Assembly: GCF_030580915.1 (NCBI RefSeq)
Contig: NZ_JAUQTA010000001.1
Coordinates: 1,798,001 to 1,862,000, forward strand
Direction: 5' to 3'
Source of the DNA: Nocardioides jiangxiensis
GTDB taxonomy: Bacteria; Actinomycetota; Actinomycetes; Propionibacteriales; Nocardioidaceae
Length of the DNA: 64,000 nucleotides
A program made the position numbers and the translations under genes. A model generated the notes under the pieces. The model did no database searches. It saw nothing but the letters and a program-made list of their open reading frames with translations, and had not been told where the DNA came from. Below, one piece after another: positions 1-64,000 of the stretch (position 1 is its first letter; every line of letters begins with the position of its first letter).

Positions 1-138
1 ATCGCGGTCGAGTACCGGGTTCGCGAGGTGCTCAGCGACGCGGAGTTCGCGGCCGTCTCGTGGGTGGCGATCTCGATGAACGCGATGAACCGGCTCTCGA
101 TCACGAGTCGTCACCCGGTGCGGCCGCCCCGCGCCTGA
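1..138 (+). CDS. Carboxymuconolactone decarboxylase (AhpD-like) family protein, C-terminal end only
   Basis: Reading frame 1 is open from the window edge to TGA at 136-138 and gives about 45 residues. The segment FAAVSWVAISMNAMNRLSI resembles the final helix of CMD/AhpD proteins, which usually ends in an alanine-rich stretch followed by N-x-W/M-NRL. The CxxC active site expected further upstream lies outside the window, so the subfamily and activity cannot be judged. It runs in the same direction as the following DUF4177 and RidA genes but is separated from them by 32 bases. Confidence 0.6.
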   Translation: MAVEYRVREVLSDAEFAAVSWVAISMNAMNRLSITSRHPVRPPRA

Positions 139-170
139 CGTGGCGCAGCACGGGGGCTAGCCTCGGATCC

Positions 171-326
171 ATGACCAAGTGGGAATACCAGGTGGCGCCC
201 GTGCTCAACCACGTCGCGGGCCAGATCCTCAACAACTTCGGCCAGGACGGCTGGGAGCTCGTGACCATCACGGACAACGGCTCCGGCAACCTCGTCGGCT
301 ACTTCAAGCGTCCCGTCGAGGCCTGA
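171..326 (+). CDS. DUF4177 domain-containing small protein
   Basis: This 51-residue protein starts MTKWEYQV and contains DGWELV, the hallmark of the DUF4177 family of small beta-sheet proteins of unknown role. The ATG at 171 is chosen because upstream in-frame sequence overlaps the preceding CMD gene and would add a low-complexity, non-conserved extension. It lies 4 bases before the RidA gene. From memory, the same pairing occurs in mycobacteria (Rv3678A next to Rv3678c). No biochemical function is known. Confidence 0.8.
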   Translation: MTKWEYQVAPVLNHVAGQILNNFGQDGWELVTITDNGSGNLVGYFKRPVEA

Positions 327-330
327 GCCG

Positions 331-792
331 ATGACGGTCGAGGCACGTCTGGCAGAGCTCGGGCTGACCGTCCCTGGCGTGGTGCCGCCGGTGGCGGCGT
401 ACGTCCCGGCGGTGCGCTCGGGCAACCAGGTCTTCACCGCGGGCCAGCTGCCCATGCGCGACGGTGCGCTCCTGGCCACCGGCAAGGTCGGCGACGGTGT
501 CCCGGCCGAGCAGGCCACCGAGTGCGCCCGCCAGTGTGCCCTCAACGCGATCGCGGCCGTGAAGTCCGTCGTCGGCGACCTCGAGAAGGTCGTGCGCGTG
601 GTCAAGGTCGTCGTCTTCGTGGCGTCGACCCCCGACTTCACCGGCCAGCCGGCGGTCGCCAACGGTGCCTCCGAGCTGCTCGCCGCCGCTTTCGGGGACG
701 CCGGCGTGCACGCCCGTTCCGCGGTCGGCGTTCCGGTGCTGCCGCTCGACGCGCCGGTCGAGGTCGAGATCCTCGTCGAGATCGCCGGCTGA
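331..792 (+). CDS. RidA/YjgF family protein
   Basis: The 153-residue protein has the RidA fold signature: SGNQVFTAGQLP near residue 30 and VEVEILVEIAG at the C-terminus. RidA-type enzymes hydrolyse reactive enamine/imine intermediates released by PLP enzymes. This is the longer subgroup (about 150 residues rather than 130), in which deaminase activity is less certain. The start follows the DUF4177 stop by 4 bases. Gene order with the NUDIX and MBL genes downstream matches the conserved actinobacterial block beside nth and crp. Confidence 0.85.
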   Translation: MTVEARLAELGLTVPGVVPPVAAYVPAVRSGNQVFTAGQLPMRDGALLATGKVGDGVPAEQATECARQCALNAIAAVKSVVGDLEKVVRVVKVVVFVASTPDFTGQPAVANGASELLAAAFGDAGVHARSAVGVPVLPLDAPVEVEILVEIAG

Positions 793-806
793 CGGCTTCT
801 TCGTCG

Positions 807-1739
807 ATGGACGCGCGCAGCCTGCCGCCGCACCTCGTCGAGCACGCTCGGGCGTACGCCGACGGCAGCCGCGTCGCTGCCGAACCGCGCGCCGCGTCGA
901 CCGTGGTGCTGCTGCGCAACGGTCCCGCGTCCCCGGCGCCGGGCGGCCTGGAGGCCTACCTGCTGCGGCGCCACGTGGGCATGGAGTTCGCGGCCGGCAT
1001 GTCGGTCTTCCCCGGTGGCGGGGTGGACGCGCGCGACAGCGAGTTCGACGACGCCCTGTGGGCGGGGCCGTCCGTGGCCGAGTGGGCGGCCCGGCTGGAG
1101 TGCTCGGAGGCGGAGGCGCGCGAGCTGGTCTGCGCCGCGGTCCGGGAGACCTTCGAGGAGTCGGGCGTGCTGCTGGCCGGCACGGTGGACGCCGTGGTCG
1201 GCGACACCACCGGTGAGGACTGGGAGGCCGAGCGCGTCGCGCTCGAGACGCGTCAGCTCTCTCTGACCGACCTGCTGACGCGCCGCGGTCTGGTCCTGCG
1301 CACGGACCTGCTCGCCGGCCTGAGTGGCTGGCTGACCCCGAAGTTCGAGCCGAAGCGCTACCGGACCTGGTTCTTCGTCGCCGCGCTGCCGCCGGGACAG
1401 GTCACCCGTGACGTCTCGACGGAGTCGGACGCCGTCGCGTGGTGGTCGCTCCGCGACGCCATCTCCGCGGTGGCCGCCGGCGACATGCTGATGCTGCCCC
1501 CGACCGTGATCACCCTCGCCGAGCTGTACGACGCCGGCTCGGTGGACGAGGCGCTCGCGACCGCCCGGGCACTGCCGTGGGAGATGGCGGAGCCGGTCTT
1601 CGACCTCGCGACCGACCAGCTGGTGATCCCGGAGCGCTTCGGCGCCCTGGCCGCCGACGTGCTCGCCCGCGTGGCCGACGCGACGGCCGGTTCAGCGGCG
1701 GACGCGACGGCGGAGGCGACGGCGGAGGCCGGCGCATGA
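807..1739 (+). CDS. NUDIX hydrolase (NUDT19-like, split box)
   Basis: The protein has 310 residues. FPGGGVD at about 68-74 and RETFEESGVLL at about 113-123 form a NUDIX box with a roughly 35-residue insertion between the glycine and REXXEE halves. That arrangement is typical of NUDT19/RP2p-like members that act on CoA or nucleotide diphosphates. The C-terminus is an Ala/Thr-rich tail that is probably disordered. Its stop overlaps the next start by ATGA, so it is likely translationally coupled to the MBL hydrolase. The exact substrate cannot be read from the sequence. Confidence 0.85.
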   Translation: MDARSLPPHLVEHARAYADGSRVAAEPRAASTVVLLRNGPASPAPGGLEAYLLRRHVGMEFAAGMSVFPGGGVDARDSEFDDALWAGPSVAEWAARLECSEAEARELVCAAVRETFEESGVLLAGTVDAVVGDTTGEDWEAERVALETRQLSLTDLLTRRGLVLRTDLLAGLSGWLTPKFEPKRYRTWFFVAALPPGQVTRDVSTESDAVAWWSLRDAISAVAAGDMLMLPPTVITLAELYDAGSVDEALATARALPWEMAEPVFDLATDQLVIPERFGALAADVLARVADATAGSAADATAEATAEAGA

Positions 1740-2569
1740 GCTGGAGGGGTGGGGACTTCGGCGTGCACGGCACGTGCGTGCTCGCACCCAACGCCAACCT
1801 GATGACCCTCGACGGCACCAACACCTGGGTGCTCCGCGTGCCCGGCTCCGAGCGGTCGGTCGTGGTGGACCCCGGGCCGCTCGACGAGGGCCACCTCGGC
1901 GCGGTCGCGGAGGTCGCCGGTGACGTCCAGGCCGTGCTGCTGACCCACCACCACGCCGACCACTCCGAGGCGGCGCGGGCGTTCGCCGAGCGGTTCGGCT
2001 GTGGCGTGCGCGCGCTCGACCCGGCGTACCGGCTCGGGTCGGAGGGTCTCGCCGACGGCGACGTCGTCGCGCTCGGTGACCTCGAGATCCGCGTGGTCGG
2101 CACGCCCGGGCACACCTCGGACTCGCTGAGCTTCTGGGTGCCGGCCGACGGTGCCGTGCTGACCGGAGACACCGTGCTCGGTCGCGGCACCACGGTGGTC
2201 GCTCACCCGGACGGACAGCTCGGTGCGTACCTGGACTCCCTCGACCGCCTCCACGCGCTGGCCGTGTCGCGCGAGCTGACCGCGATCTGGCCGGGCCACG
2301 GTCCGGTCATCGACGACGCGCTGGGAGCGCTGGACTTCTACATCGCCCACCGGCGCGACCGGCTGGGACAGGTCGAGCAGGCGCTGCTCGACCTGTCGGG
2401 GGAGCCCACCCTGGCCCGGGCGCTCCGCCACGTCGACCTCGACCCGGGCAGCGGCGCCATGCTCACCCCGGCGCGTGTCGTCGAGCACGTCTACCGCGAC
2501 GTCGACCCGGTGCTGTGGGGTGCGGCCGAGCTGAGCGTGCGCGCCCAGCTGGCGTACCTGGCGCGCTAG
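1736..2569 (+). CDS. MBL-fold metallo-hydrolase (LACTB2-like)
   Basis: This 277-residue protein has the metal-binding motif THHHADHS at about 70-77, a downstream PGHTSDS and LTGDTVLG, and a C-terminal helical region (residues about 205-277) resembling the winged-helix end of LACTB2-type proteins. The family comprises zinc hydrolases, some with RNase activity. It overlaps the NUDIX gene by 4 bases. The position matches Rv3677c in the mycobacterial order, from memory. The substrate is unknown. Confidence 0.85.
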   Translation: MSWRGGDFGVHGTCVLAPNANLMTLDGTNTWVLRVPGSERSVVVDPGPLDEGHLGAVAEVAGDVQAVLLTHHHADHSEAARAFAERFGCGVRALDPAYRLGSEGLADGDVVALGDLEIRVVGTPGHTSDSLSFWVPADGAVLTGDTVLGRGTTVVAHPDGQLGAYLDSLDRLHALAVSRELTAIWPGHGPVIDDALGALDFYIAHRRDRLGQVEQALLDLSGEPTLARALRHVDLDPGSGAMLTPARVVEHVYRDVDPVLWGAAELSVRAQLAYLAR

Positions 2570-2587
2570 GCAGCCGTCCTGCCCGCG

Positions 2588-2603
2588 CCTATCTGCAGAT
2601 AGG
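2588..2603. promoter_or_regulatory. Perfect 16-bp palindrome upstream of nhaA
   Basis: CCTATCTGCAGATAGG is a perfect dyad in an otherwise G/C-rich 114-base gap and lies 80 bases before the nhaA start. Its AT-rich core stands out from the local composition and could be a repressor operator overlapping the promoter (TAGGCT could serve as a -10). The cognate regulator was not identified in the window. Confidence 0.5.
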
Positions 2604-2683
2604 CTCGTGCCCGGAGTGCCGGGAAGTCTGGTCGGCCCGCCCGTTGCCGGGCGGTGGGACCCCGCCGACCCCCGAGGAGCCGC

Positions 2684-3889
2684 ATGCGCCCGATGATCCG
2701 CCTCCGCTACCTGCCCGACCTGACCGCGACGGACCGCTCGTCGGTCGGCGACTTCCTTCGCCAGGAGACCGTGGGCGGCGCGCTGGCCCTGATCGCCGCC
2801 GTGGTCGCGGTCGCCTGGGCGAACACGCCCTGGTCCGCGTCGTACGCCGACCTCCGCCACGTCCAGGCCGGGCCGCTGACACTCGAGCAGTGGGCCGCCG
2901 ACGGCGCGCTGACGATCTTCTTCTTCGTGGCCGGCCTCGAGCTCAAGCGGGAGTTCGTCGTCGGCTCCCTCTCCCGCATCACGGACGCCGTCGTGCCGGT
3001 CGTAGCGGCGGTCTGCGGCGTGGCGGTCCCGGCGCTGATCTACACGGCGGTCAACCTCGCCCACCCCGACGGGCGTCCGGGCGGCTGGGCGATCCCGAGC
3101 GCGACGGACATCGCGTTCGCCCTCGCCGTCCTGGCCGTCGTCGGCTCGGCGCTGCCGCCTCAGCTGCGGGCCTTCCTGCTGACGCTGGCGGTGGTCGACG
3201 ACCTGATCGTCATCGTCATCATCGCGACGTTCTACAGCTCCTCGCTGCACCTCGTCCCGCTCGCCGTGGCCGGCGCGGGGATGGTGGTCTGGTGGCTGCT
3301 GCAGCACTTCCGGATCCAGCTCTGGCTGGTCCACATCGCCGTCGCCGTCGTCACGTGGTGGTTCATGCACGAGAGCGGTGTGCACGCCACGATCGCGGGC
3401 GTCGCCCTGGGCCTGCTGACCCGCGTCCGGCGTGACCCGGGGGAGGCGGTGAGCCCGGCGGCGTTCCTCGAGCACCAGCTGCACCCGGTGTCGGCCGCGT
3501 TCGCCGTGCCGGTCTTCGCCTTCATGTCGGCCGGAGTGGCTGTCTCGGGCGGGGCGTCCCTGACGGCTGACCCGGTCGTGATCGGCATCGTCCTGGGCCT
3601 GGTGCTCGGCAAGCCGGTGGGCGTCTTCGGTGGCTCGTGGCTGCTGTGCCGGCTGACGCGGGCCGACATCGACGACGACGTGCGCTGGCGTGACGTCGCT
3701 GCCGTCGCTGTGCTCGCCGGGGTCGGGTTCACGGTCTCGCTGCTGGTCTCCGAGCTCTCCTTCAGCGGTGCCGAGCGCGAGGCTGCCAAGACCGCCGTGC
3801 TCGTCGCCTCGACGGTCGCGGCCCTCCTCGCGTCGGTCCTGCTCGGGCTGAGGAGCCGTGCACATCGTGCGTCTGCGCCGACGGCCTGA
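2684..3889 (+). CDS. nhaA: Na+/H+ antiporter NhaA
   Basis: This 401-residue polytopic membrane protein exchanges cytoplasmic Na+ for external H+ for pH and sodium homeostasis. NhaA signatures are present: SATDIAFALAVLAVVG and LAVVDDLIVIVIIATFYS, where the paired aspartates correspond to the ion-binding D163/D164 of E. coli NhaA. About 11-12 hydrophobic segments are visible. The ATG at 2684 is chosen because GAGGAG lies 5 bases upstream; a GTG at 2654 would precede that ribosome site. It is a single gene behind the palindrome at 2588. Confidence 0.93.
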   Translation: MRPMIRLRYLPDLTATDRSSVGDFLRQETVGGALALIAAVVAVAWANTPWSASYADLRHVQAGPLTLEQWAADGALTIFFFVAGLELKREFVVGSLSRITDAVVPVVAAVCGVAVPALIYTAVNLAHPDGRPGGWAIPSATDIAFALAVLAVVGSALPPQLRAFLLTLAVVDDLIVIVIIATFYSSSLHLVPLAVAGAGMVVWWLLQHFRIQLWLVHIAVAVVTWWFMHESGVHATIAGVALGLLTRVRRDPGEAVSPAAFLEHQLHPVSAAFAVPVFAFMSAGVAVSGGASLTADPVVIGIVLGLVLGKPVGVFGGSWLLCRLTRADIDDDVRWRDVAAVAVLAGVGFTVSLLVSELSFSGAEREAAKTAVLVASTVAALLASVLLGLRSRAHRASAPTA

Positions 3890-3949
3890 CTCGTCGGGTG
3901 TGTAGAGTCGCGAAACGACCCGCCCGACCGCACAGGAGACCTTGATCCC

Positions 3950-4342
3950 GTGGCTGAGAACCTCCAGGACGAGCCGACGATCGGCAAGCTCGTCGTCGAC
4001 GCCCAGCGCGACATCTCGAAGCTGATCTCTGCCGAGATCCAGCTCGCGAAGGCCGAGCTCGCCGTCAGCGTCAAGGCCGGTGGCTTCGGCGTCGTCTTCT
4101 TCGCCGTCGCGGCCTTCATGGGCCTGATGGCGCTGATCATCTTCTCGGTGACCGCGGCGTACCTCATCAACTGGGACGGCGACGGCCTCTCGCTGAAGTG
4201 GGCGTTCCTGATCGTCACCGGCTTCTACCTGCTGATGGCCGGACTGCTCGCCTTCCTCGGCATCCGCAGCGTGAAGAAGGTCAGCGGCCCGAAGCGCGCG
4301 ATCGCGCAGGCCAAGCAGAACAAGTTCGCCTTCAAGCACTGA
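3950..4342 (+). CDS. Phage holin-family (DUF1469, Holin-X) membrane protein
   Basis: The 130-residue protein has an amphipathic N-terminal helix (KLVVDAQRDISKLISAEIQLAKAEL) followed by two strong membrane segments at about 46-72 and 83-108 and a basic tail. This is the actinobacterial Holin-X/DUF1469 pattern; despite the name it is a chromosomal membrane protein of unknown role. A GTG start follows AGGAGA at 3934. The next gene is convergent, and an intrinsic hairpin lies immediately downstream. Confidence 0.8.
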   Translation: MAENLQDEPTIGKLVVDAQRDISKLISAEIQLAKAELAVSVKAGGFGVVFFAVAAFMGLMALIIFSVTAAYLINWDGDGLSLKWAFLIVTGFYLLMAGLLAFLGIRSVKKVSGPKRAIAQAKQNKFAFKH

Positions 4343-4352
4343 CCTCGACACC

Positions 4353-4388
4353 AGCGCCCCGCCTCTCCTCCGGGAGAGACGGGGCGCT
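4353..4388. terminator. Hairpin between holin-like gene and marP
   Basis: AGCGCCCCG/CGGGGCGCT arms extended by CTCTCC/GGAGAG form a long stem with a 4-base loop. It sits 10 bases past the holin-family stop and 22 bases past the convergent marP stop. There is no U-tract, which is common for actinobacterial terminators. Confidence 0.7.
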
Positions 4389-4410
4389 CGTGCGTTGTCG
4401 GTGGTCGGGC

Positions 4411-5586
4411 TCAGCTGGCGCAGCCGCCGGTGCCGACCCGCGTGGTCGCTGCGATGCCCCTGTCACGGGCCTCGGCCACGGCCTCGGGGGTCAGGGCGTA
4501 GCCGGTGTCACGGTCGGAGACCGACGCGGCGAAGATGACGCCGACGACGTTGCCGGCGGTGTCGACGAGCGGCCCGCCCGAGTTGCCGGGGCGGATCAGG
4601 CCGCGCAGCGAGTAGACCTCGCGGATCACCGATCCGTGGCCGTAGATGTCCGGCGAGCGCAGGCGCTGTTCCGACCGGACCCGCGCCGACTGCACGTTGT
4701 ACGGCCCGTCGAGCGGGTAGCCGAGGATCGCCACCTTGTCGTTGGGCTTCACACCGGTCTCGAAGTGGAGCGGCTGGATGCCCAGGTCGGGCACGGCGAG
4801 CACCGCGACGTCGACCTCCGGGTTGTAGTAGACGACCTCGGCGTCCACGGTGCGGTCACCGACGAGCACCTTGGGATCGCTCACGCCGGCCACGACGTGG
4901 GCGTTGGTCATCAGCCGGTCCTCGCGGATCACGAACGCGGACCCCTCGACACCGCGCCCGCAGGCGTTGTTGCCGTGCACCTTGATGACGGCGGCACCCG
5001 CGCGCTGCACGTCGGGGTCCCGCACGACCTGCGGCGAGGGCGGGTCGACGGCCACGATCCGCTCGGGCGCGAACGGCTCCAGGTAGCGCGGGAAGAACGT
5101 CGTGCCGACCACGTCGTTGAACGCCTGGAGGCCCTGGAAGGCCTGGTCGGGCAGGGCCCGGTCGACGGCGGCGAGCACCTTGGACTCGCGCACGACGGGC
5201 GTGACCGGTCCCAGGCTCGAGCCGGAGATCGCCACGCCGAGCGCCCAGGCGACCAGCAGCACGGCGGCCATCGAGAGCGCGGCGCCGCCGACGGCGTCGA
5301 GCGCCCGCACCGGCTGCCAGTGGATCTTCGCGCGCACCCGGGCGCCGACGTACTGCAGGAGGGCCTGGCCGATCGTTGCGCACAGGATGACGATGAAGAG
5401 CGCGCCGAGGGAGACCCACAGGCCGGGTGACACGTCGCCGAGCAGGTGCGGGGCCACCCAGATGCCGAGGAACCCGCCGGCGAGCAGACCGACCGTCGCG
5501 AACGCGCCGGTGATGAACCCCTGCCAGTAGCCGGACAGCGCGTACGCCGCCAGCAGGATCAGCAGGAGCCAGTCGAGGAAGTTCAT
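4411..5586 (-). CDS. marP: MarP-family membrane serine protease
   Basis: The 391-residue protein combines an N-terminal CvpA-like domain with four membrane segments (to about residue 120) and a periplasmic trypsin-like protease. Catalytic residues are visible: His in TNAHVV, Asp in VDVAVLAV and Ser in GNSGGP. Two cysteines (NACGRG and the C-terminal GGC) match the disulfide described for mycobacterial MarP. MarP (Rv3671c) is needed for acid resistance and processes cell-wall hydrolases. The start overlaps the upstream NUDIX stop (ATGA), so it is the last gene of the nth-tlpA-nudix-marP operon. Confidence 0.9.
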   Translation of the reverse strand: MNFLDWLLLILLAAYALSGYWQGFITGAFATVGLLAGGFLGIWVAPHLLGDVSPGLWVSLGALFIVILCATIGQALLQYVGARVRAKIHWQPVRALDAVGGAALSMAAVLLVAWALGVAISGSSLGPVTPVVRESKVLAAVDRALPDQAFQGLQAFNDVVGTTFFPRYLEPFAPERIVAVDPPSPQVVRDPDVQRAGAAVIKVHGNNACGRGVEGSAFVIREDRLMTNAHVVAGVSDPKVLVGDRTVDAEVVYYNPEVDVAVLAVPDLGIQPLHFETGVKPNDKVAILGYPLDGPYNVQSARVRSEQRLRSPDIYGHGSVIREVYSLRGLIRPGNSGGPLVDTAGNVVGVIFAASVSDRDTGYALTPEAVAEARDRGIAATTRVGTGGCAS

Positions 5587-6302
5587 CGGGGGCCTTCGGG
5601 GAACTCGGAATTCGGCACCGGGTAGGCCGGGATCGGCCTGTCCTCGTTACCGCGTCCGACGATCATCCACTCCTCGACGGGCTTCTCCCGTGCTTCGTCC
5701 CATGGGCGTGTCCAGCCCACGTGGTCGAAGAGGCGCGCCACCAGACCGGCGGTGAAGCCCCACAGGATGCCACCGTCGGGCAGCAGGAACCCGGGTCCGC
5801 GGAAGCCGAGCGGGTGCACCATCGTCACGCGGATGGCCGGATCGAGCAGGACGTCGATCGGCACCCTGAGGATCGCGTGGACCTCGTCGGGGGATACGAC
5901 CCGCACCGGTGACTCCTCCCGCCACCAGCCGAGGACGGTGGTGACGGCGAAGTTGCTCGGCGGGAGCCAGATCTCCGGCAGCGCCCCGAAGACGTCGACG
6001 CCGGAGGGGTCCAGGCCGCACTCCTCCTCCGCTTCCCGCAGCGCCGCGGCGACGGGGCCGTCGTCCTCGGGGTCGAGGCTGCCGCCCGGGAAGGAGATCT
6101 GACCGGGGTGTGACCGCATCGTGTGCGAGCGTTCGGTAAAGAGCAGGTCCGGGCCGCCCGGGCCCTCGCCGAAGAGCATGAGGACGGCGGCCTCGCGCGG
6201 GGCCGGCCCGTCGTCGGGAGCCGAGAAGCGGGTCAGGTCGCTGGCCTTCACGGTGTCGAGCGAGGTGACCACCTCGTCGAGCCAGCCGGGCAGGCCGCTC
6301 AC
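5583..6302 (-). CDS. CoA pyrophosphatase-type NUDIX hydrolase
   Basis: This 239-residue protein carries the CoA-specific UPF0035 signature (ERSHTMRSHPGQISFPGG, about 65-82) directly before the NUDIX box ending REAEEECGL. Such enzymes cleave CoA to phosphopantetheine and ADP. GTG at 6302 overlaps the TlpA stop by 4 bases and its own stop overlaps marP. The position equals Rv3672c in the conserved order. Confidence 0.87.
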   Translation of the reverse strand: MSGLPGWLDEVVTSLDTVKASDLTRFSAPDDGPAPREAAVLMLFGEGPGGPDLLFTERSHTMRSHPGQISFPGGSLDPEDDGPVAAALREAEEECGLDPSGVDVFGALPEIWLPPSNFAVTTVLGWWREESPVRVVSPDEVHAILRVPIDVLLDPAIRVTMVHPLGFRGPGFLLPDGGILWGFTAGLVARLFDHVGWTRPWDEAREKPVEEWMIVGRGNEDRPIPAYPVPNSEFPEGPR

Positions 6303-6985
6303 GGCGTGGTCTCCGGGGCGCTGGCTGCCGGTGCCGGCTTCAGGGCGGCAGGCCCGAGGTGCTCGGCGGCCAGCTGGCGGAGCTCGTCGATGGACTCGAT
6401 CTCCAGGGCACGGACCCGGCCCGTGTCGTGGCCGTCCTCGTCGTGCCACATGCTCAGCTCGCCGTCGGCGTCGACGAAGGCCAGCGTCGGCAGCAGGTTC
6501 ACGGGCAGCCCGCCCTTCTGGTGGACGGCGGTCTCGGTGTCGGCGAGCAGCGGGAAGCGGACGCCGCTCGTGCGCGCCAGCTCGAGGGCGGCCGCCGGGT
6601 TGACGTCGTTGTAGTCGATGCCGATGACCGACACGCGGCCGGCGTACTGCTGGGCGAAGCGCTGGAAGATCGGCAGCTCGCGACGGCACGGGCCGCACCA
6701 GCTCGCCCAGAAGGTGATCACCATCGGACCGCGCAGCTTCGCCAGGTCGACCGACGGACCTCCGCCGAGGCACGGCAGGGTGACGGCGGGCAGGCCGTCC
6801 TTGTCGTGCGCGTGCTCGTCCGTCGTGGGCTCGGGGCAGGTCGCGATGTGGGCCTGGGCCTTGGCGGACCGCAACGCCGGGGTGTCGACGTCGATCCGCC
6901 GCTGCCCGAGGTCGCTGAGGCCTGCGCCGGGAGCGCAGGCGCTGAGGGCCAGCGCCGCGGCCGCGACCACCACCTGGCGCCTCAT
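6299..6985 (-). CDS. TlpA/thioredoxin-like lipoprotein
   Basis: The 228-residue protein begins with a lipoprotein signal (basic MRRQ, hydrophobic stretch, lipobox LSAC with Cys17). A thioredoxin fold follows, with WASWCGPC (active cysteines 97 and 100) and the cis-proline loop [10 protein letters not shown]. It is probably an extracytoplasmic disulfide reductase or oxidase anchored to the outer face of the membrane. Both ends overlap neighbours by 4 bases (nth upstream, NUDIX downstream). A third cysteine pair (C50, C72) precedes the fold; its role is unknown. Confidence 0.87.
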
Positions 6986-7707
6986 GCGCGTCCCTCCGTG
7001 CGGACCAGCTTCGCCGCCTCGGCCGGGTCGGTCGGCCCCTCGCCGTACGCCGGGCACCAGCGCGCCACGGGACACGCACCGCACGCGGGCCTGCGCGCAT
7101 GGCAGATCCGGCGCCCGTGCCAGATGACGTGGTGGGAGAGCATCGTCCAGTCCCGCTTCGGGAAGAGGTCGCCGACGGCGAACTCGACCTTGACCGGGTC
7201 GGTCTCGTCGGTCCAGCCGAAGCGGCGGACCAGGCGCCCGAAGTGTGTGTCGACCGTGATGCCCGGGACGCCGAAGGCGTTGCCGAGCACGACGTTCGCG
7301 GTCTTGCGGCCGACGCCCGGCAGGGTCACCAGGTCGTCGAGGCGACCGGGGACCTGGCCGTCGTACCTCTCGACGAGGGCGGCGCTGAGCTTGAGGAGCG
7401 ACTCGGTCTTGGCGCGGAAGAAGCCCAGCGGTCCGACGATCTCCTCGAGCTTGTCGCGCTCGGCGGCGGCCATCGCGGCGGGCGTCGGGTAGGCACCGAA
7501 CAGGACCGGGCGCACCTTGTTGACCCGCTTGTCCGTGGTCTGCGCGGACAGGACGGTCACGACGAGCAGCTGGAACGGGTCGTCGAAGTCGAGCTCGCAC
7601 TTCGCGTCGGGGTAGGTGGCGCCGAGGACGCGGTCGATCTTGCGGGCCCGGCGCACGAGGCCCGTGTCAGGACGCGAGTCCGGACGGGAGACGGGAGCAG
7701 CGGGCAC
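6982..7707 (-). CDS. nth: Endonuclease III
   Basis: This 241-residue DNA glycosylase/AP lyase removes oxidised pyrimidines in base-excision repair. The helix-hairpin-helix [13 protein letters not shown] contains the catalytic Lys (about 135), and VDTHFGRL contains the catalytic Asp (about 153). Four cysteines spaced C-x6-C-x2-C-x5-C near the C-terminus bind the 4Fe-4S cluster. The GTG start at 7707 is the first in-frame start and faces the divergent crp gene across 150 bases. Confidence 0.95.
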
Positions 7708-7768
7708 GCGGACAGCCTACGGGTGCGGTCCTCGCAGGTGAGGGGCCGCGGGAACCTGTGCCAACCAG

Positions 7769-7784
7769 TGTGGTTTGATCCACA
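7769..7784. promoter_or_regulatory. CRP/GlxR-type operator upstream of crp
   Basis: TGTGGTTTGATCCACA has the 5-6-5 geometry and near-consensus arms of TGTGA-N6-TCACA sites. It is centred 81 bases before the crp start, in the nth-crp divergent gap, and suggests autoregulation. Confidence 0.65.
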
Positions 7785-7794
7785 TGTGACAGAC

Positions 7795-7810
7795 GGCACG
7801 GTATTGTGCC
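7795..7810. promoter_or_regulatory. Second 5-6-5 inverted repeat before crp
   Basis: GGCAC-N6-GTGCC lies 10 bases after the first dyad and contains TATTGT, a plausible -10 element, at 7802-7807. It may be part of the crp promoter or a weaker second site. Its arms fit the CRP consensus less well. Confidence 0.35.
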
Positions 7811-7857
7811 GGGCGAGACTCGCCTGAGCCCGCAGGGGCTGACCCGATGGAGGAAAT

Positions 7858-8535
7858 GTGGACAACGACGTGCTGCGTCAGGCTCCGCTGTTCAGCGCTC
7901 TCGACGACGAGGCCGCGTCCGCACTGCGCGCGTCGATGGCGGAGTCCCGCCTGCGCCGCGGCGAGATCCTCTTCCACGAGGGCGACTCGGGCGACAAGCT
8001 CTACATCGTCCTGGACGGCAAGGTGAAGCTCGGTCGCACCTCCTCCGACGGCCGCGAGAACCTCCTGGCCATCCTCGGCCCGGGCCAGATGTTCGGTGAG
8101 CTCTCGCTCTTCGACCCGGGCCCGCGCTCGGCCACCGTCACCACCGTCACCGACGCCTCCTTCGCGTCGTTGTCCCACGAGGACCTGCTGCGCTGGCTCG
8201 AGGGCCGCCCGCTGGTCGCCTACTCGCTCCTGGCGCAGCTCGCGACCCGCCTGCGCAAGGCCAACGACGTCGTTGCCGACCTGGTCTTCTCCGACGTCCC
8301 CGGCCGTGTCGCCAAGGCGCTGCTCGACCTCGCCGACCGCTTCGGCCGCACTGCCGACGACGGCGTCCACGTCCACCACGACCTCACCCAGGAGGAGCTC
8401 GCCCAGCTGGTCGGCGCCTCCCGCGAGACGGTCAACAAGGCGCTCGCCGACTTCGCCTCCCGCGGCTGGCTGCGTCTCGAGCCCCGCTCGGTCGTGATCA
8501 TGGACCTCGAGCGCCTCGGTCGCCGCGCCCGCTGA
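7858..8535 (+). CDS. crp: CRP/FNR-family transcriptional regulator (Crp/GlxR orthologue)
   Basis: The 225-residue protein has an N-terminal cyclic-nucleotide-binding barrel (GELSLFDPGPRSATV at about 80-95 forms the phosphate-binding cassette) and a C-terminal winged helix with recognition helix SRETVNKALADFASRGW. That recognition helix is essentially identical, from memory, to M. tuberculosis CRP (Rv3676), and the nth-crp arrangement is the same, so the expected target is TGTGA-N6-TCACA. The GTG at 7858 follows GGAGGA by 3 bases. Matching sites occur before many genes in this window. Confidence 0.95.
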   Translation: MDNDVLRQAPLFSALDDEAASALRASMAESRLRRGEILFHEGDSGDKLYIVLDGKVKLGRTSSDGRENLLAILGPGQMFGELSLFDPGPRSATVTTVTDASFASLSHEDLLRWLEGRPLVAYSLLAQLATRLRKANDVVADLVFSDVPGRVAKALLDLADRFGRTADDGVHVHHDLTQEELAQLVGASRETVNKALADFASRGWLRLEPRSVVIMDLERLGRRAR

Positions 8536-8543
8536 TCTGCTTC

Positions 8544-8582
8544 GTCGACGGCCCCCATCCGATCCGGATGGGGGCCGTCGAC
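8544..8582. terminator. Strong terminator after crp
   Basis: GTCGACGGCCCCCATCCG pairs perfectly with CGGATGGGGGCCGTCGAC around a 3-base loop and is followed by ATTTT, making it a classical rho-independent signal 9 bases past the crp stop. Confidence 0.88.
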
Positions 8583-8647
8583 ATTTTCCGGCACCGTGAC
8601 CCCCGCGGTCGTCGTCTGCTGCGTCTAGAGGAGTGAGAGGAGGTCCC

Positions 8648-9141
8648 ATGCAGCCCGGAGAAGCAGCCTTCAACGACTTCGTCGCCGCGCGGACGGCGGC
8701 GCTGTCGCGCACGGCGTACCTGCTGACGGGGGACCACCACTCGCCGAGGACCTCCTGCAGACCGCGCTCCTCCAGGCCGCCCGCCACTGGGAGCGGATCC
8801 ACGGGTCGCCCGAGGCCTACGTACGGCGCACCCTCTACACGCAGAACGTCTCCTGGTGGCGACGGAGGAAGCTGAAGGAGACCTCGCTCGGTGCGTACGA
8901 CGTGGCAGCGCCGACGTCGTCGCCCGACCTGCGCCTGACGCTGGAGGACGCTCTCGCACGGCTCACCGCCAAGCAGCGGACCGTGCTGGTGCTGCGCTAC
9001 TTCGAGGACCTGACCGAGGTCCAGGCCGCTGCCGCGCTCGGGATCTCCGCCGGGACCGTGAAGTCGATGACCCGCCAGGCCCTCGCGCGGCTGCGCGTCC
9101 TGGCCCCCGAGCTGTCCGAGCTGATCGGAGCGACGCCATGA
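8648..9141 (+). pseudogene. SigE-family ECF sigma factor, frameshifted
   Basis: The first part (MQPGEAAFNDFVAARTAALSR then TAYLLTGDHH) is sigma region 2. The continuation AEDLLQTALLQAARHWERI then ARLTAKQRTVLVLRYFEDLT (regions 2 and 4) lies in another frame. The 494-base span is one base short of a multiple of three. Restoring one base near 8740 (CACCAC followed by TCGCCGAG) rejoins a normal protein of about 164 residues. The protein similarity on both sides is intact, so this is either a recent inactivating deletion or a sequence error. GTGACC (8596) and CGTCTA (8622) could be an ECF promoter. Its stop overlaps the next gene by ATGA. Confidence 0.8.
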
Positions 9142-10571
9142 CAGACGCACTGCGTGAGGAGCTGGCCCGGATCGGTGACGGTGCCGCACCGGTGACGGTC
9201 GCACCGGACGTGTGGGCGCGTGGACGCCGCGCGCGACGTCGTGACCGGGTCGTCCTCGGCGCTGCCGCGCTGACGGTGCTCGTGGCGCTCGCGGGGCTCG
9301 GTCTGACGGTGCGGGGCGTCGCGCACGACGCCGCGCCGGTCGGCACCGGGGTCGAGGCGGTCCCGTCGGTGATCCAGGGCGTGCCGCAGCGGTTGATCAG
9401 GAATTACGAGTCGGGGGAGGTCTGGGATCGGCGTGTCGGCGAAACCGATCTGGCGATTGGACGTGGCGCGATGGCCTTCGGCTCCGGGCAGAGCGTCTAC
9501 GAACCTGTCGTGGTGACGGCGGCGGATGGCGTCTACCACCCGCTGGAACTGCCTGGCTGGTACGGAAACACGACGGCCGGCTTCTCCGAGTCCAATGTGC
9601 CGCTCGCGCTCTCCCCGGATGGCGCCCGCCTCGCGTGGGCGTGGGCCGATCTCGATGCTCCCCAGCGGTCTCCTGTGCCCTCAGGCATTCGCATCGGCGA
9701 TCTGCGGACAGGGCATGTCCGCACGATCCGCCTCGTCGGGCGCGACGGCATCGTCGTCGGTGCGATCGCGTGGTCGCCCGATGGTCGTTGGCTGGTCTGG
9801 CAGGGTCGGATGCAGACCACCTGGACCCGCGACACCACGCGGTCGGGGCCCAATTCGGAGGTCGCAGGACGCATCGGGCCTGGGGGCGTGAGTCAGGCAG
9901 TGCCCCTCACACAGACTTCGTCGGTGGCGCTCGCCATCGAGAACTCGGGCCGCGTCCTGCTGGTCGGGTCTCACGGATGGTCGACCTGGGGCGGACGGGG
10001 TGTGGATCGTGGGTTCCTGCGCACGCGTGAACCAGACACGCTCCCCGGTGACGGCACTGCCGGGGCGATGAGCCCCGCCGGCCACCTGGCGCTGGCCGGG
10101 GGAGTAGTTCCGACGTCTGCTGTGACCTTCGTGAACACGGGGTCGCGCGCAGCGCTCGACCGGAACGTTCCCGACCCGCCCTACTCCGAGGGTGCACTGA
10201 TCCAGCCCGTCGGGTGGATCGACGACGACCACGTCGTTGTGGTCGCCACTGCTGCGCACGATGTCTCCGATGCGGGCTGGCGGCACGGCGAGACCAGGCT
10301 GGCTGTCGTGAGTGCGCCATGGGCGTCGGATGATGTCTGGAAGCCTGTGGCGTCGTTCGACACCGATTACGAGAAGACCGGGGAGATCAAGGCGCCGACG
10401 GTCGCTGTCGACCTGATGTCGCTCGACCACCCGACGCGCGACTTCCCGGCCCCCACGTGGCCGTGGAGCGACGAGCGGAAGGCGGCGGTGATCGGAGGTG
10501 CAGCGCTCGCGGTCGTGGCAGTGCTCGTGTTCGTCGTCAGCCACCGGCGAGGCCGACGCCTGCGGGACTGA
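9138..10571 (+). CDS. Membrane protein with TolB/PD40-like beta-propeller repeats
   Basis: This 477-residue protein has a short basic cytoplasmic N-terminus, a membrane segment at about 38-57, then an extracellular part containing PD40/WD40-like strands (LALSPDGARLAWAW, IAWSPDGRWLVW, GAMSPAGHLALAG) and a second membrane segment near the C-terminus followed by a basic tail. It is translationally coupled to the ECF sigma factor, the position normally occupied by an anti-sigma factor, so it may sense an envelope signal. No anti-sigma zinc motif is seen, and function is inferred only from context. Confidence 0.7.
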   Translation: MTDALREELARIGDGAAPVTVAPDVWARGRRARRRDRVVLGAAALTVLVALAGLGLTVRGVAHDAAPVGTGVEAVPSVIQGVPQRLIRNYESGEVWDRRVGETDLAIGRGAMAFGSGQSVYEPVVVTAADGVYHPLELPGWYGNTTAGFSESNVPLALSPDGARLAWAWADLDAPQRSPVPSGIRIGDLRTGHVRTIRLVGRDGIVVGAIAWSPDGRWLVWQGRMQTTWTRDTTRSGPNSEVAGRIGPGGVSQAVPLTQTSSVALAIENSGRVLLVGSHGWSTWGGRGVDRGFLRTREPDTLPGDGTAGAMSPAGHLALAGGVVPTSAVTFVNTGSRAALDRNVPDPPYSEGALIQPVGWIDDDHVVVVATAAHDVSDAGWRHGETRLAVVSAPWASDDVWKPVASFDTDYEKTGEIKAPTVAVDLMSLDHPTRDFPAPTWPWSDERKAAVIGGAALAVVAVLVFVVSHRRGRRLRD

Positions 10572-10582
10572 CCGGGCAGGGC

Positions 10583-10617
10583 GGAGGCTCCTCGTCAGCA
10601 GGTGACGACGAGTCTCC
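10583..10617. terminator. Convergent hairpin
   Basis: A 15-base stem with two mismatches (GGAGGCTCCTCGTCA against TGACGACGAGTCTCC) and a 5-base loop lies between the convergent genes ending at 10571 and 10636. Confidence 0.6.
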
Positions 10618-10635
10618 ACCCTGATGCGGGCTGCG

Positions 10636-11364
10636 TCAGCGCAGGTCGGCGGGGACGTCGAGGCCCAGGTCGTCGGCGATCGCCAGCAGTGCCGTGCGGG
10701 TGGCGTCGGAGAAGTGCGGGCGGGCACGGCGTACGGCGTCCCACTCGTCGAGCTTCGTGGCGGTCTCGACGACGCCCTGCAGGCGGTGGTGCGGAAGCAT
10801 CTCGAGGATCCGTGCGACGCGGGCGGGGTCCTCGATGACCTGGCCGGTGCGGACCAGGGCCTCGTCGGAGAGCACGCCGAGCGTGCGCTGGACCTGCTCG
10901 TCGGGGAGGACGCCCACGAAGTCGGCCATCGCGATGTACTCGCCGCGCTCGCCGAGGATCCGGCCGGCGTCGACGAGAAGCTGCGGCGACAGCTTCTGCA
11001 GGATCGGGGTGACCCGACGGGGGTCGAGCTTCGGGGCCAGGTCGGCGAGGAAGGTGATCGGCACGCGGCTCGCCAGCGACACCGCGGCGTCGGTCTCCAT
11101 GACACCCGCGACCCGGGCTGCGAGCTGTGGTGGGAACGCCATCGTGGCGATCTTCGCGGCCACGCCGCCGGGCACGACCTTCGTCGTCTTCGCGAGCCCG
11201 AGGAGGATGTCGCGGTTGGCGTCGAAGAGGCGGTCGGTCAGCTGGTCACGCAGCTGCTTCAACGCCGCCGCCTCCTGCTGCGCCAGGAAGTCGAGAGCGT
11301 CCTCGGCACAGCCGAGAAGGGAGGCGAGGCGCGTGATCTCCACCCGGACCTCGGAGCCGGTCAC
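10636..11364 (-). CDS. Conserved protein of unknown function (helical repeats)
   Basis: The 242-residue soluble protein is almost entirely predicted helix. It shows recurring segments of the form L-x-P-x-x-L/V (LAPKLDPRRVTPILQKLSP, MADFVGVLPDEQ, ILEMLPHHRLQGVV), reminiscent of the superhelical MgtE N-domain, but no metal-binding site or catalytic motif is recognised. Its GTG start overlaps the upstream 69-residue gene by 4 bases, so the two are a coupled pair. Function is unknown. Confidence 0.7.
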   Translation of the reverse strand: MTGSEVRVEITRLASLLGCAEDALDFLAQQEAAALKQLRDQLTDRLFDANRDILLGLAKTTKVVPGGVAAKIATMAFPPQLAARVAGVMETDAAVSLASRVPITFLADLAPKLDPRRVTPILQKLSPQLLVDAGRILGERGEYIAMADFVGVLPDEQVQRTLGVLSDEALVRTGQVIEDPARVARILEMLPHHRLQGVVETATKLDEWDAVRRARPHFSDATRTALLAIADDLGLDVPADLR

Positions 11365-11570
11365 AGGCCCACGACCTTCCGGACGGTGCCGCGCAGCGGG
11401 CGCGGCACGATCTCCAGCGCCTTCAGCAGCGAGGCCTCGAGCTCCGCGGCCTGGGCGGCGCGAGCAGCCTTGATGAGGTCGGCGAGCTGCTGGGTCTCGT
11501 CCTCGGTCAGGGTCAGGCCGGCGGGCGGCTCTGCGCCGAGCTGGTGGGCCAGCGATGCGGCAGCGCTCAT
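11361..11570 (-). CDS. Small alanine-rich protein of unknown function
   Basis: This 69-residue helical protein (LTEDETQQLADLIKAARAAQ, then a KALEIVPRPLRG segment) starts at an ATG preceded by GGAGGAA 10 bases upstream. It overlaps the following 242-residue gene by GTGA. The pair probably forms a small operon. The charged, heptad-like middle could pair with the larger partner. No family is recognised. Confidence 0.65.
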   Translation of the reverse strand: MSAAASLAHQLGAEPPAGLTLTEDETQQLADLIKAARAAQAAELEASLLKALEIVPRPLRGTVRKVVGL

Positions 11571-11673
11571 GGTCTCGTTCCTCCTACGTGCGTGGACGTA
11601 GACCTAACGAGACAACGCGTCCAAGGTAATGAGATCTGCGTCTCGCCGGTCGCCGGAGCTCCGTCCGAACGCG

Positions 11674-11712
11674 CCGAAACCCGGGCCTGGCACCCCAGGA
11701 CCCGGGTTTCGG
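11674..11712. terminator. Terminator downstream of acs
   Basis: CCGAAACCCGGG pairs with CCCGGGTTTCGG around an inner CCTGG/CCAGG stem. It lies 31 bases past the acs stop, reading leftward. Confidence 0.8.
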
Positions 11713-11742
11713 TGGACGTGTCCGATCCGTCAGCGTCGTGGA

Positions 11743-13755
<2,013 letters not shown>

Positions 13756-13793
13756 CGCGGGGTACTTCCTTCTTCTCGCAGCCTAGGGGCAGC

Positions 13794-13809
13794 TATGGCA
13801 TGGGTCACA
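13794..13809. promoter_or_regulatory. CRP-like site upstream of acs
   Basis: TATGG-CATGGG-TCACA matches TGTGA-N6-TCACA at 8 of 10 arm positions and lies 39 bases before the acs ATG, the same spacing as at several other operons here. Confidence 0.5.
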
Positions 13810-13832
13810 GGGTGTGGTGTCGATGGTGCCGA

Positions 13833-13863
13833 CCCGGCGCTGCAATCACGTTGCAGCGCCGGG
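13833..13863. terminator. Terminator downstream of actP
   Basis: CCCGGCGCTGCAA and TTGCAGCGCCGGG form a perfect 13-bp stem with a 5-base loop, 10 bases past the actP stop (leftward transcription). Confidence 0.82.
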
Positions 13864-13872
13864 CCGGGTCGG

Positions 13873-15504
13873 TCAGTGCGAGATGGCGCCCTCCGCGCCC
13901 GCACCGGTCAGGGCGCGGACCTCGAGCTCGGTGTAGCGCTCCTCCGCGGCCTTCTCGCGGGAGGTCACGGTGCCGAGCCAGCCGAGGAAGAAGCCCAGCG
14001 GGATCGAGACGATGCCCGGGTTCTCCAGCGGGAACCAGGAGATGTCGATCGAGGCGGGCAGGAGGGAGAGGTTCTTGCCCGTGACCGGGTCGAGGCCCTT
14101 GCCGGAGACCACCGGCGAGAAGATGACCAGGCCGACCGCCGAGACGAGGCCGCCGTAGATGCTCCAGACGGCACCGCGGGTGTTGAAGCGCCGCCAGAAC
14201 ATGTTGTAGAGGATCGCCGGCAGGTTGGCCGATGCCGCGACCGCGAAGGCGAGGGCGACGAGGAATGCGATGTTGAGCTTCTGCGCCGGGATGGCGAGCA
14301 GGATCGCGACCAGGCCGATGCCGGCAGCGGCGTACCGGCTGACCTTGAGCTCCTCCTTCTCGGAGGCCTGGCCCTTGCGCCAGACCGAGTTGTAGAGGTC
14401 GTGGGCCACGCTGACCGACGAGGTGAGGGTCAGGCCGGCGACCACCGCGAGGATCGTCGCGAAGGCGACCGCCGCGATGAGCGCCAGCAGGATGGCGCCG
14501 CCGGTCGAGCCCGAGCCGCCGCCGACCGCCTCGGCCAGGAGCGGCGAGGCGAGGTTGCCGCCGGAGGTCTTGACCTCGGCCATCGTGTCGCCCTTGAGCA
14601 GGGCGGCAGCGCCGAAGCCGAGGACCAGCGTGAAGAGGTAGAAGGCTCCGATCAGGCCGATCGCCCAGAGCACCGACTTGCGGGCGTCCTTCGACGTGGG
14701 GACGGTGTAGAAGCGGGTCAGGATGTGGGGCAGGCCGGCCGTGCCGAGCACGAGCGCGATGCCGAGTGACAGGAAGTCGATCTTGGACGTCGTGGTCGCG
14801 CCGTACTTCAGGCCGGGCTCGAGGAACTCCTTGCCGTGTCCCGAGTTGGACGCCGCGGTGCCGAGGAGGTCGGAGAGGTTGAAGTCGAACTTCGCCAGGA
14901 CGAGGACGACGATCAGCGCCGAGCCGGCCATCAGCAGCACGGCCTTCACGATCTGCACCCAGGTGGTGCCCTTCATGCCACCGACGGTGACGTAGAAGAT
15001 CATCAGTGCGCCGACGCCGACGACGGTCAGGTTCTTGACCGTCTCGGAGGTGACGCCGAGCAGCAGGGTCACCAGGGCACCGGCACCGACCATCTGGGCG
15101 AGCAGGTAGAAGATCGAGACGACGACCGTCGAGGTCGCGGCCGCGGTCCGGACCGGGCGCTGCCGCATCCGGTAGGCGAGCTGGTCGGCCATCGTGTAGC
15201 GGCCCGAGTTGCGGAGCACCTCGGCGACCAGGAGCAGGGCGACGAGCCACGCGACCAGGAAGCCGATGGAGTAGAGGAAGCCGTCGTACCCGTAGAGGGC
15301 GATGGCGCCGGAGATGCCCAGGAACGACGCGGCCGACATGTAGTCGCCACCGATCGCGAGGCCGTTCTGGAAGCCCGAGAACGAGCGGCCGCCGGCGTAG
15401 TGGTCGGTCGCGCCGGACGAGGTGCGGCTGGCACGGATCGTGATGCCGATCGTCAGGGCGACGACCGACAGGAACAGCACGGTGGTCAGGAGCTGGTGGT
15501 TCAT
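13873..15504 (-). CDS. actP: Cation/acetate symporter ActP
   Basis: This 543-residue sodium:solute symporter has about 13 membrane segments. Family landmarks include GGDYMSAASFLGISGAIALYG near residue 50 (the region containing the first broken helix), VGGMKGTTWVQIVKA and GTAGLPHILTRFYTVP. It takes up acetate or related short monocarboxylates with a cation. It overlaps the DUF485 gene by ATGA, the conserved yjcH-actP pairing, and lies beside acs. Confidence 0.93.
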   Translation of the reverse strand: MNHQLLTTVLFLSVVALTIGITIRASRTSSGATDHYAGGRSFSGFQNGLAIGGDYMSAASFLGISGAIALYGYDGFLYSIGFLVAWLVALLLVAEVLRNSGRYTMADQLAYRMRQRPVRTAAATSTVVVSIFYLLAQMVGAGALVTLLLGVTSETVKNLTVVGVGALMIFYVTVGGMKGTTWVQIVKAVLLMAGSALIVVLVLAKFDFNLSDLLGTAASNSGHGKEFLEPGLKYGATTTSKIDFLSLGIALVLGTAGLPHILTRFYTVPTSKDARKSVLWAIGLIGAFYLFTLVLGFGAAALLKGDTMAEVKTSGGNLASPLLAEAVGGGSGSTGGAILLALIAAVAFATILAVVAGLTLTSSVSVAHDLYNSVWRKGQASEKEELKVSRYAAAGIGLVAILLAIPAQKLNIAFLVALAFAVAASANLPAILYNMFWRRFNTRGAVWSIYGGLVSAVGLVIFSPVVSGKGLDPVTGKNLSLLPASIDISWFPLENPGIVSIPLGFFLGWLGTVTSREKAAEERYTELEVRALTGAGAEGAISH

Positions 15505-15845
15505 CGCCGGCCCTCCTCGTACTGGGCGTTGAGCGAGCGGGCGAGCGGGTCGAGGCGCGCGTTGCTGTAGCGCGCGTAGAGCCAGGCGATCGCGAACGTC
15601 GTCGCGAACTGCAGCAGGCCGAAGACGAGGGCGACGTTGATGTTGCCGACGACCTTCGTGGACATGAAGTCGCCCGCCCAGTTGGAGAGGACCACATAGG
15701 TGAGGTACCAGGTGAGGAAGGCGACGGTCGCCGGGAACGCGAACCCGCGGTAGCGGGTGCGGAGCTCGTGGAACTCCGGCGTCGCGTGGAGCCGGTCGTA
15801 GACCGGGTCGTGCCGGTCGGCCTGCTCGTGGACGGAGCTGCTCAT
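15501..15845 (-). CDS. DUF485 membrane protein (YjcH-like)
   Basis: The 114-residue protein has a DUF485 signature (FRTRYRGF-type motif, here FHELRTRYRGFAFPATVAF) and two membrane segments. DUF485 proteins almost always precede acetate symporters and are presumed accessory subunits. Here the stop overlaps actP by 4 bases. A CRP-like site lies 40 bases before its ATG, so this is the first gene of the actP operon. Confidence 0.9.
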   Translation of the reverse strand: MSSSVHEQADRHDPVYDRLHATPEFHELRTRYRGFAFPATVAFLTWYLTYVVLSNWAGDFMSTKVVGNINVALVFGLLQFATTFAIAWLYARYSNARLDPLARSLNAQYEEGRR

Positions 15846-15884
15846 GACGGGGGCCTTTCAGGAGCACGAATCTGACGCGCTCAA

Positions 15885-15900
15885 TGTGGCGCCCGTCACA
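15885..15900. promoter_or_regulatory. CRP-type site upstream of DUF485-actP
   Basis: TGTGG-CGCCCG-TCACA matches the CRP/GlxR consensus at 9 of 10 arm positions, 40 bases upstream of the operon start. Confidence 0.62.
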
Positions 15901-15983
15901 AGTCCTGCGGCAGGGGTGCGGCCGGTCCGTGCGCCCGGCGGGAAGGGTCGTGCGACGAGCGGTCCGTCTGCGGCGACGAGCGG

Positions 15984-17483
15984 TCAGCCGCGGTCGAGCT
16001 CGACGGCCTCGGGGGTGTGCAGCCGGACCAGGAACCGGCGCACGTGGGGTGGCACCGAGGCCGCCGTCGCACGCGAGACGCCGACCATCGTCAGGAACGC
16101 CAGCGGGACGCTCCACGCCGCCGGCTGACCGAGCAGGGCGTCGACCCAGCCCTCGCGCGCCGGGTCGGCGAGGGTCCACACCACGCTCACGCCGGAGCCG
16201 ATCCCGCCCACGACGAGACCGGCGATCGCGCCGGCCGGCGTGAGCCCCCGCCACCAGATGCCGAGCAGCAGCAGCGGCGCGAAGGTCGAGGCGGCGAGGG
16301 CGAAGGCGAGGCCGACCACCCGCGCGACCGGTACGTCGGGTGCGGCGAGGGCCGCAGCGGCAGGCACGAGGACCGCGAGCGCAGCGCCCAGCCGGAACGC
16401 CGTCACCGGACCGCTGCGGGCTCTCGGCAGCCGGCCGGTGAGGTCCTGGCTGAGGACGCCGGCGACCGCGATCGAGAGCCCCGAGCTCGTCGAGAGGAAC
16501 GCAGCGAACGCCCCGGCCGTCACCAGCCCGGTCAGCAGGTCCCCGGACAGGCCGGGCAGCACCAGGGAGGGCAGATCGAGCACGAGGGTGTCGCCGGTGC
16601 CGCGGGCGGCGAGGTCTCCGGCGTACACGCGTCCGAGGGCGGCGTAGACCGGCGGAATGACGTAGAAGAGCCCGAGCAGTGCGAGCACGAAGAGCGTCGT
16701 GCGGCGGGCGGCGCGGCCATCGGGGTTCGTGTAGAAGCGGACGACGACGTGGGGCAGGCCCATCGTGCCGAGGAAGGTCGCGAGGATCAGCGACCAGGTC
16801 GTGTACAGGCCGAGGGCCCCGCCGTCGGCGAGCGGCAGGTCCCACGCTGCCGGACCGCGGGTGGTGGGCGCCGGCCGTCCGTCGCCGATCCAGACGGCGA
16901 CGAGCACGGCCGCCGGGAGCAGCAGGGCGGTGAGCTTGAGCCAGTACTGGAACGCCTGCACGAAGGTGATCGACCGCATGCCGCCCGAGGTGACGTTGAC
17001 CAGCACGACCACGGCGACCACGACCGGCCCGACCCAGCTCGGCGCCCCCGTCGTGGCCGACAGCGTCACGCCGGCGCCCTGGAACTGCGGCAGCAGGTAG
17101 AGCCAGCCGATGCCCACCACCATCGCCGAGCAGAGCCCGCGGACCCGGCGCGACCCCATGCGGGCCTCGGCGAAGTCCGGCAGCGTGTAGGCCCCGCTGC
17201 GCCGCAGCGGCGCCGCGACGAGCACGAGCAGGACGAGGTAGCCCGCGGTCCAGCCGACCGGGTACCAGAGCATGTCGGCGCCGAAGACGAGGAGCAGGCC
17301 CGCGACCCCGAGGAACGACGCGGCGGAGAGGTACTCGCCGCCGATCGCGCTGGCGTTGAGCGCCGGGCGCACCGTGCGCGACGCGACGTAGAAGTCGCTC
17401 GTGGTGCGCGAGAACCGCAGGCCCCACGCCCCGATCACCAGGGTCGCCACAGTGACCAGGACGACCGCGACGATGCCGGTCAC
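15984..17483 (-). CDS. Second sodium:solute symporter (ActP-like)
   Basis: The 499-residue protein is an SSS-family transporter with the same landmarks as ActP (GGEYLSAASFLGVAG, TSGGMRSITFVQAFQYWLK, GTMGLPHVVVRFYTNPDG). It is shorter and diverged through the C-terminal half. The GTG start overlaps the upstream DUF485-like gene by 4 bases. Its co-location with a LytS/LytTR pair in one overlapping operon suggests that system controls or senses its solute, probably a short-chain carboxylate such as acetate or pyruvate. The substrate is inferred only. Confidence 0.88.
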   Translation of the reverse strand: MTGIVAVVLVTVATLVIGAWGLRFSRTTSDFYVASRTVRPALNASAIGGEYLSAASFLGVAGLLLVFGADMLWYPVGWTAGYLVLLVLVAAPLRRSGAYTLPDFAEARMGSRRVRGLCSAMVVGIGWLYLLPQFQGAGVTLSATTGAPSWVGPVVVAVVVLVNVTSGGMRSITFVQAFQYWLKLTALLLPAAVLVAVWIGDGRPAPTTRGPAAWDLPLADGGALGLYTTWSLILATFLGTMGLPHVVVRFYTNPDGRAARRTTLFVLALLGLFYVIPPVYAALGRVYAGDLAARGTGDTLVLDLPSLVLPGLSGDLLTGLVTAGAFAAFLSTSSGLSIAVAGVLSQDLTGRLPRARSGPVTAFRLGAALAVLVPAAAALAAPDVPVARVVGLAFALAASTFAPLLLLGIWWRGLTPAGAIAGLVVGGIGSGVSVVWTLADPAREGWVDALLGQPAAWSVPLAFLTMVGVSRATAASVPPHVRRFLVRLHTPEAVELDRG

Positions 17484-17869
17484 GGTTCCTCCGCGACCAC
17501 GTCGACGAGGGCCGCGAAGTCGCGCTCGTTGCGCTCGGCCCGCCGGACGTAGGCCCAGCCGAGCAGCAGCAGGAACGGGTAGGCGAGCACCCCGAGCACC
17601 CACCACGCGACGGGTACGCCGACCACCCGGTGCGCCGCGAGGGCGGGCCACAGGTGGAAGACCAGCGGCACCGACCCGAGCACACCGAAGAGCACGGCGA
17701 GGATCCGCGCCGCCAGCCGGGCCTGCTCGCGCAGCAACGAGCCGAGGTAGATCTCGCCGACCGGCGTGGCCGCGTCGATCTCGCGCGCTCGCGGCAGCGG
17801 CGTACGCCGGGTGGTGTGGCGGGGCGGCCCGGTCACCCGGACGCGCGGTGGCGGCGGGATGTCGCTCAC
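17480..17869 (-). CDS. DUF485-like accessory membrane protein
   Basis: This 129-residue protein has a proline/arginine-rich N-terminus (about 45 residues) and two membrane segments (about 62-80 and 92-112), ending in WAYVRRAERNERDFAALVD. It resembles the small subunit encoded before SSS symporters, although the usual DUF485 motif is weak. The GTG at 17869 overlaps the LytTR regulator stop and its own stop overlaps the symporter. Confidence 0.75.
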   Translation of the reverse strand: MSDIPPPPRVRVTGPPRHTTRRTPLPRAREIDAATPVGEIYLGSLLREQARLAARILAVLFGVLGSVPLVFHLWPALAAHRVVGVPVAWWVLGVLAYPFLLLLGWAYVRRAERNERDFAALVDVVAEEP

Positions 17870-18594
17870 GGCGTGCTCCGTGGTGTGCGGCGGGTGAGCA
17901 CCTCCCGGAGCTCCCGCGTGTGCCGGCGGCTGACCTGCAGCGGGACGTCGCCGACGACCACCGTGCACCGGCCCTCGTCCATGCGGACCTCGCGCACGTG
18001 CGCGAGGTTGACCAGCAGGGAGCGGTGGATCCGCACGAATCCGGCCGGTGCCCACTGCTCGGCGAGCGTGGTCAGTGGTGTCCGGACCAGGTGGCTGTCG
18101 GTCGCGGTGTGCAGGCGGGCGTAGTCGCCCTGTGCCTCGACGTAGCGGACGTCGCGCCGCCGGATGAAGCGCGTGACGCCGCCGCGTTCGACCGGGATCT
18201 GGTCGTCGGCCTCCCGGGCCGGGGGTGCCTGCCCGGCGACCAGGCGGCGGACCGCCTCGGCAAGGCGGTCCTCGCGCACCGGCTTGAGCACGTAGTCGAC
18301 CGCGCGCAGGTCGAAGGCGTCGACGGCGTGCTCGTCGTGGGCGGTCACGAAGACGACCGGTGGCGGCTCCTTGAAGTTCGAGAGGACCTGCGCCAGGTCG
18401 AGCCCGCTGAGGCCGGGCATGTGGATGTCGAGGAAGACCGCGTCGACGCTGCCCTCCTGCAGCACCCGCAGGGCCTCGGCGGCGGAGCCAGCGGAGCGCA
18501 CGGTGCCGATGCGCGGGTCGCGCTCCAGCAGCCAGGCCAGCTCGTCGCGGGCGGGGGCCTCGTCGTCGACGACGAGGACGTCCATCTGCTTCAT
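17866..18594 (-). CDS. LytTR-family response regulator
   Basis: The 242-residue protein has an N-terminal receiver domain (VVDDE near residue 8, phospho-acceptor Asp in VFLDIHMPG, Lys in DYVLKPV) and a C-terminal LytTR DNA-binding domain (VRYVEAQGDYARLHT, FVRIHRSLLVNLAHV, SRRHTREL). It overlaps both the kinase upstream and the transporter accessory gene downstream. This matches bacterial BtsSR/LytSR-type systems that respond to pyruvate or acetate and switch on adjacent transporters. Confidence 0.92.
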   Translation of the reverse strand: MKQMDVLVVDDEAPARDELAWLLERDPRIGTVRSAGSAAEALRVLQEGSVDAVFLDIHMPGLSGLDLAQVLSNFKEPPPVVFVTAHDEHAVDAFDLRAVDYVLKPVREDRLAEAVRRLVAGQAPPAREADDQIPVERGGVTRFIRRRDVRYVEAQGDYARLHTATDSHLVRTPLTTLAEQWAPAGFVRIHRSLLVNLAHVREVRMDEGRCTVVVGDVPLQVSRRHTRELREVLTRRTPRSTP

Positions 18595-19712
18595 CCGATG
18601 CTCACTCCCGGTGCGAACTTGGGGACCCGGAGGATCACCTTGGTGCCGGCACCCGGCGCCGTCTCCACGACGAGGCCGTGGTCGTCGCCGAAGCTGGTAC
18701 GGAGCCGCTGGTCGACGTTGCCCAGGCCGACCGAGTCCAGCTCGGTGTCGCCGGCGAGTGCGCGGCGCACCCGCTCGGGGTCCTCGCCGGCGCCGTTGTC
18801 CTCGACCTCCAGCACGCACTCCTGGTCGTGGTCGCGGGCCACGATGCTGATCTGGCCGGCGCCGTCGGTGCGGGCCAGGCCGTGTTTCACGGCGTTCTCG
18901 ACCAGCGGCTGGAGACAGAGGTAGGGGACGACGACGGGCAGCACCTCGGGGGCCACCCGCAGCGTGACCTGGAGCCGGTCGCCGAAGCGCGCCTGCTCCA
19001 GCAGCAGGTAGCGCTCGACGGACTTCAGCTCCTCGGCCAGCGTGGTGTAGTCGCCGTGGCGCCGGAACGAGTAGCGGGTGAAGTCCGCGAAGTCGAGCAG
19101 CAGGTCGCGGGCGCGGTCGGGGTCGGTGCGCACGAAGCTGGCGATGGTGGTCAGGGCGTTGTAGACGAAGTGCGGGCTGATCTGGGCGCGCAGCGCACGC
19201 AGCTCGGCCTCGGCCAGCCGCGTCCGGCTGCCGGTGAGCTCGGCCAGCTCCAGCTGGCCGGCGACCCAGCGGGTCACCTCGTCGGTCGCGCGCACCAGGG
19301 CGCCGGAGGAGTGGTCGGCGTACGCCTGGAGGGTGCCGACGATCCGGTCGTCGACGACGATCGGCGCCACGATCGCATGCCGTGCCTGGCAGCCCGACCG
19401 GCCACAGTCGAGGTCGTGGGGACCGGCCACGGTGGTGCGGCCGCTCGCCGCCGCCTGCCCGGCCAGCCGCGCCGCGTGCTCGCGGTGGTGGTCGTCGGCG
19501 CCGTCCCAGGCCAGCACCGCACGGTCGTCGGTCAGCGCCAGGGCAGGTACGCCCAGGAGCGCCCGCAGGTGCCGGCTCGCCCGGGTCGCGCTGGCCGTGG
19601 TCAGCCCCTCGCGCAGCGCGGGCGAGGCGAGTCCGGCGGTGTGGAGCGTGCGGAACGTGGCCCGGTCGGCCTCGCCGCCGAGCCGGGACCGCCTCGACCG
19701 CCGCCACCGCAC
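18591..19712 (-). CDS. LytS-type sensor histidine kinase
   Basis: This protein of about 373 residues lacks the multi-spanning 5TMR-LYT sensor. It has a GAF-like region (residues about 40-150, with DCGRSGCQARHAIVAPIVVDDRIVGTLQAY) followed by the His_kinase domain: ISPHFVYNALTTIASF with the phospho-acceptor His, and an HATPase_c with LVENAVKHGL and DNGAG. The GTG at 19712 is a judgement, since the N-terminus is arginine-rich with no clear membrane anchor. A start at 19763 is possible. It is coupled by ATGA to the LytTR regulator. Confidence 0.85.
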   Translation of the reverse strand: MRWRRSRRSRLGGEADRATFRTLHTAGLASPALREGLTTASATRASRHLRALLGVPALALTDDRAVLAWDGADDHHREHAARLAGQAAASGRTTVAGPHDLDCGRSGCQARHAIVAPIVVDDRIVGTLQAYADHSSGALVRATDEVTRWVAGQLELAELTGSRTRLAEAELRALRAQISPHFVYNALTTIASFVRTDPDRARDLLLDFADFTRYSFRRHGDYTTLAEELKSVERYLLLEQARFGDRLQVTLRVAPEVLPVVVPYLCLQPLVENAVKHGLARTDGAGQISIVARDHDQECVLEVEDNGAGEDPERVRRALAGDTELDSVGLGNVDQRLRTSFGDDHGLVVETAPGAGTKVILRVPKFAPGVSIG

Positions 19713-19722
19713 GCTCGCCAGC

Positions 19723-20082
19723 CTAGGCCTCCGGGGCGCCCGAGGGGATGCCCGAGCGGACACCCGACGGGGTGTCCGTCCGGCCGCCCGCGTCGCCGGT
19801 CTCCGCGCGCAGGACGGCCGTGCACGCGGGGCACGGACTGTCGACGTCGGTGCGGAAGTCGAGGTGCCAGAAGCCGCGCCAGCCCTGGGCCGGCTGGCCG
19901 CAGGCGGTCTGCGCGGCGCCGATCCGCTTGAGGTGCGCGGTGCCCCACGGGTGGGGACCGCCGGCCCGCCACGGCCCGCGGTGCGTGGCCACCACGACCC
20001 AGCCCCGCTGGACCAGCGAGCGCTTCGACCGGCCTGTGCCGCCGGGTGCCTGCATGCTGCGTTCGCGCATCACCCCGGCCAT
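19723..20082 (-). CDS. Small protein of unknown function with CPAC motif
   Basis: The 119-residue frame starts one base past the DUF779 stop and runs to just before the kinase gene, so it fits the operon spacing. It contains four cysteines, including CPAC, a run of aromatic and basic residues (GWRGFWHLDFRT) and a Ser/Gly/Thr-rich tail with three related SG(V/I/A)-type repeats. It might bind zinc. No family is recognised. It is kept as a gene because of spacing and an unbroken frame, but it could be spurious. Confidence 0.45.
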   Translation of the reverse strand: MAGVMRERSMQAPGGTGRSKRSLVQRGWVVVATHRGPWRAGGPHPWGTAHLKRIGAAQTACGQPAQGWRGFWHLDFRTDVDSPCPACTAVLRAETGDAGGRTDTPSGVRSGIPSGAPEA

Positions 20083-20083
20083 G

Positions 20084-20482
20084 TCAGACCCCGCTCCCGG
20101 CAGCCTCGAGCGCGGCGTACTCCTCGTCGGTGAGGATCCGCGAGCGGATCAGGAACCGCACGCCGTGCGGCGCCTCCACGGAGAAGCCGGCTCCGCGGCC
20201 CTTCACGACGTCGATGGTCAGGTGGGTGTGCTTCCAGTACTCGAACTGGGACTTCGACATCCACACGGGCACCGCGCGGTCCAGGCCGATGTCGAGGTCG
20301 CCCAGGTGGACGTCGGAGCCCCCGAGGCGGAACTCGCCGTCGGGGTAGCACATGGGGGCGGAGCCGTCGCAGCATCCGCCGGACTGGTGGAACATCAGCG
20401 GGCCGTGCTCGGTGGTGAGGCGGCGGAGGAGCTCCGCCGCCTCACCGGTGAGGTCGACCCGGTGCGGAAGAGGACTGGTCAT
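20084..20482 (-). CDS. DUF779 domain-containing protein
   Basis: This 132-residue protein carries the DUF779 hallmark FHQSGGCCDGSAPMCY at about 31-46, plus WMSKSQFEYWKHTHL. DUF779 proteins nearly always sit beside AcoD/ExaC-type aldehyde dehydrogenases, as here, with 17 bases between the genes. The adjacent Cys-Cys pair suggests metal or redox chemistry, but no activity is established. Confidence 0.9.
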   Translation of the reverse strand: MTSPLPHRVDLTGEAAELLRRLTTEHGPLMFHQSGGCCDGSAPMCYPDGEFRLGGSDVHLGDLDIGLDRAVPVWMSKSQFEYWKHTHLTIDVVKGRGAGFSVEAPHGVRFLIRSRILTDEEYAALEAAGSGV

Positions 20483-20499
20483 CACCGGGTCACCGCCTG

Positions 20500-22023
<1,524 letters not shown>

Positions 22024-22057
22024 CTGAATGCTCCTGTGTGTGGGACCGGGCGTCGAC

Positions 22058-22073
22058 TGTGACGCCGTTCACA
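22058..22073. promoter_or_regulatory. Perfect CRP/GlxR-type site upstream of aldehyde dehydrogenase
   Basis: TGTGA-CGCCGT-TCACA matches all 10 arm bases of the consensus and lies 35 bases before the ATG. Confidence 0.75.
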
Positions 22074-22092
22074 TGACGCTAGGAGCCGGGAC

Positions 22093-22108
22093 GTTGCGAC
22101 CACGTTGC
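22093..22108. promoter_or_regulatory. GTTGC direct repeat, 11-bp period
   Basis: GTTGC at 22093 and again at 22104, each preceded by AC, lies 70 bases upstream of the aldehyde dehydrogenase. The same element recurs near four other genes in this window and may be the target of the neighbouring AcoR-like regulator. Confidence 0.5.
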
Positions 22109-22130
22109 TGTGCCGGTGCCGCTGGCAAAA

Positions 22131-22148
22131 CCTGTCCGAACGGAGAGG
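22131..22148. promoter_or_regulatory. CCTCTCCG-NN-CGGACAGG motif, copy 1 (reverse)
   Basis: CCTGTCCG-AA-CGGAGAGG is a near-perfect palindrome lying between the aldehyde dehydrogenase promoter and the end of the regulator gene. Four further copies occur near alcohol-metabolism genes. Confidence 0.5.
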
Positions 22149-23345
22149 TCAGTGCGCGAACTCGCGGTCCAGCCGGGCCAGCTGGCCCTGGGCCAGCGCC
22201 CACAGCGGGGAGCCCGGCGGCAGCAGGTCGCGCTGCCGCATCCACATCTCGTAGTCGTCTGCTCCCCACGCGGACCGTGTCCAGGCGGACATCAGGTCCG
22301 GCTGGCCGGCGTGCATGACGGCGGCCCGGAGCTGCTCCGTGAGCACCTCCCGCAGGCGTACGACGCCCGGCGCCGTCGACCGCGGGAGCAGAGGGCCCCG
22401 GAAGCTGCGCAGCGCTCCGGCGACGTCTCCGGCCGCCAGGTGCGCCTCGATCGCCAGCCAGTCGCCGGCGACGTCGGTGAGCAGCCGGTAGGGCCGGGAT
22501 CCGAAGAACGTGTCTCCGAGGAGGTGGCGGAGGCGGTTGAGCTCGGCACGCAGCGTCGAGGAGCCGCTCTCGTCCTCGTAGAGGAGCACGCTCAGCTCGT
22601 CGCCGGAGAGGCCGCGGGGCGTGCTCGCCAGGAGCAGGACGAGCTCGCTGTGGCGGGGCGAGAGGCGCAGGTGCCCCGTGTGGCCACGGTCGTCGTCGAT
22701 GCTGAGGAGGGCGTCGTTGCGGCCGAGCGCCTCGATGCGGATGCAGGGACGGCCCGAGCGCGGGCTCGGGACCCGGCTGACCAGCCGGTCACGCGCCAGC
22801 TCGGTCTCGGCGAGCCGGACGGTCGCCCGCACCAGCGCCATCGTCTGGGGGACGACGATCTCGTCGCCGCCGGTGACGTCGAGGACGCCCAGGAGCTGGG
22901 AGCTGCCCGGGTCGTGGATGGGTGCCGCTGCACAGCTCCAGCCGCGCACGGCGTGGCGGAAGTGCTCTCCCCGGACGATGCTGCTGGGCTGGTCCAGCCG
23001 CAGCGCCAGGCCGGGTGCGTTGGTGCCCGCGAGCCGCTCGTCCCAGTTGCTGCCCTCCACGAAGCCGATCGACTCCGCGCGACGCAGGGCCGTGCCCGAG
23101 CCGCAGACCCACAGCAGCTGGCCGGCCTCGTCGGAGACGGCCATCACCGCATCGCAGTCGCGGGCCGCCTGGCCGAGGACGTCGTCGAGGAGCGGGAAGA
23201 CCCGGGCGAGCGGGTGGTCGGCGCGCACCGACCGCAGCTGGCCGTCGTCGAGGGTGATCGGCGCCGCCACCTCGTCGGCGGGAACACCGGCCGCGGCGGA
23301 CCGGTGCCACGACGCGGCGACCTCGGCACGCATCCCGGTGTCCAT
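22149..23345 (-). CDS. AcoR-like GAF-domain transcriptional regulator
   Basis: This 398-residue protein starts with the typical AcoR N-terminus (VAASWHRSAAAGV). A GAF-type sensor follows (SNWDERLAGTNAPGLAL, HAVRGWSCAAAPIHDP, LLGVLDVTGG), then a C-terminal region with HLRLSPRHSELVLLL and an HTH-like segment. The sigma-54 AAA+ domain of proteobacterial AcoR is missing, as in actinobacterial members. It probably senses an alcohol, aldehyde or acetoin-like metabolite and controls the adjacent aldehyde dehydrogenase. The start MDTGMRAE is chosen by similarity. A CRP-like site sits 9 bases upstream. Confidence 0.85.
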   Translation of the reverse strand: MDTGMRAEVAASWHRSAAAGVPADEVAAPITLDDGQLRSVRADHPLARVFPLLDDVLGQAARDCDAVMAVSDEAGQLLWVCGSGTALRRAESIGFVEGSNWDERLAGTNAPGLALRLDQPSSIVRGEHFRHAVRGWSCAAAPIHDPGSSQLLGVLDVTGGDEIVVPQTMALVRATVRLAETELARDRLVSRVPSPRSGRPCIRIEALGRNDALLSIDDDRGHTGHLRLSPRHSELVLLLASTPRGLSGDELSVLLYEDESGSSTLRAELNRLRHLLGDTFFGSRPYRLLTDVAGDWLAIEAHLAAGDVAGALRSFRGPLLPRSTAPGVVRLREVLTEQLRAAVMHAGQPDLMSAWTRSAWGADDYEMWMRQRDLLPPGSPLWALAQGQLARLDREFAH

Positions 23346-23353
23346 CTGGACAG

Positions 23354-23369
23354 TGTGACACCGTTCACG
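23354..23369. promoter_or_regulatory. CRP-type site at the AcoR-like regulator start
   Basis: TGTGA-CACCGT-TCACG matches 9 of 10 arm bases and ends 9 bases from the regulator ATG, suggesting repression if the promoter is further upstream. Confidence 0.6.
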
Positions 23370-23384
23370 TTGCAACGACGTTGC
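23369..23384. promoter_or_regulatory. GTTGC direct repeat next to CRP site
   Basis: GTTGC at 23369 and 23380 (11-bp period) directly abuts the CRP-type site upstream of the first AcoR-like regulator. Confidence 0.5.
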
Positions 23385-23447
23385 GAGCGCGGCGTCCGGC
23401 CTCGGCCGACGGGGCGGGGCACCTGGCTGGCCATCCGGGCCGACCGC

Positions 23448-23465
23448 CCTCTCCGACCGGACGGT
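23448..23465. promoter_or_regulatory. CCTCTCCG-NN-CGGACGGT motif, copy 2
   Basis: CCTCTCCG-AC-CGGACGGT is located in the divergent gap, 40 bases before the nickel permease start. Confidence 0.5.
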
Positions 23466-23477
23466 CCTCGCTCCGGC

Positions 23478-23500
23478 TTGTTGCGAAGCCCTCGCAACAA
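23478..23500. promoter_or_regulatory. Nur-box-like dyad at nickel permease
   Basis: TTGTTGCGA and TCGCAACAA are perfect 9-bp arms around AGCCC. The core TTGCGA-N5-TCGCAA fits the Streptomyces Nur (nickel-responsive Fur family) consensus tTGCaa-N5-ttGCAA as I remember it. It ends 6 bases before the permease ATG. Confidence 0.68.
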
Positions 23501-23505
23501 CACCC

Positions 23506-24651
23506 ATGGTCGCGGACATGACCATGACCAGCACCGCCCGTCGTCCGGTCCTCGGCCGCGAGGAGAAGGCGTCGCTCCTGCGGACCCTCGGCTTCGTGCT
23601 CGCCCTGCACCTCCTCGGATGGGGCCTGCTGCTGGGGGTCGTCGCCCCGCGTCACTACGCGGTCGGTGACGGCGTCCTCGGGCTCGGCCTCGGCCTGACG
23701 GCGTACACCCTCGGCATGCGGCATGCCTTCGACGCCGACCACATCGCCGCCATCGACGGCACGACCAGGAAGCTGATGGCCGACGGCCAGCGCCCCGTCA
23801 GCGTCGGCTTCTGGTTCAGCCTGGGCCACAGCTCGGTCGTCCTCGCGATGGTGATGGGCATCGCCTTCGGGGTCAGGGCGCTGGCCACCGGCGTGCAGGA
23901 CACCGACTCCGCCCTGCTCCGGACCGCGGACGTCTGGGGTCCGTCCGTCAGCGGGGTCTTCCTCCTCGCGATCGGGGCGCTGAACCTGACGGCGCTCGTC
24001 GGGATCGTGCGGGTCTTCCGTGGCATGAGGCGCGGGCACTACGACGAGGCGGCGCTCGACCGCAGCCTCGACGCACGTGGGCTCCTCAGCCGCCTGCTCG
24101 CCAGGGTCAACCGCGCGGTGCGCAAGCCGTGGCACATGTACCCGATCGGCTTCCTCTTCGGTCTCGGCTTCGACACGGTCAGCGAGATCGGGCTCCTGGT
24201 GATCGCCGGAGGTGCCGCGGTGGCGAGCCTGCCCTGGTGGGCAGTGGTCACGCTGCCGGTCCTCTTCGCGGCCGGGATGTCCTTGCTCGACACCCTCGAC
24301 GGCGCCTTCATGAACGTCGCCTACGGGTGGGCCTTCTCCCGTCCGGTCCGGAAGGTCTACTACAACCTGACCGTCACGGCGCTCTCCGTGGTGGTCGCGC
24401 TGGCGATCGGCGTCGCGACCCTCGGGACGATGCTCGGCGAGCAGCTCGGCGGCCCGCTCCGGGTCTTCCTCGACCTCGACCTGGAGTACGTCGGCTACGG
24501 CATCGTGCTGCTCTTCCTGCTCGCCTGGGCGGGCTCGGTCGCGTTCTGGAAGGTCGCCCGCGTCGAGGAGCGGTGGGGTGCGGCCACGGCCGCGACGCCC
24601 GGCGCCGCAGCCGGTCCCGGCGCAACCGGATTGCAACCTTGGCGCAACTAG
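23506..24651 (+). CDS. HoxN/NixA-family nickel/cobalt permease
   Basis: The 381-residue protein has about 8 membrane segments and the NiCoT signature HAFDADHIAAIDGTTR (H-x4-DH) in the second segment, plus LGFDTVSEIGLL and SLLDTLDGAFM, further family motifs. It imports Ni2+ or Co2+. No Shine-Dalgarno site is visible before ATG 23506; in-frame ATGs at 23518 and 23524 are alternatives. The Nur-like dyad directly upstream favours nickel. Its place inside an alcohol-oxidation block, beside His-rich maturation proteins, is unusual. Confidence 0.92.
   Translation: MVADMTMTSTARRPVLGREEKASLLRTLGFVLALHLLGWGLLLGVVAPRHYAVGDGVLGLGLGLTAYTLGMRHAFDADHIAAIDGTTRKLMADGQRPVSVGFWFSLGHSSVVLAMVMGIAFGVRALATGVQDTDSALLRTADVWGPSVSGVFLLAIGALNLTALVGIVRVFRGMRRGHYDEAALDRSLDARGLLSRLLARVNRAVRKPWHMYPIGFLFGLGFDTVSEIGLLVIAGGAAVASLPWWAVVTLPVLFAAGMSLLDTLDGAFMNVAYGWAFSRPVRKVYYNLTVTALSVVVALAIGVATLGTMLGEQLGGPLRVFLDLDLEYVGYGIVLLFLLAWAGSVAFWKVARVEERWGAATAATPGAAAGPGATGLQPWRN
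24622..24648. promoter_or_regulatory. Triple GTTGC repeat (reverse strand), 11-bp period
   Basis: GCAAC at 24622, 24633 and 24644 gives three reverse GTTGC units exactly 11 bp apart. They overlap the last codons of the nickel permease and lie 63-89 bases before the iron alcohol dehydrogenase. Confidence 0.55.
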
Positions 24652-24653
24652 CG

Positions 24654-24669
24654 TGTGGCAACCGTCACT
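24654..24669. promoter_or_regulatory. CRP-like site upstream of iron alcohol dehydrogenase
   Basis: TGTGG-CAACCG-TCACT matches 8 of 10 arm bases, 42 bases before the ATG and just downstream of the GTTGC triplet. Confidence 0.5.
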
Positions 24670-24710
24670 CGGGTGCGACGCCGGTGACGGGTCGAGGAGG
24701 TATTCGTTCG

Positions 24711-25904
24711 ATGCTCGCGACATCCGCAGCAGTGCGCCCGCTCCAGAGAGACGAACGACGTCTGCTGAAGTTCCACGTCCCGGAGATGGTGTTCGGACTC
24801 GGCTCCCTCGCGGAGGCGGGGTTCTGCGCGGGACGCCTCGGTGCACGCCGGCCCTTCGTCGTCACGGACCCCGGCATCATCGACGCAGGGTGGGTCGCCG
24901 AGCTGGTCCACCACCTGCGCGACGTCGGCCTCGACCCGCAGGTCTGGGCCGGTGTCACCCCCAACCCGAAAGACCACGAGATCGACGCGGCGCTCGCGGC
25001 GTACGTCGAGTGCGGTGGCGACGTCATCATCGGCATCGGGGGCGGCTCCGCGCTGGACGCCGCCAAGGGGGTCGCGATCCTGAGCGGCAACGGTGGCTCC
25101 ATCAGCGACTACGCCGGGGTCGACCGGGTCGTGAACCCGATCCCGCCCCTCCTGATGATCCCGTCCACCGCGGGCACCGGGTCCGACGTCTCCCAGTTCT
25201 GCATCGTCACGGACACGGCGCACGCCGTGAAGATGACCATCATGGGCCGCTCCCTGGTGCCCGACATCTCCGTGACGGATCCCCGCCTGCTGAGCACGAT
25301 GCCGCAGGACCTCGCGGCTGCCACCGGGCTCGACGCCCTGACCCACGCGGTCGAGTCGTTCGTGTCCCTCGGCCACAACCCGCTGGCGGACGGGCACGCG
25401 CTCTCGGCTGCGCGCCTCGTCGCGCAGGCCCTCCGGCGCAACGTCGAGGCGCCCGGCGACGAGCAGGCGCGGCTCTGGATGGCCCAGGCCAGCCTCGAGG
25501 CGGGCCTCGCCTTCTCCAACTCGATCCTCGGTGCGACGCATGCGATGAGCCACCAGGTCGGTGGTCTGTTCGACCTGCCGCACGGCGTGGTCAACGGCGT
25601 CCTGCTCCCGCACGTGATCCGGTTCAACGCGGCTGTGGTCCCGGAGCGGTTCGCGGTCCTCGCCGGAGCCATGGGCCTCCCGGTGGCCGGCGTTCCAGCG
25701 GCTGAGGCGGCCGAGCTGCTCGCGCAGTACGTCCAGGACCTCGCCGAGTCCGTGGGCGCCCCGCGCCGCCTCGGGGCCCTCGGGGTGACCGACCAGGACG
25801 TCGAGCGCATGTCCATCACCGCCGTACGCGACGCCTGCCTCGCCACGAACCCTCGTCCCGCGGGCCAGGACGACATCGCCGGGATCTTCCGCGAGTCGCT
25901 GTGA
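24711..25904 (+). CDS. Iron-containing (group III) alcohol dehydrogenase, ErcA-like
   Basis: This 397-residue protein has the NAD-binding GIGGGSALDAAKG (about 104-116) and the metal ligands of Fe-ADHs in GLDALTHAVESF and GATHAMSHQVGGLFDLPHG. It should reduce or oxidise short alcohols/aldehydes with an Fe or Zn centre. GAGGAGG precedes the ATG by 10 bases. Its stop overlaps the sensor kinase start (GTGA), a linkage recalling the regulatory Fe-ADH ErcA, encoded near kinases in Pseudomonas ethanol metabolism. A signalling role is therefore possible. Confidence 0.88.
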   Translation: MLATSAAVRPLQRDERRLLKFHVPEMVFGLGSLAEAGFCAGRLGARRPFVVTDPGIIDAGWVAELVHHLRDVGLDPQVWAGVTPNPKDHEIDAALAAYVECGGDVIIGIGGGSALDAAKGVAILSGNGGSISDYAGVDRVVNPIPPLLMIPSTAGTGSDVSQFCIVTDTAHAVKMTIMGRSLVPDISVTDPRLLSTMPQDLAAATGLDALTHAVESFVSLGHNPLADGHALSAARLVAQALRRNVEAPGDEQARLWMAQASLEAGLAFSNSILGATHAMSHQVGGLFDLPHGVVNGVLLPHVIRFNAAVVPERFAVLAGAMGLPVAGVPAAEAAELLAQYVQDLAESVGAPRRLGALGVTDQDVERMSITAVRDACLATNPRPAGQDDIAGIFRESL

Positions 25905-27301
25905 CCACCCAGCCGCGCTCACGGCCACCGACCGACGGCGGGCGGCGGTCCCTGCCCGACCTGGCTGCGCTCACCGGTGTCCGCTCCGGCAAGCAGACGT
26001 ACTACAACGCCTACCAGCGGTCGAACGAGCGGCTGCAGCGCACCGTTGCTGCCATGGACTCCATCTCCGGTGCGCTCGTGCACCCCGTGGAGGGTCCGCG
26101 ACCGCTGCTGGAGAAGATCGTGCGGGTCGCCTCCCGTCACCTTGACGCCCGGTGGGCGCTGCTCGCGCTGACGGCGCATGCGCTGCCGTCGACGCGGCCG
26201 CGGTTCCTCGCCCTCGACGCCGTCGGTCTGGTCCGGGACGCTCTCGGTGAGCTCCCGCCGGATGCGACGGAGGCGATCGAGGCGATCTCCTCGGGGATCC
26301 TGCCGACCCGGGCGATGCAGAACGACGCGGGCGCCGTCGTCGTACCGATGCTCCTCGACGGCCACGCGATCGGCGCGCTCGTGGTGGCGCCACACGGTGA
26401 CGTCCCGCTGGAGACACCCGACCTGTCGGCGCTCCACATCCTCGCGAACCTCGCAGCGGTCTCGCTGCACACCGGCGACCTCTACCGGACCGGTCTCGCC
26501 CAGCAGAGGCGTGCCCACCAGCTCTTCGACGAGGTCTCGGAGCAGGCCCGGCTCCTCTCGGTGCGGGACGAGGAGCTGCGTGCCGCCGAGCAGCGGCTGC
26601 GGGTGGCCGACCAGCGCGAGCTGATCGACAACGAACGCCGGCGCATCGCCCTCGAGCTCCACGACAGCGTGGCCCAGACCGTGCTGACGGCCGGCCTCGT
26701 GCTCGAGGTCGCCCGGCGCGACCTGGCGCCGGGTACGCACCCGCAGGCGGCCGCCACCGCCCTCACAGAGCTCGACCGTGCGCGCGACCTGATGTCGACC
26801 GCCACCGAGCAGCTCCGGTCGGTCATCTACGCACTGCACCACGAACGTGCGGCCGAGGACGTCGCGAGCCTTCCCGAGCTGCTCGCCGAAGTGGCCTCCC
26901 AGCACCGTCCGCACCTGACCGTGCGGCTCCGCGTGGAGGGCAGTCCGATCCCCCTGGGGACGGCGGCAGAGCACGCTCTCGCGCGCACCGCGGGGGAGGC
27001 GCTCTTCAACGTCGCGATGCACTCCGATGCCCGGAAGGCGCTGGTGCGGCTGCGCTACCTCGATTCGGCTGTCGTCCTCCGCGTGAGCGACGACGGCGAC
27101 GGTGACCCGGCCGCGATGCGCCGGACCGTCCGGCTGGCCCGGCGCGGGACCGCCGACGGCCGGCATCGGGGGCTGGTGGGCATGGCGCTCCGCGCGGAGG
27201 CGCTCGGCGGCACCTTCTCGATCCGCCGGTCGCGCGCCGGCGGCGTCGCCGTCGAGTCCCGCATCCCCCTCGTCCCCGCTTCAGCATCCGCCACCACCTG
27301 A
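25901..27301 (+). CDS. GAF-domain sensor histidine kinase (NarL-partner type)
   Basis: The 466-residue soluble kinase has an N-terminal region with SGKQTYYNAYQRSNERL, a GAF domain (about 60-195, VVVPMLLDGHAIGALVVAP), a coiled-coil-like linker (RDEELRAAEQRLRVADQRE) and a HisKA_3 dimerisation box ERRRIALELHDSVAQTV with the phospho-acceptor His. The ATPase domain (EALFNVAMHSDA, VSDDGDGD, GLVGMALRAEALGG) follows. No membrane segment is seen, so the signal is cytoplasmic. It is coupled to the Fe-ADH by GTGA, and its TGA overlaps the AGGAG of the next gene. Similar proteins near mycofactocin genes are called MadS in some annotations (from memory). Confidence 0.88.
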   Translation: MTTQPRSRPPTDGGRRSLPDLAALTGVRSGKQTYYNAYQRSNERLQRTVAAMDSISGALVHPVEGPRPLLEKIVRVASRHLDARWALLALTAHALPSTRPRFLALDAVGLVRDALGELPPDATEAIEAISSGILPTRAMQNDAGAVVVPMLLDGHAIGALVVAPHGDVPLETPDLSALHILANLAAVSLHTGDLYRTGLAQQRRAHQLFDEVSEQARLLSVRDEELRAAEQRLRVADQRELIDNERRRIALELHDSVAQTVLTAGLVLEVARRDLAPGTHPQAAATALTELDRARDLMSTATEQLRSVIYALHHERAAEDVASLPELLAEVASQHRPHLTVRLRVEGSPIPLGTAAEHALARTAGEALFNVAMHSDARKALVRLRYLDSAVVLRVSDDGDGDPAAMRRTVRLARRGTADGRHRGLVGMALRAEALGGTFSIRRSRAGGVAVESRIPLVPASASATT

Positions 27302-27315
27302 GGAGCGCGATTCCC

Positions 27316-28020
27316 ATGACCACCATGACCACGGCCGCCGATCTGCCCGGGCCCGACCCCACCCCGCTCTCGCAGGGCGTCGCCAGCATCGGCATCGTCC
27401 TCGTCGACGACCACGCGATGGTGCGCCAGGGACTTCGCTCGGTCCTCGAACGCGAGGCCGACCTGCGGGTCGTCGGCGAGGCCGGCTCGTCGGCGCAGGC
27501 GCTCGCGGTCGTCGCCTCGACCCGCCCCGAGGTCGTGCTCCTGGACCTGCGGCTCTCGCCCTCGACCGACAACGAGGGCATCGAGCTGTGTGCCCGGCTG
27601 CACAAGGCGCATCCGGAGGTCGCGGTCCTGGTGCTCACCACCGTCATCGACGACCACCTCGTCCTGGAGGCGATCCACCAGGGAGCGCGCGGCTACGTCG
27701 TCAAGGAGGTCGACACCTCCGAGCTCGTGCGGGCGATCCGCGCGGTCAACCGGGGCGAGAGCGCGTTCGACTCGCGCAGTGCCGCGGCCATGGTGCGGGG
27801 CATCAACGCCGGCTCGGCGGCCGAGAACCGGCAGCTGACCGACCGGGAGCAGGACGTCCTGCGACTGCTCGCACGCGGCATGTCCAACCGGGGGATCGGC
27901 CAGCAGCTCTTCATCTCCGAGACCACGGCGAAGTTCCACGTCTGCAACATCATGCGGAAGCTGCAGGTCTCCCGGCGCGCCGAGGCGGTCTACGTGGCCA
28001 GCAAGGAGGGCTTCATCTAG
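27316..28020 (+). CDS. NarL/LuxR-family response regulator
   Basis: This 234-residue protein has a receiver domain (IVLVDDHAMVRQGL, phospho-acceptor Asp in EVVLLDLRLS, VVKEVD at the Lys position) and a LuxR-type HTH (LTDREQDVLRLLARGMSNRGIGQQL, SETTAKFHVCNIMRKL). A roughly 23-residue N-terminal extension precedes the receiver. AGGAG lies 9 bases before the ATG. It is the output partner of the kinase directly upstream (called MadR in some annotations, from memory) and is a candidate binder of the CCTCTCCG-NN-CGGACRGG palindromes. Confidence 0.9.
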   Translation: MTTMTTAADLPGPDPTPLSQGVASIGIVLVDDHAMVRQGLRSVLEREADLRVVGEAGSSAQALAVVASTRPEVVLLDLRLSPSTDNEGIELCARLHKAHPEVAVLVLTTVIDDHLVLEAIHQGARGYVVKEVDTSELVRAIRAVNRGESAFDSRSAAAMVRGINAGSAAENRQLTDREQDVLRLLARGMSNRGIGQQLFISETTAKFHVCNIMRKLQVSRRAEAVYVASKEGFI

Positions 28021-28021
28021 A

Positions 28022-28050
28022 GCGGTGGCGGCACGCGCGGCCGCCACCGC
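28022..28050. terminator. Bidirectional terminator
   Basis: GCGGTGGCGGC and GCCGCCACCGC form a perfect 11-bp stem with a 7-base loop, directly between the regulator stop and the convergent methyltransferase stop. Confidence 0.82.
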
Positions 28051-28051
28051 C

Positions 28052-28960
28052 TCAGGGCCGGTCCAGGACCAGCCACCCTCCGTGGTGCTCGTGGACCGTC
28101 CACCACCACCCGCTCGCGTCGGCCATCTCGACGAGGGTGCGGGAGGTGAAGACGCGCACGTGCCCGTAGGCAGCCGTCGGCTCGTCCTCGAACGGGACCG
28201 CGACCACGACGCGTCGCCGGGCCAGCCGCTGCATCTCGCGGAGGACGGCGACCCCGTGCTCGACCGGCAGGTGCTCGAGCAGGTGCAGGGCGACCACGGT
28301 GTCGTACGACCTCGAGGGTCGCGGCACCCGCGCGGCGTCGCAGATGACGGTGTCGATCGTCCGGCCCAGCAGCGGTGCGACGCGCGCGAGCAGGCGCACG
28401 GTGTTGGCCGACAGGTCGCTCGCCGTCACGTCGAAGCGGTCGGCGGCGAAGAGGCTGAAGAAGCCGAAGCAGCTGCCGAGCTCGAGGACCGAACCCGGCT
28501 CGATCAGGCCTGCCGCGTGCGCATAGACCGGTGCGTAGCCCGCGAGCGAGCCCTCGACCAGGTCGCTCGCTGGTGGCACGGCGGCGCGGGGGACCGAGCC
28601 GTGGGTGAGCCCGGCGAGCCGGTCCAGGGTGTTGCGGTAGAAGAGGGTCCAGGCCGTCAGCGCGTCGTCCGCCGAGCTGACGACGAGCCCGGTCATCAGC
28701 CGTTCGAAGAGCTCGCTCCCCTCCAGCCAGCCGGGGGCGAACAGCTCGGCCGCCACGAGGCCCGCGAGGTCGTTGTCGATCCGCGCGGGTGGGAGGTCGT
28801 GCGCGAGGTGGACCCGGTCGTGGTCGGTCCAGAACGCGAACGACACCGTCCGGACGGCGCCCGGCGGGACCTCACGGGTCCGGACGACCTCGACCAGGTC
28901 GTCGGCGTACACGCCGCGGGCGCCGGCGGGCAGCGGGTCGATCGGTGCGGCGAGGGTCAT
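28052..28960 (-). CDS. SAM-dependent methyltransferase, probable mycofactocin methyltransferase MftM
   Basis: The 302-residue protein carries the class I methyltransferase motif VLELGSCFGFFSLFAA (about 145-160), an acidic strand end VTASDLSAN, and YDTVVALHLLEHL, within a larger protein whose first about 140 residues are family-specific. MftM methylates the oligoglucoside tail of mycofactocin in mycobacteria. The identification here rests on overall similarity as I recall it and on location in the mycofactocin/MDO region. It overlaps the VWA gene by ATGA, so it is the third gene of moxR-VWA-methyltransferase. Confidence 0.65.
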   Translation of the reverse strand: MTLAAPIDPLPAGARGVYADDLVEVVRTREVPPGAVRTVSFAFWTDHDRVHLAHDLPPARIDNDLAGLVAAELFAPGWLEGSELFERLMTGLVVSSADDALTAWTLFYRNTLDRLAGLTHGSVPRAAVPPASDLVEGSLAGYAPVYAHAAGLIEPGSVLELGSCFGFFSLFAADRFDVTASDLSANTVRLLARVAPLLGRTIDTVICDAARVPRPSRSYDTVVALHLLEHLPVEHGVAVLREMQRLARRRVVVAVPFEDEPTAAYGHVRVFTSRTLVEMADASGWWWTVHEHHGGWLVLDRP

Positions 28961-30495
28961 CGCGCCACCTCCGTCAGGTGGGAGGTCACGAGGTCGAGAC
29001 CGGCGAGGTCGCGTACGACGTGGACCCGGTCGCAGTGGGCGGCGTACGCCGGCAGGTCGCAGCTGCCCAGCCCCCACGACCAGCGCGGCTCGGGGGTGAT
29101 CCAGATCGTCTCGCGAGCCCGGCGCGCGATCTCCTCGAAGGCACGCAGGCCGGGGTCGTTGCCGTTGCTCCGCCCGTCGCCGAGGACGACGACGGTGGTG
29201 CGCCGGTTGACGCCTCCGCCGAACTCGTCGAGGAACTGGCCGAACGCCGCGCCGTAGTCGGAGTCGGTGTCGACGTCGAGGACGCCTCCTGCGGGGAGCC
29301 CGGACAGGGTCAGCGAGAGTGCCTCCTCCATCTGGTGCTCGGCGAAGAGGTCGGTCACCTCGACCAGGTCGGAGACGAAGGCGAAGGTCCGCACGTGCGA
29401 GGCCATGCCCTGCAGCCCGTGGACCAGCTGGAGCGTGAAGCGGGCCGCGGCGCGGACCGAGAGCGACACGTCGGCCAGCACCAGGAGCCGCGGGCGGTCG
29501 GTCACCTTCGCGACCGTCACCGGCCGGAAGGGCACCCCGTCGCTGCGCAGGTTGCGGCGCATCGTGCGCGAGCCGTCGATGCTGCCACGCGCCGCCTCCC
29601 GGCGACGGGCGCGGGGAGCGCCGTGCAGGCTGCGGACCAGCCGGCGCAGTGACTCCTCGAGGGTGGCGCGCTCCGCCTCGCCGATCCGGTCGATCTCGCG
29701 AGCCCGCGCTTCACGGGTCTCGATCGCGGCTTCGGTGGCGAGCAGCTCCTCGAGGTGGCGCTGCAGTGCGTCGGGCAGTCCCTCGAGGAGGCCGGAGAGC
29801 GCCGTGCGGAGCGCGGCGAGCTCTCCCGCGCCGACCGTGCTGCCCTCGACCGTCTCGTCCTCGCCCTCGTCGAGCCAGGCCAGGAGGGCCATCTCCTCGG
29901 CTACGGTCAGCTCCGAGTCGAGCCGTGTCCCGGGGCGGTCGGCGATCTTGCCCGGACGGCCCGGGTTGTGCAGCCGGGAGGTGTCCAGCTGGACCCGCGC
30001 GGCGTCGGCCCGGGAGTCCGCGCCGTCGTTGGAGAGCACGATCTCGTCGGTCATCGAGGCCATGTCGAGCTTGTTGGCCTCCTGGTGGAGGTTGTACTGC
30101 TGCGCGAGGTCCTCGGGGTCGAAGAAGTCGCGGATGTCCTGGGGCTTGCCGTGGCTGTGCCCCTGGTCAGGCGTCCGGCCGGGCTCCTCCGAGAGCACGA
30201 ACTCCTCCAGGTCGCCGTCGTCCTCCAGGTCGTCGTGGGCGTGCGAGTGCCCGTGCTCATCGGGCGAGTCGAGCACGGCACGCAGGTGGAAGAACCGGTC
30301 GAAGACCCGGTCGAACGCCGCTTCGTCGCGCTGGTCCTTGACCAGCGTCACGCGCAGCGCGCTGCGCAGCAGGTCCCGGTCCTCGAGGACACCGGGCGCA
30401 CCTGCGGCACGGGACGCGTCGACGACCTCGGAGATCCCGATACGGACACCGTGCAGCCGCAGCAGCCGCACGAAGCGGTGGAGCGCGCCGTCCAT
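28957..30495 (-). CDS. VWA-domain (CoxE-like) protein
   Basis: This 512-residue protein has a helical N-terminal half and a C-terminal von Willebrand A domain with MIDAS motif DVSLSV near residue 340 and DSDYGAAFGQF. Two His-rich acidic stretches (DEHGHSHAHDD near 80, GHSHGK near 112) could bind metal. MoxR/VWA pairs act as chaperones that insert metals or cofactors into enzymes such as CO dehydrogenase. Here the likely client is the neighbouring alcohol dehydrogenase. It overlaps the methyltransferase start and lies 18 bases after moxR. Confidence 0.87.
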   Translation of the reverse strand: MDGALHRFVRLLRLHGVRIGISEVVDASRAAGAPGVLEDRDLLRSALRVTLVKDQRDEAAFDRVFDRFFHLRAVLDSPDEHGHSHAHDDLEDDGDLEEFVLSEEPGRTPDQGHSHGKPQDIRDFFDPEDLAQQYNLHQEANKLDMASMTDEIVLSNDGADSRADAARVQLDTSRLHNPGRPGKIADRPGTRLDSELTVAEEMALLAWLDEGEDETVEGSTVGAGELAALRTALSGLLEGLPDALQRHLEELLATEAAIETREARAREIDRIGEAERATLEESLRRLVRSLHGAPRARRREAARGSIDGSRTMRRNLRSDGVPFRPVTVAKVTDRPRLLVLADVSLSVRAAARFTLQLVHGLQGMASHVRTFAFVSDLVEVTDLFAEHQMEEALSLTLSGLPAGGVLDVDTDSDYGAAFGQFLDEFGGGVNRRTTVVVLGDGRSNGNDPGLRAFEEIARRARETIWITPEPRWSWGLGSCDLPAYAAHCDRVHVVRDLAGLDLVTSHLTEVAR

Positions 30496-30513
30496 GGCTC
30501 AGCCTCTCCCGCG

Positions 30514-31752
30514 TCAGAAGGGCCGGCGGCGGGAGCCGAACGAGCGGGCGCCCTGGCCGGCGGGCACGGGGCGCGCGGGGCCCATCGAGCCGGTGCCGTA
30601 GTACGCCTCGTCGTGCCGGCCGGGGAGGTCCATCGCGCGGCGTACCTCTGCCCCGTCGGGCTCGTCGGCGTCACCGTGGGTGTGAGCGCCCTTCGCGTGC
30701 CCGTGCCCGTGGTCGTGCCCGTGGTCGTGCCCGTGGTCGTGCCCGTGCCCGTGACCGTGACCGTGGAGGTGGTCGGGGACGACGGCGTTCGGGTCGACCA
30801 TGCGCGGCAGCGCCTCGAGCGCCCGGCGAAGGTCGCGTTCGTACTTCACGACCACGTTGGCGGTCGCCGACAGCGTCTCGGCGGTGAGCTCCTCGGCACC
30901 GAGGACGGCCAGGGTCCGCGCCCAGTCGACGGTCTCGGAGATGCTCGGTGCCTTGCGCAGGTCGAGCTCGCGCAGGCCGCGGACGATGCCGACCAGCTGG
31001 CGGGCCAGCTCGTCGGGGAGACCGGTCTGCTTGGAGCGGATGATGTCCAGCTCGCGCTCGGCGTCGGGGTAGTCGAGGAAGAGGTGCAGGCAGCGCCGCT
31101 TGAGGGCCGCGGACAGGTCGCGGGTGTTGTTCGAGGTGAGGATGACGTACGGCGTGTGACGGGCGCGGAAGGTGCCCAGCTCGGGCACCGAGACCTGGTA
31201 CTCCGCGAGGAGCTCGAGCAGCACGGCCTCGAGCGCCTCGTCCGCACGGTCCACCTCGTCGACGAGCAGGATCACCGGCTCCTCCGAGCGGATCGCCTCG
31301 AGCAAGGGGCGCGCGGCCAGGAAGCGCTCGGAGAAGAAGACGCTCTCCTCCCCGGCGAGGGTGTCGACGGCCGTGGCGAGGTCGGGGGCGTCGGCGACGA
31401 GGGCGCCGACCTTCTCGCGCATCAGCTGGGTGTAGAGGAGCTGCTTGCCGTAGTCCCACTCGTACAGGGCGGTGGTCTCGTCCTGGCCCTCGTAGCACTG
31501 CAGCCGGAGCAGCCGCCGCCCGGTGACCTCGGCCAGCGACTTCGCCAGCTGGGTCTTGCCGACGCCGGCCGGCCCCTCGAGCAGGATCGGCTTCTCGAGG
31601 TGGGCCTGGAGGAAGACGGTGGTGGCGAGGCGCTGGTCGGCGAGGTAGCCGTGGTCGGCGAACTGGTCGATGACGTCGCCGACGTCGACGAAGCCCCGGT
31701 GGCCGCCGGGCTGGCTGTCGAAGGTCTGGTCGTCGAGGGGTTGGGCGGACAT
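30514..31752 (-). CDS. MoxR-family AAA+ ATPase with His-rich tail
   Basis: The 412-residue AAA+ ATPase has Walker A GPAGVGKTQ (about 60), Walker B ILLVDEVDRAD and sensor 1 ILTSNNTRDLS. Unlike usual MoxR proteins (about 330 residues), it carries a C-terminal stretch of alternating His-Gly and His-Asp (about 25 residues, near 335-360) resembling the metal-storage segments of HypB/SlyD. With the VWA partner it probably forms a metal- or cofactor-loading chaperone. The start at 31752 lacks strong alternatives; GGAGG lies upstream. Confidence 0.9.
   Translation of the reverse strand: MSAQPLDDQTFDSQPGGHRGFVDVGDVIDQFADHGYLADQRLATTVFLQAHLEKPILLEGPAGVGKTQLAKSLAEVTGRRLLRLQCYEGQDETTALYEWDYGKQLLYTQLMREKVGALVADAPDLATAVDTLAGEESVFFSERFLAARPLLEAIRSEEPVILLVDEVDRADEALEAVLLELLAEYQVSVPELGTFRARHTPYVILTSNNTRDLSAALKRRCLHLFLDYPDAERELDIIRSKQTGLPDELARQLVGIVRGLRELDLRKAPSISETVDWARTLAVLGAEELTAETLSATANVVVKYERDLRRALEALPRMVDPNAVVPDHLHGHGHGHGHDHGHDHGHDHGHGHAKGAHTHGDADEPDGAEVRRAMDLPGRHDEAYYGTGSMGPARPVPAGQGARSFGSRRRPF
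30696..30766. repeat. Short tandem repeat encoding the MoxR His-rich tail
   Basis: The sequence is built from GTG-CCC and GTG-GTC hexamers, with a 12-base unit (GTCGTGCCCGTG) repeated about three times. On the coding strand these read CAC-GGG and CAC-GAC codon pairs. Slippage could vary the histidine count between strains. Confidence 0.75.
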
Positions 31753-31795
31753 GGGTGCCTCCTGGGGCGACGTCAGTGAAGGGGGAGGGGTGGAC

Positions 31796-31836
31796 CGGTC
31801 CGGCCCGGGGGCTGGGTGCCCGCCCGGGCCGGACCG
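31796..31836. terminator. Terminator after MDO gene
   Basis: CGGTCCGGCCCGGG pairs with CCCGGGCCGGACCG (14 bp, 13-base loop), 37 bases past the MDO stop (leftward) and ahead of the moxR start. It should reduce read-through from MDO into moxR. Confidence 0.78.
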
Positions 31837-31872
31837 AGACGCGGGTGACCGTGGGTCGGTCACGCGACAGGC

Positions 31873-33165
31873 TCAGGACAGGAGGTCGTCCAGGTCGCCG
31901 GTCATGCAGTGCTCGACGACGGGGCGCACCGTCTCGAAGGTGCACTCCTTGGCGTTGCCGGGGGTGCAGGCGTCGCCGAGGACGTGGTTCGTGATCCGGT
32001 CGACGTCCTCGGCGTCGCCCTTGATCACCTTCGCGTTCTCGTAGTACTTCGTCGGACCCTGGCCGAGGCGGTTCTTGGAGTAGGTGTCCTGGGTGACGGA
32101 GACGAAGTTCTCCGGGATGCCGACGTCGCGCAGGAGCCGGATGGCGGCCGCCAGCGCCGCGTCGGCGGCCTGGACCTTCGTCATGCCGCGGGTGTCGACG
32201 CCCATCGCCTCGGCGATGTCGGCGAACCGGCCGTACTGGGCCGGCATGTTGAACGCCCACACGCGGGGCAGCGCGATGGCGTTGTTCAGGCCGTGGTGGG
32301 TGTCGTAGAACGCCGACACCGCGTGCGAGATCGAGTGGATGATGCCGAGGCCGCCGGAGTTGAACGCCTGGGCGGCGATGTACTGGGCGTACATCATGCC
32401 CTCGCGGCCCTTGAGGTCCTGGCCGTTCCAGACCGCCTCGCGGAGGTTCTCCGCGGTCAGCTTGATGGCGCGGATCGCGTTGCCGAGCGAGGGCTCGAAG
32501 TTGAGGCGCGAGACGTACGGCTCGGAGGCGTGGGCGAGCACGTCGAAGCCGCACTGCGCGGTGTAGTCGACCGGGCAGTCGAAGTAGAGCACCGGGTCGT
32601 CGATGGCGAGGGTGGCCACCGACGCGTCGTCGAACGCGACGTACTTGTGCGGGTTGTCGGGGTCCGTCGTGGTGTCGGTGATGACATAGGCCCACGAGGT
32701 CTCCGAGCCGGTGCCGGCCGTGGTGGAGACGGCGATGTGCGGTGGGTTGTTCGGGTTCTCGGACTTGTTGAAGCCCTCGAAGTCGTTGACGTTGCGACCG
32801 TCGTGGGCGACGGAGATGCGTGCGCCCTTGCAGGCGTCGTGCGAGGAGCCGCCACCGATGGAGATGAACGAGTCGCACTTGTTCTGCTGGTACAGGGCCA
32901 CCGCGTCCATGACGTTGTAGTCCTTGGGGTTGGACTCGACCTTGTCGTACACGACGGCCTCGAGGCCGTGGTACTTCAGCGAGTCCACGATCTTCTGCAC
33001 GACGTTGGTGCCACGCAGGCCCGACGTCATGACCAGGGGCTTGGTGAAGCCCAGCTTGATGGCCTCGGGACCGATGAGCTCGTGCGCTCCCGGACCCATG
33101 AGGGCACGCGGGAACGGGTGGAACTCCTTGATCGGGAAGGGCTTGAGCAGCTCGTCAACCTGCAT
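31873..33165 (-). CDS. mdo: NDMA-dependent methanol/alcohol dehydrogenase (MDO/MNO)
   Basis: This 430-residue iron-type alcohol dehydrogenase matches the actinobacterial MDO family (Amycolatopsis and Mycobacterium methanol:NDMA oxidoreductase): MQVDELLKPFPIKEFHPFPR start, SIGGGSSHDACKGAR for NAD(P) binding, and metal ligands in CGFDVLAHASEP and HSISHAVSAFYDTHHG. MDO holds tightly bound NADP and needs an external electron acceptor, now thought to be mycofactocin in vivo. The ATG at 33165 follows AGGAGG. It is divergent from mftA across 288 bases. Confidence 0.92.
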   Translation of the reverse strand: MQVDELLKPFPIKEFHPFPRALMGPGAHELIGPEAIKLGFTKPLVMTSGLRGTNVVQKIVDSLKYHGLEAVVYDKVESNPKDYNVMDAVALYQQNKCDSFISIGGGSSHDACKGARISVAHDGRNVNDFEGFNKSENPNNPPHIAVSTTAGTGSETSWAYVITDTTTDPDNPHKYVAFDDASVATLAIDDPVLYFDCPVDYTAQCGFDVLAHASEPYVSRLNFEPSLGNAIRAIKLTAENLREAVWNGQDLKGREGMMYAQYIAAQAFNSGGLGIIHSISHAVSAFYDTHHGLNNAIALPRVWAFNMPAQYGRFADIAEAMGVDTRGMTKVQAADAALAAAIRLLRDVGIPENFVSVTQDTYSKNRLGQGPTKYYENAKVIKGDAEDVDRITNHVLGDACTPGNAKECTFETVRPVVEHCMTGDLDDLLS

Positions 33166-33202
33166 GGGAAAACCTCCTGTTGGGACGGGTGACATCGGCG
33201 AA

Positions 33203-33218
33203 CGTAAGGCGCGTCACA
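33203..33218. promoter_or_regulatory. Weak CRP-like site upstream of MDO
   Basis: CGTAA-GGCGCG-TCACA has one perfect half-site and one poor one. It is listed because its distance to the ATG (38 bases) equals that at acs, actP and the aldehyde dehydrogenase. Confidence 0.35.
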
Positions 33219-33292
33219 GCCGGGGTGTGAGGACGGGAAACGCAAACCATCCGGCGTGAGGAGGGGGTGCTGGCCGCTTGGTCCGGACCTCA

Positions 33293-33310
33293 CCTGTCCG
33301 GTCGGAGAGG
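33293..33310. promoter_or_regulatory. CCTCTCCG-NN-CGGACAGG motif, copy 3 (reverse)
   Basis: CCTGTCCG-GT-CGGAGAGG lies in the MDO-mftA divergent promoter region, 128 bases from MDO and 144 from mftA. Confidence 0.55.
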
Positions 33311-33344
33311 GCCGGTCGACGCGTGCCTGACGAGGCCTCGCGAA

Positions 33345-33362
33345 CCCCTCCGAACGGACGGG
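33345..33362. promoter_or_regulatory. CCTCTCCG-NN-CGGACGGG motif, copy 4
   Basis: CCCCTCCG-AA-CGGACGGG (one mismatch in the left arm) lies 35 bases from copy 3 and 92 bases before mftA. Two copies in one divergent promoter suggest joint control of MDO and the mft operon. Confidence 0.5.
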
Positions 33363-33453
33363 CCGATGTGCACTTCCGGACGGCGCTGAGCGCGGCCGCC
33401 GCTGCCTAACGTCGGTTCTGCCACGGCACCAACCACCTGAAGGGAGTCCGGAA

Positions 33454-33558
33454 ATGTCCGCTCACACCACCCGTTCCGCCGACGTCGACACCGACCTGCT
33501 CGAGGAGGAGCTCCTCGTCGAGGAGGTCTCGATCGACGGCATGTGCGGCGTCTACTGA
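33454..33558 (+). CDS. mftA: Mycofactocin precursor peptide MftA
   Basis: The 34-residue peptide ends IDGMCGVY, the strictly conserved mycofactocin core; the C-terminal Val-Tyr becomes the redox cofactor. The acidic leader (DLLEEELLVEEV) is typical and binds MftB. AAGGGAG precedes the ATG. It is too short for many gene finders, and mftB follows 19 bases later. Confidence 0.97.
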   Translation: MSAHTTRSADVDTDLLEEELLVEEVSIDGMCGVY

Positions 33559-33577
33559 CCCGGGAGGACGAGACCCC

Positions 33578-33865
33578 ATGACCTCCTTCGACCCGCAGGG
33601 CGCGTGGCGGCGCACGCCGTCCGTCGTACTCCGGCCCGAGCCGTTCGGTGCCCTCGTCTACGACTTCGGATCGCGCCGCCTCTCGTTCCTCAAGGACCTC
33701 GCCCTCGTGCGGGTCGTGGAGGCACTCGACCGGTCGGCCTCGGCGCTCGCGGCACTCCGCACCGCCGGCATCGCCGAGGCCGACCACCCCCGTTACCTGT
33801 CGGCCCTGGCCACCCTGGCCCGCTCCGGCATGATCAGCCCGCGTCAGGAGGCGGCAGCGTCATGA
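33578..33865 (+). CDS. mftB: Mycofactocin peptide chaperone MftB
   Basis: This 95-residue PqqD-like protein holds the MftA leader and presents it to MftC. Recognisable features are WRRTPSVVLRPEPFGALVYDF at the N-terminus and the downstream RLSFLKD. GGGAGGA precedes the ATG. It overlaps mftC by ATGA, ensuring co-translation with its partner. Confidence 0.95.
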   Translation: MTSFDPQGAWRRTPSVVLRPEPFGALVYDFGSRRLSFLKDLALVRVVEALDRSASALAALRTAGIAEADHPRYLSALATLARSGMISPRQEAAAS

Positions 33866-35091
33866 CACTCACCCCCACCCGCCCGGCACACGCCCCGGAG
33901 CGCACTCCCGTCCCACGGCTCGTCGACCAGTTCGAGCACGGCCTGGACGCGCCGATCTGCCTCACTTGGGAGCTCACCTACGCGTGCAACCTCGCGTGCG
34001 TCCACTGCCTGTCCTCGTCCGGCCGCCGTGACCCCCGCGAGCTCAGCACCGAGCAGGCGAAGGCGGTCATCGACGAGCTCCAGCGCATGCAGGTCTTCTA
34101 CGTGAACATCGGCGGCGGCGAGCCGACCGTGCGCCCCGACTTCTGGGAGCTCCTGGAGTACGCCGTCGCGCACGACGTCGGCGTGAAGTTCTCCACCAAC
34201 GGCGTCCGGATCACCCCCGAGCGGGCCCGTTGGCTGGCGGCGAGCGACTACGTCGACGTCCAGATCTCCCTGGACGGCGCGACCGCCGAGGTCAACGACG
34301 CGGTCCGGGGACGCGGCTCCTTCGACATGGCCGTCCGTGCGCTGCAGAACCTCAAGGACGCCGGCTTCAGGGACTCCAAGATCTCCGTCGTCGTGACGCG
34401 GGAGAACGTGCGGCAGCTCGACGAGTTCCAGGCCCTCGCCGACCGCTTCGGTGCGACGCTCCGGATCACCCGGCTGCGGCCGAGCGGGCGCGGTGCGGAC
34501 GTCTGGGACGACCTGCACCCGACCGCGGAGGACCAGCGCTTCCTCTACGACTGGCTGGTCGCCAAGGGCGAGGGCGTCCTCACCGGGGACTCCTTCTTCC
34601 ACCTCGCCGCCTTCGGCGACGCGCTGCCCGGCCTCAACCTCTGCGGTGCCGGCCGTGTCGTCTGCCTGATCGACCCCGTGGGCGACGTCTACGCCTGCCC
34701 GTTCGCCATCCACGACACGTTCAAGGCCGGCAACCTGCTCGAGGACGGAGGCTTCCAGCAGGTCTGGCAGCAGTCCGCGCTCTTCACCCAGCTGCGCGAG
34801 CCGCAGTCGGGTGGCGCGTGCGCCTCCTGCTCGGCGTTCGACGCGTGCCGGGGCGGGTGCATGGCCGCCAAGTTCTTCACCGGCCTGCCGCTCGACGGCC
34901 CCGACCCGGAATGCGTGAAGGGCAACAGCGAGGCGGCCCTGGCCAACCGCGACGGCTCCGGCCTGCCGCAGGCGTCGCAGGACCACTCGCGCCCCGCCGC
35001 CGTCGTGCTCGGCATGCCCGGACGCCCGACGTCGCTGGGCCCCGCCACCACCAAGCTGCCCGACCGGTTCTGCAACGAGAGCCCCATCTGA
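33862..35091 (+). CDS. mftC: Mycofactocin maturase MftC (radical SAM)
   Basis: The 409-residue radical SAM/SPASM enzyme decarboxylates the C-terminal Tyr of MftA and then forms the Val-Tyr cross-link. The SAM cluster motif CNLACVHC (C-x3-C-x2-C) lies at about 47-54, followed by GGGEPTVRPDF. C-terminal SPASM cysteines include CGAG, YACPF, CASCSAFDACRGGC and a final C in PECVKG. The tail after about residue 365 is extended and ends FCNESPI. Confidence 0.97.
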   Translation: MTLTPTRPAHAPERTPVPRLVDQFEHGLDAPICLTWELTYACNLACVHCLSSSGRRDPRELSTEQAKAVIDELQRMQVFYVNIGGGEPTVRPDFWELLEYAVAHDVGVKFSTNGVRITPERARWLAASDYVDVQISLDGATAEVNDAVRGRGSFDMAVRALQNLKDAGFRDSKISVVVTRENVRQLDEFQALADRFGATLRITRLRPSGRGADVWDDLHPTAEDQRFLYDWLVAKGEGVLTGDSFFHLAAFGDALPGLNLCGAGRVVCLIDPVGDVYACPFAIHDTFKAGNLLEDGGFQQVWQQSALFTQLREPQSGGACASCSAFDACRGGCMAAKFFTGLPLDGPDPECVKGNSEAALANRDGSGLPQASQDHSRPAAVVLGMPGRPTSLGPATTKLPDRFCNESPI

Positions 35092-35105
35092 GGAGTCACC
35101 CTGTC

Positions 35106-36278
35106 ATGTCCACGACCTGGTTCGAGACCGTCGCCGAGGCCCAGCGGCGCGCGAAGAAGCGTCTCCCGAAGTCCGTCTACAGCGCGCTGCTGGCCGGCTC
35201 GGAGAAGGGCGTCAGCTACGACGACAACACCACGGCGTTCGGCGAGCTCGGCCTCGCCCCGCACTGTGCCGGCCTGTCCGCGAAGCGCGACCTGGCCACC
35301 ACCGTCATGGGCGAGGAGATCTCGCTGCCGGTGATCTGCTCGCCCACCGGTGTGCAGGCCGTGCACCCCGACGGCGAGGTCGCCATCGCGCGTGCCGCGG
35401 CCGCTCGCGGCACCATCACCGGGCTGAGCTCGTTCGCGAGCAAGCCGGTCGAGGAGGTGGTCGCGGCCAACCCCCAGACGTTCTTCCAGATCTACTGGCT
35501 GGGCAGCCGGGACGCGATCCTGCAGCGCCTCGAGCGAGCCAAGGCGGCGGGCGTCCGCGGCCTCATCGTCACGACGGACTGGTCGTTCTCGATGGGTCGT
35601 GACTGGGGGAGTCCCTCGATCCCCGAGAAGCTCGACGTGAAGGCCATGCTGCAGTTCGCCCCCGAGACCCTGGCGCGGCCGCGGTGGCTCTCCCGCTTCG
35701 CCCGTGCCGGCTACATCCCGGACCTGACCGCGCCCAACCTCGTCGAGCCGGGCGGCAAGGCGCCGACCTTCTTCGGTGCGTACTACGAGTGGATGCAGAC
35801 CCCGCTCCCGACGTGGGAGGACCTGGCCTGGCTGCGCTCGCAGTGGGACGGCCCCGTGATGCTCAAGGGCGTCTGCCGGGTCGACGACGCCAAGCGTGCG
35901 GTGGACGCGGGCATGACCGCGATCTCGGTCTCCAACCACGGCGGCAACAACCTCGACACCACGCCGGCCCCGATCCGGGTGCTGCCGTCGATCGCCGACG
36001 CCGTCGGCGACCAGGTCGAGGTCGTCCTCGACGGCGGAGTGCGCCGCGGCAGCGACGTCGTCAAGGCTGTCGCCCTCGGCGCCCGGGCGGTCATGATCGG
36101 CCGCGCGTACCTGTGGGGCCTCGCCGCCAACGGCCAGGCCGGTGTCGAGAACGTCCTCGACATCCTCCGTGGCGGCATGGACTCGGCCCTCCTCGGCATG
36201 GGCAAGTCGTCGGTGCAGGACCTGACCCCGGGCGACATCGTGATCCCGCCGGGCTTCACGCGCACCCTCGGAGCCTGA
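35106..36278 (+). CDS. mftD: Mycofactocin biosynthesis FMN-dependent deaminase MftD
   Basis: This 390-residue protein belongs to the FMN alpha-hydroxyacid dehydrogenase (lactate dehydrogenase-like) fold, with ISVSNHGGNNLDTTPAPIRVLP and VVLDGGVRRGSDVVKA as flavin/phosphate-binding segments. MftD oxidatively deaminates AHDP to give the active dicarbonyl premycofactocin. GAGGAG lies 10 bases before ATG 35106. The next gene begins 1 base after its stop. Confidence 0.95.
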   Translation: MSTTWFETVAEAQRRAKKRLPKSVYSALLAGSEKGVSYDDNTTAFGELGLAPHCAGLSAKRDLATTVMGEEISLPVICSPTGVQAVHPDGEVAIARAAAARGTITGLSSFASKPVEEVVAANPQTFFQIYWLGSRDAILQRLERAKAAGVRGLIVTTDWSFSMGRDWGSPSIPEKLDVKAMLQFAPETLARPRWLSRFARAGYIPDLTAPNLVEPGGKAPTFFGAYYEWMQTPLPTWEDLAWLRSQWDGPVMLKGVCRVDDAKRAVDAGMTAISVSNHGGNNLDTTPAPIRVLPSIADAVGDQVEVVLDGGVRRGSDVVKAVALGARAVMIGRAYLWGLAANGQAGVENVLDILRGGMDSALLGMGKSSVQDLTPGDIVIPPGFTRTLGA

Positions 36279-36279
36279 G

Positions 36280-36999
36280 ATGGAGCTCGCGCTCGCCACC
36301 TGGCCCGAGCTGGGCGAACGGGTCGACGTCGTGGTCCTCCCGACCGGCTCGTGCGAGCAGCACGGGCCGCACCTGCCGTTCGCCACGGATGCGGCGATCG
36401 CCACCTCCGTCGCGGGGCGCGCGGTGCAGCGACTGCGTGCCGCAGGGGTGCACGCGGTCGCGGCGCCGGCGCTGCCCTACGGGGCGAGCGGCGAGCACGA
36501 GCACTTCCCGGGCACGGTGGACATCGGCCACGAGGCCCTGCACTCCGTGCTCCTGGAGCTCGGGCGCTCGATCTCGCGCTGGGCCGACCGCCTCGTCGTC
36601 GTCAACGGTCACGGTGGCAACGCGCCGACCGTGGCTGCCGCGGTGGGCCGGCTCCGCCACGAGGGCCGCGACGCCGGCTGGGTGCCCTGCGAGATCGTCT
36701 GGGGCGATGCCCACGCCGGCCGCACCGAGACCTCGATGATGGCGGCGATCGCGCCCGCCGTCGTCCGTGAGGACCGGGCCGAGGCCGGTGCGACGGAGCC
36801 GGTGGAGGTGCTCATGCCCCGGCTGCGCACGGGCGGCGTCCGGGCCGTCTCGCCCAACGGAGTGCTCGGCGACCCCGCAGGGGCCTCGGCCGCGGAAGGT
36901 GAGCTCCTGCTCGCCGGGCTGGTCGATGCCACGGTCGAGGCGGTCCTGCAGGGACGGCCGGACGTCACGGGGCGCCTGCGGGTGCCGGTGTCGGCGTGA
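36280..36999 (+). CDS. mftE: Mycofactocin precursor peptidase MftE
   Basis: The 239-residue creatininase-family metalloprotease releases the Val-Tyr-derived core from modified MftA. Metal-binding motifs are GSCEQHGPHLP (about 25-35), EHEHFPGTVDIG and VVNGHGGNAPT. It starts 1 base after mftD and overlaps the SDR gene by GTGA. Confidence 0.94.
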   Translation: MELALATWPELGERVDVVVLPTGSCEQHGPHLPFATDAAIATSVAGRAVQRLRAAGVHAVAAPALPYGASGEHEHFPGTVDIGHEALHSVLLELGRSISRWADRLVVVNGHGGNAPTVAAAVGRLRHEGRDAGWVPCEIVWGDAHAGRTETSMMAAIAPAVVREDRAEAGATEPVEVLMPRLRTGGVRAVSPNGVLGDPAGASAAEGELLLAGLVDATVEAVLQGRPDVTGRLRVPVSA

Positions 37000-37778
37000 C
37001 CACGCCGCCGGTCGCGCTGGTCACCGGTGCCGCTGGCGGCATCGGCACGGCCGTCGTGACCGCGCTCGCCGAGGACGGCTTCCACGTCGTGGCGCTCGAC
37101 GCGTGTGCCCCGATGCCCGGCGCCGCGTCGCAGCCCGCGCCGCACGAGGCCCTGACCGCGCTGAAGCGGACGGGCGACGTCGACACCGCCGTCGTCGATG
37201 TGCGCGACCGCGCCGCCCTCGACGCGGTCGTCGCCGCGGTCCGGGAGGAGCACGGGCGTCTCGACGTCGTCGTCGCTGCCGCGGGCGCCGTCGCCGGTGG
37301 TCGCCCCGTGTGGGAGGCGCCCTCCGCGGAGCTGGACATGCTCCTCGACGTGAACCTGAAGGGCACCTGGAACACCGCCGCCGCGACCCTTCCGCTGATG
37401 CTGAGGCAGCCCGCGCCGCGCCAGGGCAGGTTCATCGCGATCGCCTCGGCCGCCGCGCACCGGGGCCTCCTCCACCTGGCGGCGTACGTCGCGAGCAAGC
37501 ACGCCGTCGTGGGCCTGGTCCGCGGGCTCGCCGCCGACCTGCACGGCACCGGCATCACGGCGACCGCGGTCTCACCCGGCAGCACGCGGACGCCGATGCT
37601 CGCCGCCACCGCCTCCCTGTACGGGCTCGACGCCGTCGAACCCCTCGCCGCCCGCCACCTCGTGGAGAGGGTCCTGGAGCCCGAGGAGATCGCCGACACG
37701 GTGCGCTGGCTCAGCTCGCCCCGTGCCGGCGCGATCACGGGGAGCGTCGTCCACGTGGACGGGGGCTTCACGGCATGA
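36996..37778 (+). CDS. Mycofactocin-coupled SDR-family oxidoreductase
   Basis: This 260-residue short-chain dehydrogenase has the nucleotide motif TGAAGGIG (about 9-16), AAAGAVAGG, catalytic Ser (IAIASAAAH) and Y-x3-K (YVASK). A segment of about 25 residues after the first Rossmann unit is the insertion expected in SDRs that hold NAD non-exchangeably and pass electrons to mycofactocin. It is embedded by overlaps on both sides (mftE, mftF), so it belongs to the operon. The alcohol substrate is unknown. Confidence 0.88.
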   Translation: MTTPPVALVTGAAGGIGTAVVTALAEDGFHVVALDACAPMPGAASQPAPHEALTALKRTGDVDTAVVDVRDRAALDAVVAAVREEHGRLDVVVAAAGAVAGGRPVWEAPSAELDMLLDVNLKGTWNTAAATLPLMLRQPAPRQGRFIAIASAAAHRGLLHLAAYVASKHAVVGLVRGLAADLHGTGITATAVSPGSTRTPMLAATASLYGLDAVEPLAARHLVERVLEPEEIADTVRWLSSPRAGAITGSVVHVDGGFTA

Positions 37779-39304
37779 GCGCGACGGCGGAGCGTCTGCC
37801 GGCCGGGAGCGACCGGGCCCTGGCTCCGGGGACGCGGGTGCGCCTGCTGCCGGAGACCTGGCGCGGCGAGGGTGGCCGGGCCCTCTTCGGGGGTTCGCCG
37901 ACCAGGATGCTCTTCCTCACGCCGGCCGCCTGCGCAGTGCTGGGGGAGGGGGAGTTCGCCGTGGAGGACCGGCGCAGCGAGCGCCTCGCGCGGATGCTGC
38001 TCGACCGGGGGTTCGCGGAGATCGCAGCGGCCCGCGCACGGTGGACGGCCGCCGACGTCACCGTCGTGGTGCCGGTGAAGGACCGGCCGGTCGCGCTCGC
38101 GCGGCTGCTCGACGCACTCGGTGTGGGGGGAGGGCTGCGCGTGATCGTCGTCGACGACGGCTCGGCCGACCTCGCCGCCACGATCGAGGTGACCCGCCGC
38201 CCCGGCGTGTCGCTGCTCTGCCACGACACCTCGCGCGGACCGGCCGCGGCCCGCAACACCGGCCTGCGAGCCGTGACCACGGACCTCGTCGCCTTCGCGG
38301 ACTCGGACGTCGTCCCCGTGCCCGGCTGGCTCGAACCGCTGCTCGCGCAGCTCGAGGACCCAGCGGTCGGCGTCACCGCACCGCGCATCGCCGGCCTGCA
38401 GGGGCACGACCGCGGAGGGGTCGTCGCCCGCTACGAGGCGGTGCGCTCCTCCCTCGACCTCGGTCCGCTCGCGGCCGTGGTCCGCCCCGGCGCGAAGGTC
38501 CCCTACGTCCCGTCGGCCTGCCTGCTCGGGCGGGTCGCGGCGTTCGGGGACGGGTTCGACGAGCGGATGCACGTCGGCGAGGACGTCGACCTGGTCTGGC
38601 GCACCGTCGGCTGCGGCTGGCTGGTCCGCTACGTCCCTGACGCGGTCGTCGCCCACGACCACCGCGTCGACGCCCGGCGCTGGTTCCTGCGGAAGGCCTT
38701 CTACGGCACGAGTGCGGCACCGCTCGCGATGCGGCACGGCGACGCGGTCGCACCGGTGGTCCTGGGTCCGATGACCCTCGCGGTCGCGCTGGCCGTGGTC
38801 GCGCAGCGGCGCTGGTCGACCGGCCTGGCCGTTGCCGTGGTCGGTGCGGTCACCGCCCGCACGGCGCTGTCCCTCGAGCAGAGCACGCGGCCGTGGGCGG
38901 TGGCTGCCCGGCTCGCGCCGTACGGCCTGGTGGCGTCCCTCCAGCAGTCGAGCGCGGCGATGACCCGGCACTGGTGGCCGGCGATGGTCCCGCTCGCCCT
39001 GGCGTCGCGTCGCGCCCGGCGGGCGTGGCTGACAGCCGCGGTCCTGGAGGGGCTGGTCGACTGGCGGCGTTCGCGCTCCGACCTCGACCCGCTGACGCAC
39101 GTCGTGCTGCGCCGGCTCGACGACCTCGCCTATGGCGCAGGGCTGTGGTGGGGTGCCCTGAGGCACGCCACCACAGCCCCGCTCCGGCCGGCTCGGGGCC
39201 GGTCGTTCCTCGCGCTCAGGCGCGGACCGGGGCGCCGAGGGGGAGAGGGCGGCCGCCGGTGGCCTGGGACATGGCGTCGAGGAACAGGTACGCACCGACC
39301 GTGA
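37775..39304 (+). CDS. mftF: Mycofactocin glycosyltransferase MftF
   Basis: The 509-residue GT2 enzyme adds beta-1,4-glucose units to premycofactocin. After a PqqD-like N-terminal region (about 1-90) comes the GT2 fold: VTVVVPVKDRP, VIVVDDGSAD, GPAAARNTGL, FADSDVVP, and the GEDVDLVWR motif. Two or more C-terminal hydrophobic segments (about 320-350) suggest membrane association. The start overlaps the SDR stop. The last 30 or so residues (Gly/Arg-rich) are read across the 3' end of the convergent transporter gene (89-base overlap), so the true conserved domain ends near LRHATTAPL. Confidence 0.93.
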   Translation: MSATAERLPAGSDRALAPGTRVRLLPETWRGEGGRALFGGSPTRMLFLTPAACAVLGEGEFAVEDRRSERLARMLLDRGFAEIAAARARWTAADVTVVVPVKDRPVALARLLDALGVGGGLRVIVVDDGSADLAATIEVTRRPGVSLLCHDTSRGPAAARNTGLRAVTTDLVAFADSDVVPVPGWLEPLLAQLEDPAVGVTAPRIAGLQGHDRGGVVARYEAVRSSLDLGPLAAVVRPGAKVPYVPSACLLGRVAAFGDGFDERMHVGEDVDLVWRTVGCGWLVRYVPDAVVAHDHRVDARRWFLRKAFYGTSAAPLAMRHGDAVAPVVLGPMTLAVALAVVAQRRWSTGLAVAVVGAVTARTALSLEQSTRPWAVAARLAPYGLVASLQQSSAAMTRHWWPAMVPLALASRRARRAWLTAAVLEGLVDWRRSRSDLDPLTHVVLRRLDDLAYGAGLWWGALRHATTAPLRPARGRSFLALRRGPGRRGGEGGRRWPGTWRRGTGTHRP

Positions 39305-39809
39305 CGAACGCGAAGACGGTGTAGCCACCGAGGTGCGTCAGGGCGGTGCTCGCCTGCGCCGTGCCGAGGAGCACGAGCAGCAGGGCCAGGTCGATCAGGG
39401 TGAAGAGGACCGTGAAGGCCCGCGGGAGCCGCAGGGTGGCGAGCGTCAGCAGGACGACGACGGCCAGCCAGGACCCGAGGAAGAGCTCCTGCGTGCGCAC
39501 GGCGTCGGCAGGAAGGATCCCGAACCAGCCGTGCGTCAGGCCCAGCACGAGCGCGGCGTAGCTGGACCAGAAGCCGGTGAAGATGCCGAAGATCGCGGCG
39601 ACGGCGTTCTGGTTGAGGCGGGTCGCCCAGATGGCCGCGACGGCCTGTCCGAACGCGGTCGCCGTGGCGATGATCGGGATCGACGCCGCGCCGGCGGTGG
39701 CCGGCACGAAGCCGGTGAGCACGAGGCCGAGGGCGACGGAGCCGACCAGGAACGTCGGGACGCCGATGAGGGCGGGGTTGCCGTCGGGGACGGTGGTTTC
39801 GGTGGACAC
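39216..39809 (-). CDS. GPR1/FUN34/YaaH-family (acetate) transporter
   Basis: This 197-residue protein has six membrane segments. Its N-terminus NPALIGVPTFLVGSVALGL corresponds to the NPAPLGL motif of the AceTr (SatP) family, although diverged. Members move acetate or succinate, consistent with this pathway block. GTG at 39809 follows GGAGG. A CRP-like site is 18 bases upstream and the CCTCTCCG motif 83. Its 3' end overlaps mftF. Confidence 0.8.
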   Translation of the reverse strand: MSTETTVPDGNPALIGVPTFLVGSVALGLVLTGFVPATAGAASIPIIATATAFGQAVAAIWATRLNQNAVAAIFGIFTGFWSSYAALVLGLTHGWFGILPADAVRTQELFLGSWLAVVVLLTLATLRLPRAFTVLFTLIDLALLLVLLGTAQASTALTHLGGYTVFAFVTVGAYLFLDAMSQATGGRPLPLGAPVRA

Positions 39810-39826
39810 GGATACCTCCAGGGGGA

Positions 39827-39842
39827 TGTGGTCCCGGTCACT
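39827..39842. promoter_or_regulatory. CRP-like site upstream of the YaaH-type transporter
   Basis: TGTGG-TCCCGG-TCACT matches 8 of 10 arm bases, 18 bases before the GTG start. Confidence 0.5.
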
Positions 39843-39891
39843 GTGCCGAGGCCGCGCTGCCCGCCACACCCTGCGACCGGGGCGCTCTCCC

Positions 39892-39909
39892 CCTCTCCGA
39901 TCGGGCGGG
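39892..39909. promoter_or_regulatory. CCTCTCCG-NN-CGGGCGGG motif, copy 5
   Basis: CCTCTCCG-AT-CGGGCGGG lies in the divergent gap between the transporter and adenylate kinase genes. Confidence 0.45.
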
Positions 39910-40035
39910 CCGGCCCGGCACGAGGGGGAGTCCTGGCCTCCGGGGCTGCCCGCGCAACGTGACTGCAGCGCGCCGCTTCCTAGCCTCGGGCGGGCCGGTG
40001 CGTGCGTCGCCGGCCCTGACACGAAAGGCCTCCGC

Positions 40036-40623
40036 ATGCGTCTCCTCCTCATGGGCCCGCCCGGTGCCGGCAAGGGCACCCAGGCCACCGCCGTCGCGCA
40101 GCGCTTCGGCATCCCGGCCATCTCGACCGGCGACATCTTCCGGGCCAACGTCGCCGAGGGCACGCCCCTCGGCCTCGCGGCCCGGCGCTACATGGACGCC
40201 GGGGAGTACGTCCCCGACGAGGTCACCAACGCGATGGTGGCCGACCGGGTGGCCCGCGACGACTGCGGCCAGGGCTTCCTCCTCGACGGCTACCCGCGCA
40301 CGCGGCAGCAGGTCGCCGAGCTCGACGGGATCCTCGCCCTGACCGGCGCGCGCCTGGACGCCGTCGTCCTCCTCGCGGCGGACCCGGAGGAGCTGGTCCA
40401 GCGCCTCCTGCTGCGTGCACGGGCGCAGGGGCGGGCGGACGACACCGAGGAGGTGATCCGCCGTCGCCTCGAGGTGTACGCCGCGGAGACCGCTCCGCTG
40501 GCCGAGGAGTACGCCGCACGGGGTCTGCTCGACACCGTGGACGGCCTCGGCACCGTCGAGGAGGTGGCCGACCGGATCCTCGGCGTGCTCGCGGCGCGCT
40601 CGACGGCCGCCAGCCCGGCCTAG
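40036..40623 (+). CDS. adk: Adenylate kinase (short-lid)
   Basis: The 195-residue kinase has the P-loop GPPGAGKGTQ (7-16), AISTGDIFR (AMP site) and GFLLDGYPRT, with a short LID. It interconverts ATP and AMP with ADP. The housekeeping actinobacterial adk normally sits between secY and map in the ribosomal operon, so this is probably a second copy. Next to an AMP-forming acetate pathway it may regenerate ADP from the AMP released by Acs. The ATG has no strong ribosome site (GAAAGG 9 bases upstream). Confidence 0.9.
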   Translation: MRLLLMGPPGAGKGTQATAVAQRFGIPAISTGDIFRANVAEGTPLGLAARRYMDAGEYVPDEVTNAMVADRVARDDCGQGFLLDGYPRTRQQVAELDGILALTGARLDAVVLLAADPEELVQRLLLRARAQGRADDTEEVIRRRLEVYAAETAPLAEEYAARGLLDTVDGLGTVEEVADRILGVLAARSTAASPA

Positions 40624-40630
40624 CGGCAGG

Positions 40631-40674
40631 CGGCAGGGGCCGGCCGGCGTGGTGACGCCGACCGGCCCCTGCCG
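40631..40674. terminator. Bidirectional terminator between adk and monooxygenase
   Basis: CGGCAGGGGCCGG and CCGGCCCCTGCCG arms with an inner GGCGT/ACGCC pairing form a long stem 8 bases past adk and 12 bases past the convergent monooxygenase stop. Confidence 0.8.
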
Positions 40675-40685
40675 GTGTGGCCCGG

Positions 40686-42527
40686 TCAGCTCAGGTGGTG
40701 CACCGGGGCCAGGTCGAACACGGGGGTGTCGATGCCCACCGCCCGTGCCTTCAGCTGCAGCGCCAGGTAGAGCGAGTAGTGGCGCGACTGGTGCAGGTTG
40801 CCGCCGTGGAACCAGAGGTTCGGCTGCTGGGTCGGCTTCCACATGTTGCGCTGCTCGCCCTCCCACGGCCCCGGGTCCTTGGTCGTGTCCGAGCCGAGGC
40901 CCCAGACCTTGCCGATCCGGTCCGCGACCTCGGGGCTGATCAGGTCGGCCGCCCAGCCGTTCATCGAGCCGTAGCCGGTGGCGTAGACGACGAGGTCGGC
41001 CTCGAGCTCCGCGCCGTCCTCCAGCACGACGGAGGTCTCCGTCAGGTGGTCGACGTTGCCGTGCGCGAGCTTCACCTCACCGTCCGCGACCAGCTCGGCC
41101 GCGCCCACGTCGATGTAGTAGCCGGAGCCGCGCCGGAGGTACTTCATGAAGAGGCCCGAGCCGTCGTCGCCCCAGTCGAGGTCGAAGCCGGCGCGCTCCA
41201 TCCGGTCGTAGAACTCCTTGTCGCGCTCCTTCATCCGCTCGTAGAGGGGGATCTGGAACTCGTGCATGATCCGGTAGGGGAGCGAGGCGAAGACCAGGTC
41301 GGCCTTCTCCGTCGTCATGCCGGCCGCGAGCGCGCGCTCGGAGTAGAGGTCGCCCAGCCCGATGTCCATGAGGGTGTCGCTCTTGACGATGTGGGTCGAG
41401 CTGCGCTGGACCATGGTGACGTCGGCACCGTGCTCCCACAGCGCCCCGCAGATGTCGAACGCCGAGTTGTTGGAGCCGATCACGACGCACTTCTTCCCGG
41501 CGTACGCGTCGGGGCCGGGGTGGCGCGAGGAGTGGTGCTGCTCGCCGCGGAAGACGTCCTGGCCCGGGAAGACCGGCACGTTGGCCTTGCCGCTCATGCC
41601 GGTCGCGAGCACGAGGTGCTTCGGCTTCAGCGTCATCGGCTGGCCGTCGCGGTCGATGTCGACGGTCCACTCACCGGCCGCCTCGTCGTAGGAGGCCTTC
41701 ACGGCCGTCGTCGAGGACCAGTAGGGCACCTCCATCACCCGCGTGTAGGACTCCAGCCAGTCCGCGACCTTGTCCTTGGGGGCGAAGACCGGCCAGTTCT
41801 CGGGGAACTTCAGGTACGGCAGGTGGTCGTACCAGACCGGGTCGTGCAGGCAGAGCGACTTGTAGCGCCCGCGCCACTGGTCGCCGGGGCGGGCGTAGCG
41901 GTCGATCACCAGCGCCGGTACGCCGAGCTGCCGCAGCCGCGCGCCGAGCGCGATGCCACCCTGGCCACCGCCGATGACGAGGACGAAGGGCTGCTCGGTG
42001 ACGCCCATCGCGGCGTCCTCGGCCTGGCGCTTCTCGAGCCACGTCACGCGCTGCCGGTTCGCGCCGTGCTCGGCGCCGGCGGGCCGGCGTTCGCGGAGGG
42101 GCTCCTCGTGGCCCTTCAGCTCGTAGAGCGTGGTGAGGAAGGTCCACGCCCGGTCCACGCCGTCGTCGTCGGCGCGCAGGCGCAGCAGGCCGCGGCCCCG
42201 GCCGACGGCCGTCTCGAAGGTGAACCACGCCGTCACGACGCCGTCCGCCTCGGCCGGTTCCTCGCTGGTGGCGAAGGTCGAGGGAGCGGTGTGCGCGAGC
42301 GTGCTGTCGAGCAGCCGGGCGACGCCGTCGGGGTTCTCGACCGTGGTGATGTTCCAGCTGAAGGCGACCAGGTCGCGCCAGTAGCTGGTGGTGGCGAAGA
42401 GTGCCGCCGCGGCAGCCGTGTCGCGGGCGACCAGCGCCCCCTCGAACGCGGCGAACCAGGCGTCGGCACGGGCCTGCGGGTCGGCCGTCCGGACCGGAAC
42501 GGTCCGTGGCTCCAGGGTCTGGGTCAT
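40686..42527 (-). CDS. Flavin-containing monooxygenase with N-terminal SnoaL-like domain
   Basis: The 613-residue protein has an NTF2/SnoaL-like N-terminal domain (about 15-150), then a FAD/NADPH monooxygenase: FAD motif VIGGGQGGIALGARLRQLG (about 184), the FMO-type central segment, NADPH-binding VVIGSNNSAFDICGALWEHGADVTMVQRS (about 345) and the late ATGYGSMNG. It resembles YUCCA/Baeyer-Villiger-type enzymes. The substrate is unknown, perhaps a ketone or aldehyde given the neighbours. AAGGAG precedes the ATG. A CRP-like site 25 bases and GTTGC repeats 65 bases upstream link it to the alcohol block. Confidence 0.88.
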   Translation of the reverse strand: MTQTLEPRTVPVRTADPQARADAWFAAFEGALVARDTAAAAALFATTSYWRDLVAFSWNITTVENPDGVARLLDSTLAHTAPSTFATSEEPAEADGVVTAWFTFETAVGRGRGLLRLRADDDGVDRAWTFLTTLYELKGHEEPLRERRPAGAEHGANRQRVTWLEKRQAEDAAMGVTEQPFVLVIGGGQGGIALGARLRQLGVPALVIDRYARPGDQWRGRYKSLCLHDPVWYDHLPYLKFPENWPVFAPKDKVADWLESYTRVMEVPYWSSTTAVKASYDEAAGEWTVDIDRDGQPMTLKPKHLVLATGMSGKANVPVFPGQDVFRGEQHHSSRHPGPDAYAGKKCVVIGSNNSAFDICGALWEHGADVTMVQRSSTHIVKSDTLMDIGLGDLYSERALAAGMTTEKADLVFASLPYRIMHEFQIPLYERMKERDKEFYDRMERAGFDLDWGDDGSGLFMKYLRRGSGYYIDVGAAELVADGEVKLAHGNVDHLTETSVVLEDGAELEADLVVYATGYGSMNGWAADLISPEVADRIGKVWGLGSDTTKDPGPWEGEQRNMWKPTQQPNLWFHGGNLHQSRHYSLYLALQLKARAVGIDTPVFDLAPVHHLS

Positions 42528-42551
42528 GGTGGTTCTCCTTCACAGTGGGTC

Positions 42552-42567
42552 TGTGACGGAGCACACA
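42552..42567. promoter_or_regulatory. CRP-type site upstream of monooxygenase
   Basis: TGTGA-CGGAGC-ACACA matches 9 of 10 arm bases. An additional CACAG-N5-CTGTG dyad (42541-42555) overlaps it on the gene-proximal side. Confidence 0.55.
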
Positions 42568-42591
42568 CCCGGCGAGGAGGTCGTCGACAGC

Positions 42592-42606
42592 GTTGCGCGG
42601 CGTTGC
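42592..42606. promoter_or_regulatory. GTTGC direct repeat, 10-bp period
   Basis: GTTGC at 42592 and 42602 lies 65 bases upstream of the monooxygenase and immediately past the stop of the second AcoR-like regulator. Spacing is one base shorter than at the other sites. Confidence 0.42.
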
Positions 42607-42607
42607 A

Positions 42608-43834
42608 TCAGCCCCGCACGTCGGCGACGGTGAGCACCGCGTCGTCGGCGATCCGGTAGGGCCGCGTGGCCACGACGCCGCCCAGCTGGCGGCGCATGCG
42701 GGAGATCTCGGCGCGCACCGTGACGAGGTGCTCGCGGTCGCCGAAGAGGGCGCCGCTGAGCTGCGCTGCCGAGAGGCCGGTCGGCCCGGCGGCGTGCAGG
42801 AGCTGCAGGATGTGGGCGTGGCGCCGGCTCAGCGGCAGGCGCCAGACGTCGTCGCCCGCGCGCAGGGTGAGGACCGGGTCCGTGCCGCCGTCGAGGTGGC
42901 CGTGCAGCGTCCGCGCCCCGGTTGCGGGGCGGATCAGCCAGCCGTCGCGGAACCGCTCGGGCAGGCAGAGACCGAGCCCGGGCACCGCGATGCTGACGTC
43001 CTCGCGCGGTGCTGCGATGCGGTCGGCCGCGGCGACACCGGCACGGTGTGCCACCCAGCCGTGGTCGTCGACGAGCAGCACCGGCCCGGTGACGGTGGCC
43101 AGCACGTGCTCGGCCGAACGCCGCAGCGCGGCGAGCTTGTCCTCGTGGTGGCGCCACAGCTGGGACTCGGCGAGCCGCACCGCGGTCTCGACCAGCGCGC
43201 CGATGGCGGGGTGGAGGGTGAGCGCAGGCCCGCTCAGGTCGAGGACACCGAGCAGCTCGCCCGTACGCGGGTCGTGGATCGGTGCGGCGGTGCAGTACCA
43301 GGGGTGCTGCGCCTGCTCGAAGTGCTCGGCCGAGAAGAGCTGCACGGGAGCCGCCTCGGCGAGGGCGGTGCCGATGGCATTGGTGCCGACGTGCCGCTCG
43401 GTCCACTCAGCGCCCTCGGAGAACCCCAGCGCGTCGGCCTGGGCCTGGACGCCGGTCGCACCCGCGCGCCACAGGACGACGCCGTCGGCGTCGGTCACCA
43501 CGAGCAGGAAGTGCGAGGAGTCGGCGATGCCCGAGACCACCTGGATGAGCTCGTCGACCACGAGGTGCAGCGGGGACGCGCTGCGGCGGCGGAGCACCTC
43601 GTGGCGTGGCAGCGGGTCGCGCTGGTTGAGGTGCGAGGGGTCCAGCCCGGCGCTGAGCACGCGGTTCCACGAGCGGGCGACCACGGCGCGGGGGCGGGCC
43701 GTCGGACGACCGCCGCTGATCACGGTGTCGTGGACGCGCACCAGCTCCCGGGCGAGCTGCGTCAGGTTGGTGCCCGGGCGGATGGCGTCGAATGGGCTCA
43801 CGGGGATGCGACCTCCTGCCTCGACACTAGACAT
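42608..43834 (-). CDS. Second AcoR-like GAF-domain transcriptional regulator
   Basis: This 408-residue paralogue of the regulator at 22.1 kb has a VVARSWNRVLSAGLDPS-type N-terminus, a GAF core (EWTERHVGTNAIGTALAE, HPWYCTAAPIHDPRTGELLGVLDLSG) and a C-terminal HTH (LPLSRRHAHILQLL, GLSAAQLSGALFG). It lacks an AAA+ domain. The ATG at 43834 (MSSVEAGGRIPV) is preferred over a start at 43873, which would run into the GTTGC element. It probably controls the downstream monooxygenase. Confidence 0.85.
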   Translation of the reverse strand: MSSVEAGGRIPVSPFDAIRPGTNLTQLARELVRVHDTVISGGRPTARPRAVVARSWNRVLSAGLDPSHLNQRDPLPRHEVLRRRSASPLHLVVDELIQVVSGIADSSHFLLVVTDADGVVLWRAGATGVQAQADALGFSEGAEWTERHVGTNAIGTALAEAAPVQLFSAEHFEQAQHPWYCTAAPIHDPRTGELLGVLDLSGPALTLHPAIGALVETAVRLAESQLWRHHEDKLAALRRSAEHVLATVTGPVLLVDDHGWVAHRAGVAAADRIAAPREDVSIAVPGLGLCLPERFRDGWLIRPATGARTLHGHLDGGTDPVLTLRAGDDVWRLPLSRRHAHILQLLHAAGPTGLSAAQLSGALFGDREHLVTVRAEISRMRRQLGGVVATRPYRIADDAVLTVADVRG

Positions 43835-43838
43835 GCGT

Positions 43839-43854
43839 CGTGACCGGCGCCACA
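43839..43854. promoter_or_regulatory. CRP-like site at the second AcoR-like regulator
   Basis: CGTGA-CCGGCG-CCACA matches 8 of 10 arm bases and ends 5 bases from the ATG, the same arrangement as at the first AcoR-like regulator. Confidence 0.42.
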
Positions 43855-43863
43855 GGTCGCGGC

Positions 43864-43881
43864 GTTGCAACACCGTGCAAC
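43864..43881. promoter_or_regulatory. GTTGCA-N6-TGCAAC inverted repeat
   Basis: A perfect 6-bp dyad containing the GTTGC element, 30 bases upstream of the second AcoR-like regulator, adjoining its CRP-like site. Confidence 0.48.
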
Positions 43882-43890
43882 CCCCGGACG

Positions 43891-43912
43891 CCGGCGGGCG
43901 CTCGCCCGCCGG
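43891..43912. terminator. Terminator after methyltransferase
   Basis: CCGGCGGGCG-CT-CGCCCGCCGG is a perfect hairpin, 4 bases past the stop of the leftward methyltransferase gene. Confidence 0.7.
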
Positions 43913-43915
43913 GGA

Positions 43916-44680
43916 TCACCGGAAGTCGATCAGCAGGCCGTCGTCATCGTCGGGCTCACGCACGGGTGCTGCCTCGGCCTCGGCGCCGTCGCGGGGCGGC
44001 ACCGACCACGGGTGCTCGATCACGCCGGCCCGGAAGCAGTGCGCGATCTGCGGCAGCTGCATGCCGTCGGGGCCACGGCCGTAGTCGTCGTAGAGGGCGC
44101 GGACGTCGTCGAGCAGCCGCTCCTGCGCCGCGGGGTCCATCGTGGCGACGCGCGGGTCGAGGAGCGCGAGGGCGCACAGGCCGTCCCGGTCGACGGTCGT
44201 CCAGTGCCGGAAGCTGTCCGCGTCGACGAAGCCGAACCGCGTCGACTTCACGATCGAGTCCGGGGTCTCCGGCACGACCGTCTCCTCACCGAGCAGCCGG
44301 GCGAACTTCCGCACCCACGGGATCTTCGTGTCGAGCGTCTCGACGATCACCGCGACGTGGCCGCCGGGGCGCAGCACGCGGGAGAACTCCGCGAGCGCCG
44401 CCTCCTCGTCGTACGTGTGGAAGTTGCGGGCGACGACGACGTCGACGGAGGCGTCGACGTTGGGCAACCGCTCGGCTGTCGCTGCGGACGTGCGTACGCC
44501 GGGATGCAGCTCCGCGAGCCGCTCCACCGCGGCCGCCGAGGAGTCGGTGGCGTGGACGTCGTGGCCGAGCGCCACCAGCTGTGCGGTGAGGGCGCCGTCA
44601 CCGGCACCGATCTCGAGCACGGACCGCTGGTCGGTGCCGACCAGCCAGGCAACGGCGGCCACGGGGTACGTCTCGCTCAC
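43916..44680 (-). CDS. Class I SAM-dependent methyltransferase
   Basis: The 254-residue protein has motif I VLEIGAGDGALTAQL (about 21-35), VHATDSSAAAVERL, and post-motif NVDASVDVVVARNFH and VLRPGGHVAV, a Methyltransf_11 pattern. The C-terminal half is partner- or substrate-specific, and an acidic tail (PDDDDG) ends it. GTG 44680 is 29 bases from the divergent Fic-like gene. The substrate is not recognised. Confidence 0.82.
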   Translation of the reverse strand: MSETYPVAAVAWLVGTDQRSVLEIGAGDGALTAQLVALGHDVHATDSSAAAVERLAELHPGVRTSAATAERLPNVDASVDVVVARNFHTYDEEAALAEFSRVLRPGGHVAVIVETLDTKIPWVRKFARLLGEETVVPETPDSIVKSTRFGFVDADSFRHWTTVDRDGLCALALLDPRVATMDPAAQERLLDDVRALYDDYGRGPDGMQLPQIAHCFRAGVIEHPWSVPPRDGAEAEAAPVREPDDDDGLLIDFR

Positions 44681-44708
44681 CCGGCCGAGGTTACTAGGCT
44701 CTGCCGTT

Positions 44709-45434
44709 GTGACCGTGGATCCACTTGCCTCGCTGGCCAGCCTCGAGGGCGTTCCGTCCGCCTTTGCGTCGAGTCGCGACGGGGTCGACGCGCTGCTGCG
44801 CGACCGCGGTCTCCGCAAGACCTCTCCGGAGCTCACCGGCGAGTCGCTGCTGCGCGGTGCCTGGGCCTCGGCGGTGCTCGAGGGCTCGTCGGCGACGATG
44901 GACCAGGTCCGTGCGGGGGAGGGCGACGAGATCTCCGCCGCGGCGGTGCGGGTCTCCGCCGAGCTGCTCTCCCTGGTGCCGGTTCTGAAGCGGTCGCCGC
45001 TCCAGGCGTTCGCCCGGATCCACGCGCTCGCCGGCCTCGGCTCGGTGCCCTCGGAGGAGCTCGGTCGCCCGCGCTCGGCCGAGGCGGCTGCCGGCCTGCA
45101 GACGCTGTCCGCGCGCCTCCTCGCTCCGACCACGGCTCCGGCGATGCTCGTCGCGGCGATCGTGCACGCCGACCTGGCCACGGCGACACCGTTCGCCTCG
45201 CACAACGGCATCGTGGCGCGTGCCGCGGAGCGCCTCGTCCTCGTCGCCCGCGGCGTCGACGAGAAGTCACTGCTGGTCCCCGAGGAGGGCCACCGCTTCT
45301 TCCGGCCCGAGTACGAGTCGAACCTCCGCGCCTACGCCCAGGCCTCCGGCGTCTCCGGTGTGCACGCCTGGCTGCTGTACGCCGCCGAGGCCTACGCCAA
45401 GGGAGCCGAGGCCTCGCCGGTCAAGGCGAAGTAG
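44709..45434 (+). CDS. Degenerate Fic-like family protein
   Basis: This 241-residue helical protein is widely kept beside the HAD phosphatase and ssd/tad genes in related actinobacteria and is often called oxidoreductase without evidence. The segment TPFASHNGIVARAAERLVL aligns with the Fic motif HPFxDGNGRxxR, but the catalytic His is Thr, D/E-G is S-H, and the first Arg is Ile, so AMP transfer is unlikely. The GTG start lacks a ribosome site and may be leaderless (the CTAGGCT upstream could be a -10). Confidence 0.7.
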   Translation: MTVDPLASLASLEGVPSAFASSRDGVDALLRDRGLRKTSPELTGESLLRGAWASAVLEGSSATMDQVRAGEGDEISAAAVRVSAELLSLVPVLKRSPLQAFARIHALAGLGSVPSEELGRPRSAEAAAGLQTLSARLLAPTTAPAMLVAAIVHADLATATPFASHNGIVARAAERLVLVARGVDEKSLLVPEEGHRFFRPEYESNLRAYAQASGVSGVHAWLLYAAEAYAKGAEASPVKAK

Positions 45435-45779
45435 CCCGCACATGCGAGCGGCACCGGTGCTCGAAGAGTTCCGGTGCCGCCGCTGACACGTGATGCGCTG
45501 TGGTTACCAAGCGTGCACTCTCAATTGCTGCCTCGGATCATCGTCCGCTCGGTCAGCGCCCTGTTAAGAAGGGTGAATCGCCGCGTGGGTACCAGGCTCA
45601 CGTGCTGCTGTGAAGTTCTCGTGCCTCCATGTGTACGCCGCAAAACGGGGCACTTCAAGGCTTGATCTTTCGCCGGTGCGGGCGCATGCTCGCGCCCCGC
45701 GAGAAGCGACTTCCAGCCGCTGCCCTTTCCCGGGGCGTCGCGGCAGCAGCGGCGTACGCGCCGGGGTGGGGCCGCAGCG
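45435..45779. other. 345-base gap with no supported gene, relatively AT-rich
   Basis: Between the convergent Fic-like and HAD genes lies a terminator hairpin and then about 290 bases with visibly more A/T than the rest of the window. A 63-codon frame (45474-45665) and reverse frames exist but have no recognisable similarity and poor codon use. A small RNA or decayed insertion cannot be excluded. Confidence 0.55.
45449..45481. terminator. Terminator after Fic-like gene
   Basis: GCGGCACCGG pairs perfectly with CCGGTGCCGC around a 13-base loop, 14 bases past the stop. Confidence 0.72.
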
Positions 45780-46583
45780 TCAGACGGTGCGGTGGCGGCG
45801 GTGACTGAGGACGATCGCGCCACCCACGGCGACGGCCCCGCCGACCGCGAGGGCGGCGAGGGTCGGCTTGGCCGGCGGGAGGTTCATGCGGCGCTGGAGT
45901 GCGACCGGCTTGGTGAAGACGAGGATCGGCCAGCCCTCCTTGACGGCGAGCTTGCGGAGCTCCTTGTCGGGGTTGACGGCGTAGCCGTGTCCGACCGCAC
46001 TGAGCATGGGAGCGTCGGTGATCGAGTCGCTGTAGGCGTAGCACTGCGCGAGGTCGTAGCCGCGCTGTTCTGCGAGCTCGCGGATCGCCTCGGCCTTCGT
46101 CTCGGCGTAGGCGTAGTACTCGATCTCGCCGGTGTACTTGCCGTCCTCCACGGCCAGACGCGTCGCCACCACGTCGTCGGCACCGAGCATCGCGCCGATC
46201 GGGCCGACCATCTCGACACCGGAGGTGGAGACGATGATGACGTCACGGCCCGCGGCGTGGTGCTCCTCGATGAGGGAGACCGCCTCGTCGTAGACCATCG
46301 GGTCGACGATGTTGTGGAGGGTCTCGGCGACGATGTCGTTGACCGTCGACACCTGCCAGCCCTTCACCAGCTCGGACATGAACGCCCGCAGCTTCTCCAT
46401 CTGGTCGTGGTCCGCGCCGCCGACGACGTACATGAACTGGGCGTAGGCGCCACGGAGCATGACGCGCCGGGAGATCAGGCCGCCCGCCTGGAACTTGCGG
46501 TTGAAGGCCAGGGCGCTCGACTTGGCGAGGATCGTCTTGTCGAGGTCGAAGAAGGCGGCCTGGCGGCGCCCCGTGGCGGACAT
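45780..46583 (-). CDS. HAD-superfamily subfamily IB phosphatase
   Basis: The 267-residue protein has HAD motif I AAFFDLDKTI (about 9-18), motif II VSTSG, motif III Lys in ETKAEAI, and motif IV YAYSDSITDAPML. This SerB-like IB family hydrolyses phosphomonoesters; the C-terminal LPPAKPTLAALAVGGAV stretch is a membrane anchor. From memory it corresponds to Rv3661. It is divergent from the ssd gene across 173 bases. Confidence 0.88.
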   Translation of the reverse strand: MSATGRRQAAFFDLDKTILAKSSALAFNRKFQAGGLISRRVMLRGAYAQFMYVVGGADHDQMEKLRAFMSELVKGWQVSTVNDIVAETLHNIVDPMVYDEAVSLIEEHHAAGRDVIIVSTSGVEMVGPIGAMLGADDVVATRLAVEDGKYTGEIEYYAYAETKAEAIRELAEQRGYDLAQCYAYSDSITDAPMLSAVGHGYAVNPDKELRKLAVKEGWPILVFTKPVALQRRMNLPPAKPTLAALAVGGAVAVGGAIVLSHRRHRTV

Positions 46584-46756
46584 GTCACCGAGTCTAGGTG
46601 CCGGGCTGAGGGCCGTGGGGAGTTTTGCTCGCCGGCGAGGACCTGCTGGCCCCGGAACCGGCCCGCTGTCCGTCCACAGGTGGCGCGGGGGGCGCCCCCT
46701 CCCCAGCCCCGGGCGAAGCTCCCGCACCACCCGGTCCGGTGCCCGAGCCTCGGGCC

Positions 46757-47785
46757 ATGGAGATGCCCCTGATCGTCACCCGTGACCCGTTGCTGACCGA
46801 CGAGCTGCTCCGGTTGGCGGCGGCCGCCGGGGTCGCACCCGAGGTCGCCGCCGACCCGGGCGCCGCCCTGCGGTCCTGGCGGAGCGCCTCCCTGGTGCTG
46901 GTGGGGGTCGACGTGGCGGAGGAGCTGGCGCGCTTCACTCCCACGCGCCGCGCGGGAGTGCACGTGGTCGGTGGTGCCGGCGTCCCCGACCAGGCGTTCC
47001 GTCACGCCGTCGAGCTCGGCGCGTCGCAGGTCGTCGAGCTCCCCGCATCCGGTGCCTGGCTCCTCGACCTGCTCTCCGATGCGGTCGACGGTCGGGCCGA
47101 CGCGTCGACCACCCTGGCGGTGATCGGGGGCTCGGGCGGTGCGGGTGCGACGACGTTCGCCTGTGCGGTCGGGCTCGTCGCCGGAGCCCGTGGGCCGGCG
47201 TGCCTCCTCGACGTCGACCCGGTGGGACCGGGGGCAGACCGGGTGCTCGGCTTCGACCGTCTCGACGGCGCCCGATGGAGCGCGCTCGAGCAGACCACGG
47301 GGCGCCTCGGGTCGCAGTCGCTGCGTGACGCCCTGCCGCGACGGGCCGGCCTCGGGGTGCTGACCTGGGCGGCGGGGGAGCGCTCTGCCCCGCAGGCCTT
47401 CGCCGTGCGTGAAGCGCTCGCGGCCGCGGCCCGAGGACATCACGTCGTGGTGGCCGACCTGCCGCGCGCAGGGGTGCTGACCGCGGAGGTCGCGGCGCGC
47501 GTCGACGCGGTGCTCGTCGTCGCCCGGCCGAGTCTGCCCGGGCTGGCCGCAGCAGCGCGCGTGGTCGCTGCCCTCGAAGCGGGCGGACGTGTCGGGATCG
47601 TCGTGCGCGGGCGTGCGGAGCCGCGCGCCGTCGCCCAGGTCGTCGGCGCGCCCGTGGTGGCCACGATGGGTGACCAGCGCGGCCTCGAGGAGGCCGTCGA
47701 CCTGGGTCGTGGCCCCGTCTGGACCCACCGGAGCGTGCTCGCACGTGCGGCCCGCCAGGCCCTCGACTGGTGCGCGGCGGGCTGA
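46757..47785 (+). CDS. ssd: Septum-site-determining protein Ssd (MinD/CpaE-like)
   Basis: This 342-residue protein has a receiver-like N-terminal domain (1-100) and a P-loop ATPase-like domain with a degenerate Walker A (GGSGGAGATTFA, lacking the Lys) at about 129 and LLDVDPVGPG. In mycobacteria Ssd (Rv3660c) affects septation; elsewhere CpaE/TadZ positions the Tad pilus. It heads the tad operon here, so the TadZ role is at least as likely. The ATG at 46757 has no clear ribosome site. Confidence 0.87.
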   Translation: MEMPLIVTRDPLLTDELLRLAAAAGVAPEVAADPGAALRSWRSASLVLVGVDVAEELARFTPTRRAGVHVVGGAGVPDQAFRHAVELGASQVVELPASGAWLLDLLSDAVDGRADASTTLAVIGGSGGAGATTFACAVGLVAGARGPACLLDVDPVGPGADRVLGFDRLDGARWSALEQTTGRLGSQSLRDALPRRAGLGVLTWAAGERSAPQAFAVREALAAAARGHHVVVADLPRAGVLTAEVAARVDAVLVVARPSLPGLAAAARVVAALEAGGRVGIVVRGRAEPRAVAQVVGAPVVATMGDQRGLEEAVDLGRGPVWTHRSVLARAARQALDWCAAG

Positions 47786-47786
47786 C

Positions 47787-48932
47787 GTGGTCGCGGTCGA
47801 GCTGGTCGACGAGGTCCGGTCCCACCTCGCCCGGGGCGGGCTCGCGGTCACGCCCCACGCCGTCGCGGCGGCGCTGCGCGCGGCGGGGCGCCCCGTGGGT
47901 GACGCAACGGTGCTCGCCGTCCACGAGGCGCTGCGCGCGGAGTCGGTGGGCGTGGGCCCGCTCGAGCCGCTCCTGCGCCTGCCCGGGGTCACCGACGTCC
48001 TCGTCAACGGACCGAGGGACGTCTGGGTCGACCGCGGGGCCGGGCTCGAGCGCGCGGACCCGTCGGTCGGCTTCACCGACGAGGCGGCCGTGCGGCGGTT
48101 CGCACAGCGCCTGGCGGCGGCGGGTGGCCGACGGCTCGACGACGCCTCACCGACGGTCGACGTACGGCTGCCCGACGGCGTCCGCTGCCACGCGGTGCTC
48201 GCCCCGGTCGCCCGGCCCGGCACGCTGGTGTCGCTGCGCGTGCCGCACGGCCTGGGCCTGGGCCTCGACGACCTCGCTGCCCGCGGAGCGCTCAGCCCGG
48301 CGGGACTCGTGCTCGTGCGGCGCCTGCTGGCGGCGCGGGTGGCGTTCCTCGTGACCGGTGGCACCGGCACGGGCAAGACCACGCTGCTGGGCGCCCTGCT
48401 CGCGGCGGTCGACCCCGCGGAGCGCATCGTCGTCGCCGAGGACTCGGCCGAGCTGCGCCCGGAGCACCCGCACGTCGTCGCGCTGGAGGCACGACCGGCC
48501 AACCTCGAGGGGGCCGGCGCGGTGCCGCTGCGTGCCCTCGTCCGGCAGGCGCTGCGCATGCGTCCCGACCGGCTCGTCGTGGGGGAGGTACGGGGCGGCG
48601 AGGTCGTCGACCTGCTCGCCGCCCTCAACACCGGCCATGAGGGCGGGTGCGGCACGCTCCATGCCAACTCGGTGGCCGACGTGCCTGCTCGCATCGAGGC
48701 GCTGGCCCTCGCCGCCGGTCTCGGGCGGGAGGCCGCCCACAGCCAGCTCGCCGCGGCCGTCGGAGCGGTCCTGCACCTCACGCGGGCACCGCACCGCCGG
48801 CTGGCCGAGGTCGGCGTACCCGTGCGGGACGGAGCCGGTCTGGTGCGGATGGAGACCGCCGTCCGTTTCGACTCCACGGGCGCGGCGCACGAGGGCCCGG
48901 CCGCCGAGGCGCTCGCGGAGCGACTGCGATGA
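47787..48932 (+). CDS. tadA: TadA/CpaF-family secretion ATPase
   Basis: The 381-residue ATPase powers Tad/Flp pilus assembly. Walker A GGTGTGKTT (about 190), an Asp box, Walker B RLVVGEVRGGE and the His box GCGTLHANS are intact, so it should be active. The GTG start is 1 base after the ssd stop and its TGA overlaps tadB by ATGA. Confidence 0.93.
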   Translation: MVAVELVDEVRSHLARGGLAVTPHAVAAALRAAGRPVGDATVLAVHEALRAESVGVGPLEPLLRLPGVTDVLVNGPRDVWVDRGAGLERADPSVGFTDEAAVRRFAQRLAAAGGRRLDDASPTVDVRLPDGVRCHAVLAPVARPGTLVSLRVPHGLGLGLDDLAARGALSPAGLVLVRRLLAARVAFLVTGGTGTGKTTLLGALLAAVDPAERIVVAEDSAELRPEHPHVVALEARPANLEGAGAVPLRALVRQALRMRPDRLVVGEVRGGEVVDLLAALNTGHEGGCGTLHANSVADVPARIEALALAAGLGREAAHSQLAAAVGAVLHLTRAPHRRLAEVGVPVRDGAGLVRMETAVRFDSTGAAHEGPAAEALAERLR

Positions 48933-49786
48933 CCGGCGCGACCAGTGGTCCGCTGGTGGTCGGCGTCGTCGCGGCCGGCTCCGCCGTCGCCCTGGCCTGG
49001 CCGGCCTCCGCAGCCGGGCTCCGGCTCCCGAGCGGGCGTGGTGCCCGAGGCGTCACGGCGCTCCTCGGCGCAGGCGTGCTCCTCGTCGGCTGGCCGGGCA
49101 CCCGCGGGCACGGCGACGGTGCCGGCGTCCTCGCGCTCGGGCCTGTGCTGCTGTGTGCCGCGGTCGTCGTGGGTGGCGCCTGGCTGCGCCGCGGGGCGGT
49201 GCGACGGCGCGAGATGGCCCGCCGCGGAAGCGAGGTCCTCGAGCTCTGCGAAGAGCTCGCGGGCGACCTCGAGGCGGGGGCTGCTCCGGCGCTCGCCCTG
49301 CGACGTGCTGCCAGCCGGTGGCCGGTCCTGGGCGGTCCGGCGACGGCGCACGCCCTCGGTGGTGCTGTTCCCGAGGCCTGGCGCGAGCTCGCGCGGAGAC
49401 CGGGAGCAGCGGATCTCCACGTGGTGGCCGCTGCGTGGCAGGTCGCAGAGCAGAGCGGTGCTGGCCTCGCGGATGCACTCACGGCCGTGGCAGACGGGCT
49501 GCGCGAGCAGCAGCGGACCCGCAGGCTGGTCGCCTCCGAGCTCGCCTCGGCGCGGGCGACGGCGCGCCTGATGGCGGCCCTCCCCGTGCTGACGCTGGCC
49601 GTCGGTTCGGGAGCGGGGGACCCTGTCGGATTCCTCCTCGGCACGCCCGCCGGGCTGCTCTGCGCGACGGCGGGTCTCGTGCTCGGATTCGCGGGAGTGG
49701 CCTGGATCGAGGCGATCGCCGGCGCGGTGGAGCGTGACGCGGTCTGGATGCTCCCCGGCCGTGGTGGCAGCGGAGCCGGAGGATGA
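48929..49786 (+). CDS. tadB: TadB-like type II secretion F-domain membrane protein
   Basis: This 285-residue protein has membrane segments near the N-terminus and C-terminus flanking a cytoplasmic F domain (RRGSEVLELCEELAGDLEAG, WQVAEQSGAGLADALTAVADGL). It is the inner-membrane platform for the Tad pilus. It is coupled to tadA and tadC by 4-base overlaps. Confidence 0.88.
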   Translation: MTGATSGPLVVGVVAAGSAVALAWPASAAGLRLPSGRGARGVTALLGAGVLLVGWPGTRGHGDGAGVLALGPVLLCAAVVVGGAWLRRGAVRRREMARRGSEVLELCEELAGDLEAGAAPALALRRAASRWPVLGGPATAHALGGAVPEAWRELARRPGAADLHVVAAAWQVAEQSGAGLADALTAVADGLREQQRTRRLVASELASARATARLMAALPVLTLAVGSGAGDPVGFLLGTPAGLLCATAGLVLGFAGVAWIEAIAGAVERDAVWMLPGRGGSGAGG

Positions 49787-50517
49787 CGGGCTGGCCGGTG
49801 CTGGCGGCCGTCGCTGCAGCCGCAGCAGCCCTCCTCGCCACGGCGCGTCGAGCGCCTCGGCACCTGCCCCGGGTGGAGTCCGATCCAGGACGGGCCCGTG
49901 GTGGTCTCGACCAGGGCCTCCTCCGGCGATGGCGCGCGCTGTTCGCCCTGCTCGCCGGTTCGCTCGGCGTCACCGTCCTCGGCGGCACCTGGGGCGTCGT
50001 CGTCGCGGTGGGCGCAGCCATCGTCGTGTGGGTCGCCTGCACGACCGTGGAGTCGCCGGCAGCACGCCACGAGCGCGAAGCCGCTCGGCGGGGTCTGCCG
50101 TACGTCACACGCCTGCTGGCGGTGGTCCTCGCCGGCGGCCAGTCTGTGCCCTCCGCGCTCGCGGTCGTGGCAGCCGCGCTACCCGGTCCGGCGTCGGCGC
50201 CACTCGCGCGGGCCTGTTCGTCGCTCGGGGTCGGCGTGGCCACGGACGAGGTGTGGGCCGAGCTCGCCACGACGCCCGGACTCGAGCCGCTGGGGCGGGC
50301 CCTCCAGCGTGCATCGGAGAGCGGTGCGCGTGTCGCCGACGTCGTCGAGCGGCTGGCGACCCGCCTGGCAGCGGAGGAGCGGGCAGGGGTGGAGGACCGT
50401 GCCCGTACGGTCGGCATCCGGGCAGCAGTCCCGCTGGGTCTGTGTCTGCTGCCGTCGTTCCTCCTGCTCGGGATCGTGCCGGTGGTCGCGGGTGCGCTCT
50501 CGTCTCTCCAGTGGTGA
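49783..50517 (+). CDS. tadC: TadC-like type II secretion F-domain membrane protein
   Basis: The 244-residue second platform protein has GLPYVTRLLAVVLAGGQSVPSALAVV and ALQRASESGARVADVVERLA F-domain helices and a C-terminal membrane segment. It overlaps tadB. It is the last gene before a 131-base gap and the pilin genes. Confidence 0.88.
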   Translation: MTGWPVLAAVAAAAAALLATARRAPRHLPRVESDPGRARGGLDQGLLRRWRALFALLAGSLGVTVLGGTWGVVVAVGAAIVVWVACTTVESPAARHEREAARRGLPYVTRLLAVVLAGGQSVPSALAVVAAALPGPASAPLARACSSLGVGVATDEVWAELATTPGLEPLGRALQRASESGARVADVVERLATRLAAEERAGVEDRARTVGIRAAVPLGLCLLPSFLLLGIVPVVAGALSSLQW

Positions 50518-50648
50518 CCCCTTTCCCTCCACAGGTCATCGCCCACATGCCCTGTGCACGGGCTTCCGTGGCCCGAAGGCAGCGATCCGCGGCTGCGGCG
50601 ACCGTGGTGGCAGAGGGACGAACGGCGTCCCGGACGCGAGGAGACGAG

Positions 50649-50819
50649 ATGACGACCAGGCATGACGAGCAGGGCATCACCACGGCGGAGTACGCAGTCG
50701 GCACGGCTGCCGGAGCCGGTCTGGCGGGCGTGCTCTACCAGCTGGTGACGGGCGGGTTCGGTGACCGGCTGCTGCGGATGCTGTTCGACCACGTGCTCGG
50801 CCTGCTGGGCATCGGGTGA
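50649..50819 (+). CDS. DUF4244 Flp-like pilin
   Basis: This 56-residue peptide has a short basic N-terminus, GITTAEYAVGTAAGAG as a class III pilin-type start (processing is expected before the hydrophobic stretch) and a single hydrophobic helix. GAGGAGA precedes the ATG. It is the likely major subunit of the Tad pilus. It overlaps the following TadE gene (GTGA). Confidence 0.88.
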   Translation: MTTRHDEQGITTAEYAVGTAAGAGLAGVLYQLVTGGFGDRLLRMLFDHVLGLLGIG

Positions 50820-51181
50820 GGCGGTCGGCGGGGGAGCGCGGCGCCGTCACCGCCGAGGCGGCGCTCGTCCTCCCGGTCCTGGCGGCGGTGACCCTGGCGC
50901 TCGTGTGGATGCTCGGTCTCGCCGTGGCGCAGATGCGCGTCACCGACGCAGCGCGGGAGGCGGCTCGCGCTGTCGCACGGGGTGACCCGGCGGCGGAGGC
51001 GAGCAGTGCAGCGCGTGTCGCTGCGCCGGGGGCGTCTGTGCACGTCGCGTCAGGCTCGACGACGGTCCGGGTGACGGTGGAGGCCGTCGTCCGCCCTCCG
51101 GGCAACCTGCTCGGGCATCTCGCAGCTGCCCATGTGCATGCGACGGCAGAGGCCCTGCTCGAGGGGGCGCGCGATGGATGA
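50816..51181 (+). CDS. TadE-family pseudopilin
   Basis: The 121-residue protein shows the TadE start ERGAVTAEAALVLPVLAAVTLAL (membrane segment with Glu at position 5 of the mature form) followed by AQMRVTDAAREAARAVARGD. It is a predicted minor pilin. It overlaps the pilin gene before it and the next TadE-like gene after it. Confidence 0.87.
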   Translation: MRRSAGERGAVTAEAALVLPVLAAVTLALVWMLGLAVAQMRVTDAAREAARAVARGDPAAEASSAARVAAPGASVHVASGSTTVRVTVEAVVRPPGNLLGHLAAAHVHATAEALLEGARDG

Positions 51182-51518
51182 GCGACCGGAGCGGGGCGCG
51201 GCGACCGCTGCAGTGGTCGCTCTGGTCGGCGTGCTGCTCGTCGTCGCGCTCGCGGGGGCGACCGTGCTGGCTGCGGCGATCGCGCACCGGACTGCCCAGG
51301 CGGCCGCCGACCTGGCTGCTCTGGCGGCTGCGACGACACGGGAGCGGGGAGGGGACGCGTGTGCGGCAGCGGCCGACGTGGCTGAGGCCAACGGCGCCGT
51401 GCTCGGTGGGTGCACCGCCGTCGGCGATGACGTACAGGTGACGACATCGGTGGCGCTCGCGCACCCCGTTCCGGGCCTCGACCACGTCACGGGCCGGGCC
51501 CGGGCTGGGCCGTCGTGA
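51174..51518 (+). CDS. Rv3654c-like TadE-type helicase-neighbour protein
   Basis: This 114-residue protein has ERGAATAAVVALVGVLLVVALAG followed by AAIAHRTAQAAADLAALAAA, the pattern of Rv3654c-type secretion-associated proteins at the end of the tad locus. Two later cysteines (DACAAA, GGCTAV) may form a disulfide. It overlaps the TadE gene by 8 bases and is convergent with the helicase gene. Confidence 0.83.
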   Translation: MDERPERGAATAAVVALVGVLLVVALAGATVLAAAIAHRTAQAAADLAALAAATTRERGGDACAAAADVAEANGAVLGGCTAVGDDVQVTTSVALAHPVPGLDHVTGRARAGPS

Positions 51519-51534
51519 GGCGTTCCCGCACTGG

Positions 51535-53874
51535 TCAGATGGCGCGTGCGAGCAGGGCGTCGAGGAGCGTCACGGCGCCCTGCTTGTCGAGCGGGTTGTT
51601 CTGGTTGCCGCACTTCGGGGACTGCACGCACGAGGGGCACCCCTCGAGGCAGGCACACGCGACGATCGCGTCGCGGGTGGCGGTGAGCCAGTCCCGTGCG
51701 ACGGCATAGCCCCGCTCGGAGAAGCCTGCGCCGCCCGGGTGGCCGTCGTGCACGAAGACGGTCAGCATCCCGGTGTCGGGGTGGAGGGACGTCGAGACAC
51801 CGCCGATGTCCCACCGGTCGCAGGTCGCGAAGAGTGGCAGGAGGCCGATGGAGGCGTGCTCGGCGGCGTGGGCTGCCCCGGGAAGGTCGCCCGGCTCGAG
51901 CCCGGCTCCCTCCCACACGTGCTGCGGCACGGTCCACCACACCGATCCCGTGTGCAGGCTCCGGGCCGGCAGGTCGAGCGGCTCCTCGCCGATGACCTCG
52001 CCGGAGGGCTGGCGGCGGCGGAGGTACGAGACGACCTGGTGCGACACGGCCACGGAGCCGAAGGTGAGCCGGCAGTCTCCCCACATCACGTGCTCGCGCT
52101 CGGCGAGGATCCGGATGTCGGTGATCTCGCGCGCGCTGGTGGAGTAGTCCGGATCTGCCCGCTCCATGAACGCCACGTGCCCCTCGAGGTCGAGCTGCTC
52201 GACCAGCCAGGTCTCGCCGCGGTGCACGTAGACCGCACCCGGGTGGGCCGTGCCGTGGGCCGAGCCTGCGTCGACCGTGCCCACCACCCGGCCGCTCGAG
52301 GCCTCGACCAGCTGCACCGGCGATCCACCGGACGACCGGAGGTCGGCCAGGTCCGACGCGCGGCGGTGGTCGGTCCAGAACCAGCCGGCCTCGCGCCGCC
52401 TGAGCATGCCCGCATCCGTCAGCGCGTCGACGGCTTCGCGCGCGGTCGGCCCGAAGAGCGGGAGGTCCCGCAGCGTCAGCGGCTGTTCCTCGGCGGCTGC
52501 GCACAGGTGGGGTCCGAGGACGTACGGGTTCGACGGGTCGAAGACGCTCGCCTCGACGGGACGGCCGAGCAGCGCCTCGGGGTGCTGCACCAGATAGGTG
52601 TCGAGGGGGTCGTCACGAGCGACGAGCACGGCGAGCGCGTCGCCCCCGCCTCGTCCGGCCCGTCCTACCTGCTGCCACAGTGCTGCCCGCGTGCCCGGGA
52701 AGCCGGCCAGCAGCACGGCGTCGAGGCCGCTCACGTCGATGCCGAGCTCGAGCGCGTTGGTCGCGGCGAGCCCGAGCAGGTCGCCGCGGCGCAGCGCCGC
52801 CTCGATCTCGCGACGTTCCTCTGGCAGGTAGCCCCCGCGGTACGCCGCCACCCGGTGTGGCAGGGACGGGTCCACCTCCGCCAGGTGGTCCGCCGTCGTC
52901 CGCGCGACCTGCTCGGCCCCGCGCCGGGACCGGATGAAGGCGAGCGTGCGGACTCCCTCGACGACCAGGTCCGTGAGCAGGTCGGCGCACTCGGAGCTGG
53001 CCGCGCGCCGCACGGGTGCGCCGTTCTCGCCTTCGTACGAGGTGAAGGGCGGTTCCCACAGGCCGAGCGTGACCCGTCCCCGGGGCGAGCCGTCGTCGGT
53101 CACGGCAAGCGCCTCGACGCCGGTGAGCCGGAGGGCGAGCGCCTCAGGGTCGGCGACGGTCGCGCTGGCGAGCACGAAGGTCGGCGACGACCCGTACAGC
53201 GCGCAGATCCGGCGCAGGCGGCGCAGGACGTGCGAGACGTGGGCGCCGAAGACGCCGCGGTAGTGGTGGCACTCGTCGATGACGACGTATCGCAGGCCGC
53301 GGAAGAAGCGGGCCCAGCGCTCGTGGCCCGGCAGCAGGGAGTGGTGCAGCATGTCCGGGTTGGTGAGCAGCAGCTCGCCCCGGTCACGGGCCCAGTCGCG
53401 CTGTTCGCGCGAGCTGTCGCCATCGTGCGTCGTCGCCCAGACCCCCGTGCCGAGGTCGAGGACCGAGGCGAGCTGGTCCTGGGCGAGCGCCTTGGTCGGG
53501 GCGAGGTACAGCGCGGTCGCCCCTCGTCGCCCCTGGGGCCCGCGGTCCTCGAGGATCGCGGTGAGGGCAGGCAGCTGGTAGGCGAGTGACTTGCCCGAGG
53601 CCGTGCCGGTCGCGAGCACGACGTGACGTCCCGACCGGGCGGCGGAAGCGGCCGTGGCCTGGTGGCTCCACGGAGCCACGACGCCCCGCCGTGTGAACCC
53701 GGCGACCACGTCGGCATGTGCCCACGCCGGCCACGGGGCCGGGACGCCGTCGCGCGGGGGCAGCACCTCCACGTGCGCGAGCCGGTCCGCGCGAGCGGGG
53801 GTCGTGAGCCGGTCCAGGAGCGAGGCCACGTCCACGGACGGGCCGCCCGCTCGCTCACCCCGCATCGACGTCAC
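51535..53874 (-). CDS. MrfA/YprA-like DEAD/DEAH helicase with DUF1998
   Basis: The 779-residue SF2 helicase has motif [27 protein letters not shown] (motif II), [12 protein letters not shown] (motif III), [18 protein letters not shown] (motif V) and [10 protein letters not shown] (motif VI). The DUF1998 C-terminus carries the four-cysteine cluster [11 protein letters not shown]5-C. MrfA works in mitomycin-lesion excision repair. The GTG at 53874 lies inside an inverted repeat, so ATG 53865 is a plausible true start. Confidence 0.9.
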
Positions 53875-53901
53875 CCCGAAAGTTTCCCAGTACTTTCGGG
53901 G
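53874..53901. promoter_or_regulatory. Perfect inverted repeat in the helicase/STAS divergent promoter
   Basis: CCCCGAAAG-N10-CTTTCGGGG forms 9-bp perfect arms in the 62-base gap between the divergent helicase and STAS genes. It could be an operator controlling the helicase or both genes. Confidence 0.55.
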
Positions 53902-53936
53902 ATCACCAGCGGCGGCTGCATGGTTTGATTACGCGC

Positions 53937-54275
53937 GTGGACCTGGACCTCTCTGCTCGTGATCACGAGGGCGTGTCGGTCGTCGCCGTGAAGGGCGAGA
54001 TCGACGTCTACACGGCACCCCGCCTGCGCGACCGGATCACCGACCTGGTCGCCTCCGGCACCTACCGCATCGTGGTCGACCTCGAGGGTGTCGAGTTCCT
54101 CGACTCCACCGGCCTGGGTGTGCTCGTCGGCGGGCTGAAGAAGGTCCGCGCCCACAACGGCTCGCTGCAGCTCGTGTGCACGCAGGAGCGCCTGCTCAAG
54201 ATCTTCCGGATCACGGGCCTGGCGAAGGTCTTCGTCATCCACGACGACGTCGACGCGGCTGTCGCTGCTGCCTGA
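53937..54275 (+). CDS. Anti-sigma factor antagonist (STAS domain)
   Basis: This 112-residue STAS protein has [18 protein letters not shown] and [21 protein letters not shown]; Ser in DSTGLG is the kinase-phosphorylated residue of SpoIIAA/RsbV proteins. It should bind an anti-sigma kinase located elsewhere. A GTG at 53937 is preferred. TTTGAT at 53924-53929 is 7 bases upstream and could be a -10, making the transcript leaderless, since no ribosome site is visible. Confidence 0.9.
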
Positions 54276-54369
54276 CGACGAGGATCCTCGTTCGGACCTC
54301 TTCCCGGGTCGCTGATCCCGTGCCACTCTGAAACGGCAAACGGGGGCCCCGGAATCACAGAGGTGTGGC

Positions 54370-56775
54370 ATGCGTGCTGCAGACATCGACCTGACCGGAT
54401 CCGACCTGACGCTGGTGCTCGGCGTCGGAGCGGTGGCACTTCTCGCCCTGATCATGGCGGCCGTGTTCCGACGGCAGGTGCTGGCCGCCGACGAGGGCAC
54501 CCCGACGATGCGCGAGATCGCGCGCGCTGTGCAGGAGGGTGCTGACGCCTACCTGCGACGGCAGCTCACGACCCTGGCCGGGTTCGCGGTCATCGCGTTC
54601 CTGCTCCTGCTCGCCCTGCCGGCCGACGACCTGTCGGTGCGGCTGGGCCGCTCGGCGTTCTTCCTCGTCGGGGCGGCGTTCTCGGCGACCATCGGCTACC
54701 TCGGCATGTGGCTCGCGGTCCGCAGCAACGTGCGCGTCGCCGCCGCGGCCGACGAGCCCGGCGGTGCCGGCCGCGAGCCGGCGATGAACCTGGCGTTCCG
54801 CACCGGTGCCTTCGTCGGCATGGCCACGGTCGGCCTGGGCCTGCTCGGCGCCAGCCTCGTCGTCCTCCTGTACGCCGGCCAGGCGCCGCACGTCCTCGAG
54901 GGCTTCGGCTTCGGGGCGGCGCTGCTGGCGATGTTCATGCGTGTCGGCGGCGGCATCTTCACCAAAGCCGCCGACGTCGGAGCCGACCTGGTCGGCAAGG
55001 TCGAGCAGGGCATCCCGGAGGACGACCCGCGCAACGCCGCGACGATCGCGGACAACGTGGGCGACAACGTCGGCGACTGCGCCGGCATGGCCGCCGACCT
55101 CTTCGAGTCGTACGCCGTCACCCTGGTCGCCGCGCTCATCCTCGGGTCCGCTGCGTTCGGCGTGCAGGGGCTGGTGTTCCCGCTCCTGGTGCCCGCCGTG
55201 GGTGCCGTGACCGCTGTCGTGGGCATCTTCCTCTGCCGGCCGCGGGCCGGCGAGAACGGCCTGCGCACGATCAACCGCGCCTTCTACATCTCGGCCGCGG
55301 TCGCCGCGGTCGCCTGCAGCGGCGTCGCGTTCGCCTACCTCCCGCGCACGATCGGCGGGCTCCACGGTGGCCTCAACAGCGCGACCGCCGGTGCCGCCCA
55401 GGAGCTCGATGCCCTCACCGGCAACAACCCCGGCGCCATCAACCCGGCGCTGGTGGCGGCCTCCGCGGTGCTGATCGGCATCGTGCTGGCCGCCGTGATC
55501 CTCGCGCTCACCGGCTGGTTCACCGGCACGGAGCACGAGCCCGTGCGGGGCGTGGCGCGCACCAGCGTCACGGGCGCCGCGACGGTGATCCTCAGCGGCC
55601 TGAGCGTCGGTTTCGAGTCGGCGGTCTACACGACGCTGGTGATCGGGGCGGCGGTCTTTGGCGCCTTCGCGCTGGGCTCGGGGAGCCTGAGCGTGGCGCT
55701 CTTCGCGGTCGCCCTCACCGGCTGCGGACTGCTCACCACCGTCGGTGTCATCGTCGCGATGGACACCTTCGGGCCGGTCTCCGACAACGCCCAGGGCATC
55801 GCCGAGATGTCGGGCGACGTGCACGAGTCGGGGGCGCAGGTCCTCACGGAGCTCGACGCGGTCGGCAACACCACGAAGGCGATCACCAAGGGCATCGCCA
55901 TCGCCACGGCAGTCCTGGCGGCGAGTGCGCTGTTCGGCTCCTACATCGGGTCGGTCATCGACGAGCTGCAGGCCAGCGGGGCCACCAAGGCGCCCACGTT
56001 CGCGGTGTTCAGCCCGGACGTGCTGGTCGGCCTGCTGATCGGCGTCAGTGTCGTCTTCCTCTTCGCCGGCTTGGCCATCAACGCGGTCGGGCGCGCGGCG
56101 GGGGCGGTCGTCATGGAGGTCCGCAAGCAGTTCGCGGAGGACCCGGGGATCATGGCCGGCACCAGCCGTCCGGCGTACGGGCGCGTGGTCGACATCGTCA
56201 CCCGCGACTCGCTGCGCGAGCTGGTGACGCCCGGCGTGCTGGCGGTGATGGCCCCTGTCGTCGTGGGCTTCGGCCTCGGCGTCGGACCGCTCGCCGGCTT
56301 CCTCGCCGGGGCGATCGGAGCGGGCACGCTGATGGCCGTCTTCCTCGCCAACGCCGGTGGCGCCTGGGACAACGCCAAGAAGCTCGTCGAGGACGGTCAT
56401 CACGGAGGCAAGGGCTCTGATGCCCATGCGGCGACGGTCATCGGCGACACGGTCGGCGACCCGTTCAAGGACACCGCCGGTCCCGCGATCAACCCGCTGA
56501 TCAAGGTGATGAACCTCGTCAGCCTCCTGATCGTCGGTGCCGTCGTCAGCATGACCCTCGGCAGGGACGCCAATCGCCCGCTCTCGCTGCTCATCGCGGG
56601 GGTCGCGCTGGCGATCATCGTGACCGCGGTGGTCGTGAGCAAGCGGCGTACCAGCCACCTGCATGACAAGGTCGAGGTGCCCGACAGCCCGGCCGGCATG
56701 AAGCCCCCGGCGCAGCCGGAGCGCCCCGGTGCCCACGAGCCGCCGCACTCGCGGCGGGGCCTGGTCCGCCACTGA
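54370..56775 (+). CDS. hppA: Membrane-bound proton-translocating pyrophosphatase (K+-independent)
   Basis: The 801-residue, about 16-helix pump couples PPi hydrolysis to H+ export. Catalytic loops are intact: GGGIFTKAADVGADLVGKVEQGIPEDDPRN (contains the substrate-site acids), DNVGDNVGDCAGMAADLFES, and DNAQGIAEMSG, with NAGGAWDNAKK near the end. The Lys in GNTTKAITKG marks the K+-independent subfamily. It can use PPi made by acetyl-CoA synthetase. The C-terminus has a Pro-rich soluble tail. Confidence 0.95.
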   Translation: MRAADIDLTGSDLTLVLGVGAVALLALIMAAVFRRQVLAADEGTPTMREIARAVQEGADAYLRRQLTTLAGFAVIAFLLLLALPADDLSVRLGRSAFFLVGAAFSATIGYLGMWLAVRSNVRVAAAADEPGGAGREPAMNLAFRTGAFVGMATVGLGLLGASLVVLLYAGQAPHVLEGFGFGAALLAMFMRVGGGIFTKAADVGADLVGKVEQGIPEDDPRNAATIADNVGDNVGDCAGMAADLFESYAVTLVAALILGSAAFGVQGLVFPLLVPAVGAVTAVVGIFLCRPRAGENGLRTINRAFYISAAVAAVACSGVAFAYLPRTIGGLHGGLNSATAGAAQELDALTGNNPGAINPALVAASAVLIGIVLAAVILALTGWFTGTEHEPVRGVARTSVTGAATVILSGLSVGFESAVYTTLVIGAAVFGAFALGSGSLSVALFAVALTGCGLLTTVGVIVAMDTFGPVSDNAQGIAEMSGDVHESGAQVLTELDAVGNTTKAITKGIAIATAVLAASALFGSYIGSVIDELQASGATKAPTFAVFSPDVLVGLLIGVSVVFLFAGLAINAVGRAAGAVVMEVRKQFAEDPGIMAGTSRPAYGRVVDIVTRDSLRELVTPGVLAVMAPVVVGFGLGVGPLAGFLAGAIGAGTLMAVFLANAGGAWDNAKKLVEDGHHGGKGSDAHAATVIGDTVGDPFKDTAGPAINPLIKVMNLVSLLIVGAVVSMTLGRDANRPLSLLIAGVALAIIVTAVVVSKRRTSHLHDKVEVPDSPAGMKPPAQPERPGAHEPPHSRRGLVRH

Positions 56776-56789
56776 CCCGCCCGCGCCAC

Positions 56790-56822
56790 GCGCCCCATCG
56801 TCCGTCGGGGATGATGGGGCGC
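56790..56822. terminator. Terminator between hppA and methyltransferase
   Basis: GCGCCCCATC pairs perfectly with GATGGGGCGC around a 13-base loop, 15 bases past hppA. The right arm contains the ATGs at 56811 and 56814, which argues against those being the next gene's start. Confidence 0.68.
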
Positions 56823-58325
56823 GTGACCGACCGCGCGCCCCTCGCCCTTGCTCTCCGCGACGCCCTCGCCGCCGCCGACTACACGTACGACGGAGTGGCT
56901 GGCCTGCTCGGTCCGATCGCGCACAACGCCCTGTCGCGCAACGAGACCGCGCCGGGCCTGCGGCGTACCACCGGCGGCACGCCGCTCGAGACGCTGACCC
57001 GCCTCTTCCTGCTGCAGGCGACCGTCCCGGTCGACGAGGCCGAGAAGGCGCTGCCGGACCTGGTCGACCGGCTCTGCGTCGAGGGCATCCTGGAGCGCAG
57101 CCTCTCCGAGGTCGCCGCGCGGATCGACGTCCGCCCGTACGGGGCTCACCTCGACGAGGACAGCGACCGGGACTTCTGGGTCGTCTCCGACCTGACGCCT
57201 GGCCTCGACGGCACCCCTAACAAGGTCGGTGCCAACCACGTCCTCGGCATCTCGTCCGCCTCGACGAGCCTGGCCCAGCTGACCCTGCGTCACCCGGTCC
57301 AGGCAGCCCTCGACCTCGGCACCGGCTGCGGCGTCCAGGCGCTGCACCTGGCGGGTCACGCCGAGCGGGTCGTGGCCACCGACGTCAACAAGCGTGCGCT
57401 GTGGATCGCGGAGTTCAACGCGCACCTCAACCAGACCCCCAACGTCCAGGTCGTCGACGGTTCCTTCTTCGAGCCGGTCGAGGGCGAGACGTTCGACCTG
57501 ATCGCGACCAACCCGCCGTTCGTGATCTCGCCGGCGACCGGCGAGCGCCTCGTCTACCGCGACTCCGGCCTGCCGGGTGACCGCGTCGTCGAGGACATCG
57601 TGCGCAAGGCGCCGGCACTGCTCAACGACGGCGGCTGGTGCCAGGTGCTGGCCAACTGGATCATCAGGGCCGACACCCCGTGGGACGAGCGGCTCGCGGG
57701 CTGGCTCGACGGCACGTGCGACGCGTTCGTGGTCCAGCGCGAGGTCCTCGACCCGGCCAGCTACGTCGAGCTCTGGCTGAAGGACGCCGGCCTGCAGAGC
57801 GCCCAGGACTACCTGCACCGCTACGACACCTGGCTGGCGTGGTTCGAGGAGCAGGGCATCGAGGCAGTCGGCTTCGGCTGGATCAACCTGCGCAAGCGCC
57901 CCGCCGACGCCGCGGGGGAGCCGACGTACCGCCTCGAGGAGTGGCCGTACGACGTCGAGCAGCCGATCGCGCCGGCGATCGGTGCCTGGGGCGACGCCGT
58001 CGACGCGCTCGCCACCCTCGACGGTGACGCCCTCTTCGCGGCACGCCTGCAGACCCGCGAGGACGTCCAGCAGGAGACCGTCGGCGCACCCGGCGCCGAG
58101 GACCCGCACTCGGTGGTGCTGCGCCAGCAGCGCGGCTTCCGTCGTGCCCGCAAGGCCGACACCGTGGAGGCCGCCCTCGTCGGTGCCTGCGACGGCGAGC
58201 TGACCGTGGGGCAGATCCTCGACGCCCTCGCCGAGCTCCTCGAGCTGGACGCCGTGGAGACCCGTGCCGGATATGCGGAGAAGGTCCGCGAGCTCGTCGC
58301 CGAGGGCTTCCTCGAGCTGGCCTGA
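56823..58325 (+). CDS. N5-glutamine/RsmC-like methyltransferase with DUF7059-type N-terminus
   Basis: This protein of about 500 residues has a helical N-terminal domain (1-130), a class I methyltransferase core (ALDLGTGCGVQALHLA, VVATDVNKRALWIAEFN, DLIATNPPFV) and a long C-terminal winged-helix-like part. The NPPF motif points to methylation of an amide or exocyclic amine (protein glutamine, rRNA or DNA base). The GTG at 56823 is chosen because the upstream ATGs lie within a terminator stem. The target is unknown. Confidence 0.82.
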   Translation: MTDRAPLALALRDALAAADYTYDGVAGLLGPIAHNALSRNETAPGLRRTTGGTPLETLTRLFLLQATVPVDEAEKALPDLVDRLCVEGILERSLSEVAARIDVRPYGAHLDEDSDRDFWVVSDLTPGLDGTPNKVGANHVLGISSASTSLAQLTLRHPVQAALDLGTGCGVQALHLAGHAERVVATDVNKRALWIAEFNAHLNQTPNVQVVDGSFFEPVEGETFDLIATNPPFVISPATGERLVYRDSGLPGDRVVEDIVRKAPALLNDGGWCQVLANWIIRADTPWDERLAGWLDGTCDAFVVQREVLDPASYVELWLKDAGLQSAQDYLHRYDTWLAWFEEQGIEAVGFGWINLRKRPADAAGEPTYRLEEWPYDVEQPIAPAIGAWGDAVDALATLDGDALFAARLQTREDVQQETVGAPGAEDPHSVVLRQQRGFRRARKADTVEAALVGACDGELTVGQILDALAELLELDAVETRAGYAEKVRELVAEGFLELA

Positions 58326-58338
58326 CCGGAGGTCGGCG

Positions 58339-58362
58339 GTGCGGATCACCTCACATCCGCAC
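58339..58362. promoter_or_regulatory. Inverted repeat upstream of topA
   Basis: GTGCGGAT-N8-ATCCGCAC is a perfect 8-bp dyad 14 bases past the methyltransferase stop and before a TACAGT -10-like element (58385-58390). It could be a terminator for the upstream gene or a topA operator. Confidence 0.5.
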
Positions 58363-58455
58363 TGGACGCCGTGAAGCGTGGGGCTACAGTGAGCCGCCGT
58401 GAGCACCCTCCCGGCAAGGGGAGACGCCACGAAGGCATCAGGGAGAGCAGAGCGC

Positions 58456-61188
58456 GTGGGACACAAGCTGGTCATCGTCGAGTCCCCGGCCAAGGCCCGC
58501 ACGATCGGCGGGTACCTCGGTCCGGGCTACGTCGTCGAGTCCTCGATCGGCCACATCCGCGACCTCCCCAACAACGCCGCCGAGATCCCCGCGAAGATCA
58601 AGGACCAGCCGTGGGGCCGGCTCGGCATCGACGTCGACCACGAGTTCACGCCGTACTACGTCGTGCCGCGTGACAAGAAGTCGCACATGACCAAGCTCAA
58701 GTCGCTGCTGAAGGACGCCGACGAGCTCTACCTCGCCACCGATGAGGACCGCGAGGGCGAGGCCATCGCGTGGCACCTGCTCGAGGAGCTGAAGCCCAAG
58801 AAGGGCGTCCCCGTGCACCGGATGGTCTTCCACGAGATCACCAAGCCGGCGATCATCGCCGCCGTCGAGAACCCGCGCGACATCAACCACGACCTCGTCG
58901 AGGCGCAGGAGACCCGCCGCATCCTCGACCGCCTCTACGGCTACGAGGTCTCGCCGGTGCTCTGGCGCAAGGTGCAGAGCGGCCTCTCGGCCGGCCGTGT
59001 CCAGTCGGTCGCGACCCGGCTCGTGGTCGACCGCGAGAAGGAGCGGATGGCCTTCAAGGTCGCCTCCTACTGGGACCTCGAGGGCACCTTCGACGCGGGG
59101 GCGTCCCACGACCAGCGGATGTTCCCCGCCAAGATCCACTCGATCGACGGCGCCCGCATCGCCCGCGGCTCCGACTTCGACAACACCGCCACGCTCACGG
59201 CTGCGGCGACCAAGGCCGGCGTCGCCCACCTGGACCGCAAGGCGGCCGAGGCGCTGGTCGAGGGTCTGCGCGACACCGCGTACACGGTGCGCTCCGTCGA
59301 GTCGAAGCCCTACAAGCGCAGCCCCTACGCGCCGTTCCGGACGACGACGCTGCAGCAGGAGGCGAGCCGCAAGCTCGGCATGTCCGCGCAGGTCGCGATG
59401 TCGGTCGCGCAGCGCCTCTACGAGGGCGGCTACATCACCTACATGCGTACCGACTCGACGACGCTCAGCGACTCCGCCATCGGCGCGGCACGCGAGCAGG
59501 TCCGCGAGCTGTACGGCGCCGAGTACCTGCCGGACCGTCCCCGCGTCTACGCCTCGAAGGTGAAGAACGCGCAGGAGGCGCACGAGGCGATCCGCCCCGC
59601 CGGCGAGCACTTCCGCACGCCTGCGCAGACCGGTCTCTCCGGCGACCAGTTCCGCCTCTACGAGCTGATCTGGATGCGCACGGTCGCCTCCCAGATGAAG
59701 GACGCCACCGGCAACACGGTCTCGGTCCGCCTCGGCGGCACCGCTTCCGACGGTCGTGACGTCGTCTTCGCCGCCTCCGGTCGCACGATCACCTTCCACG
59801 GCTTCCTCAAGGCGTACGTCGAGGGCACCGACAACGACGCCACCAAGGACGACGCCGAGGCCCGGCTGCCCCAGCTCGCCGAGGGGGCTGCCGTCTCCGC
59901 TGCGAGCCTCAGCGCCGCCGGCCACGAGACGAAGCCGCCGGCGCGCTTCACCGAGGCCACGCTCATCAAGGAGCTCGAGGACCGCGAGATCGGCCGCCCG
60001 TCGACGTACGCGAGCATCATCTCGACGATCATCAACCGCGGCTACGTCTACAAGAAGGGCACCGCCCTCGTCCCCGCGTGGATCGCGTTCTCCGTCGTCC
60101 GGCTGCTCGAGGACCACTTCACGCGGCTGATCGACTACGACTTCACCGCCTCGCTGGAGGAGGTGCTCGACGGCATCGCCCGCGGCGAGCGCAACAAGGT
60201 CGTCGAGCTCCGCGAGTTCTACTTCGGCTCCGACGAGAAGGTCGGCGTCAAGCCGCTGGTCGACGGGCTCGGCGAGATCGACGCCAAGGCGCTGGCGACC
60301 TTCCCGGTGGGTGACCCGGCCGACGGCATCGTGCTTCGGGTCGGCCGCTACGGCCCCTACATCGAGGGGCCGGAGGGCGACGCCGACGGCGCGCCCAAGC
60401 GGGCCAACGTCCCCGACGACCTGCCGCCGGACGAGCTGACGGCGGCGAAGGCGCGCGAGCTCTTCGCCAACCCGGCCGGCGCCGAGATCGAGCTCGGCGT
60501 CCACCCCGACACCGGCCTCCAGGTCGTGGCGAAGAACGGCCGCTTCGGCCCCTACGTCACCGAGGTCCTGCCCGAGGACGCCCCGAAGACCGGGAAGAAC
60601 GCGGTCAAGCCGCGCACCGGGTCGCTCTTCAAGGACATGTCGCTCGACACGATCACCCTCGAGCAGGCCGTCCAGCTGCTCTCCCTGCCGCGCGTCGTCG
60701 GCGTCGCGGAGGACGGCGAGGAGATCACCGCTCAGAACGGTCGCTACGGCCCGTACCTGAAGAAGGGCACGGACTCCCGCACGATCGCGAGCGAGGCCCA
60801 GCTGCTCACGATCACGCTCGAGGAGGCTCTGGCGATCTACGCCCAGCCGAAGCAGCGCGGCCGTGGCGCGGCGACCCCGCCGCTCAAGGAGCTCGGCCCG
60901 GACCCGGTCTCCGGTCAGCCGGTCGTCATCAAGTCGGGCCGGTTCGGTGACTACGTCACGGACGGCGAGTACAACGCGACGCTGCGCAAGGACGACACGA
61001 TCGAGTCGATGACGATCGAGCGAGCCGCGGAGCTGCTCGCCGAGCGGCGGGCGAAGGGCCCGGCCAAGAAGGCGGCGAAGAAGACGGCCAAGAAGGCGAC
61101 CGCCAAGAAGGCGACCGCGAAGAAGGCCGCAGCGAAGAAGACCGCCAAGAAGGCGACCGCGACGAAGGCCGCCGCCAAGAAGGCGTGA
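58456..61188 (+). CDS. topA: DNA topoisomerase I
   Basis: The 910-residue type IA topoisomerase relaxes negative supercoils. TOPRIM starts at KLVIVESPAKARTIGGYLG and includes DEDREGEAIAWHL; the catalytic Tyr is in YITYMRTDST (near residue 320). C-terminal zinc fingers are absent and are replaced by repeated NGR(Y/F)GPY modules. The last about 50 residues are a Lys/Ala tail (AKKA repeats) that raises processivity in Streptomyces and mycobacteria. GGGAGA favours GTG 58456; a GTG at 58399 downstream of TACAGT could give a leaderless longer form. Confidence 0.95.
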   Translation: MGHKLVIVESPAKARTIGGYLGPGYVVESSIGHIRDLPNNAAEIPAKIKDQPWGRLGIDVDHEFTPYYVVPRDKKSHMTKLKSLLKDADELYLATDEDREGEAIAWHLLEELKPKKGVPVHRMVFHEITKPAIIAAVENPRDINHDLVEAQETRRILDRLYGYEVSPVLWRKVQSGLSAGRVQSVATRLVVDREKERMAFKVASYWDLEGTFDAGASHDQRMFPAKIHSIDGARIARGSDFDNTATLTAAATKAGVAHLDRKAAEALVEGLRDTAYTVRSVESKPYKRSPYAPFRTTTLQQEASRKLGMSAQVAMSVAQRLYEGGYITYMRTDSTTLSDSAIGAAREQVRELYGAEYLPDRPRVYASKVKNAQEAHEAIRPAGEHFRTPAQTGLSGDQFRLYELIWMRTVASQMKDATGNTVSVRLGGTASDGRDVVFAASGRTITFHGFLKAYVEGTDNDATKDDAEARLPQLAEGAAVSAASLSAAGHETKPPARFTEATLIKELEDREIGRPSTYASIISTIINRGYVYKKGTALVPAWIAFSVVRLLEDHFTRLIDYDFTASLEEVLDGIARGERNKVVELREFYFGSDEKVGVKPLVDGLGEIDAKALATFPVGDPADGIVLRVGRYGPYIEGPEGDADGAPKRANVPDDLPPDELTAAKARELFANPAGAEIELGVHPDTGLQVVAKNGRFGPYVTEVLPEDAPKTGKNAVKPRTGSLFKDMSLDTITLEQAVQLLSLPRVVGVAEDGEEITAQNGRYGPYLKKGTDSRTIASEAQLLTITLEEALAIYAQPKQRGRGAATPPLKELGPDPVSGQPVVIKSGRFGDYVTDGEYNATLRKDDTIESMTIERAAELLAERRAKGPAKKAAKKTAKKATAKKATAKKAAAKKTAKKATATKAAAKKA

Positions 61189-61242
61189 ACGACGCGGTGG
61201 TGCCTGCCGGGAATCAGGACACTCCGGACGCATGATGCTCGT

Positions 61243-61686
61243 ATGAGCATCCAGGAGTGGCTTGACCCGGAGGCCGCCGACGAGATCGTCGCCGACCGTG
61301 ACGCACTGCCTGCCCTGAGCGTGGTCGAGCAGGAAGCCGGCCCGGTGGCGGCTTCACGCCTCGTGCGCGGCGTCAAGGCGACGGGGCGCGGGCTGCTGGC
61401 CCTCGTCCTCTTCCTGGTCGGCGCGGCCGGCGGCTTCGGTGCCGGCTGGGGCTACGGCGCGGGCCTGGAGAAGGGGCCGCACGGCACCGACCTCCTGCCG
61501 TCGTACGCCGCATGGCCGGTGCTGTGGTGGGTCCTGCTCGCGAGCATCCCGGTCGCGCTCGGCGTGGGGTTCTGGAAGCGGCTCCGGCCGGTGGCGTTCG
61601 GCTACGTGCTGGTCCTGCCGTGGCAGCTCGCCCTCAGCCTCGGCTACGCCCTCCACACCTTCGGCACGTGGGGCTACACCTCGTGA
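61243..61686 (+). CDS. Small membrane protein of unknown function
   Basis: The 147-residue protein has an acidic cytoplasmic N-terminus (about 40 residues), then three membrane segments (about 48-72, 88-107, 115-137). TGATGCT lies close upstream and may form part of a promoter for a near-leaderless message. No family is recognised. It follows topA by 54 bases in the same direction but is probably transcribed separately. Confidence 0.72.
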   Translation: MSIQEWLDPEAADEIVADRDALPALSVVEQEAGPVAASRLVRGVKATGRGLLALVLFLVGAAGGFGAGWGYGAGLEKGPHGTDLLPSYAAWPVLWWVLLASIPVALGVGFWKRLRPVAFGYVLVLPWQLALSLGYALHTFGTWGYTS

Positions 61687-61743
61687 TCTCCGTCGACCTG
61701 CGATGATCTGACCCGCAGACACCAACGACGGAAGGCTCACACC

Positions 61744-62907
61744 ATGAGCAACGGCGGCCCCCGCCAGTTCGCCGGGCGCGTCAAGCGCGCCCTCAAGCGC
61801 CGGATCGACGCCCGCCGCGGCACCCCGGCTGCGCCTGCGGCCCCCGCCGCGCCTGCCCCCGCGCCGCTCACGCCGTTCCAGCGCGGTGAGGGCAAGCCGA
61901 TCCTGGGCCTGGCCGGCTTCTTCGGCCCGGGCAACTACGGCGACGAGCTCTTCCTCGACATCTTCCACAAGTACTTCCCCGACTTCGAGCTCCGCCCCCT
62001 CGCGGACCTCCCGTCGCAGCCGTTCTTCTCGCGACCGGTGCACGAGATCGTCAACGAGGTCGACGCGATCCTCATCGGCGGCGGCGACATCCTGCAGCCG
62101 TGGGCCCGCGACCCGCGGTACTTCAACCCGAAGTTTCTCAAGAAGCCGTGCTTCGTCGTCGGCATCGGCGTCCCGCTCTACACCGGCCCGAACGTGAAGC
62201 CGCCGCGCGAGGAGACGATCGCGTCGCACCGCCGGTTCTTCCACAACCCGGCCCTCAAGCGCGTCGGCGTCCGCGACGACCAGGCTGCCAACTGGATCCG
62301 CGAGAACCTGGAGCCCGACTTCCCGATCCACGTCGCGCCCGACATCGTCTGCACGCTCGACCTGCCGGACGCCCCGAAGCCGGAGGGCGCGCCGATCCTC
62401 GGCATCGTCACCCGTTTCCGCCCGAAGCTCGAGACCCCCGACGACTACTCGAAGGTCGAGGAGCTCGCCCGTCACGCGGCCGACCAGGGCTTCCGGATCC
62501 GGCACATCATCCTGGGCACCGGCGAGACCGGCAAGCGTGACGTCGCGAACGCCGAGGACTTCCGGTTCGAGGGCAAGGAGGTCGTCTACAGCGAGGACCT
62601 CACCGACCTCACGCGGGCCATCGGTGAGTGCACCGTGCTGGCGAGCATGAAGTTCCACGGCACCGTCGTCGCCACGATGTACGGCGTGCCGTCGATCGTC
62701 ATGATCCCGACGAACAAGAACCGCAACTTCATGAACCGCATCGGCCTCGGGGACCTCGTCGCGCGCTTCGACTCCGACGAGCTGATCGAGAAGTTCGACA
62801 ACCGGCCGACCCCGGACCCGGCGGACCTCGCCCGGATCCGCCAGCAGGCCCACGAGCACATGCTCGAGCTGGTCGCGTCGATCAAGGACGAGCTCGGCGT
62901 CAAGTGA
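61744..62907 (+). CDS. Polysaccharide pyruvyl transferase family protein
   Basis: This 387-residue protein has a basic, Ala/Pro-rich N-terminal extension (about 45 residues) and then a PS_pyruv_trans fold: GFFGPGNYGDELFLDIFH, DAILIGGGDILQPW, RDDQAANWI, VLASMKFHGTVVATMYGVPSIV. These proteins typically attach pyruvate ketals to sugars of cell-wall polymers. GAAGG precedes the ATG. It stands alone, so its acceptor glycan cannot be inferred. Confidence 0.85.
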   Translation: MSNGGPRQFAGRVKRALKRRIDARRGTPAAPAAPAAPAPAPLTPFQRGEGKPILGLAGFFGPGNYGDELFLDIFHKYFPDFELRPLADLPSQPFFSRPVHEIVNEVDAILIGGGDILQPWARDPRYFNPKFLKKPCFVVGIGVPLYTGPNVKPPREETIASHRRFFHNPALKRVGVRDDQAANWIRENLEPDFPIHVAPDIVCTLDLPDAPKPEGAPILGIVTRFRPKLETPDDYSKVEELARHAADQGFRIRHIILGTGETGKRDVANAEDFRFEGKEVVYSEDLTDLTRAIGECTVLASMKFHGTVVATMYGVPSIVMIPTNKNRNFMNRIGLGDLVARFDSDELIEKFDNRPTPDPADLARIRQQAHEHMLELVASIKDELGVK

Positions 62908-62917
62908 CCGATCGGCG

Positions 62918-62946
62918 AGGCCGGGCCCCACGTGGGGGCCCGGCCT
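62918..62946. terminator. Terminator after pyruvyl transferase gene
   Basis: AGGCCGGGCCCC and GGGGCCCGGCCT form a 12-bp perfect stem with a 5-base loop followed by TCGTCGTTCC, 11 bases past the stop. Confidence 0.82.
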
Positions 62947-62961
62947 TCGTCGTTCCCGGGG

Positions 62962-63252
62962 TCAGCGAGGCGCTGCGACCTGTGCCTCCCGGATCGTGCT
63001 GCTCCGCAGCGGTCCGCCGAGGACGGCGCTGATCCAGCAGAGGTTGAACGCTCCGGCGCTGAGCGGGACCAGGCTCCAGGCCATCAGGGCGATGCCGACC
63101 GGCGAGCCGCGCAGCAGGAACCCGACGGTCAGGAACGTCGTGCCGGCCGCCAGGCGGAAGGCACGCCCGGCCGGGCTGTTGACCCAGCGGCTGAAGCCGG
63201 TGCAGTTGAAGCGGTGGGCCAGCGAGTGCGGCCGCTCGAGCGTCGTGGACAT
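62962..63252 (-). CDS. DUF2892-like small membrane protein
   Basis: The 96-residue protein has FNCTGFSRWVNSPAGRAFRLAAG followed by two hydrophobic segments and FNLCWISAVLG, matching DUF2892/YgaP-like inner-membrane proteins. A cysteine near each end might be redox-active or bind a thiolate ligand. It lies 6 bases after the DUF4242 gene, so the pair is probably one operon. Confidence 0.72.
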   Translation of the reverse strand: MSTTLERPHSLAHRFNCTGFSRWVNSPAGRAFRLAAGTTFLTVGFLLRGSPVGIALMAWSLVPLSAGAFNLCWISAVLGGPLRSSTIREAQVAAPR

Positions 63253-63258
63253 CGTGGG

Positions 63259-63513
63259 TCAGCTGCCTTCGGAGACTTCGTAGATCTTGTCGGCGACCAG
63301 GCCGTGCGCCTCACGGTGGACCGCGATGGCGGCGTCCGCGTCGGGTGCCTCGACGAGGCAGAAGACCTTCCGGCTGGCCTCGTCGACCCAGTAGCTGCGG
63401 TAGGTGACGCCGTACTGGTCCTGGATCGCGACGTCGGCGGCGTGGGCGTTGGCGACATCGGCGGCGGTGGCGCCTTCGGGAAGCTCCTCGTGGACGTCCA
63501 TGAAGAGAGGCAT
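63259..63513 (-). CDS. DUF4242 (SCO4226-like nickel-binding) protein
   Basis: This 84-residue protein starts MPLFMDVHEELPEGATAADVA and contains YWVDEASRKVFCLVEAPDADAA, the DUF4242 signature. A Streptomyces member (SCO4226) is a nickel-binding ferredoxin-like protein, from memory. The ATG at 63513 follows AAGGAGA. It is divergent from the cupin/AraC-like gene. Confidence 0.82.
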   Translation of the reverse strand: MPLFMDVHEELPEGATAADVANAHAADVAIQDQYGVTYRSYWVDEASRKVFCLVEAPDADAAIAVHREAHGLVADKIYEVSEGS

Positions 63514-63558
63514 CGGATTCTCCTTCGGTCGGGTGGAAGCGGTGACACACTCAGGTTC

Positions 63559-64000
63559 ATGCCGTCCGCGCTCCACGGCCATGACCGGGACGCCGCCGCT
63601 GATGACCGATCGACCGGGGAGCCCGGTCCGGACCTGGCGTCGACGCTGGGACGCCTACGCCTCGACGGCGCGATCTTCCTCCGCGGGGTCTACAGCGAGC
63701 CGTGGGCCTACGAGTCCGTGCCCGGGGCCGACGCACGCGCCCTGCTCGCGCCCGGCGCTCCGCGGATGCTGCTCTTCCACCTCGTGGCCCGCGGCCGGAC
63801 CTGGGTGGAGGTCGACGGCGAGGAGCGCCTGTACGCCGGCGCAGGCGACGTGATCGTGCTCCCGTACGGCGACACCCACCGCATGGGCGGGTCGGCCGTG
63901 GCCGAGTGCACGCCGCTCCGCTCGCTGCTGGACCCGCCGCCCTGGCAGTCCATGCCGGTCGTCCGGCACGGAGGGGGCGGGACCGCGACGGAGCTGGTGT
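63559..64000 (+). CDS. AraC-like regulator with cupin ligand-binding domain (5' part)
   Basis: The frame is open from ATG 63559 to the window edge (147 codons). It encodes a cupin-type N-terminal domain of AraC-family regulators: DGAIFLRGVYSEPWAYE, RMLLFHLVARGRTWVEV, AGDVIVLPYGDTHRMGG. The HTH part lies beyond the window. The ATG has no ribosome site and may be leaderless. It is divergent from the DUF4242 gene, a common local regulator layout. Confidence 0.72.
   Translation, partial: MPSALHGHDRDAAADDRSTGEPGPDLASTLGRLRLDGAIFLRGVYSEPWAYESVPGADARALLAPGAPRMLLFHLVARGRTWVEVDGEERLYAGAGDVIVLPYGDTHRMGGSAVAECTPLRSLLDPPPWQSMPVVRHGGGGTATELV

Follow-up and report, generated by a model that had tools for sequence, protein, structure and literature searches.

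An 18-bp palindrome as the probable operator of the response regulator MadR in a mycofactocin locus of Nocardioides jiangxiensis

Five palindromic boxes and a candidate reader

In a 64,000-nucleotide stretch of the Nocardioides jiangxiensis genome (assembly GCF_030580915.1, contig NZ_JAUQTA010000001.1, positions 1,798,001-1,862,000 of the forward strand), hereafter called the window, an 18-bp palindrome occurs at five places. We consider it probable, at roughly four chances in five, that MadR uses this palindrome as its operator; MadR is a response regulator that would receive its phosphate from the kinase MadS, and it is an apparent ortholog of MnoR of Mycobacterium smegmatis. An earlier note on this DNA had predicted an operator of the dimer-binding type and a reader of the LuxR type. 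This prediction has strong support: box and regulator co-occur, the box is conserved 5′ of the same genes, and what has been published on MnoR agrees with it.

The refined box reads CCTSYCCG-NN-CGGRSAGG, written exactly CCTSYCCGNNCGGRSAGG. All five copies that the earlier note had listed were recovered where it placed them, and they are indeed confined to DNA between genes, given the gene starts as read here. Box 1 (22131..22148, minus strand; 24.9 bits) is exact to the refined consensus and lies 107 bp 5′ of a gene encoding an ExaC-type acetaldehyde dehydrogenase (ALDH; 20500..22023, minus strand; NF050026, 943 bits, cut-off 900). It directly abuts the stop codon of a gene for a GAF-domain regulator (22149..23345, minus strand), in which a GAF domain is found and the match to DhaR is weak. 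Box 2 (23448..23465, plus strand; two mismatches, 16.3 bits) lies 40 bp 5′ of the nickel permease gene nicT (23506..24651, plus strand; NF052500, 476.9 bits, cut-off 450). This box is intergenic if the GAF-domain regulator starts at the ATG at 23345; the longest open reading frame extends to 23534, and the start at 23345 is backed by homolog alignments, 17 of 18 of which begin at residues 1-5.

Boxes 3 (33293..33310, minus strand; exact, 23.6 bits) and 4 (33345..33362, plus strand; two mismatches, 16.5 bits) lie 127 and 179 bp, respectively, 5′ of the gene for an NDMA-dependent alcohol dehydrogenase of the MDO family (31873..33165, minus strand; TIGR04266, 685 bits, cut-off 625), and 143 and 91 bp 5′ of mftA. 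The two had been described as 35 bases apart; the pair stands, with a spacing of 34 bases edge to edge or 52 start to start. The mycofactocin precursor peptide gene mftA (33454..33558, plus strand) was read from the sequence and ends in SIDGMCGVY, and mftB-mftF follow at 33578..39304 on the same strand (TIGR03967, 03962, 03966, 03964 and 03965, all over cut-off). After the MDO gene come mftM, madC-like and madB-like genes (28052..31863, minus strand), with MftM over its cut-off and both MadC (291.4 of 600 bits) and MadB (376.3 of 475) below theirs. Box 5 (39892..39909, plus strand; one mismatch, 20.7 bits) lies 126 bp 5′ of adk and, on the other strand, about 82 bp 5′ of a gene for a YaaH-family (Gpr1/Fun34/YaaH) transporter (39216..39809, minus strand; PF01184).

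The proposed reader, MadR (27316..28020, plus strand), is a response regulator of the NarL/LuxR type with receiver and GerE domains (NF047785, 338.3 bits, cut-off 300). It is preceded by a gene for a MadS-like histidine kinase (25901..27301, plus strand) with HisKA_3 and HATPase_c domains; NF047786 is by far its best family, aligned over positions 1-434 of 434, at 453.9 bits and thus below the curated cut-off of 500. The gene before that encodes an ErcA-like Fe-type alcohol dehydrogenase (24711..25904, plus strand) with Fe-ADH Pfam domains, for which the ErcA model scores 448.8 bits, below its cut-off of 550. The marks of a MadR/MnoR-type regulon, namely a linked NDMA-type dehydrogenase and the gene order Fe-type dehydrogenase-kinase-regulator, are both present in the window.

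Strength of the boxes in the window and the genome

Genome-wide counting of mismatches is uninformative as a proof of significance beyond one mismatch at the 72% GC of this genome. With up to three mismatches the window holds 14 matches against 9.7 expected, and the genome-wide count was 101+103 against 135+120 for a reversed control. The core TCCGNNCGGACRGG occurs six times in the 3.0-Mb genome, three of these in the window; the exact form CCTSYCCGNNCGGRSAGG is found at two places, both in the window, and at up to one mismatch at nine places, three of which are in the window.

The bit scores of the boxes come from a matrix of 49 distinct sites, all from one promoter in other genomes, some of which are close relatives in the same genus. 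By this outside matrix the five boxes take ranks 1-5 in the window (the next site scores 14.4 bits), and likewise ranks 1-5 among the 50 scored of 66 near-matches in the genome. The expectation that genome matches would be confined to promoters of alcohol metabolism is borne out for the strong matches only. The maxima of 200 base-shuffled windows had a mean of 11.8 bits, a 95th percentile of 17.0 and a largest value of 23.4, so that the scores of boxes 2 and 4 do not by themselves reach significance; conservation in relatives supports both.

Across the genus, the exact pattern is present in 33 of 118 genomes (17 of 24 with MadR versus 16 of 94 without), and the reversed-control pattern in 8 of 118. 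Remote exact matches in other genomes, of which 16 loci were examined, were mixed, with several inside reading frames and no consistent target. The exact pattern alone is too loose, and we therefore turned to tests of individual promoters.

The box accompanies MadR at dehydrogenase and mftA promoters

MadR and MDO are found in the same 24 of the 118 genus genomes, and a box is present 5′ of MDO in all 24; in the 23 genomes other than this one it has at most two mismatches in 20 cases and three mismatches in 3. A regulon of the MadR/MnoR type should have its palindrome some 100-180 bp 5′ of the dehydrogenase gene, and the two copies here lie in that range. The same dehydrogenase was examined at 80 named loci: within 300 bp 5′ of the gene, a box with at most two mismatches is present in 65 and missing in 15. 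Base shuffles gave such a box in 24 of 1600 cases, and stretches from within genes in 0 of 80.

The mftA promoters follow the same division. In the 24 main clusters of MadR genomes they score 7.9-24.9 bits, whereas nine extra clusters in MadR genomes reach -0.3 bits or less and 22 clusters of MadR-less genomes 0.6 bits or less, which amounts to full separation by the presence of MadR and membership in the main cluster. For 11 of the 24 main clusters the promoter region is apart from MDO and outside the matrix; all of these score at least 9.7 bits, and 8 of the 11 at least 14. Where mftD has moved away from mftC, a box is found 5′ of mftD in 8 of 9 loci.

The Fe-type dehydrogenase, MadS and MadR are encoded in series in 23 of 23 genus loci, and the recognition-helix region is near-constant in 107 (partly redundant) MadR sequences and differs from that of 28 paralogs. 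MadR was absent from 3 of 25 further genomes searched. Pairs of boxes 52 bp apart, like boxes 3 and 4, also occur in three relatives, and all 19 close box pairs are spaced near whole helical turns.

Further predicted targets

Box 2 probably drives the operon nicT-dehydrogenase-madS-madR. An exact box is found 5′ of the dehydrogenase-madS-madR operon in 10 of 23 genus loci, and the nicT box is matched 5′ of nicT in one relative (G104) at three mismatches. The link between mycofactocin synthesis, nickel uptake and alcohol oxidation that the earlier note had drawn was largely right, with the refinement that the nickel site heads the regulator's own operon and would therefore also be a site of autoregulation. 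Of nine genus loci with ALDH, three have the ALDH box, at 107-108 bp and with 0, 2 and 3 mismatches, and six lack it. A box between the YaaH-family gene and adk is present in two relatives, in which both genes keep their distance to it. Box 5 may serve the transporter, adk or both; doubt about adk as the sole target is weakened by its conserved distance to the box.

Alternative explanations

The reader could be the GAF-domain regulator, whose gene lies between boxes 1 and 2 and adjoins both; homologs of it are present in several box loci, and alcohol-type pathways are regulated by GAF-domain proteins like AcoR and DhaR. We think this unlikely, as about 10 of 23 genus loci with boxes have no close GAF homolog within 20 kb (MadR being in all 23 by the choice of loci), and as mft promoters with and without a box are separated by the presence of MadR. 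A TGTTGC inverted repeat was considered as the GAF regulator's own box, but its full form is found only 5′ of nicT, both here and in G104, and so does not accompany this regulator in general.

The link between box and MadR is a correlation, and exact boxes do occur in some MadR-less genomes; one of these, G003, has two but lacks mftC, MDO and any MadR over cut-off. The reader might be a different regulator, NarL/LuxR-type or otherwise, that is encoded elsewhere and always accompanies MadR, with MadR acting on other targets. This is as improbable, in our estimate, as a GAF reader: boxes precede the madSR genes themselves, and MnoR, the apparent ortholog, is reported to bind a palindrome at the matching place (PMC11303327). 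It is more improbable still that the boxes arose by chance in GC-rich DNA or act as RNA hairpins such as terminators rather than as operators. Loose matches are indeed about as frequent in this 72% GC genome as in the controls, but the position 5′ of the same genes is kept across genera and the outside matrix ranks the five boxes first. In addition, boxes 1 and 3 have a G opposite a G at the fourth position (read from the sequence), so their arms are not fully paired, which argues against hairpins.

Proposed mechanism and significance

Directly seen in this analysis are the gene arrangement and the box, which is conserved and tracks MadR. For MadSR, phosphotransfer, binding 5′ of the dehydrogenase gene and positive control are proposed by analogy with the MnoSR literature. 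In such a scheme MadS would phosphorylate MadR, whose dimers would bind the box; at paired boxes such as those of MDO/mftA, which are separated by about five helical turns, the binding would be cooperative. We infer that the MadR of this genome reads all five boxes and acts as an activator at each. It would then activate the mycofactocin-dependent dehydrogenase operon and mycofactocin biosynthesis, its own operon (here nicT-dehydrogenase-madS-madR), the acetaldehyde dehydrogenase gene and a neighbour of box 5. The signal presumably reflects the flux of alcohol or aldehyde inside the cell, and the neighbouring dehydrogenase would feed it to the kinase.

More tentatively, and with the odds rather against it, all this may be read jointly: control of a peptide-derived redox cofactor would have passed from the TetR-type repressor MftR to the two-component system of a client enzyme, with one box family keeping enzyme, cofactor and sensor operon in step. 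The Fe-type alcohol dehydrogenase would serve the kinase as its substrate sensor, and nickel uptake would belong to the regulon because one of these dehydrogenases uses nickel.

Control of the dehydrogenase promoter by an MnoSR-type system is already published in M. smegmatis; what is new is the operator shared across Actinobacteria and the direct inclusion of mycofactocin synthesis in the predicted regulon. To our knowledge, control of that synthesis is known mainly through MftR in mycobacteria, and we recognised no description of this box or regulon in the open-licence literature. The finding puts forward an explicit operator together with its likely reader, and the predicted regulon recurs in many Actinobacteria. 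Two questions become testable: how the supply of a cofactor is adjusted to the enzyme that needs it, and what brings a nickel permease into this regulon in Nocardioides and Amycolatopsis. As a marker, the box could help to find mycofactocin-client genes.

Comparison with known systems

Ethanol regulation of the ErcA/ErcS/ErdR type in Pseudomonas likewise involves an Fe-type dehydrogenase-like protein, a kinase and a LuxR-type regulator, but the protein encoded here falls short of the ErcA cut-off, as noted above, in a comparison of the proteins. A palindromic operator 5′ of mftA is also known for MftR, described as a TetR-type repressor in mycobacteria (PMC8728441), but that operator is a different site of 27 bp. 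No MftR gene lies beside mftA in the window, and the genome gave no MftR match at E 1e-20 in a scan that scored 25 of 45 first-look candidates. MftR is encoded beside 20 of the 22 clusters in genomes lacking MadR, beside 6 of the 9 extra clusters and beside 6 of the 24 main ones, figures that include three matches under its cut-off.

MadA/EgaA of Rhodococcus jostii RHA1 is a mycofactocin-associated alcohol dehydrogenase that acts in alcohol and glycol oxidation, and passages on it in two reviews describe neither operator nor regulator (PMC13210347, PMC11166783). The names MadB, MadC, MadR and MadS used by NCBI suggest the same gene set as in that strain.

The closest parallel is MnoSR (MSMEG_6238/MSMEG_6236) of M. 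smegmatis, for which phosphotransfer, DNA binding and positive control of the alcohol dehydrogenase gene mno (MSMEG_6242) are reported (PMC11303327). In both systems a kinase and a LuxR-type regulator are encoded beside an NDMA-type dehydrogenase, and a palindrome lies about 130 bp 5′ of the dehydrogenase gene (137 bp there, 127 bp here); the two boxes are compared here by position. Genomes with the classic dehydrogenase have the order MDO-madB-madC-ADH-madS-madR, a MadR of 55-62% identity and a box. The dehydrogenase of the present locus belongs to the other clade and is 61-65% identical to the classic type. The systems also differ in extent, with one genomic site in M. smegmatis and five here, including those at mftA, the nicT-ADH-madSR operon, ALDH and box 5.

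Sites and gene neighbourhood

The earlier note had reported five copies of an 18-bp palindrome (the box, refined here to CCTSYCCG-NN-CGGRSAGG), and their positions were matched in the window sequence: box 1 (22131-22148) upstream of an ALDH gene, box 2 (23448-23465) upstream of nicT, boxes 3 (33293-33310) and 4 (33345-33362) between the NDMA-dependent alcohol dehydrogenase gene (MDO) and mftA, and box 5 (39892-39909) between a YaaH-family gene and adk. Their neighbours encode an ExaC-type aldehyde dehydrogenase (ALDH), a GAF-domain regulator, NicT, an ErcA-like Fe-type alcohol dehydrogenase (Fe-ADH), a MadS-like kinase, the LuxR-type response regulator MadR (27316-28020), MftM, madC-like and madB-like genes, MDO, mftA-F, a YaaH-family transporter and adk. 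The nicT, Fe-ADH, kinase and regulator genes are arranged in series on the same strand: 59 bp separate nicT from Fe-ADH, Fe-ADH and kinase overlap by 4 bases, and 14 bp lie between kinase and regulator, so they look like a single operon with box 2 at its head. A second GAF-domain, DhaR-like regulator (42608-43873) adjoins a flavin monooxygenase gene, and a further GAF-domain histidine kinase (18591-19763), which could have a role in acetate handling, has genes for a sodium:solute symporter and an acetyl-CoA synthetase-like protein in its vicinity.

Statistical support and conservation

Mismatch counts for the box in the window and in the 3.0-Mb genome (GC content 72%) are not convincing as evidence beyond chance. 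As an outside test set we used loci with the same dehydrogenase as the window, the best 80 of 381 relatives. The box, at two or fewer mismatches, lies in the 300 bp upstream of the dehydrogenase gene in 65 of the 80 loci, with 24 hits in 1600 base shuffles and 0 in 80 stretches within the gene as controls. A symmetric matrix was built from 49 distinct dehydrogenase-promoter sites of other genomes, the loci including close relatives and several being the same genomes as in the genus comparison. By this matrix the five boxes are the top five sites of the window, and also the top five of the 50 genome near-matches scored, of 66 counted. Because 5% of base-shuffled windows reach 17.0 bits, support for boxes 2 (16.3 bits) and 4 (16.5 bits) comes from conservation.

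Upstream of MDO, a box is present in 23/23 other MadR genomes of the genus (20 with at most two mismatches, three with three), located 100-151 bp ahead of the start codon. Ten of the 23 genus loci have an exact box no more than 350 bp away from the Fe-ADH-madS-madR operon. Box 1 has a counterpart 107-108 bp upstream of ALDH in three of nine ALDH-bearing loci (G125, G060, G001), and the genome of Pimelobacter simplex 3E (G104, also sampled as L218) has counterparts of box 2 upstream of nicT (three mismatches) and of box 5 upstream of YaaH (two mismatches); L218 and Nocardioides sp. SLBN-35 (L217) carry a box between YaaH and adk. Outside the genus, the interval from ALDH to the Fe-ADH operon contains a box in both Janibacter loci. 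A box lies 51-64 bp upstream of nicT in Amycolatopsis deserti and A. acididurans, and between MDO and nicT in A. echigonensis and A. dendrobii, so the proposed tie to nickel uptake holds beyond the window genome.

Box presence and MadR presence

Of 118 genus genomes, 24 encode MadR over its cut-off, and it is these same 24 that have MDO; mycofactocin (mft) genes occur in 46 of the 118, with 55 mftC matches. Counting one main cluster per MadR genome, mftA-upstream regions score 7.9 to 24.9 bits (19/24 at 14 or above). Nine extra clusters in these genomes score -10.7 to -0.3 bits, and 22 clusters of MadR-less genomes -12.8 to 0.6 bits. In 13 of the 24 main clusters, window included, mft and MDO have a common intergenic region, so that the box there may serve MDO and may have entered the matrix. 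The 11 separate mft promoters (G084, G015, G093, G011, G073, G079, G126, G128, G077, G104, G061) score 9.7 to 21.8 bits, eight of them at least 14. Nine loci have their single mftD copy separated from mftC and placed towards Fe-ADH; eight of these nine mftD genes have a box of their own at two or fewer mismatches. Relocation of mftD to the Fe-ADH-madSR side with a MadR-type box is seen in L121, L123, L124, L125, L129, L136, L137 and L138. G060 (L318-L321) has five mftC matches, with a box only at the cluster beside the dehydrogenase.

For 25 of the 80 dehydrogenase loci, the stretch examined around the locus contains no MadR. A genome-wide search of 25 genomes, drawn from 23 of these loci and three others, found MadR over the cut-off in 22, and not in G144, G426 or G429. 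G003 (L169, L207), a genome without MadR over the cut-off, MDO or mftC, has two exact palindromes, which may reflect a different reader or chance.

The mft genes of M. smegmatis are described as repressed by MftR (PMC8728441). MftR adjoins 20 of the 22 clusters of MadR-less genus genomes, as against six of the 24 main clusters in genomes with MadR (G079, G126, G128, G077, G104, G061), and was not found in the window genome at E 1e-20 among the candidates scored. For the nickel regulator Nur we assume the site TTGCAA-N5-TTGCAA. Similar boxes lie upstream of nicT and at its end, before Fe-ADH (23370-23386, 23481-23497, 24620-24647), and two lie upstream of nicT in G104; allowing three mismatches, none was found upstream of nicT in the four Amycolatopsis loci. 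The background at up to two mismatches is 19 in 1.57 Mb of the 80 dehydrogenase loci.

Regulator, kinase and proposed mode of action

MadR consists of a receiver and a LuxR-type HTH domain. All of 107 MadR sequences (partly redundant, some genomes being counted twice) share F207 and N211 in the recognition-helix region, residues present in 0% and 7% of 28 paralogs, respectively. The same operator, with one or two mismatches, is present at four classic-MDO loci; three include MadR (55-62% identity), and the fourth genome has it elsewhere. Close box pairs, both members scoring at least 14 bits, are spaced 22-23, 32, 43 or 51-54 bp start to start, near whole helical turns in all 19, although many are related by descent and so are not 19 independent cases. 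Such spacing would be expected if MadR dimers sat on one DNA face at paired boxes. A hydropathy scan of the kinase gave a single hydrophobic stretch, which lies in the GAF-like region; no further membrane span was clear, so the kinase likely reads an internal signal. The four residues that we take to be metal ligands of Fe-ADH are kept in 82/82 homologs, so this protein may have enzymatic activity in addition to a possible role in sensing.

Comparison with MnoSR

The earlier proposal, that the LuxR-type regulator would tie mycofactocin synthesis, nickel uptake and alcohol oxidation together, is largely upheld, and its palindrome is confirmed by position, matrix rank and conservation upstream of the same genes. 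In M. smegmatis, MnoS phosphorylates MnoR, which binds a palindrome 137 bp upstream of mno, and a mutant does not grow on methanol or 1,3-propanediol (PMC11303327). Ethanol raises the MSMEG_6236-6242 cluster in the wild type and mft mutants have a raised basal level (PMC6529628), which would fit a system reading mycofactocin-dependent flux. M. smegmatis is reported to have one MnoR site in its genome, with mismatches weakening binding (PMC11303327), whereas the regulon predicted here, though of the MnoSR kind, is broader, taking in synthesis of the cofactor, mycofactocin.
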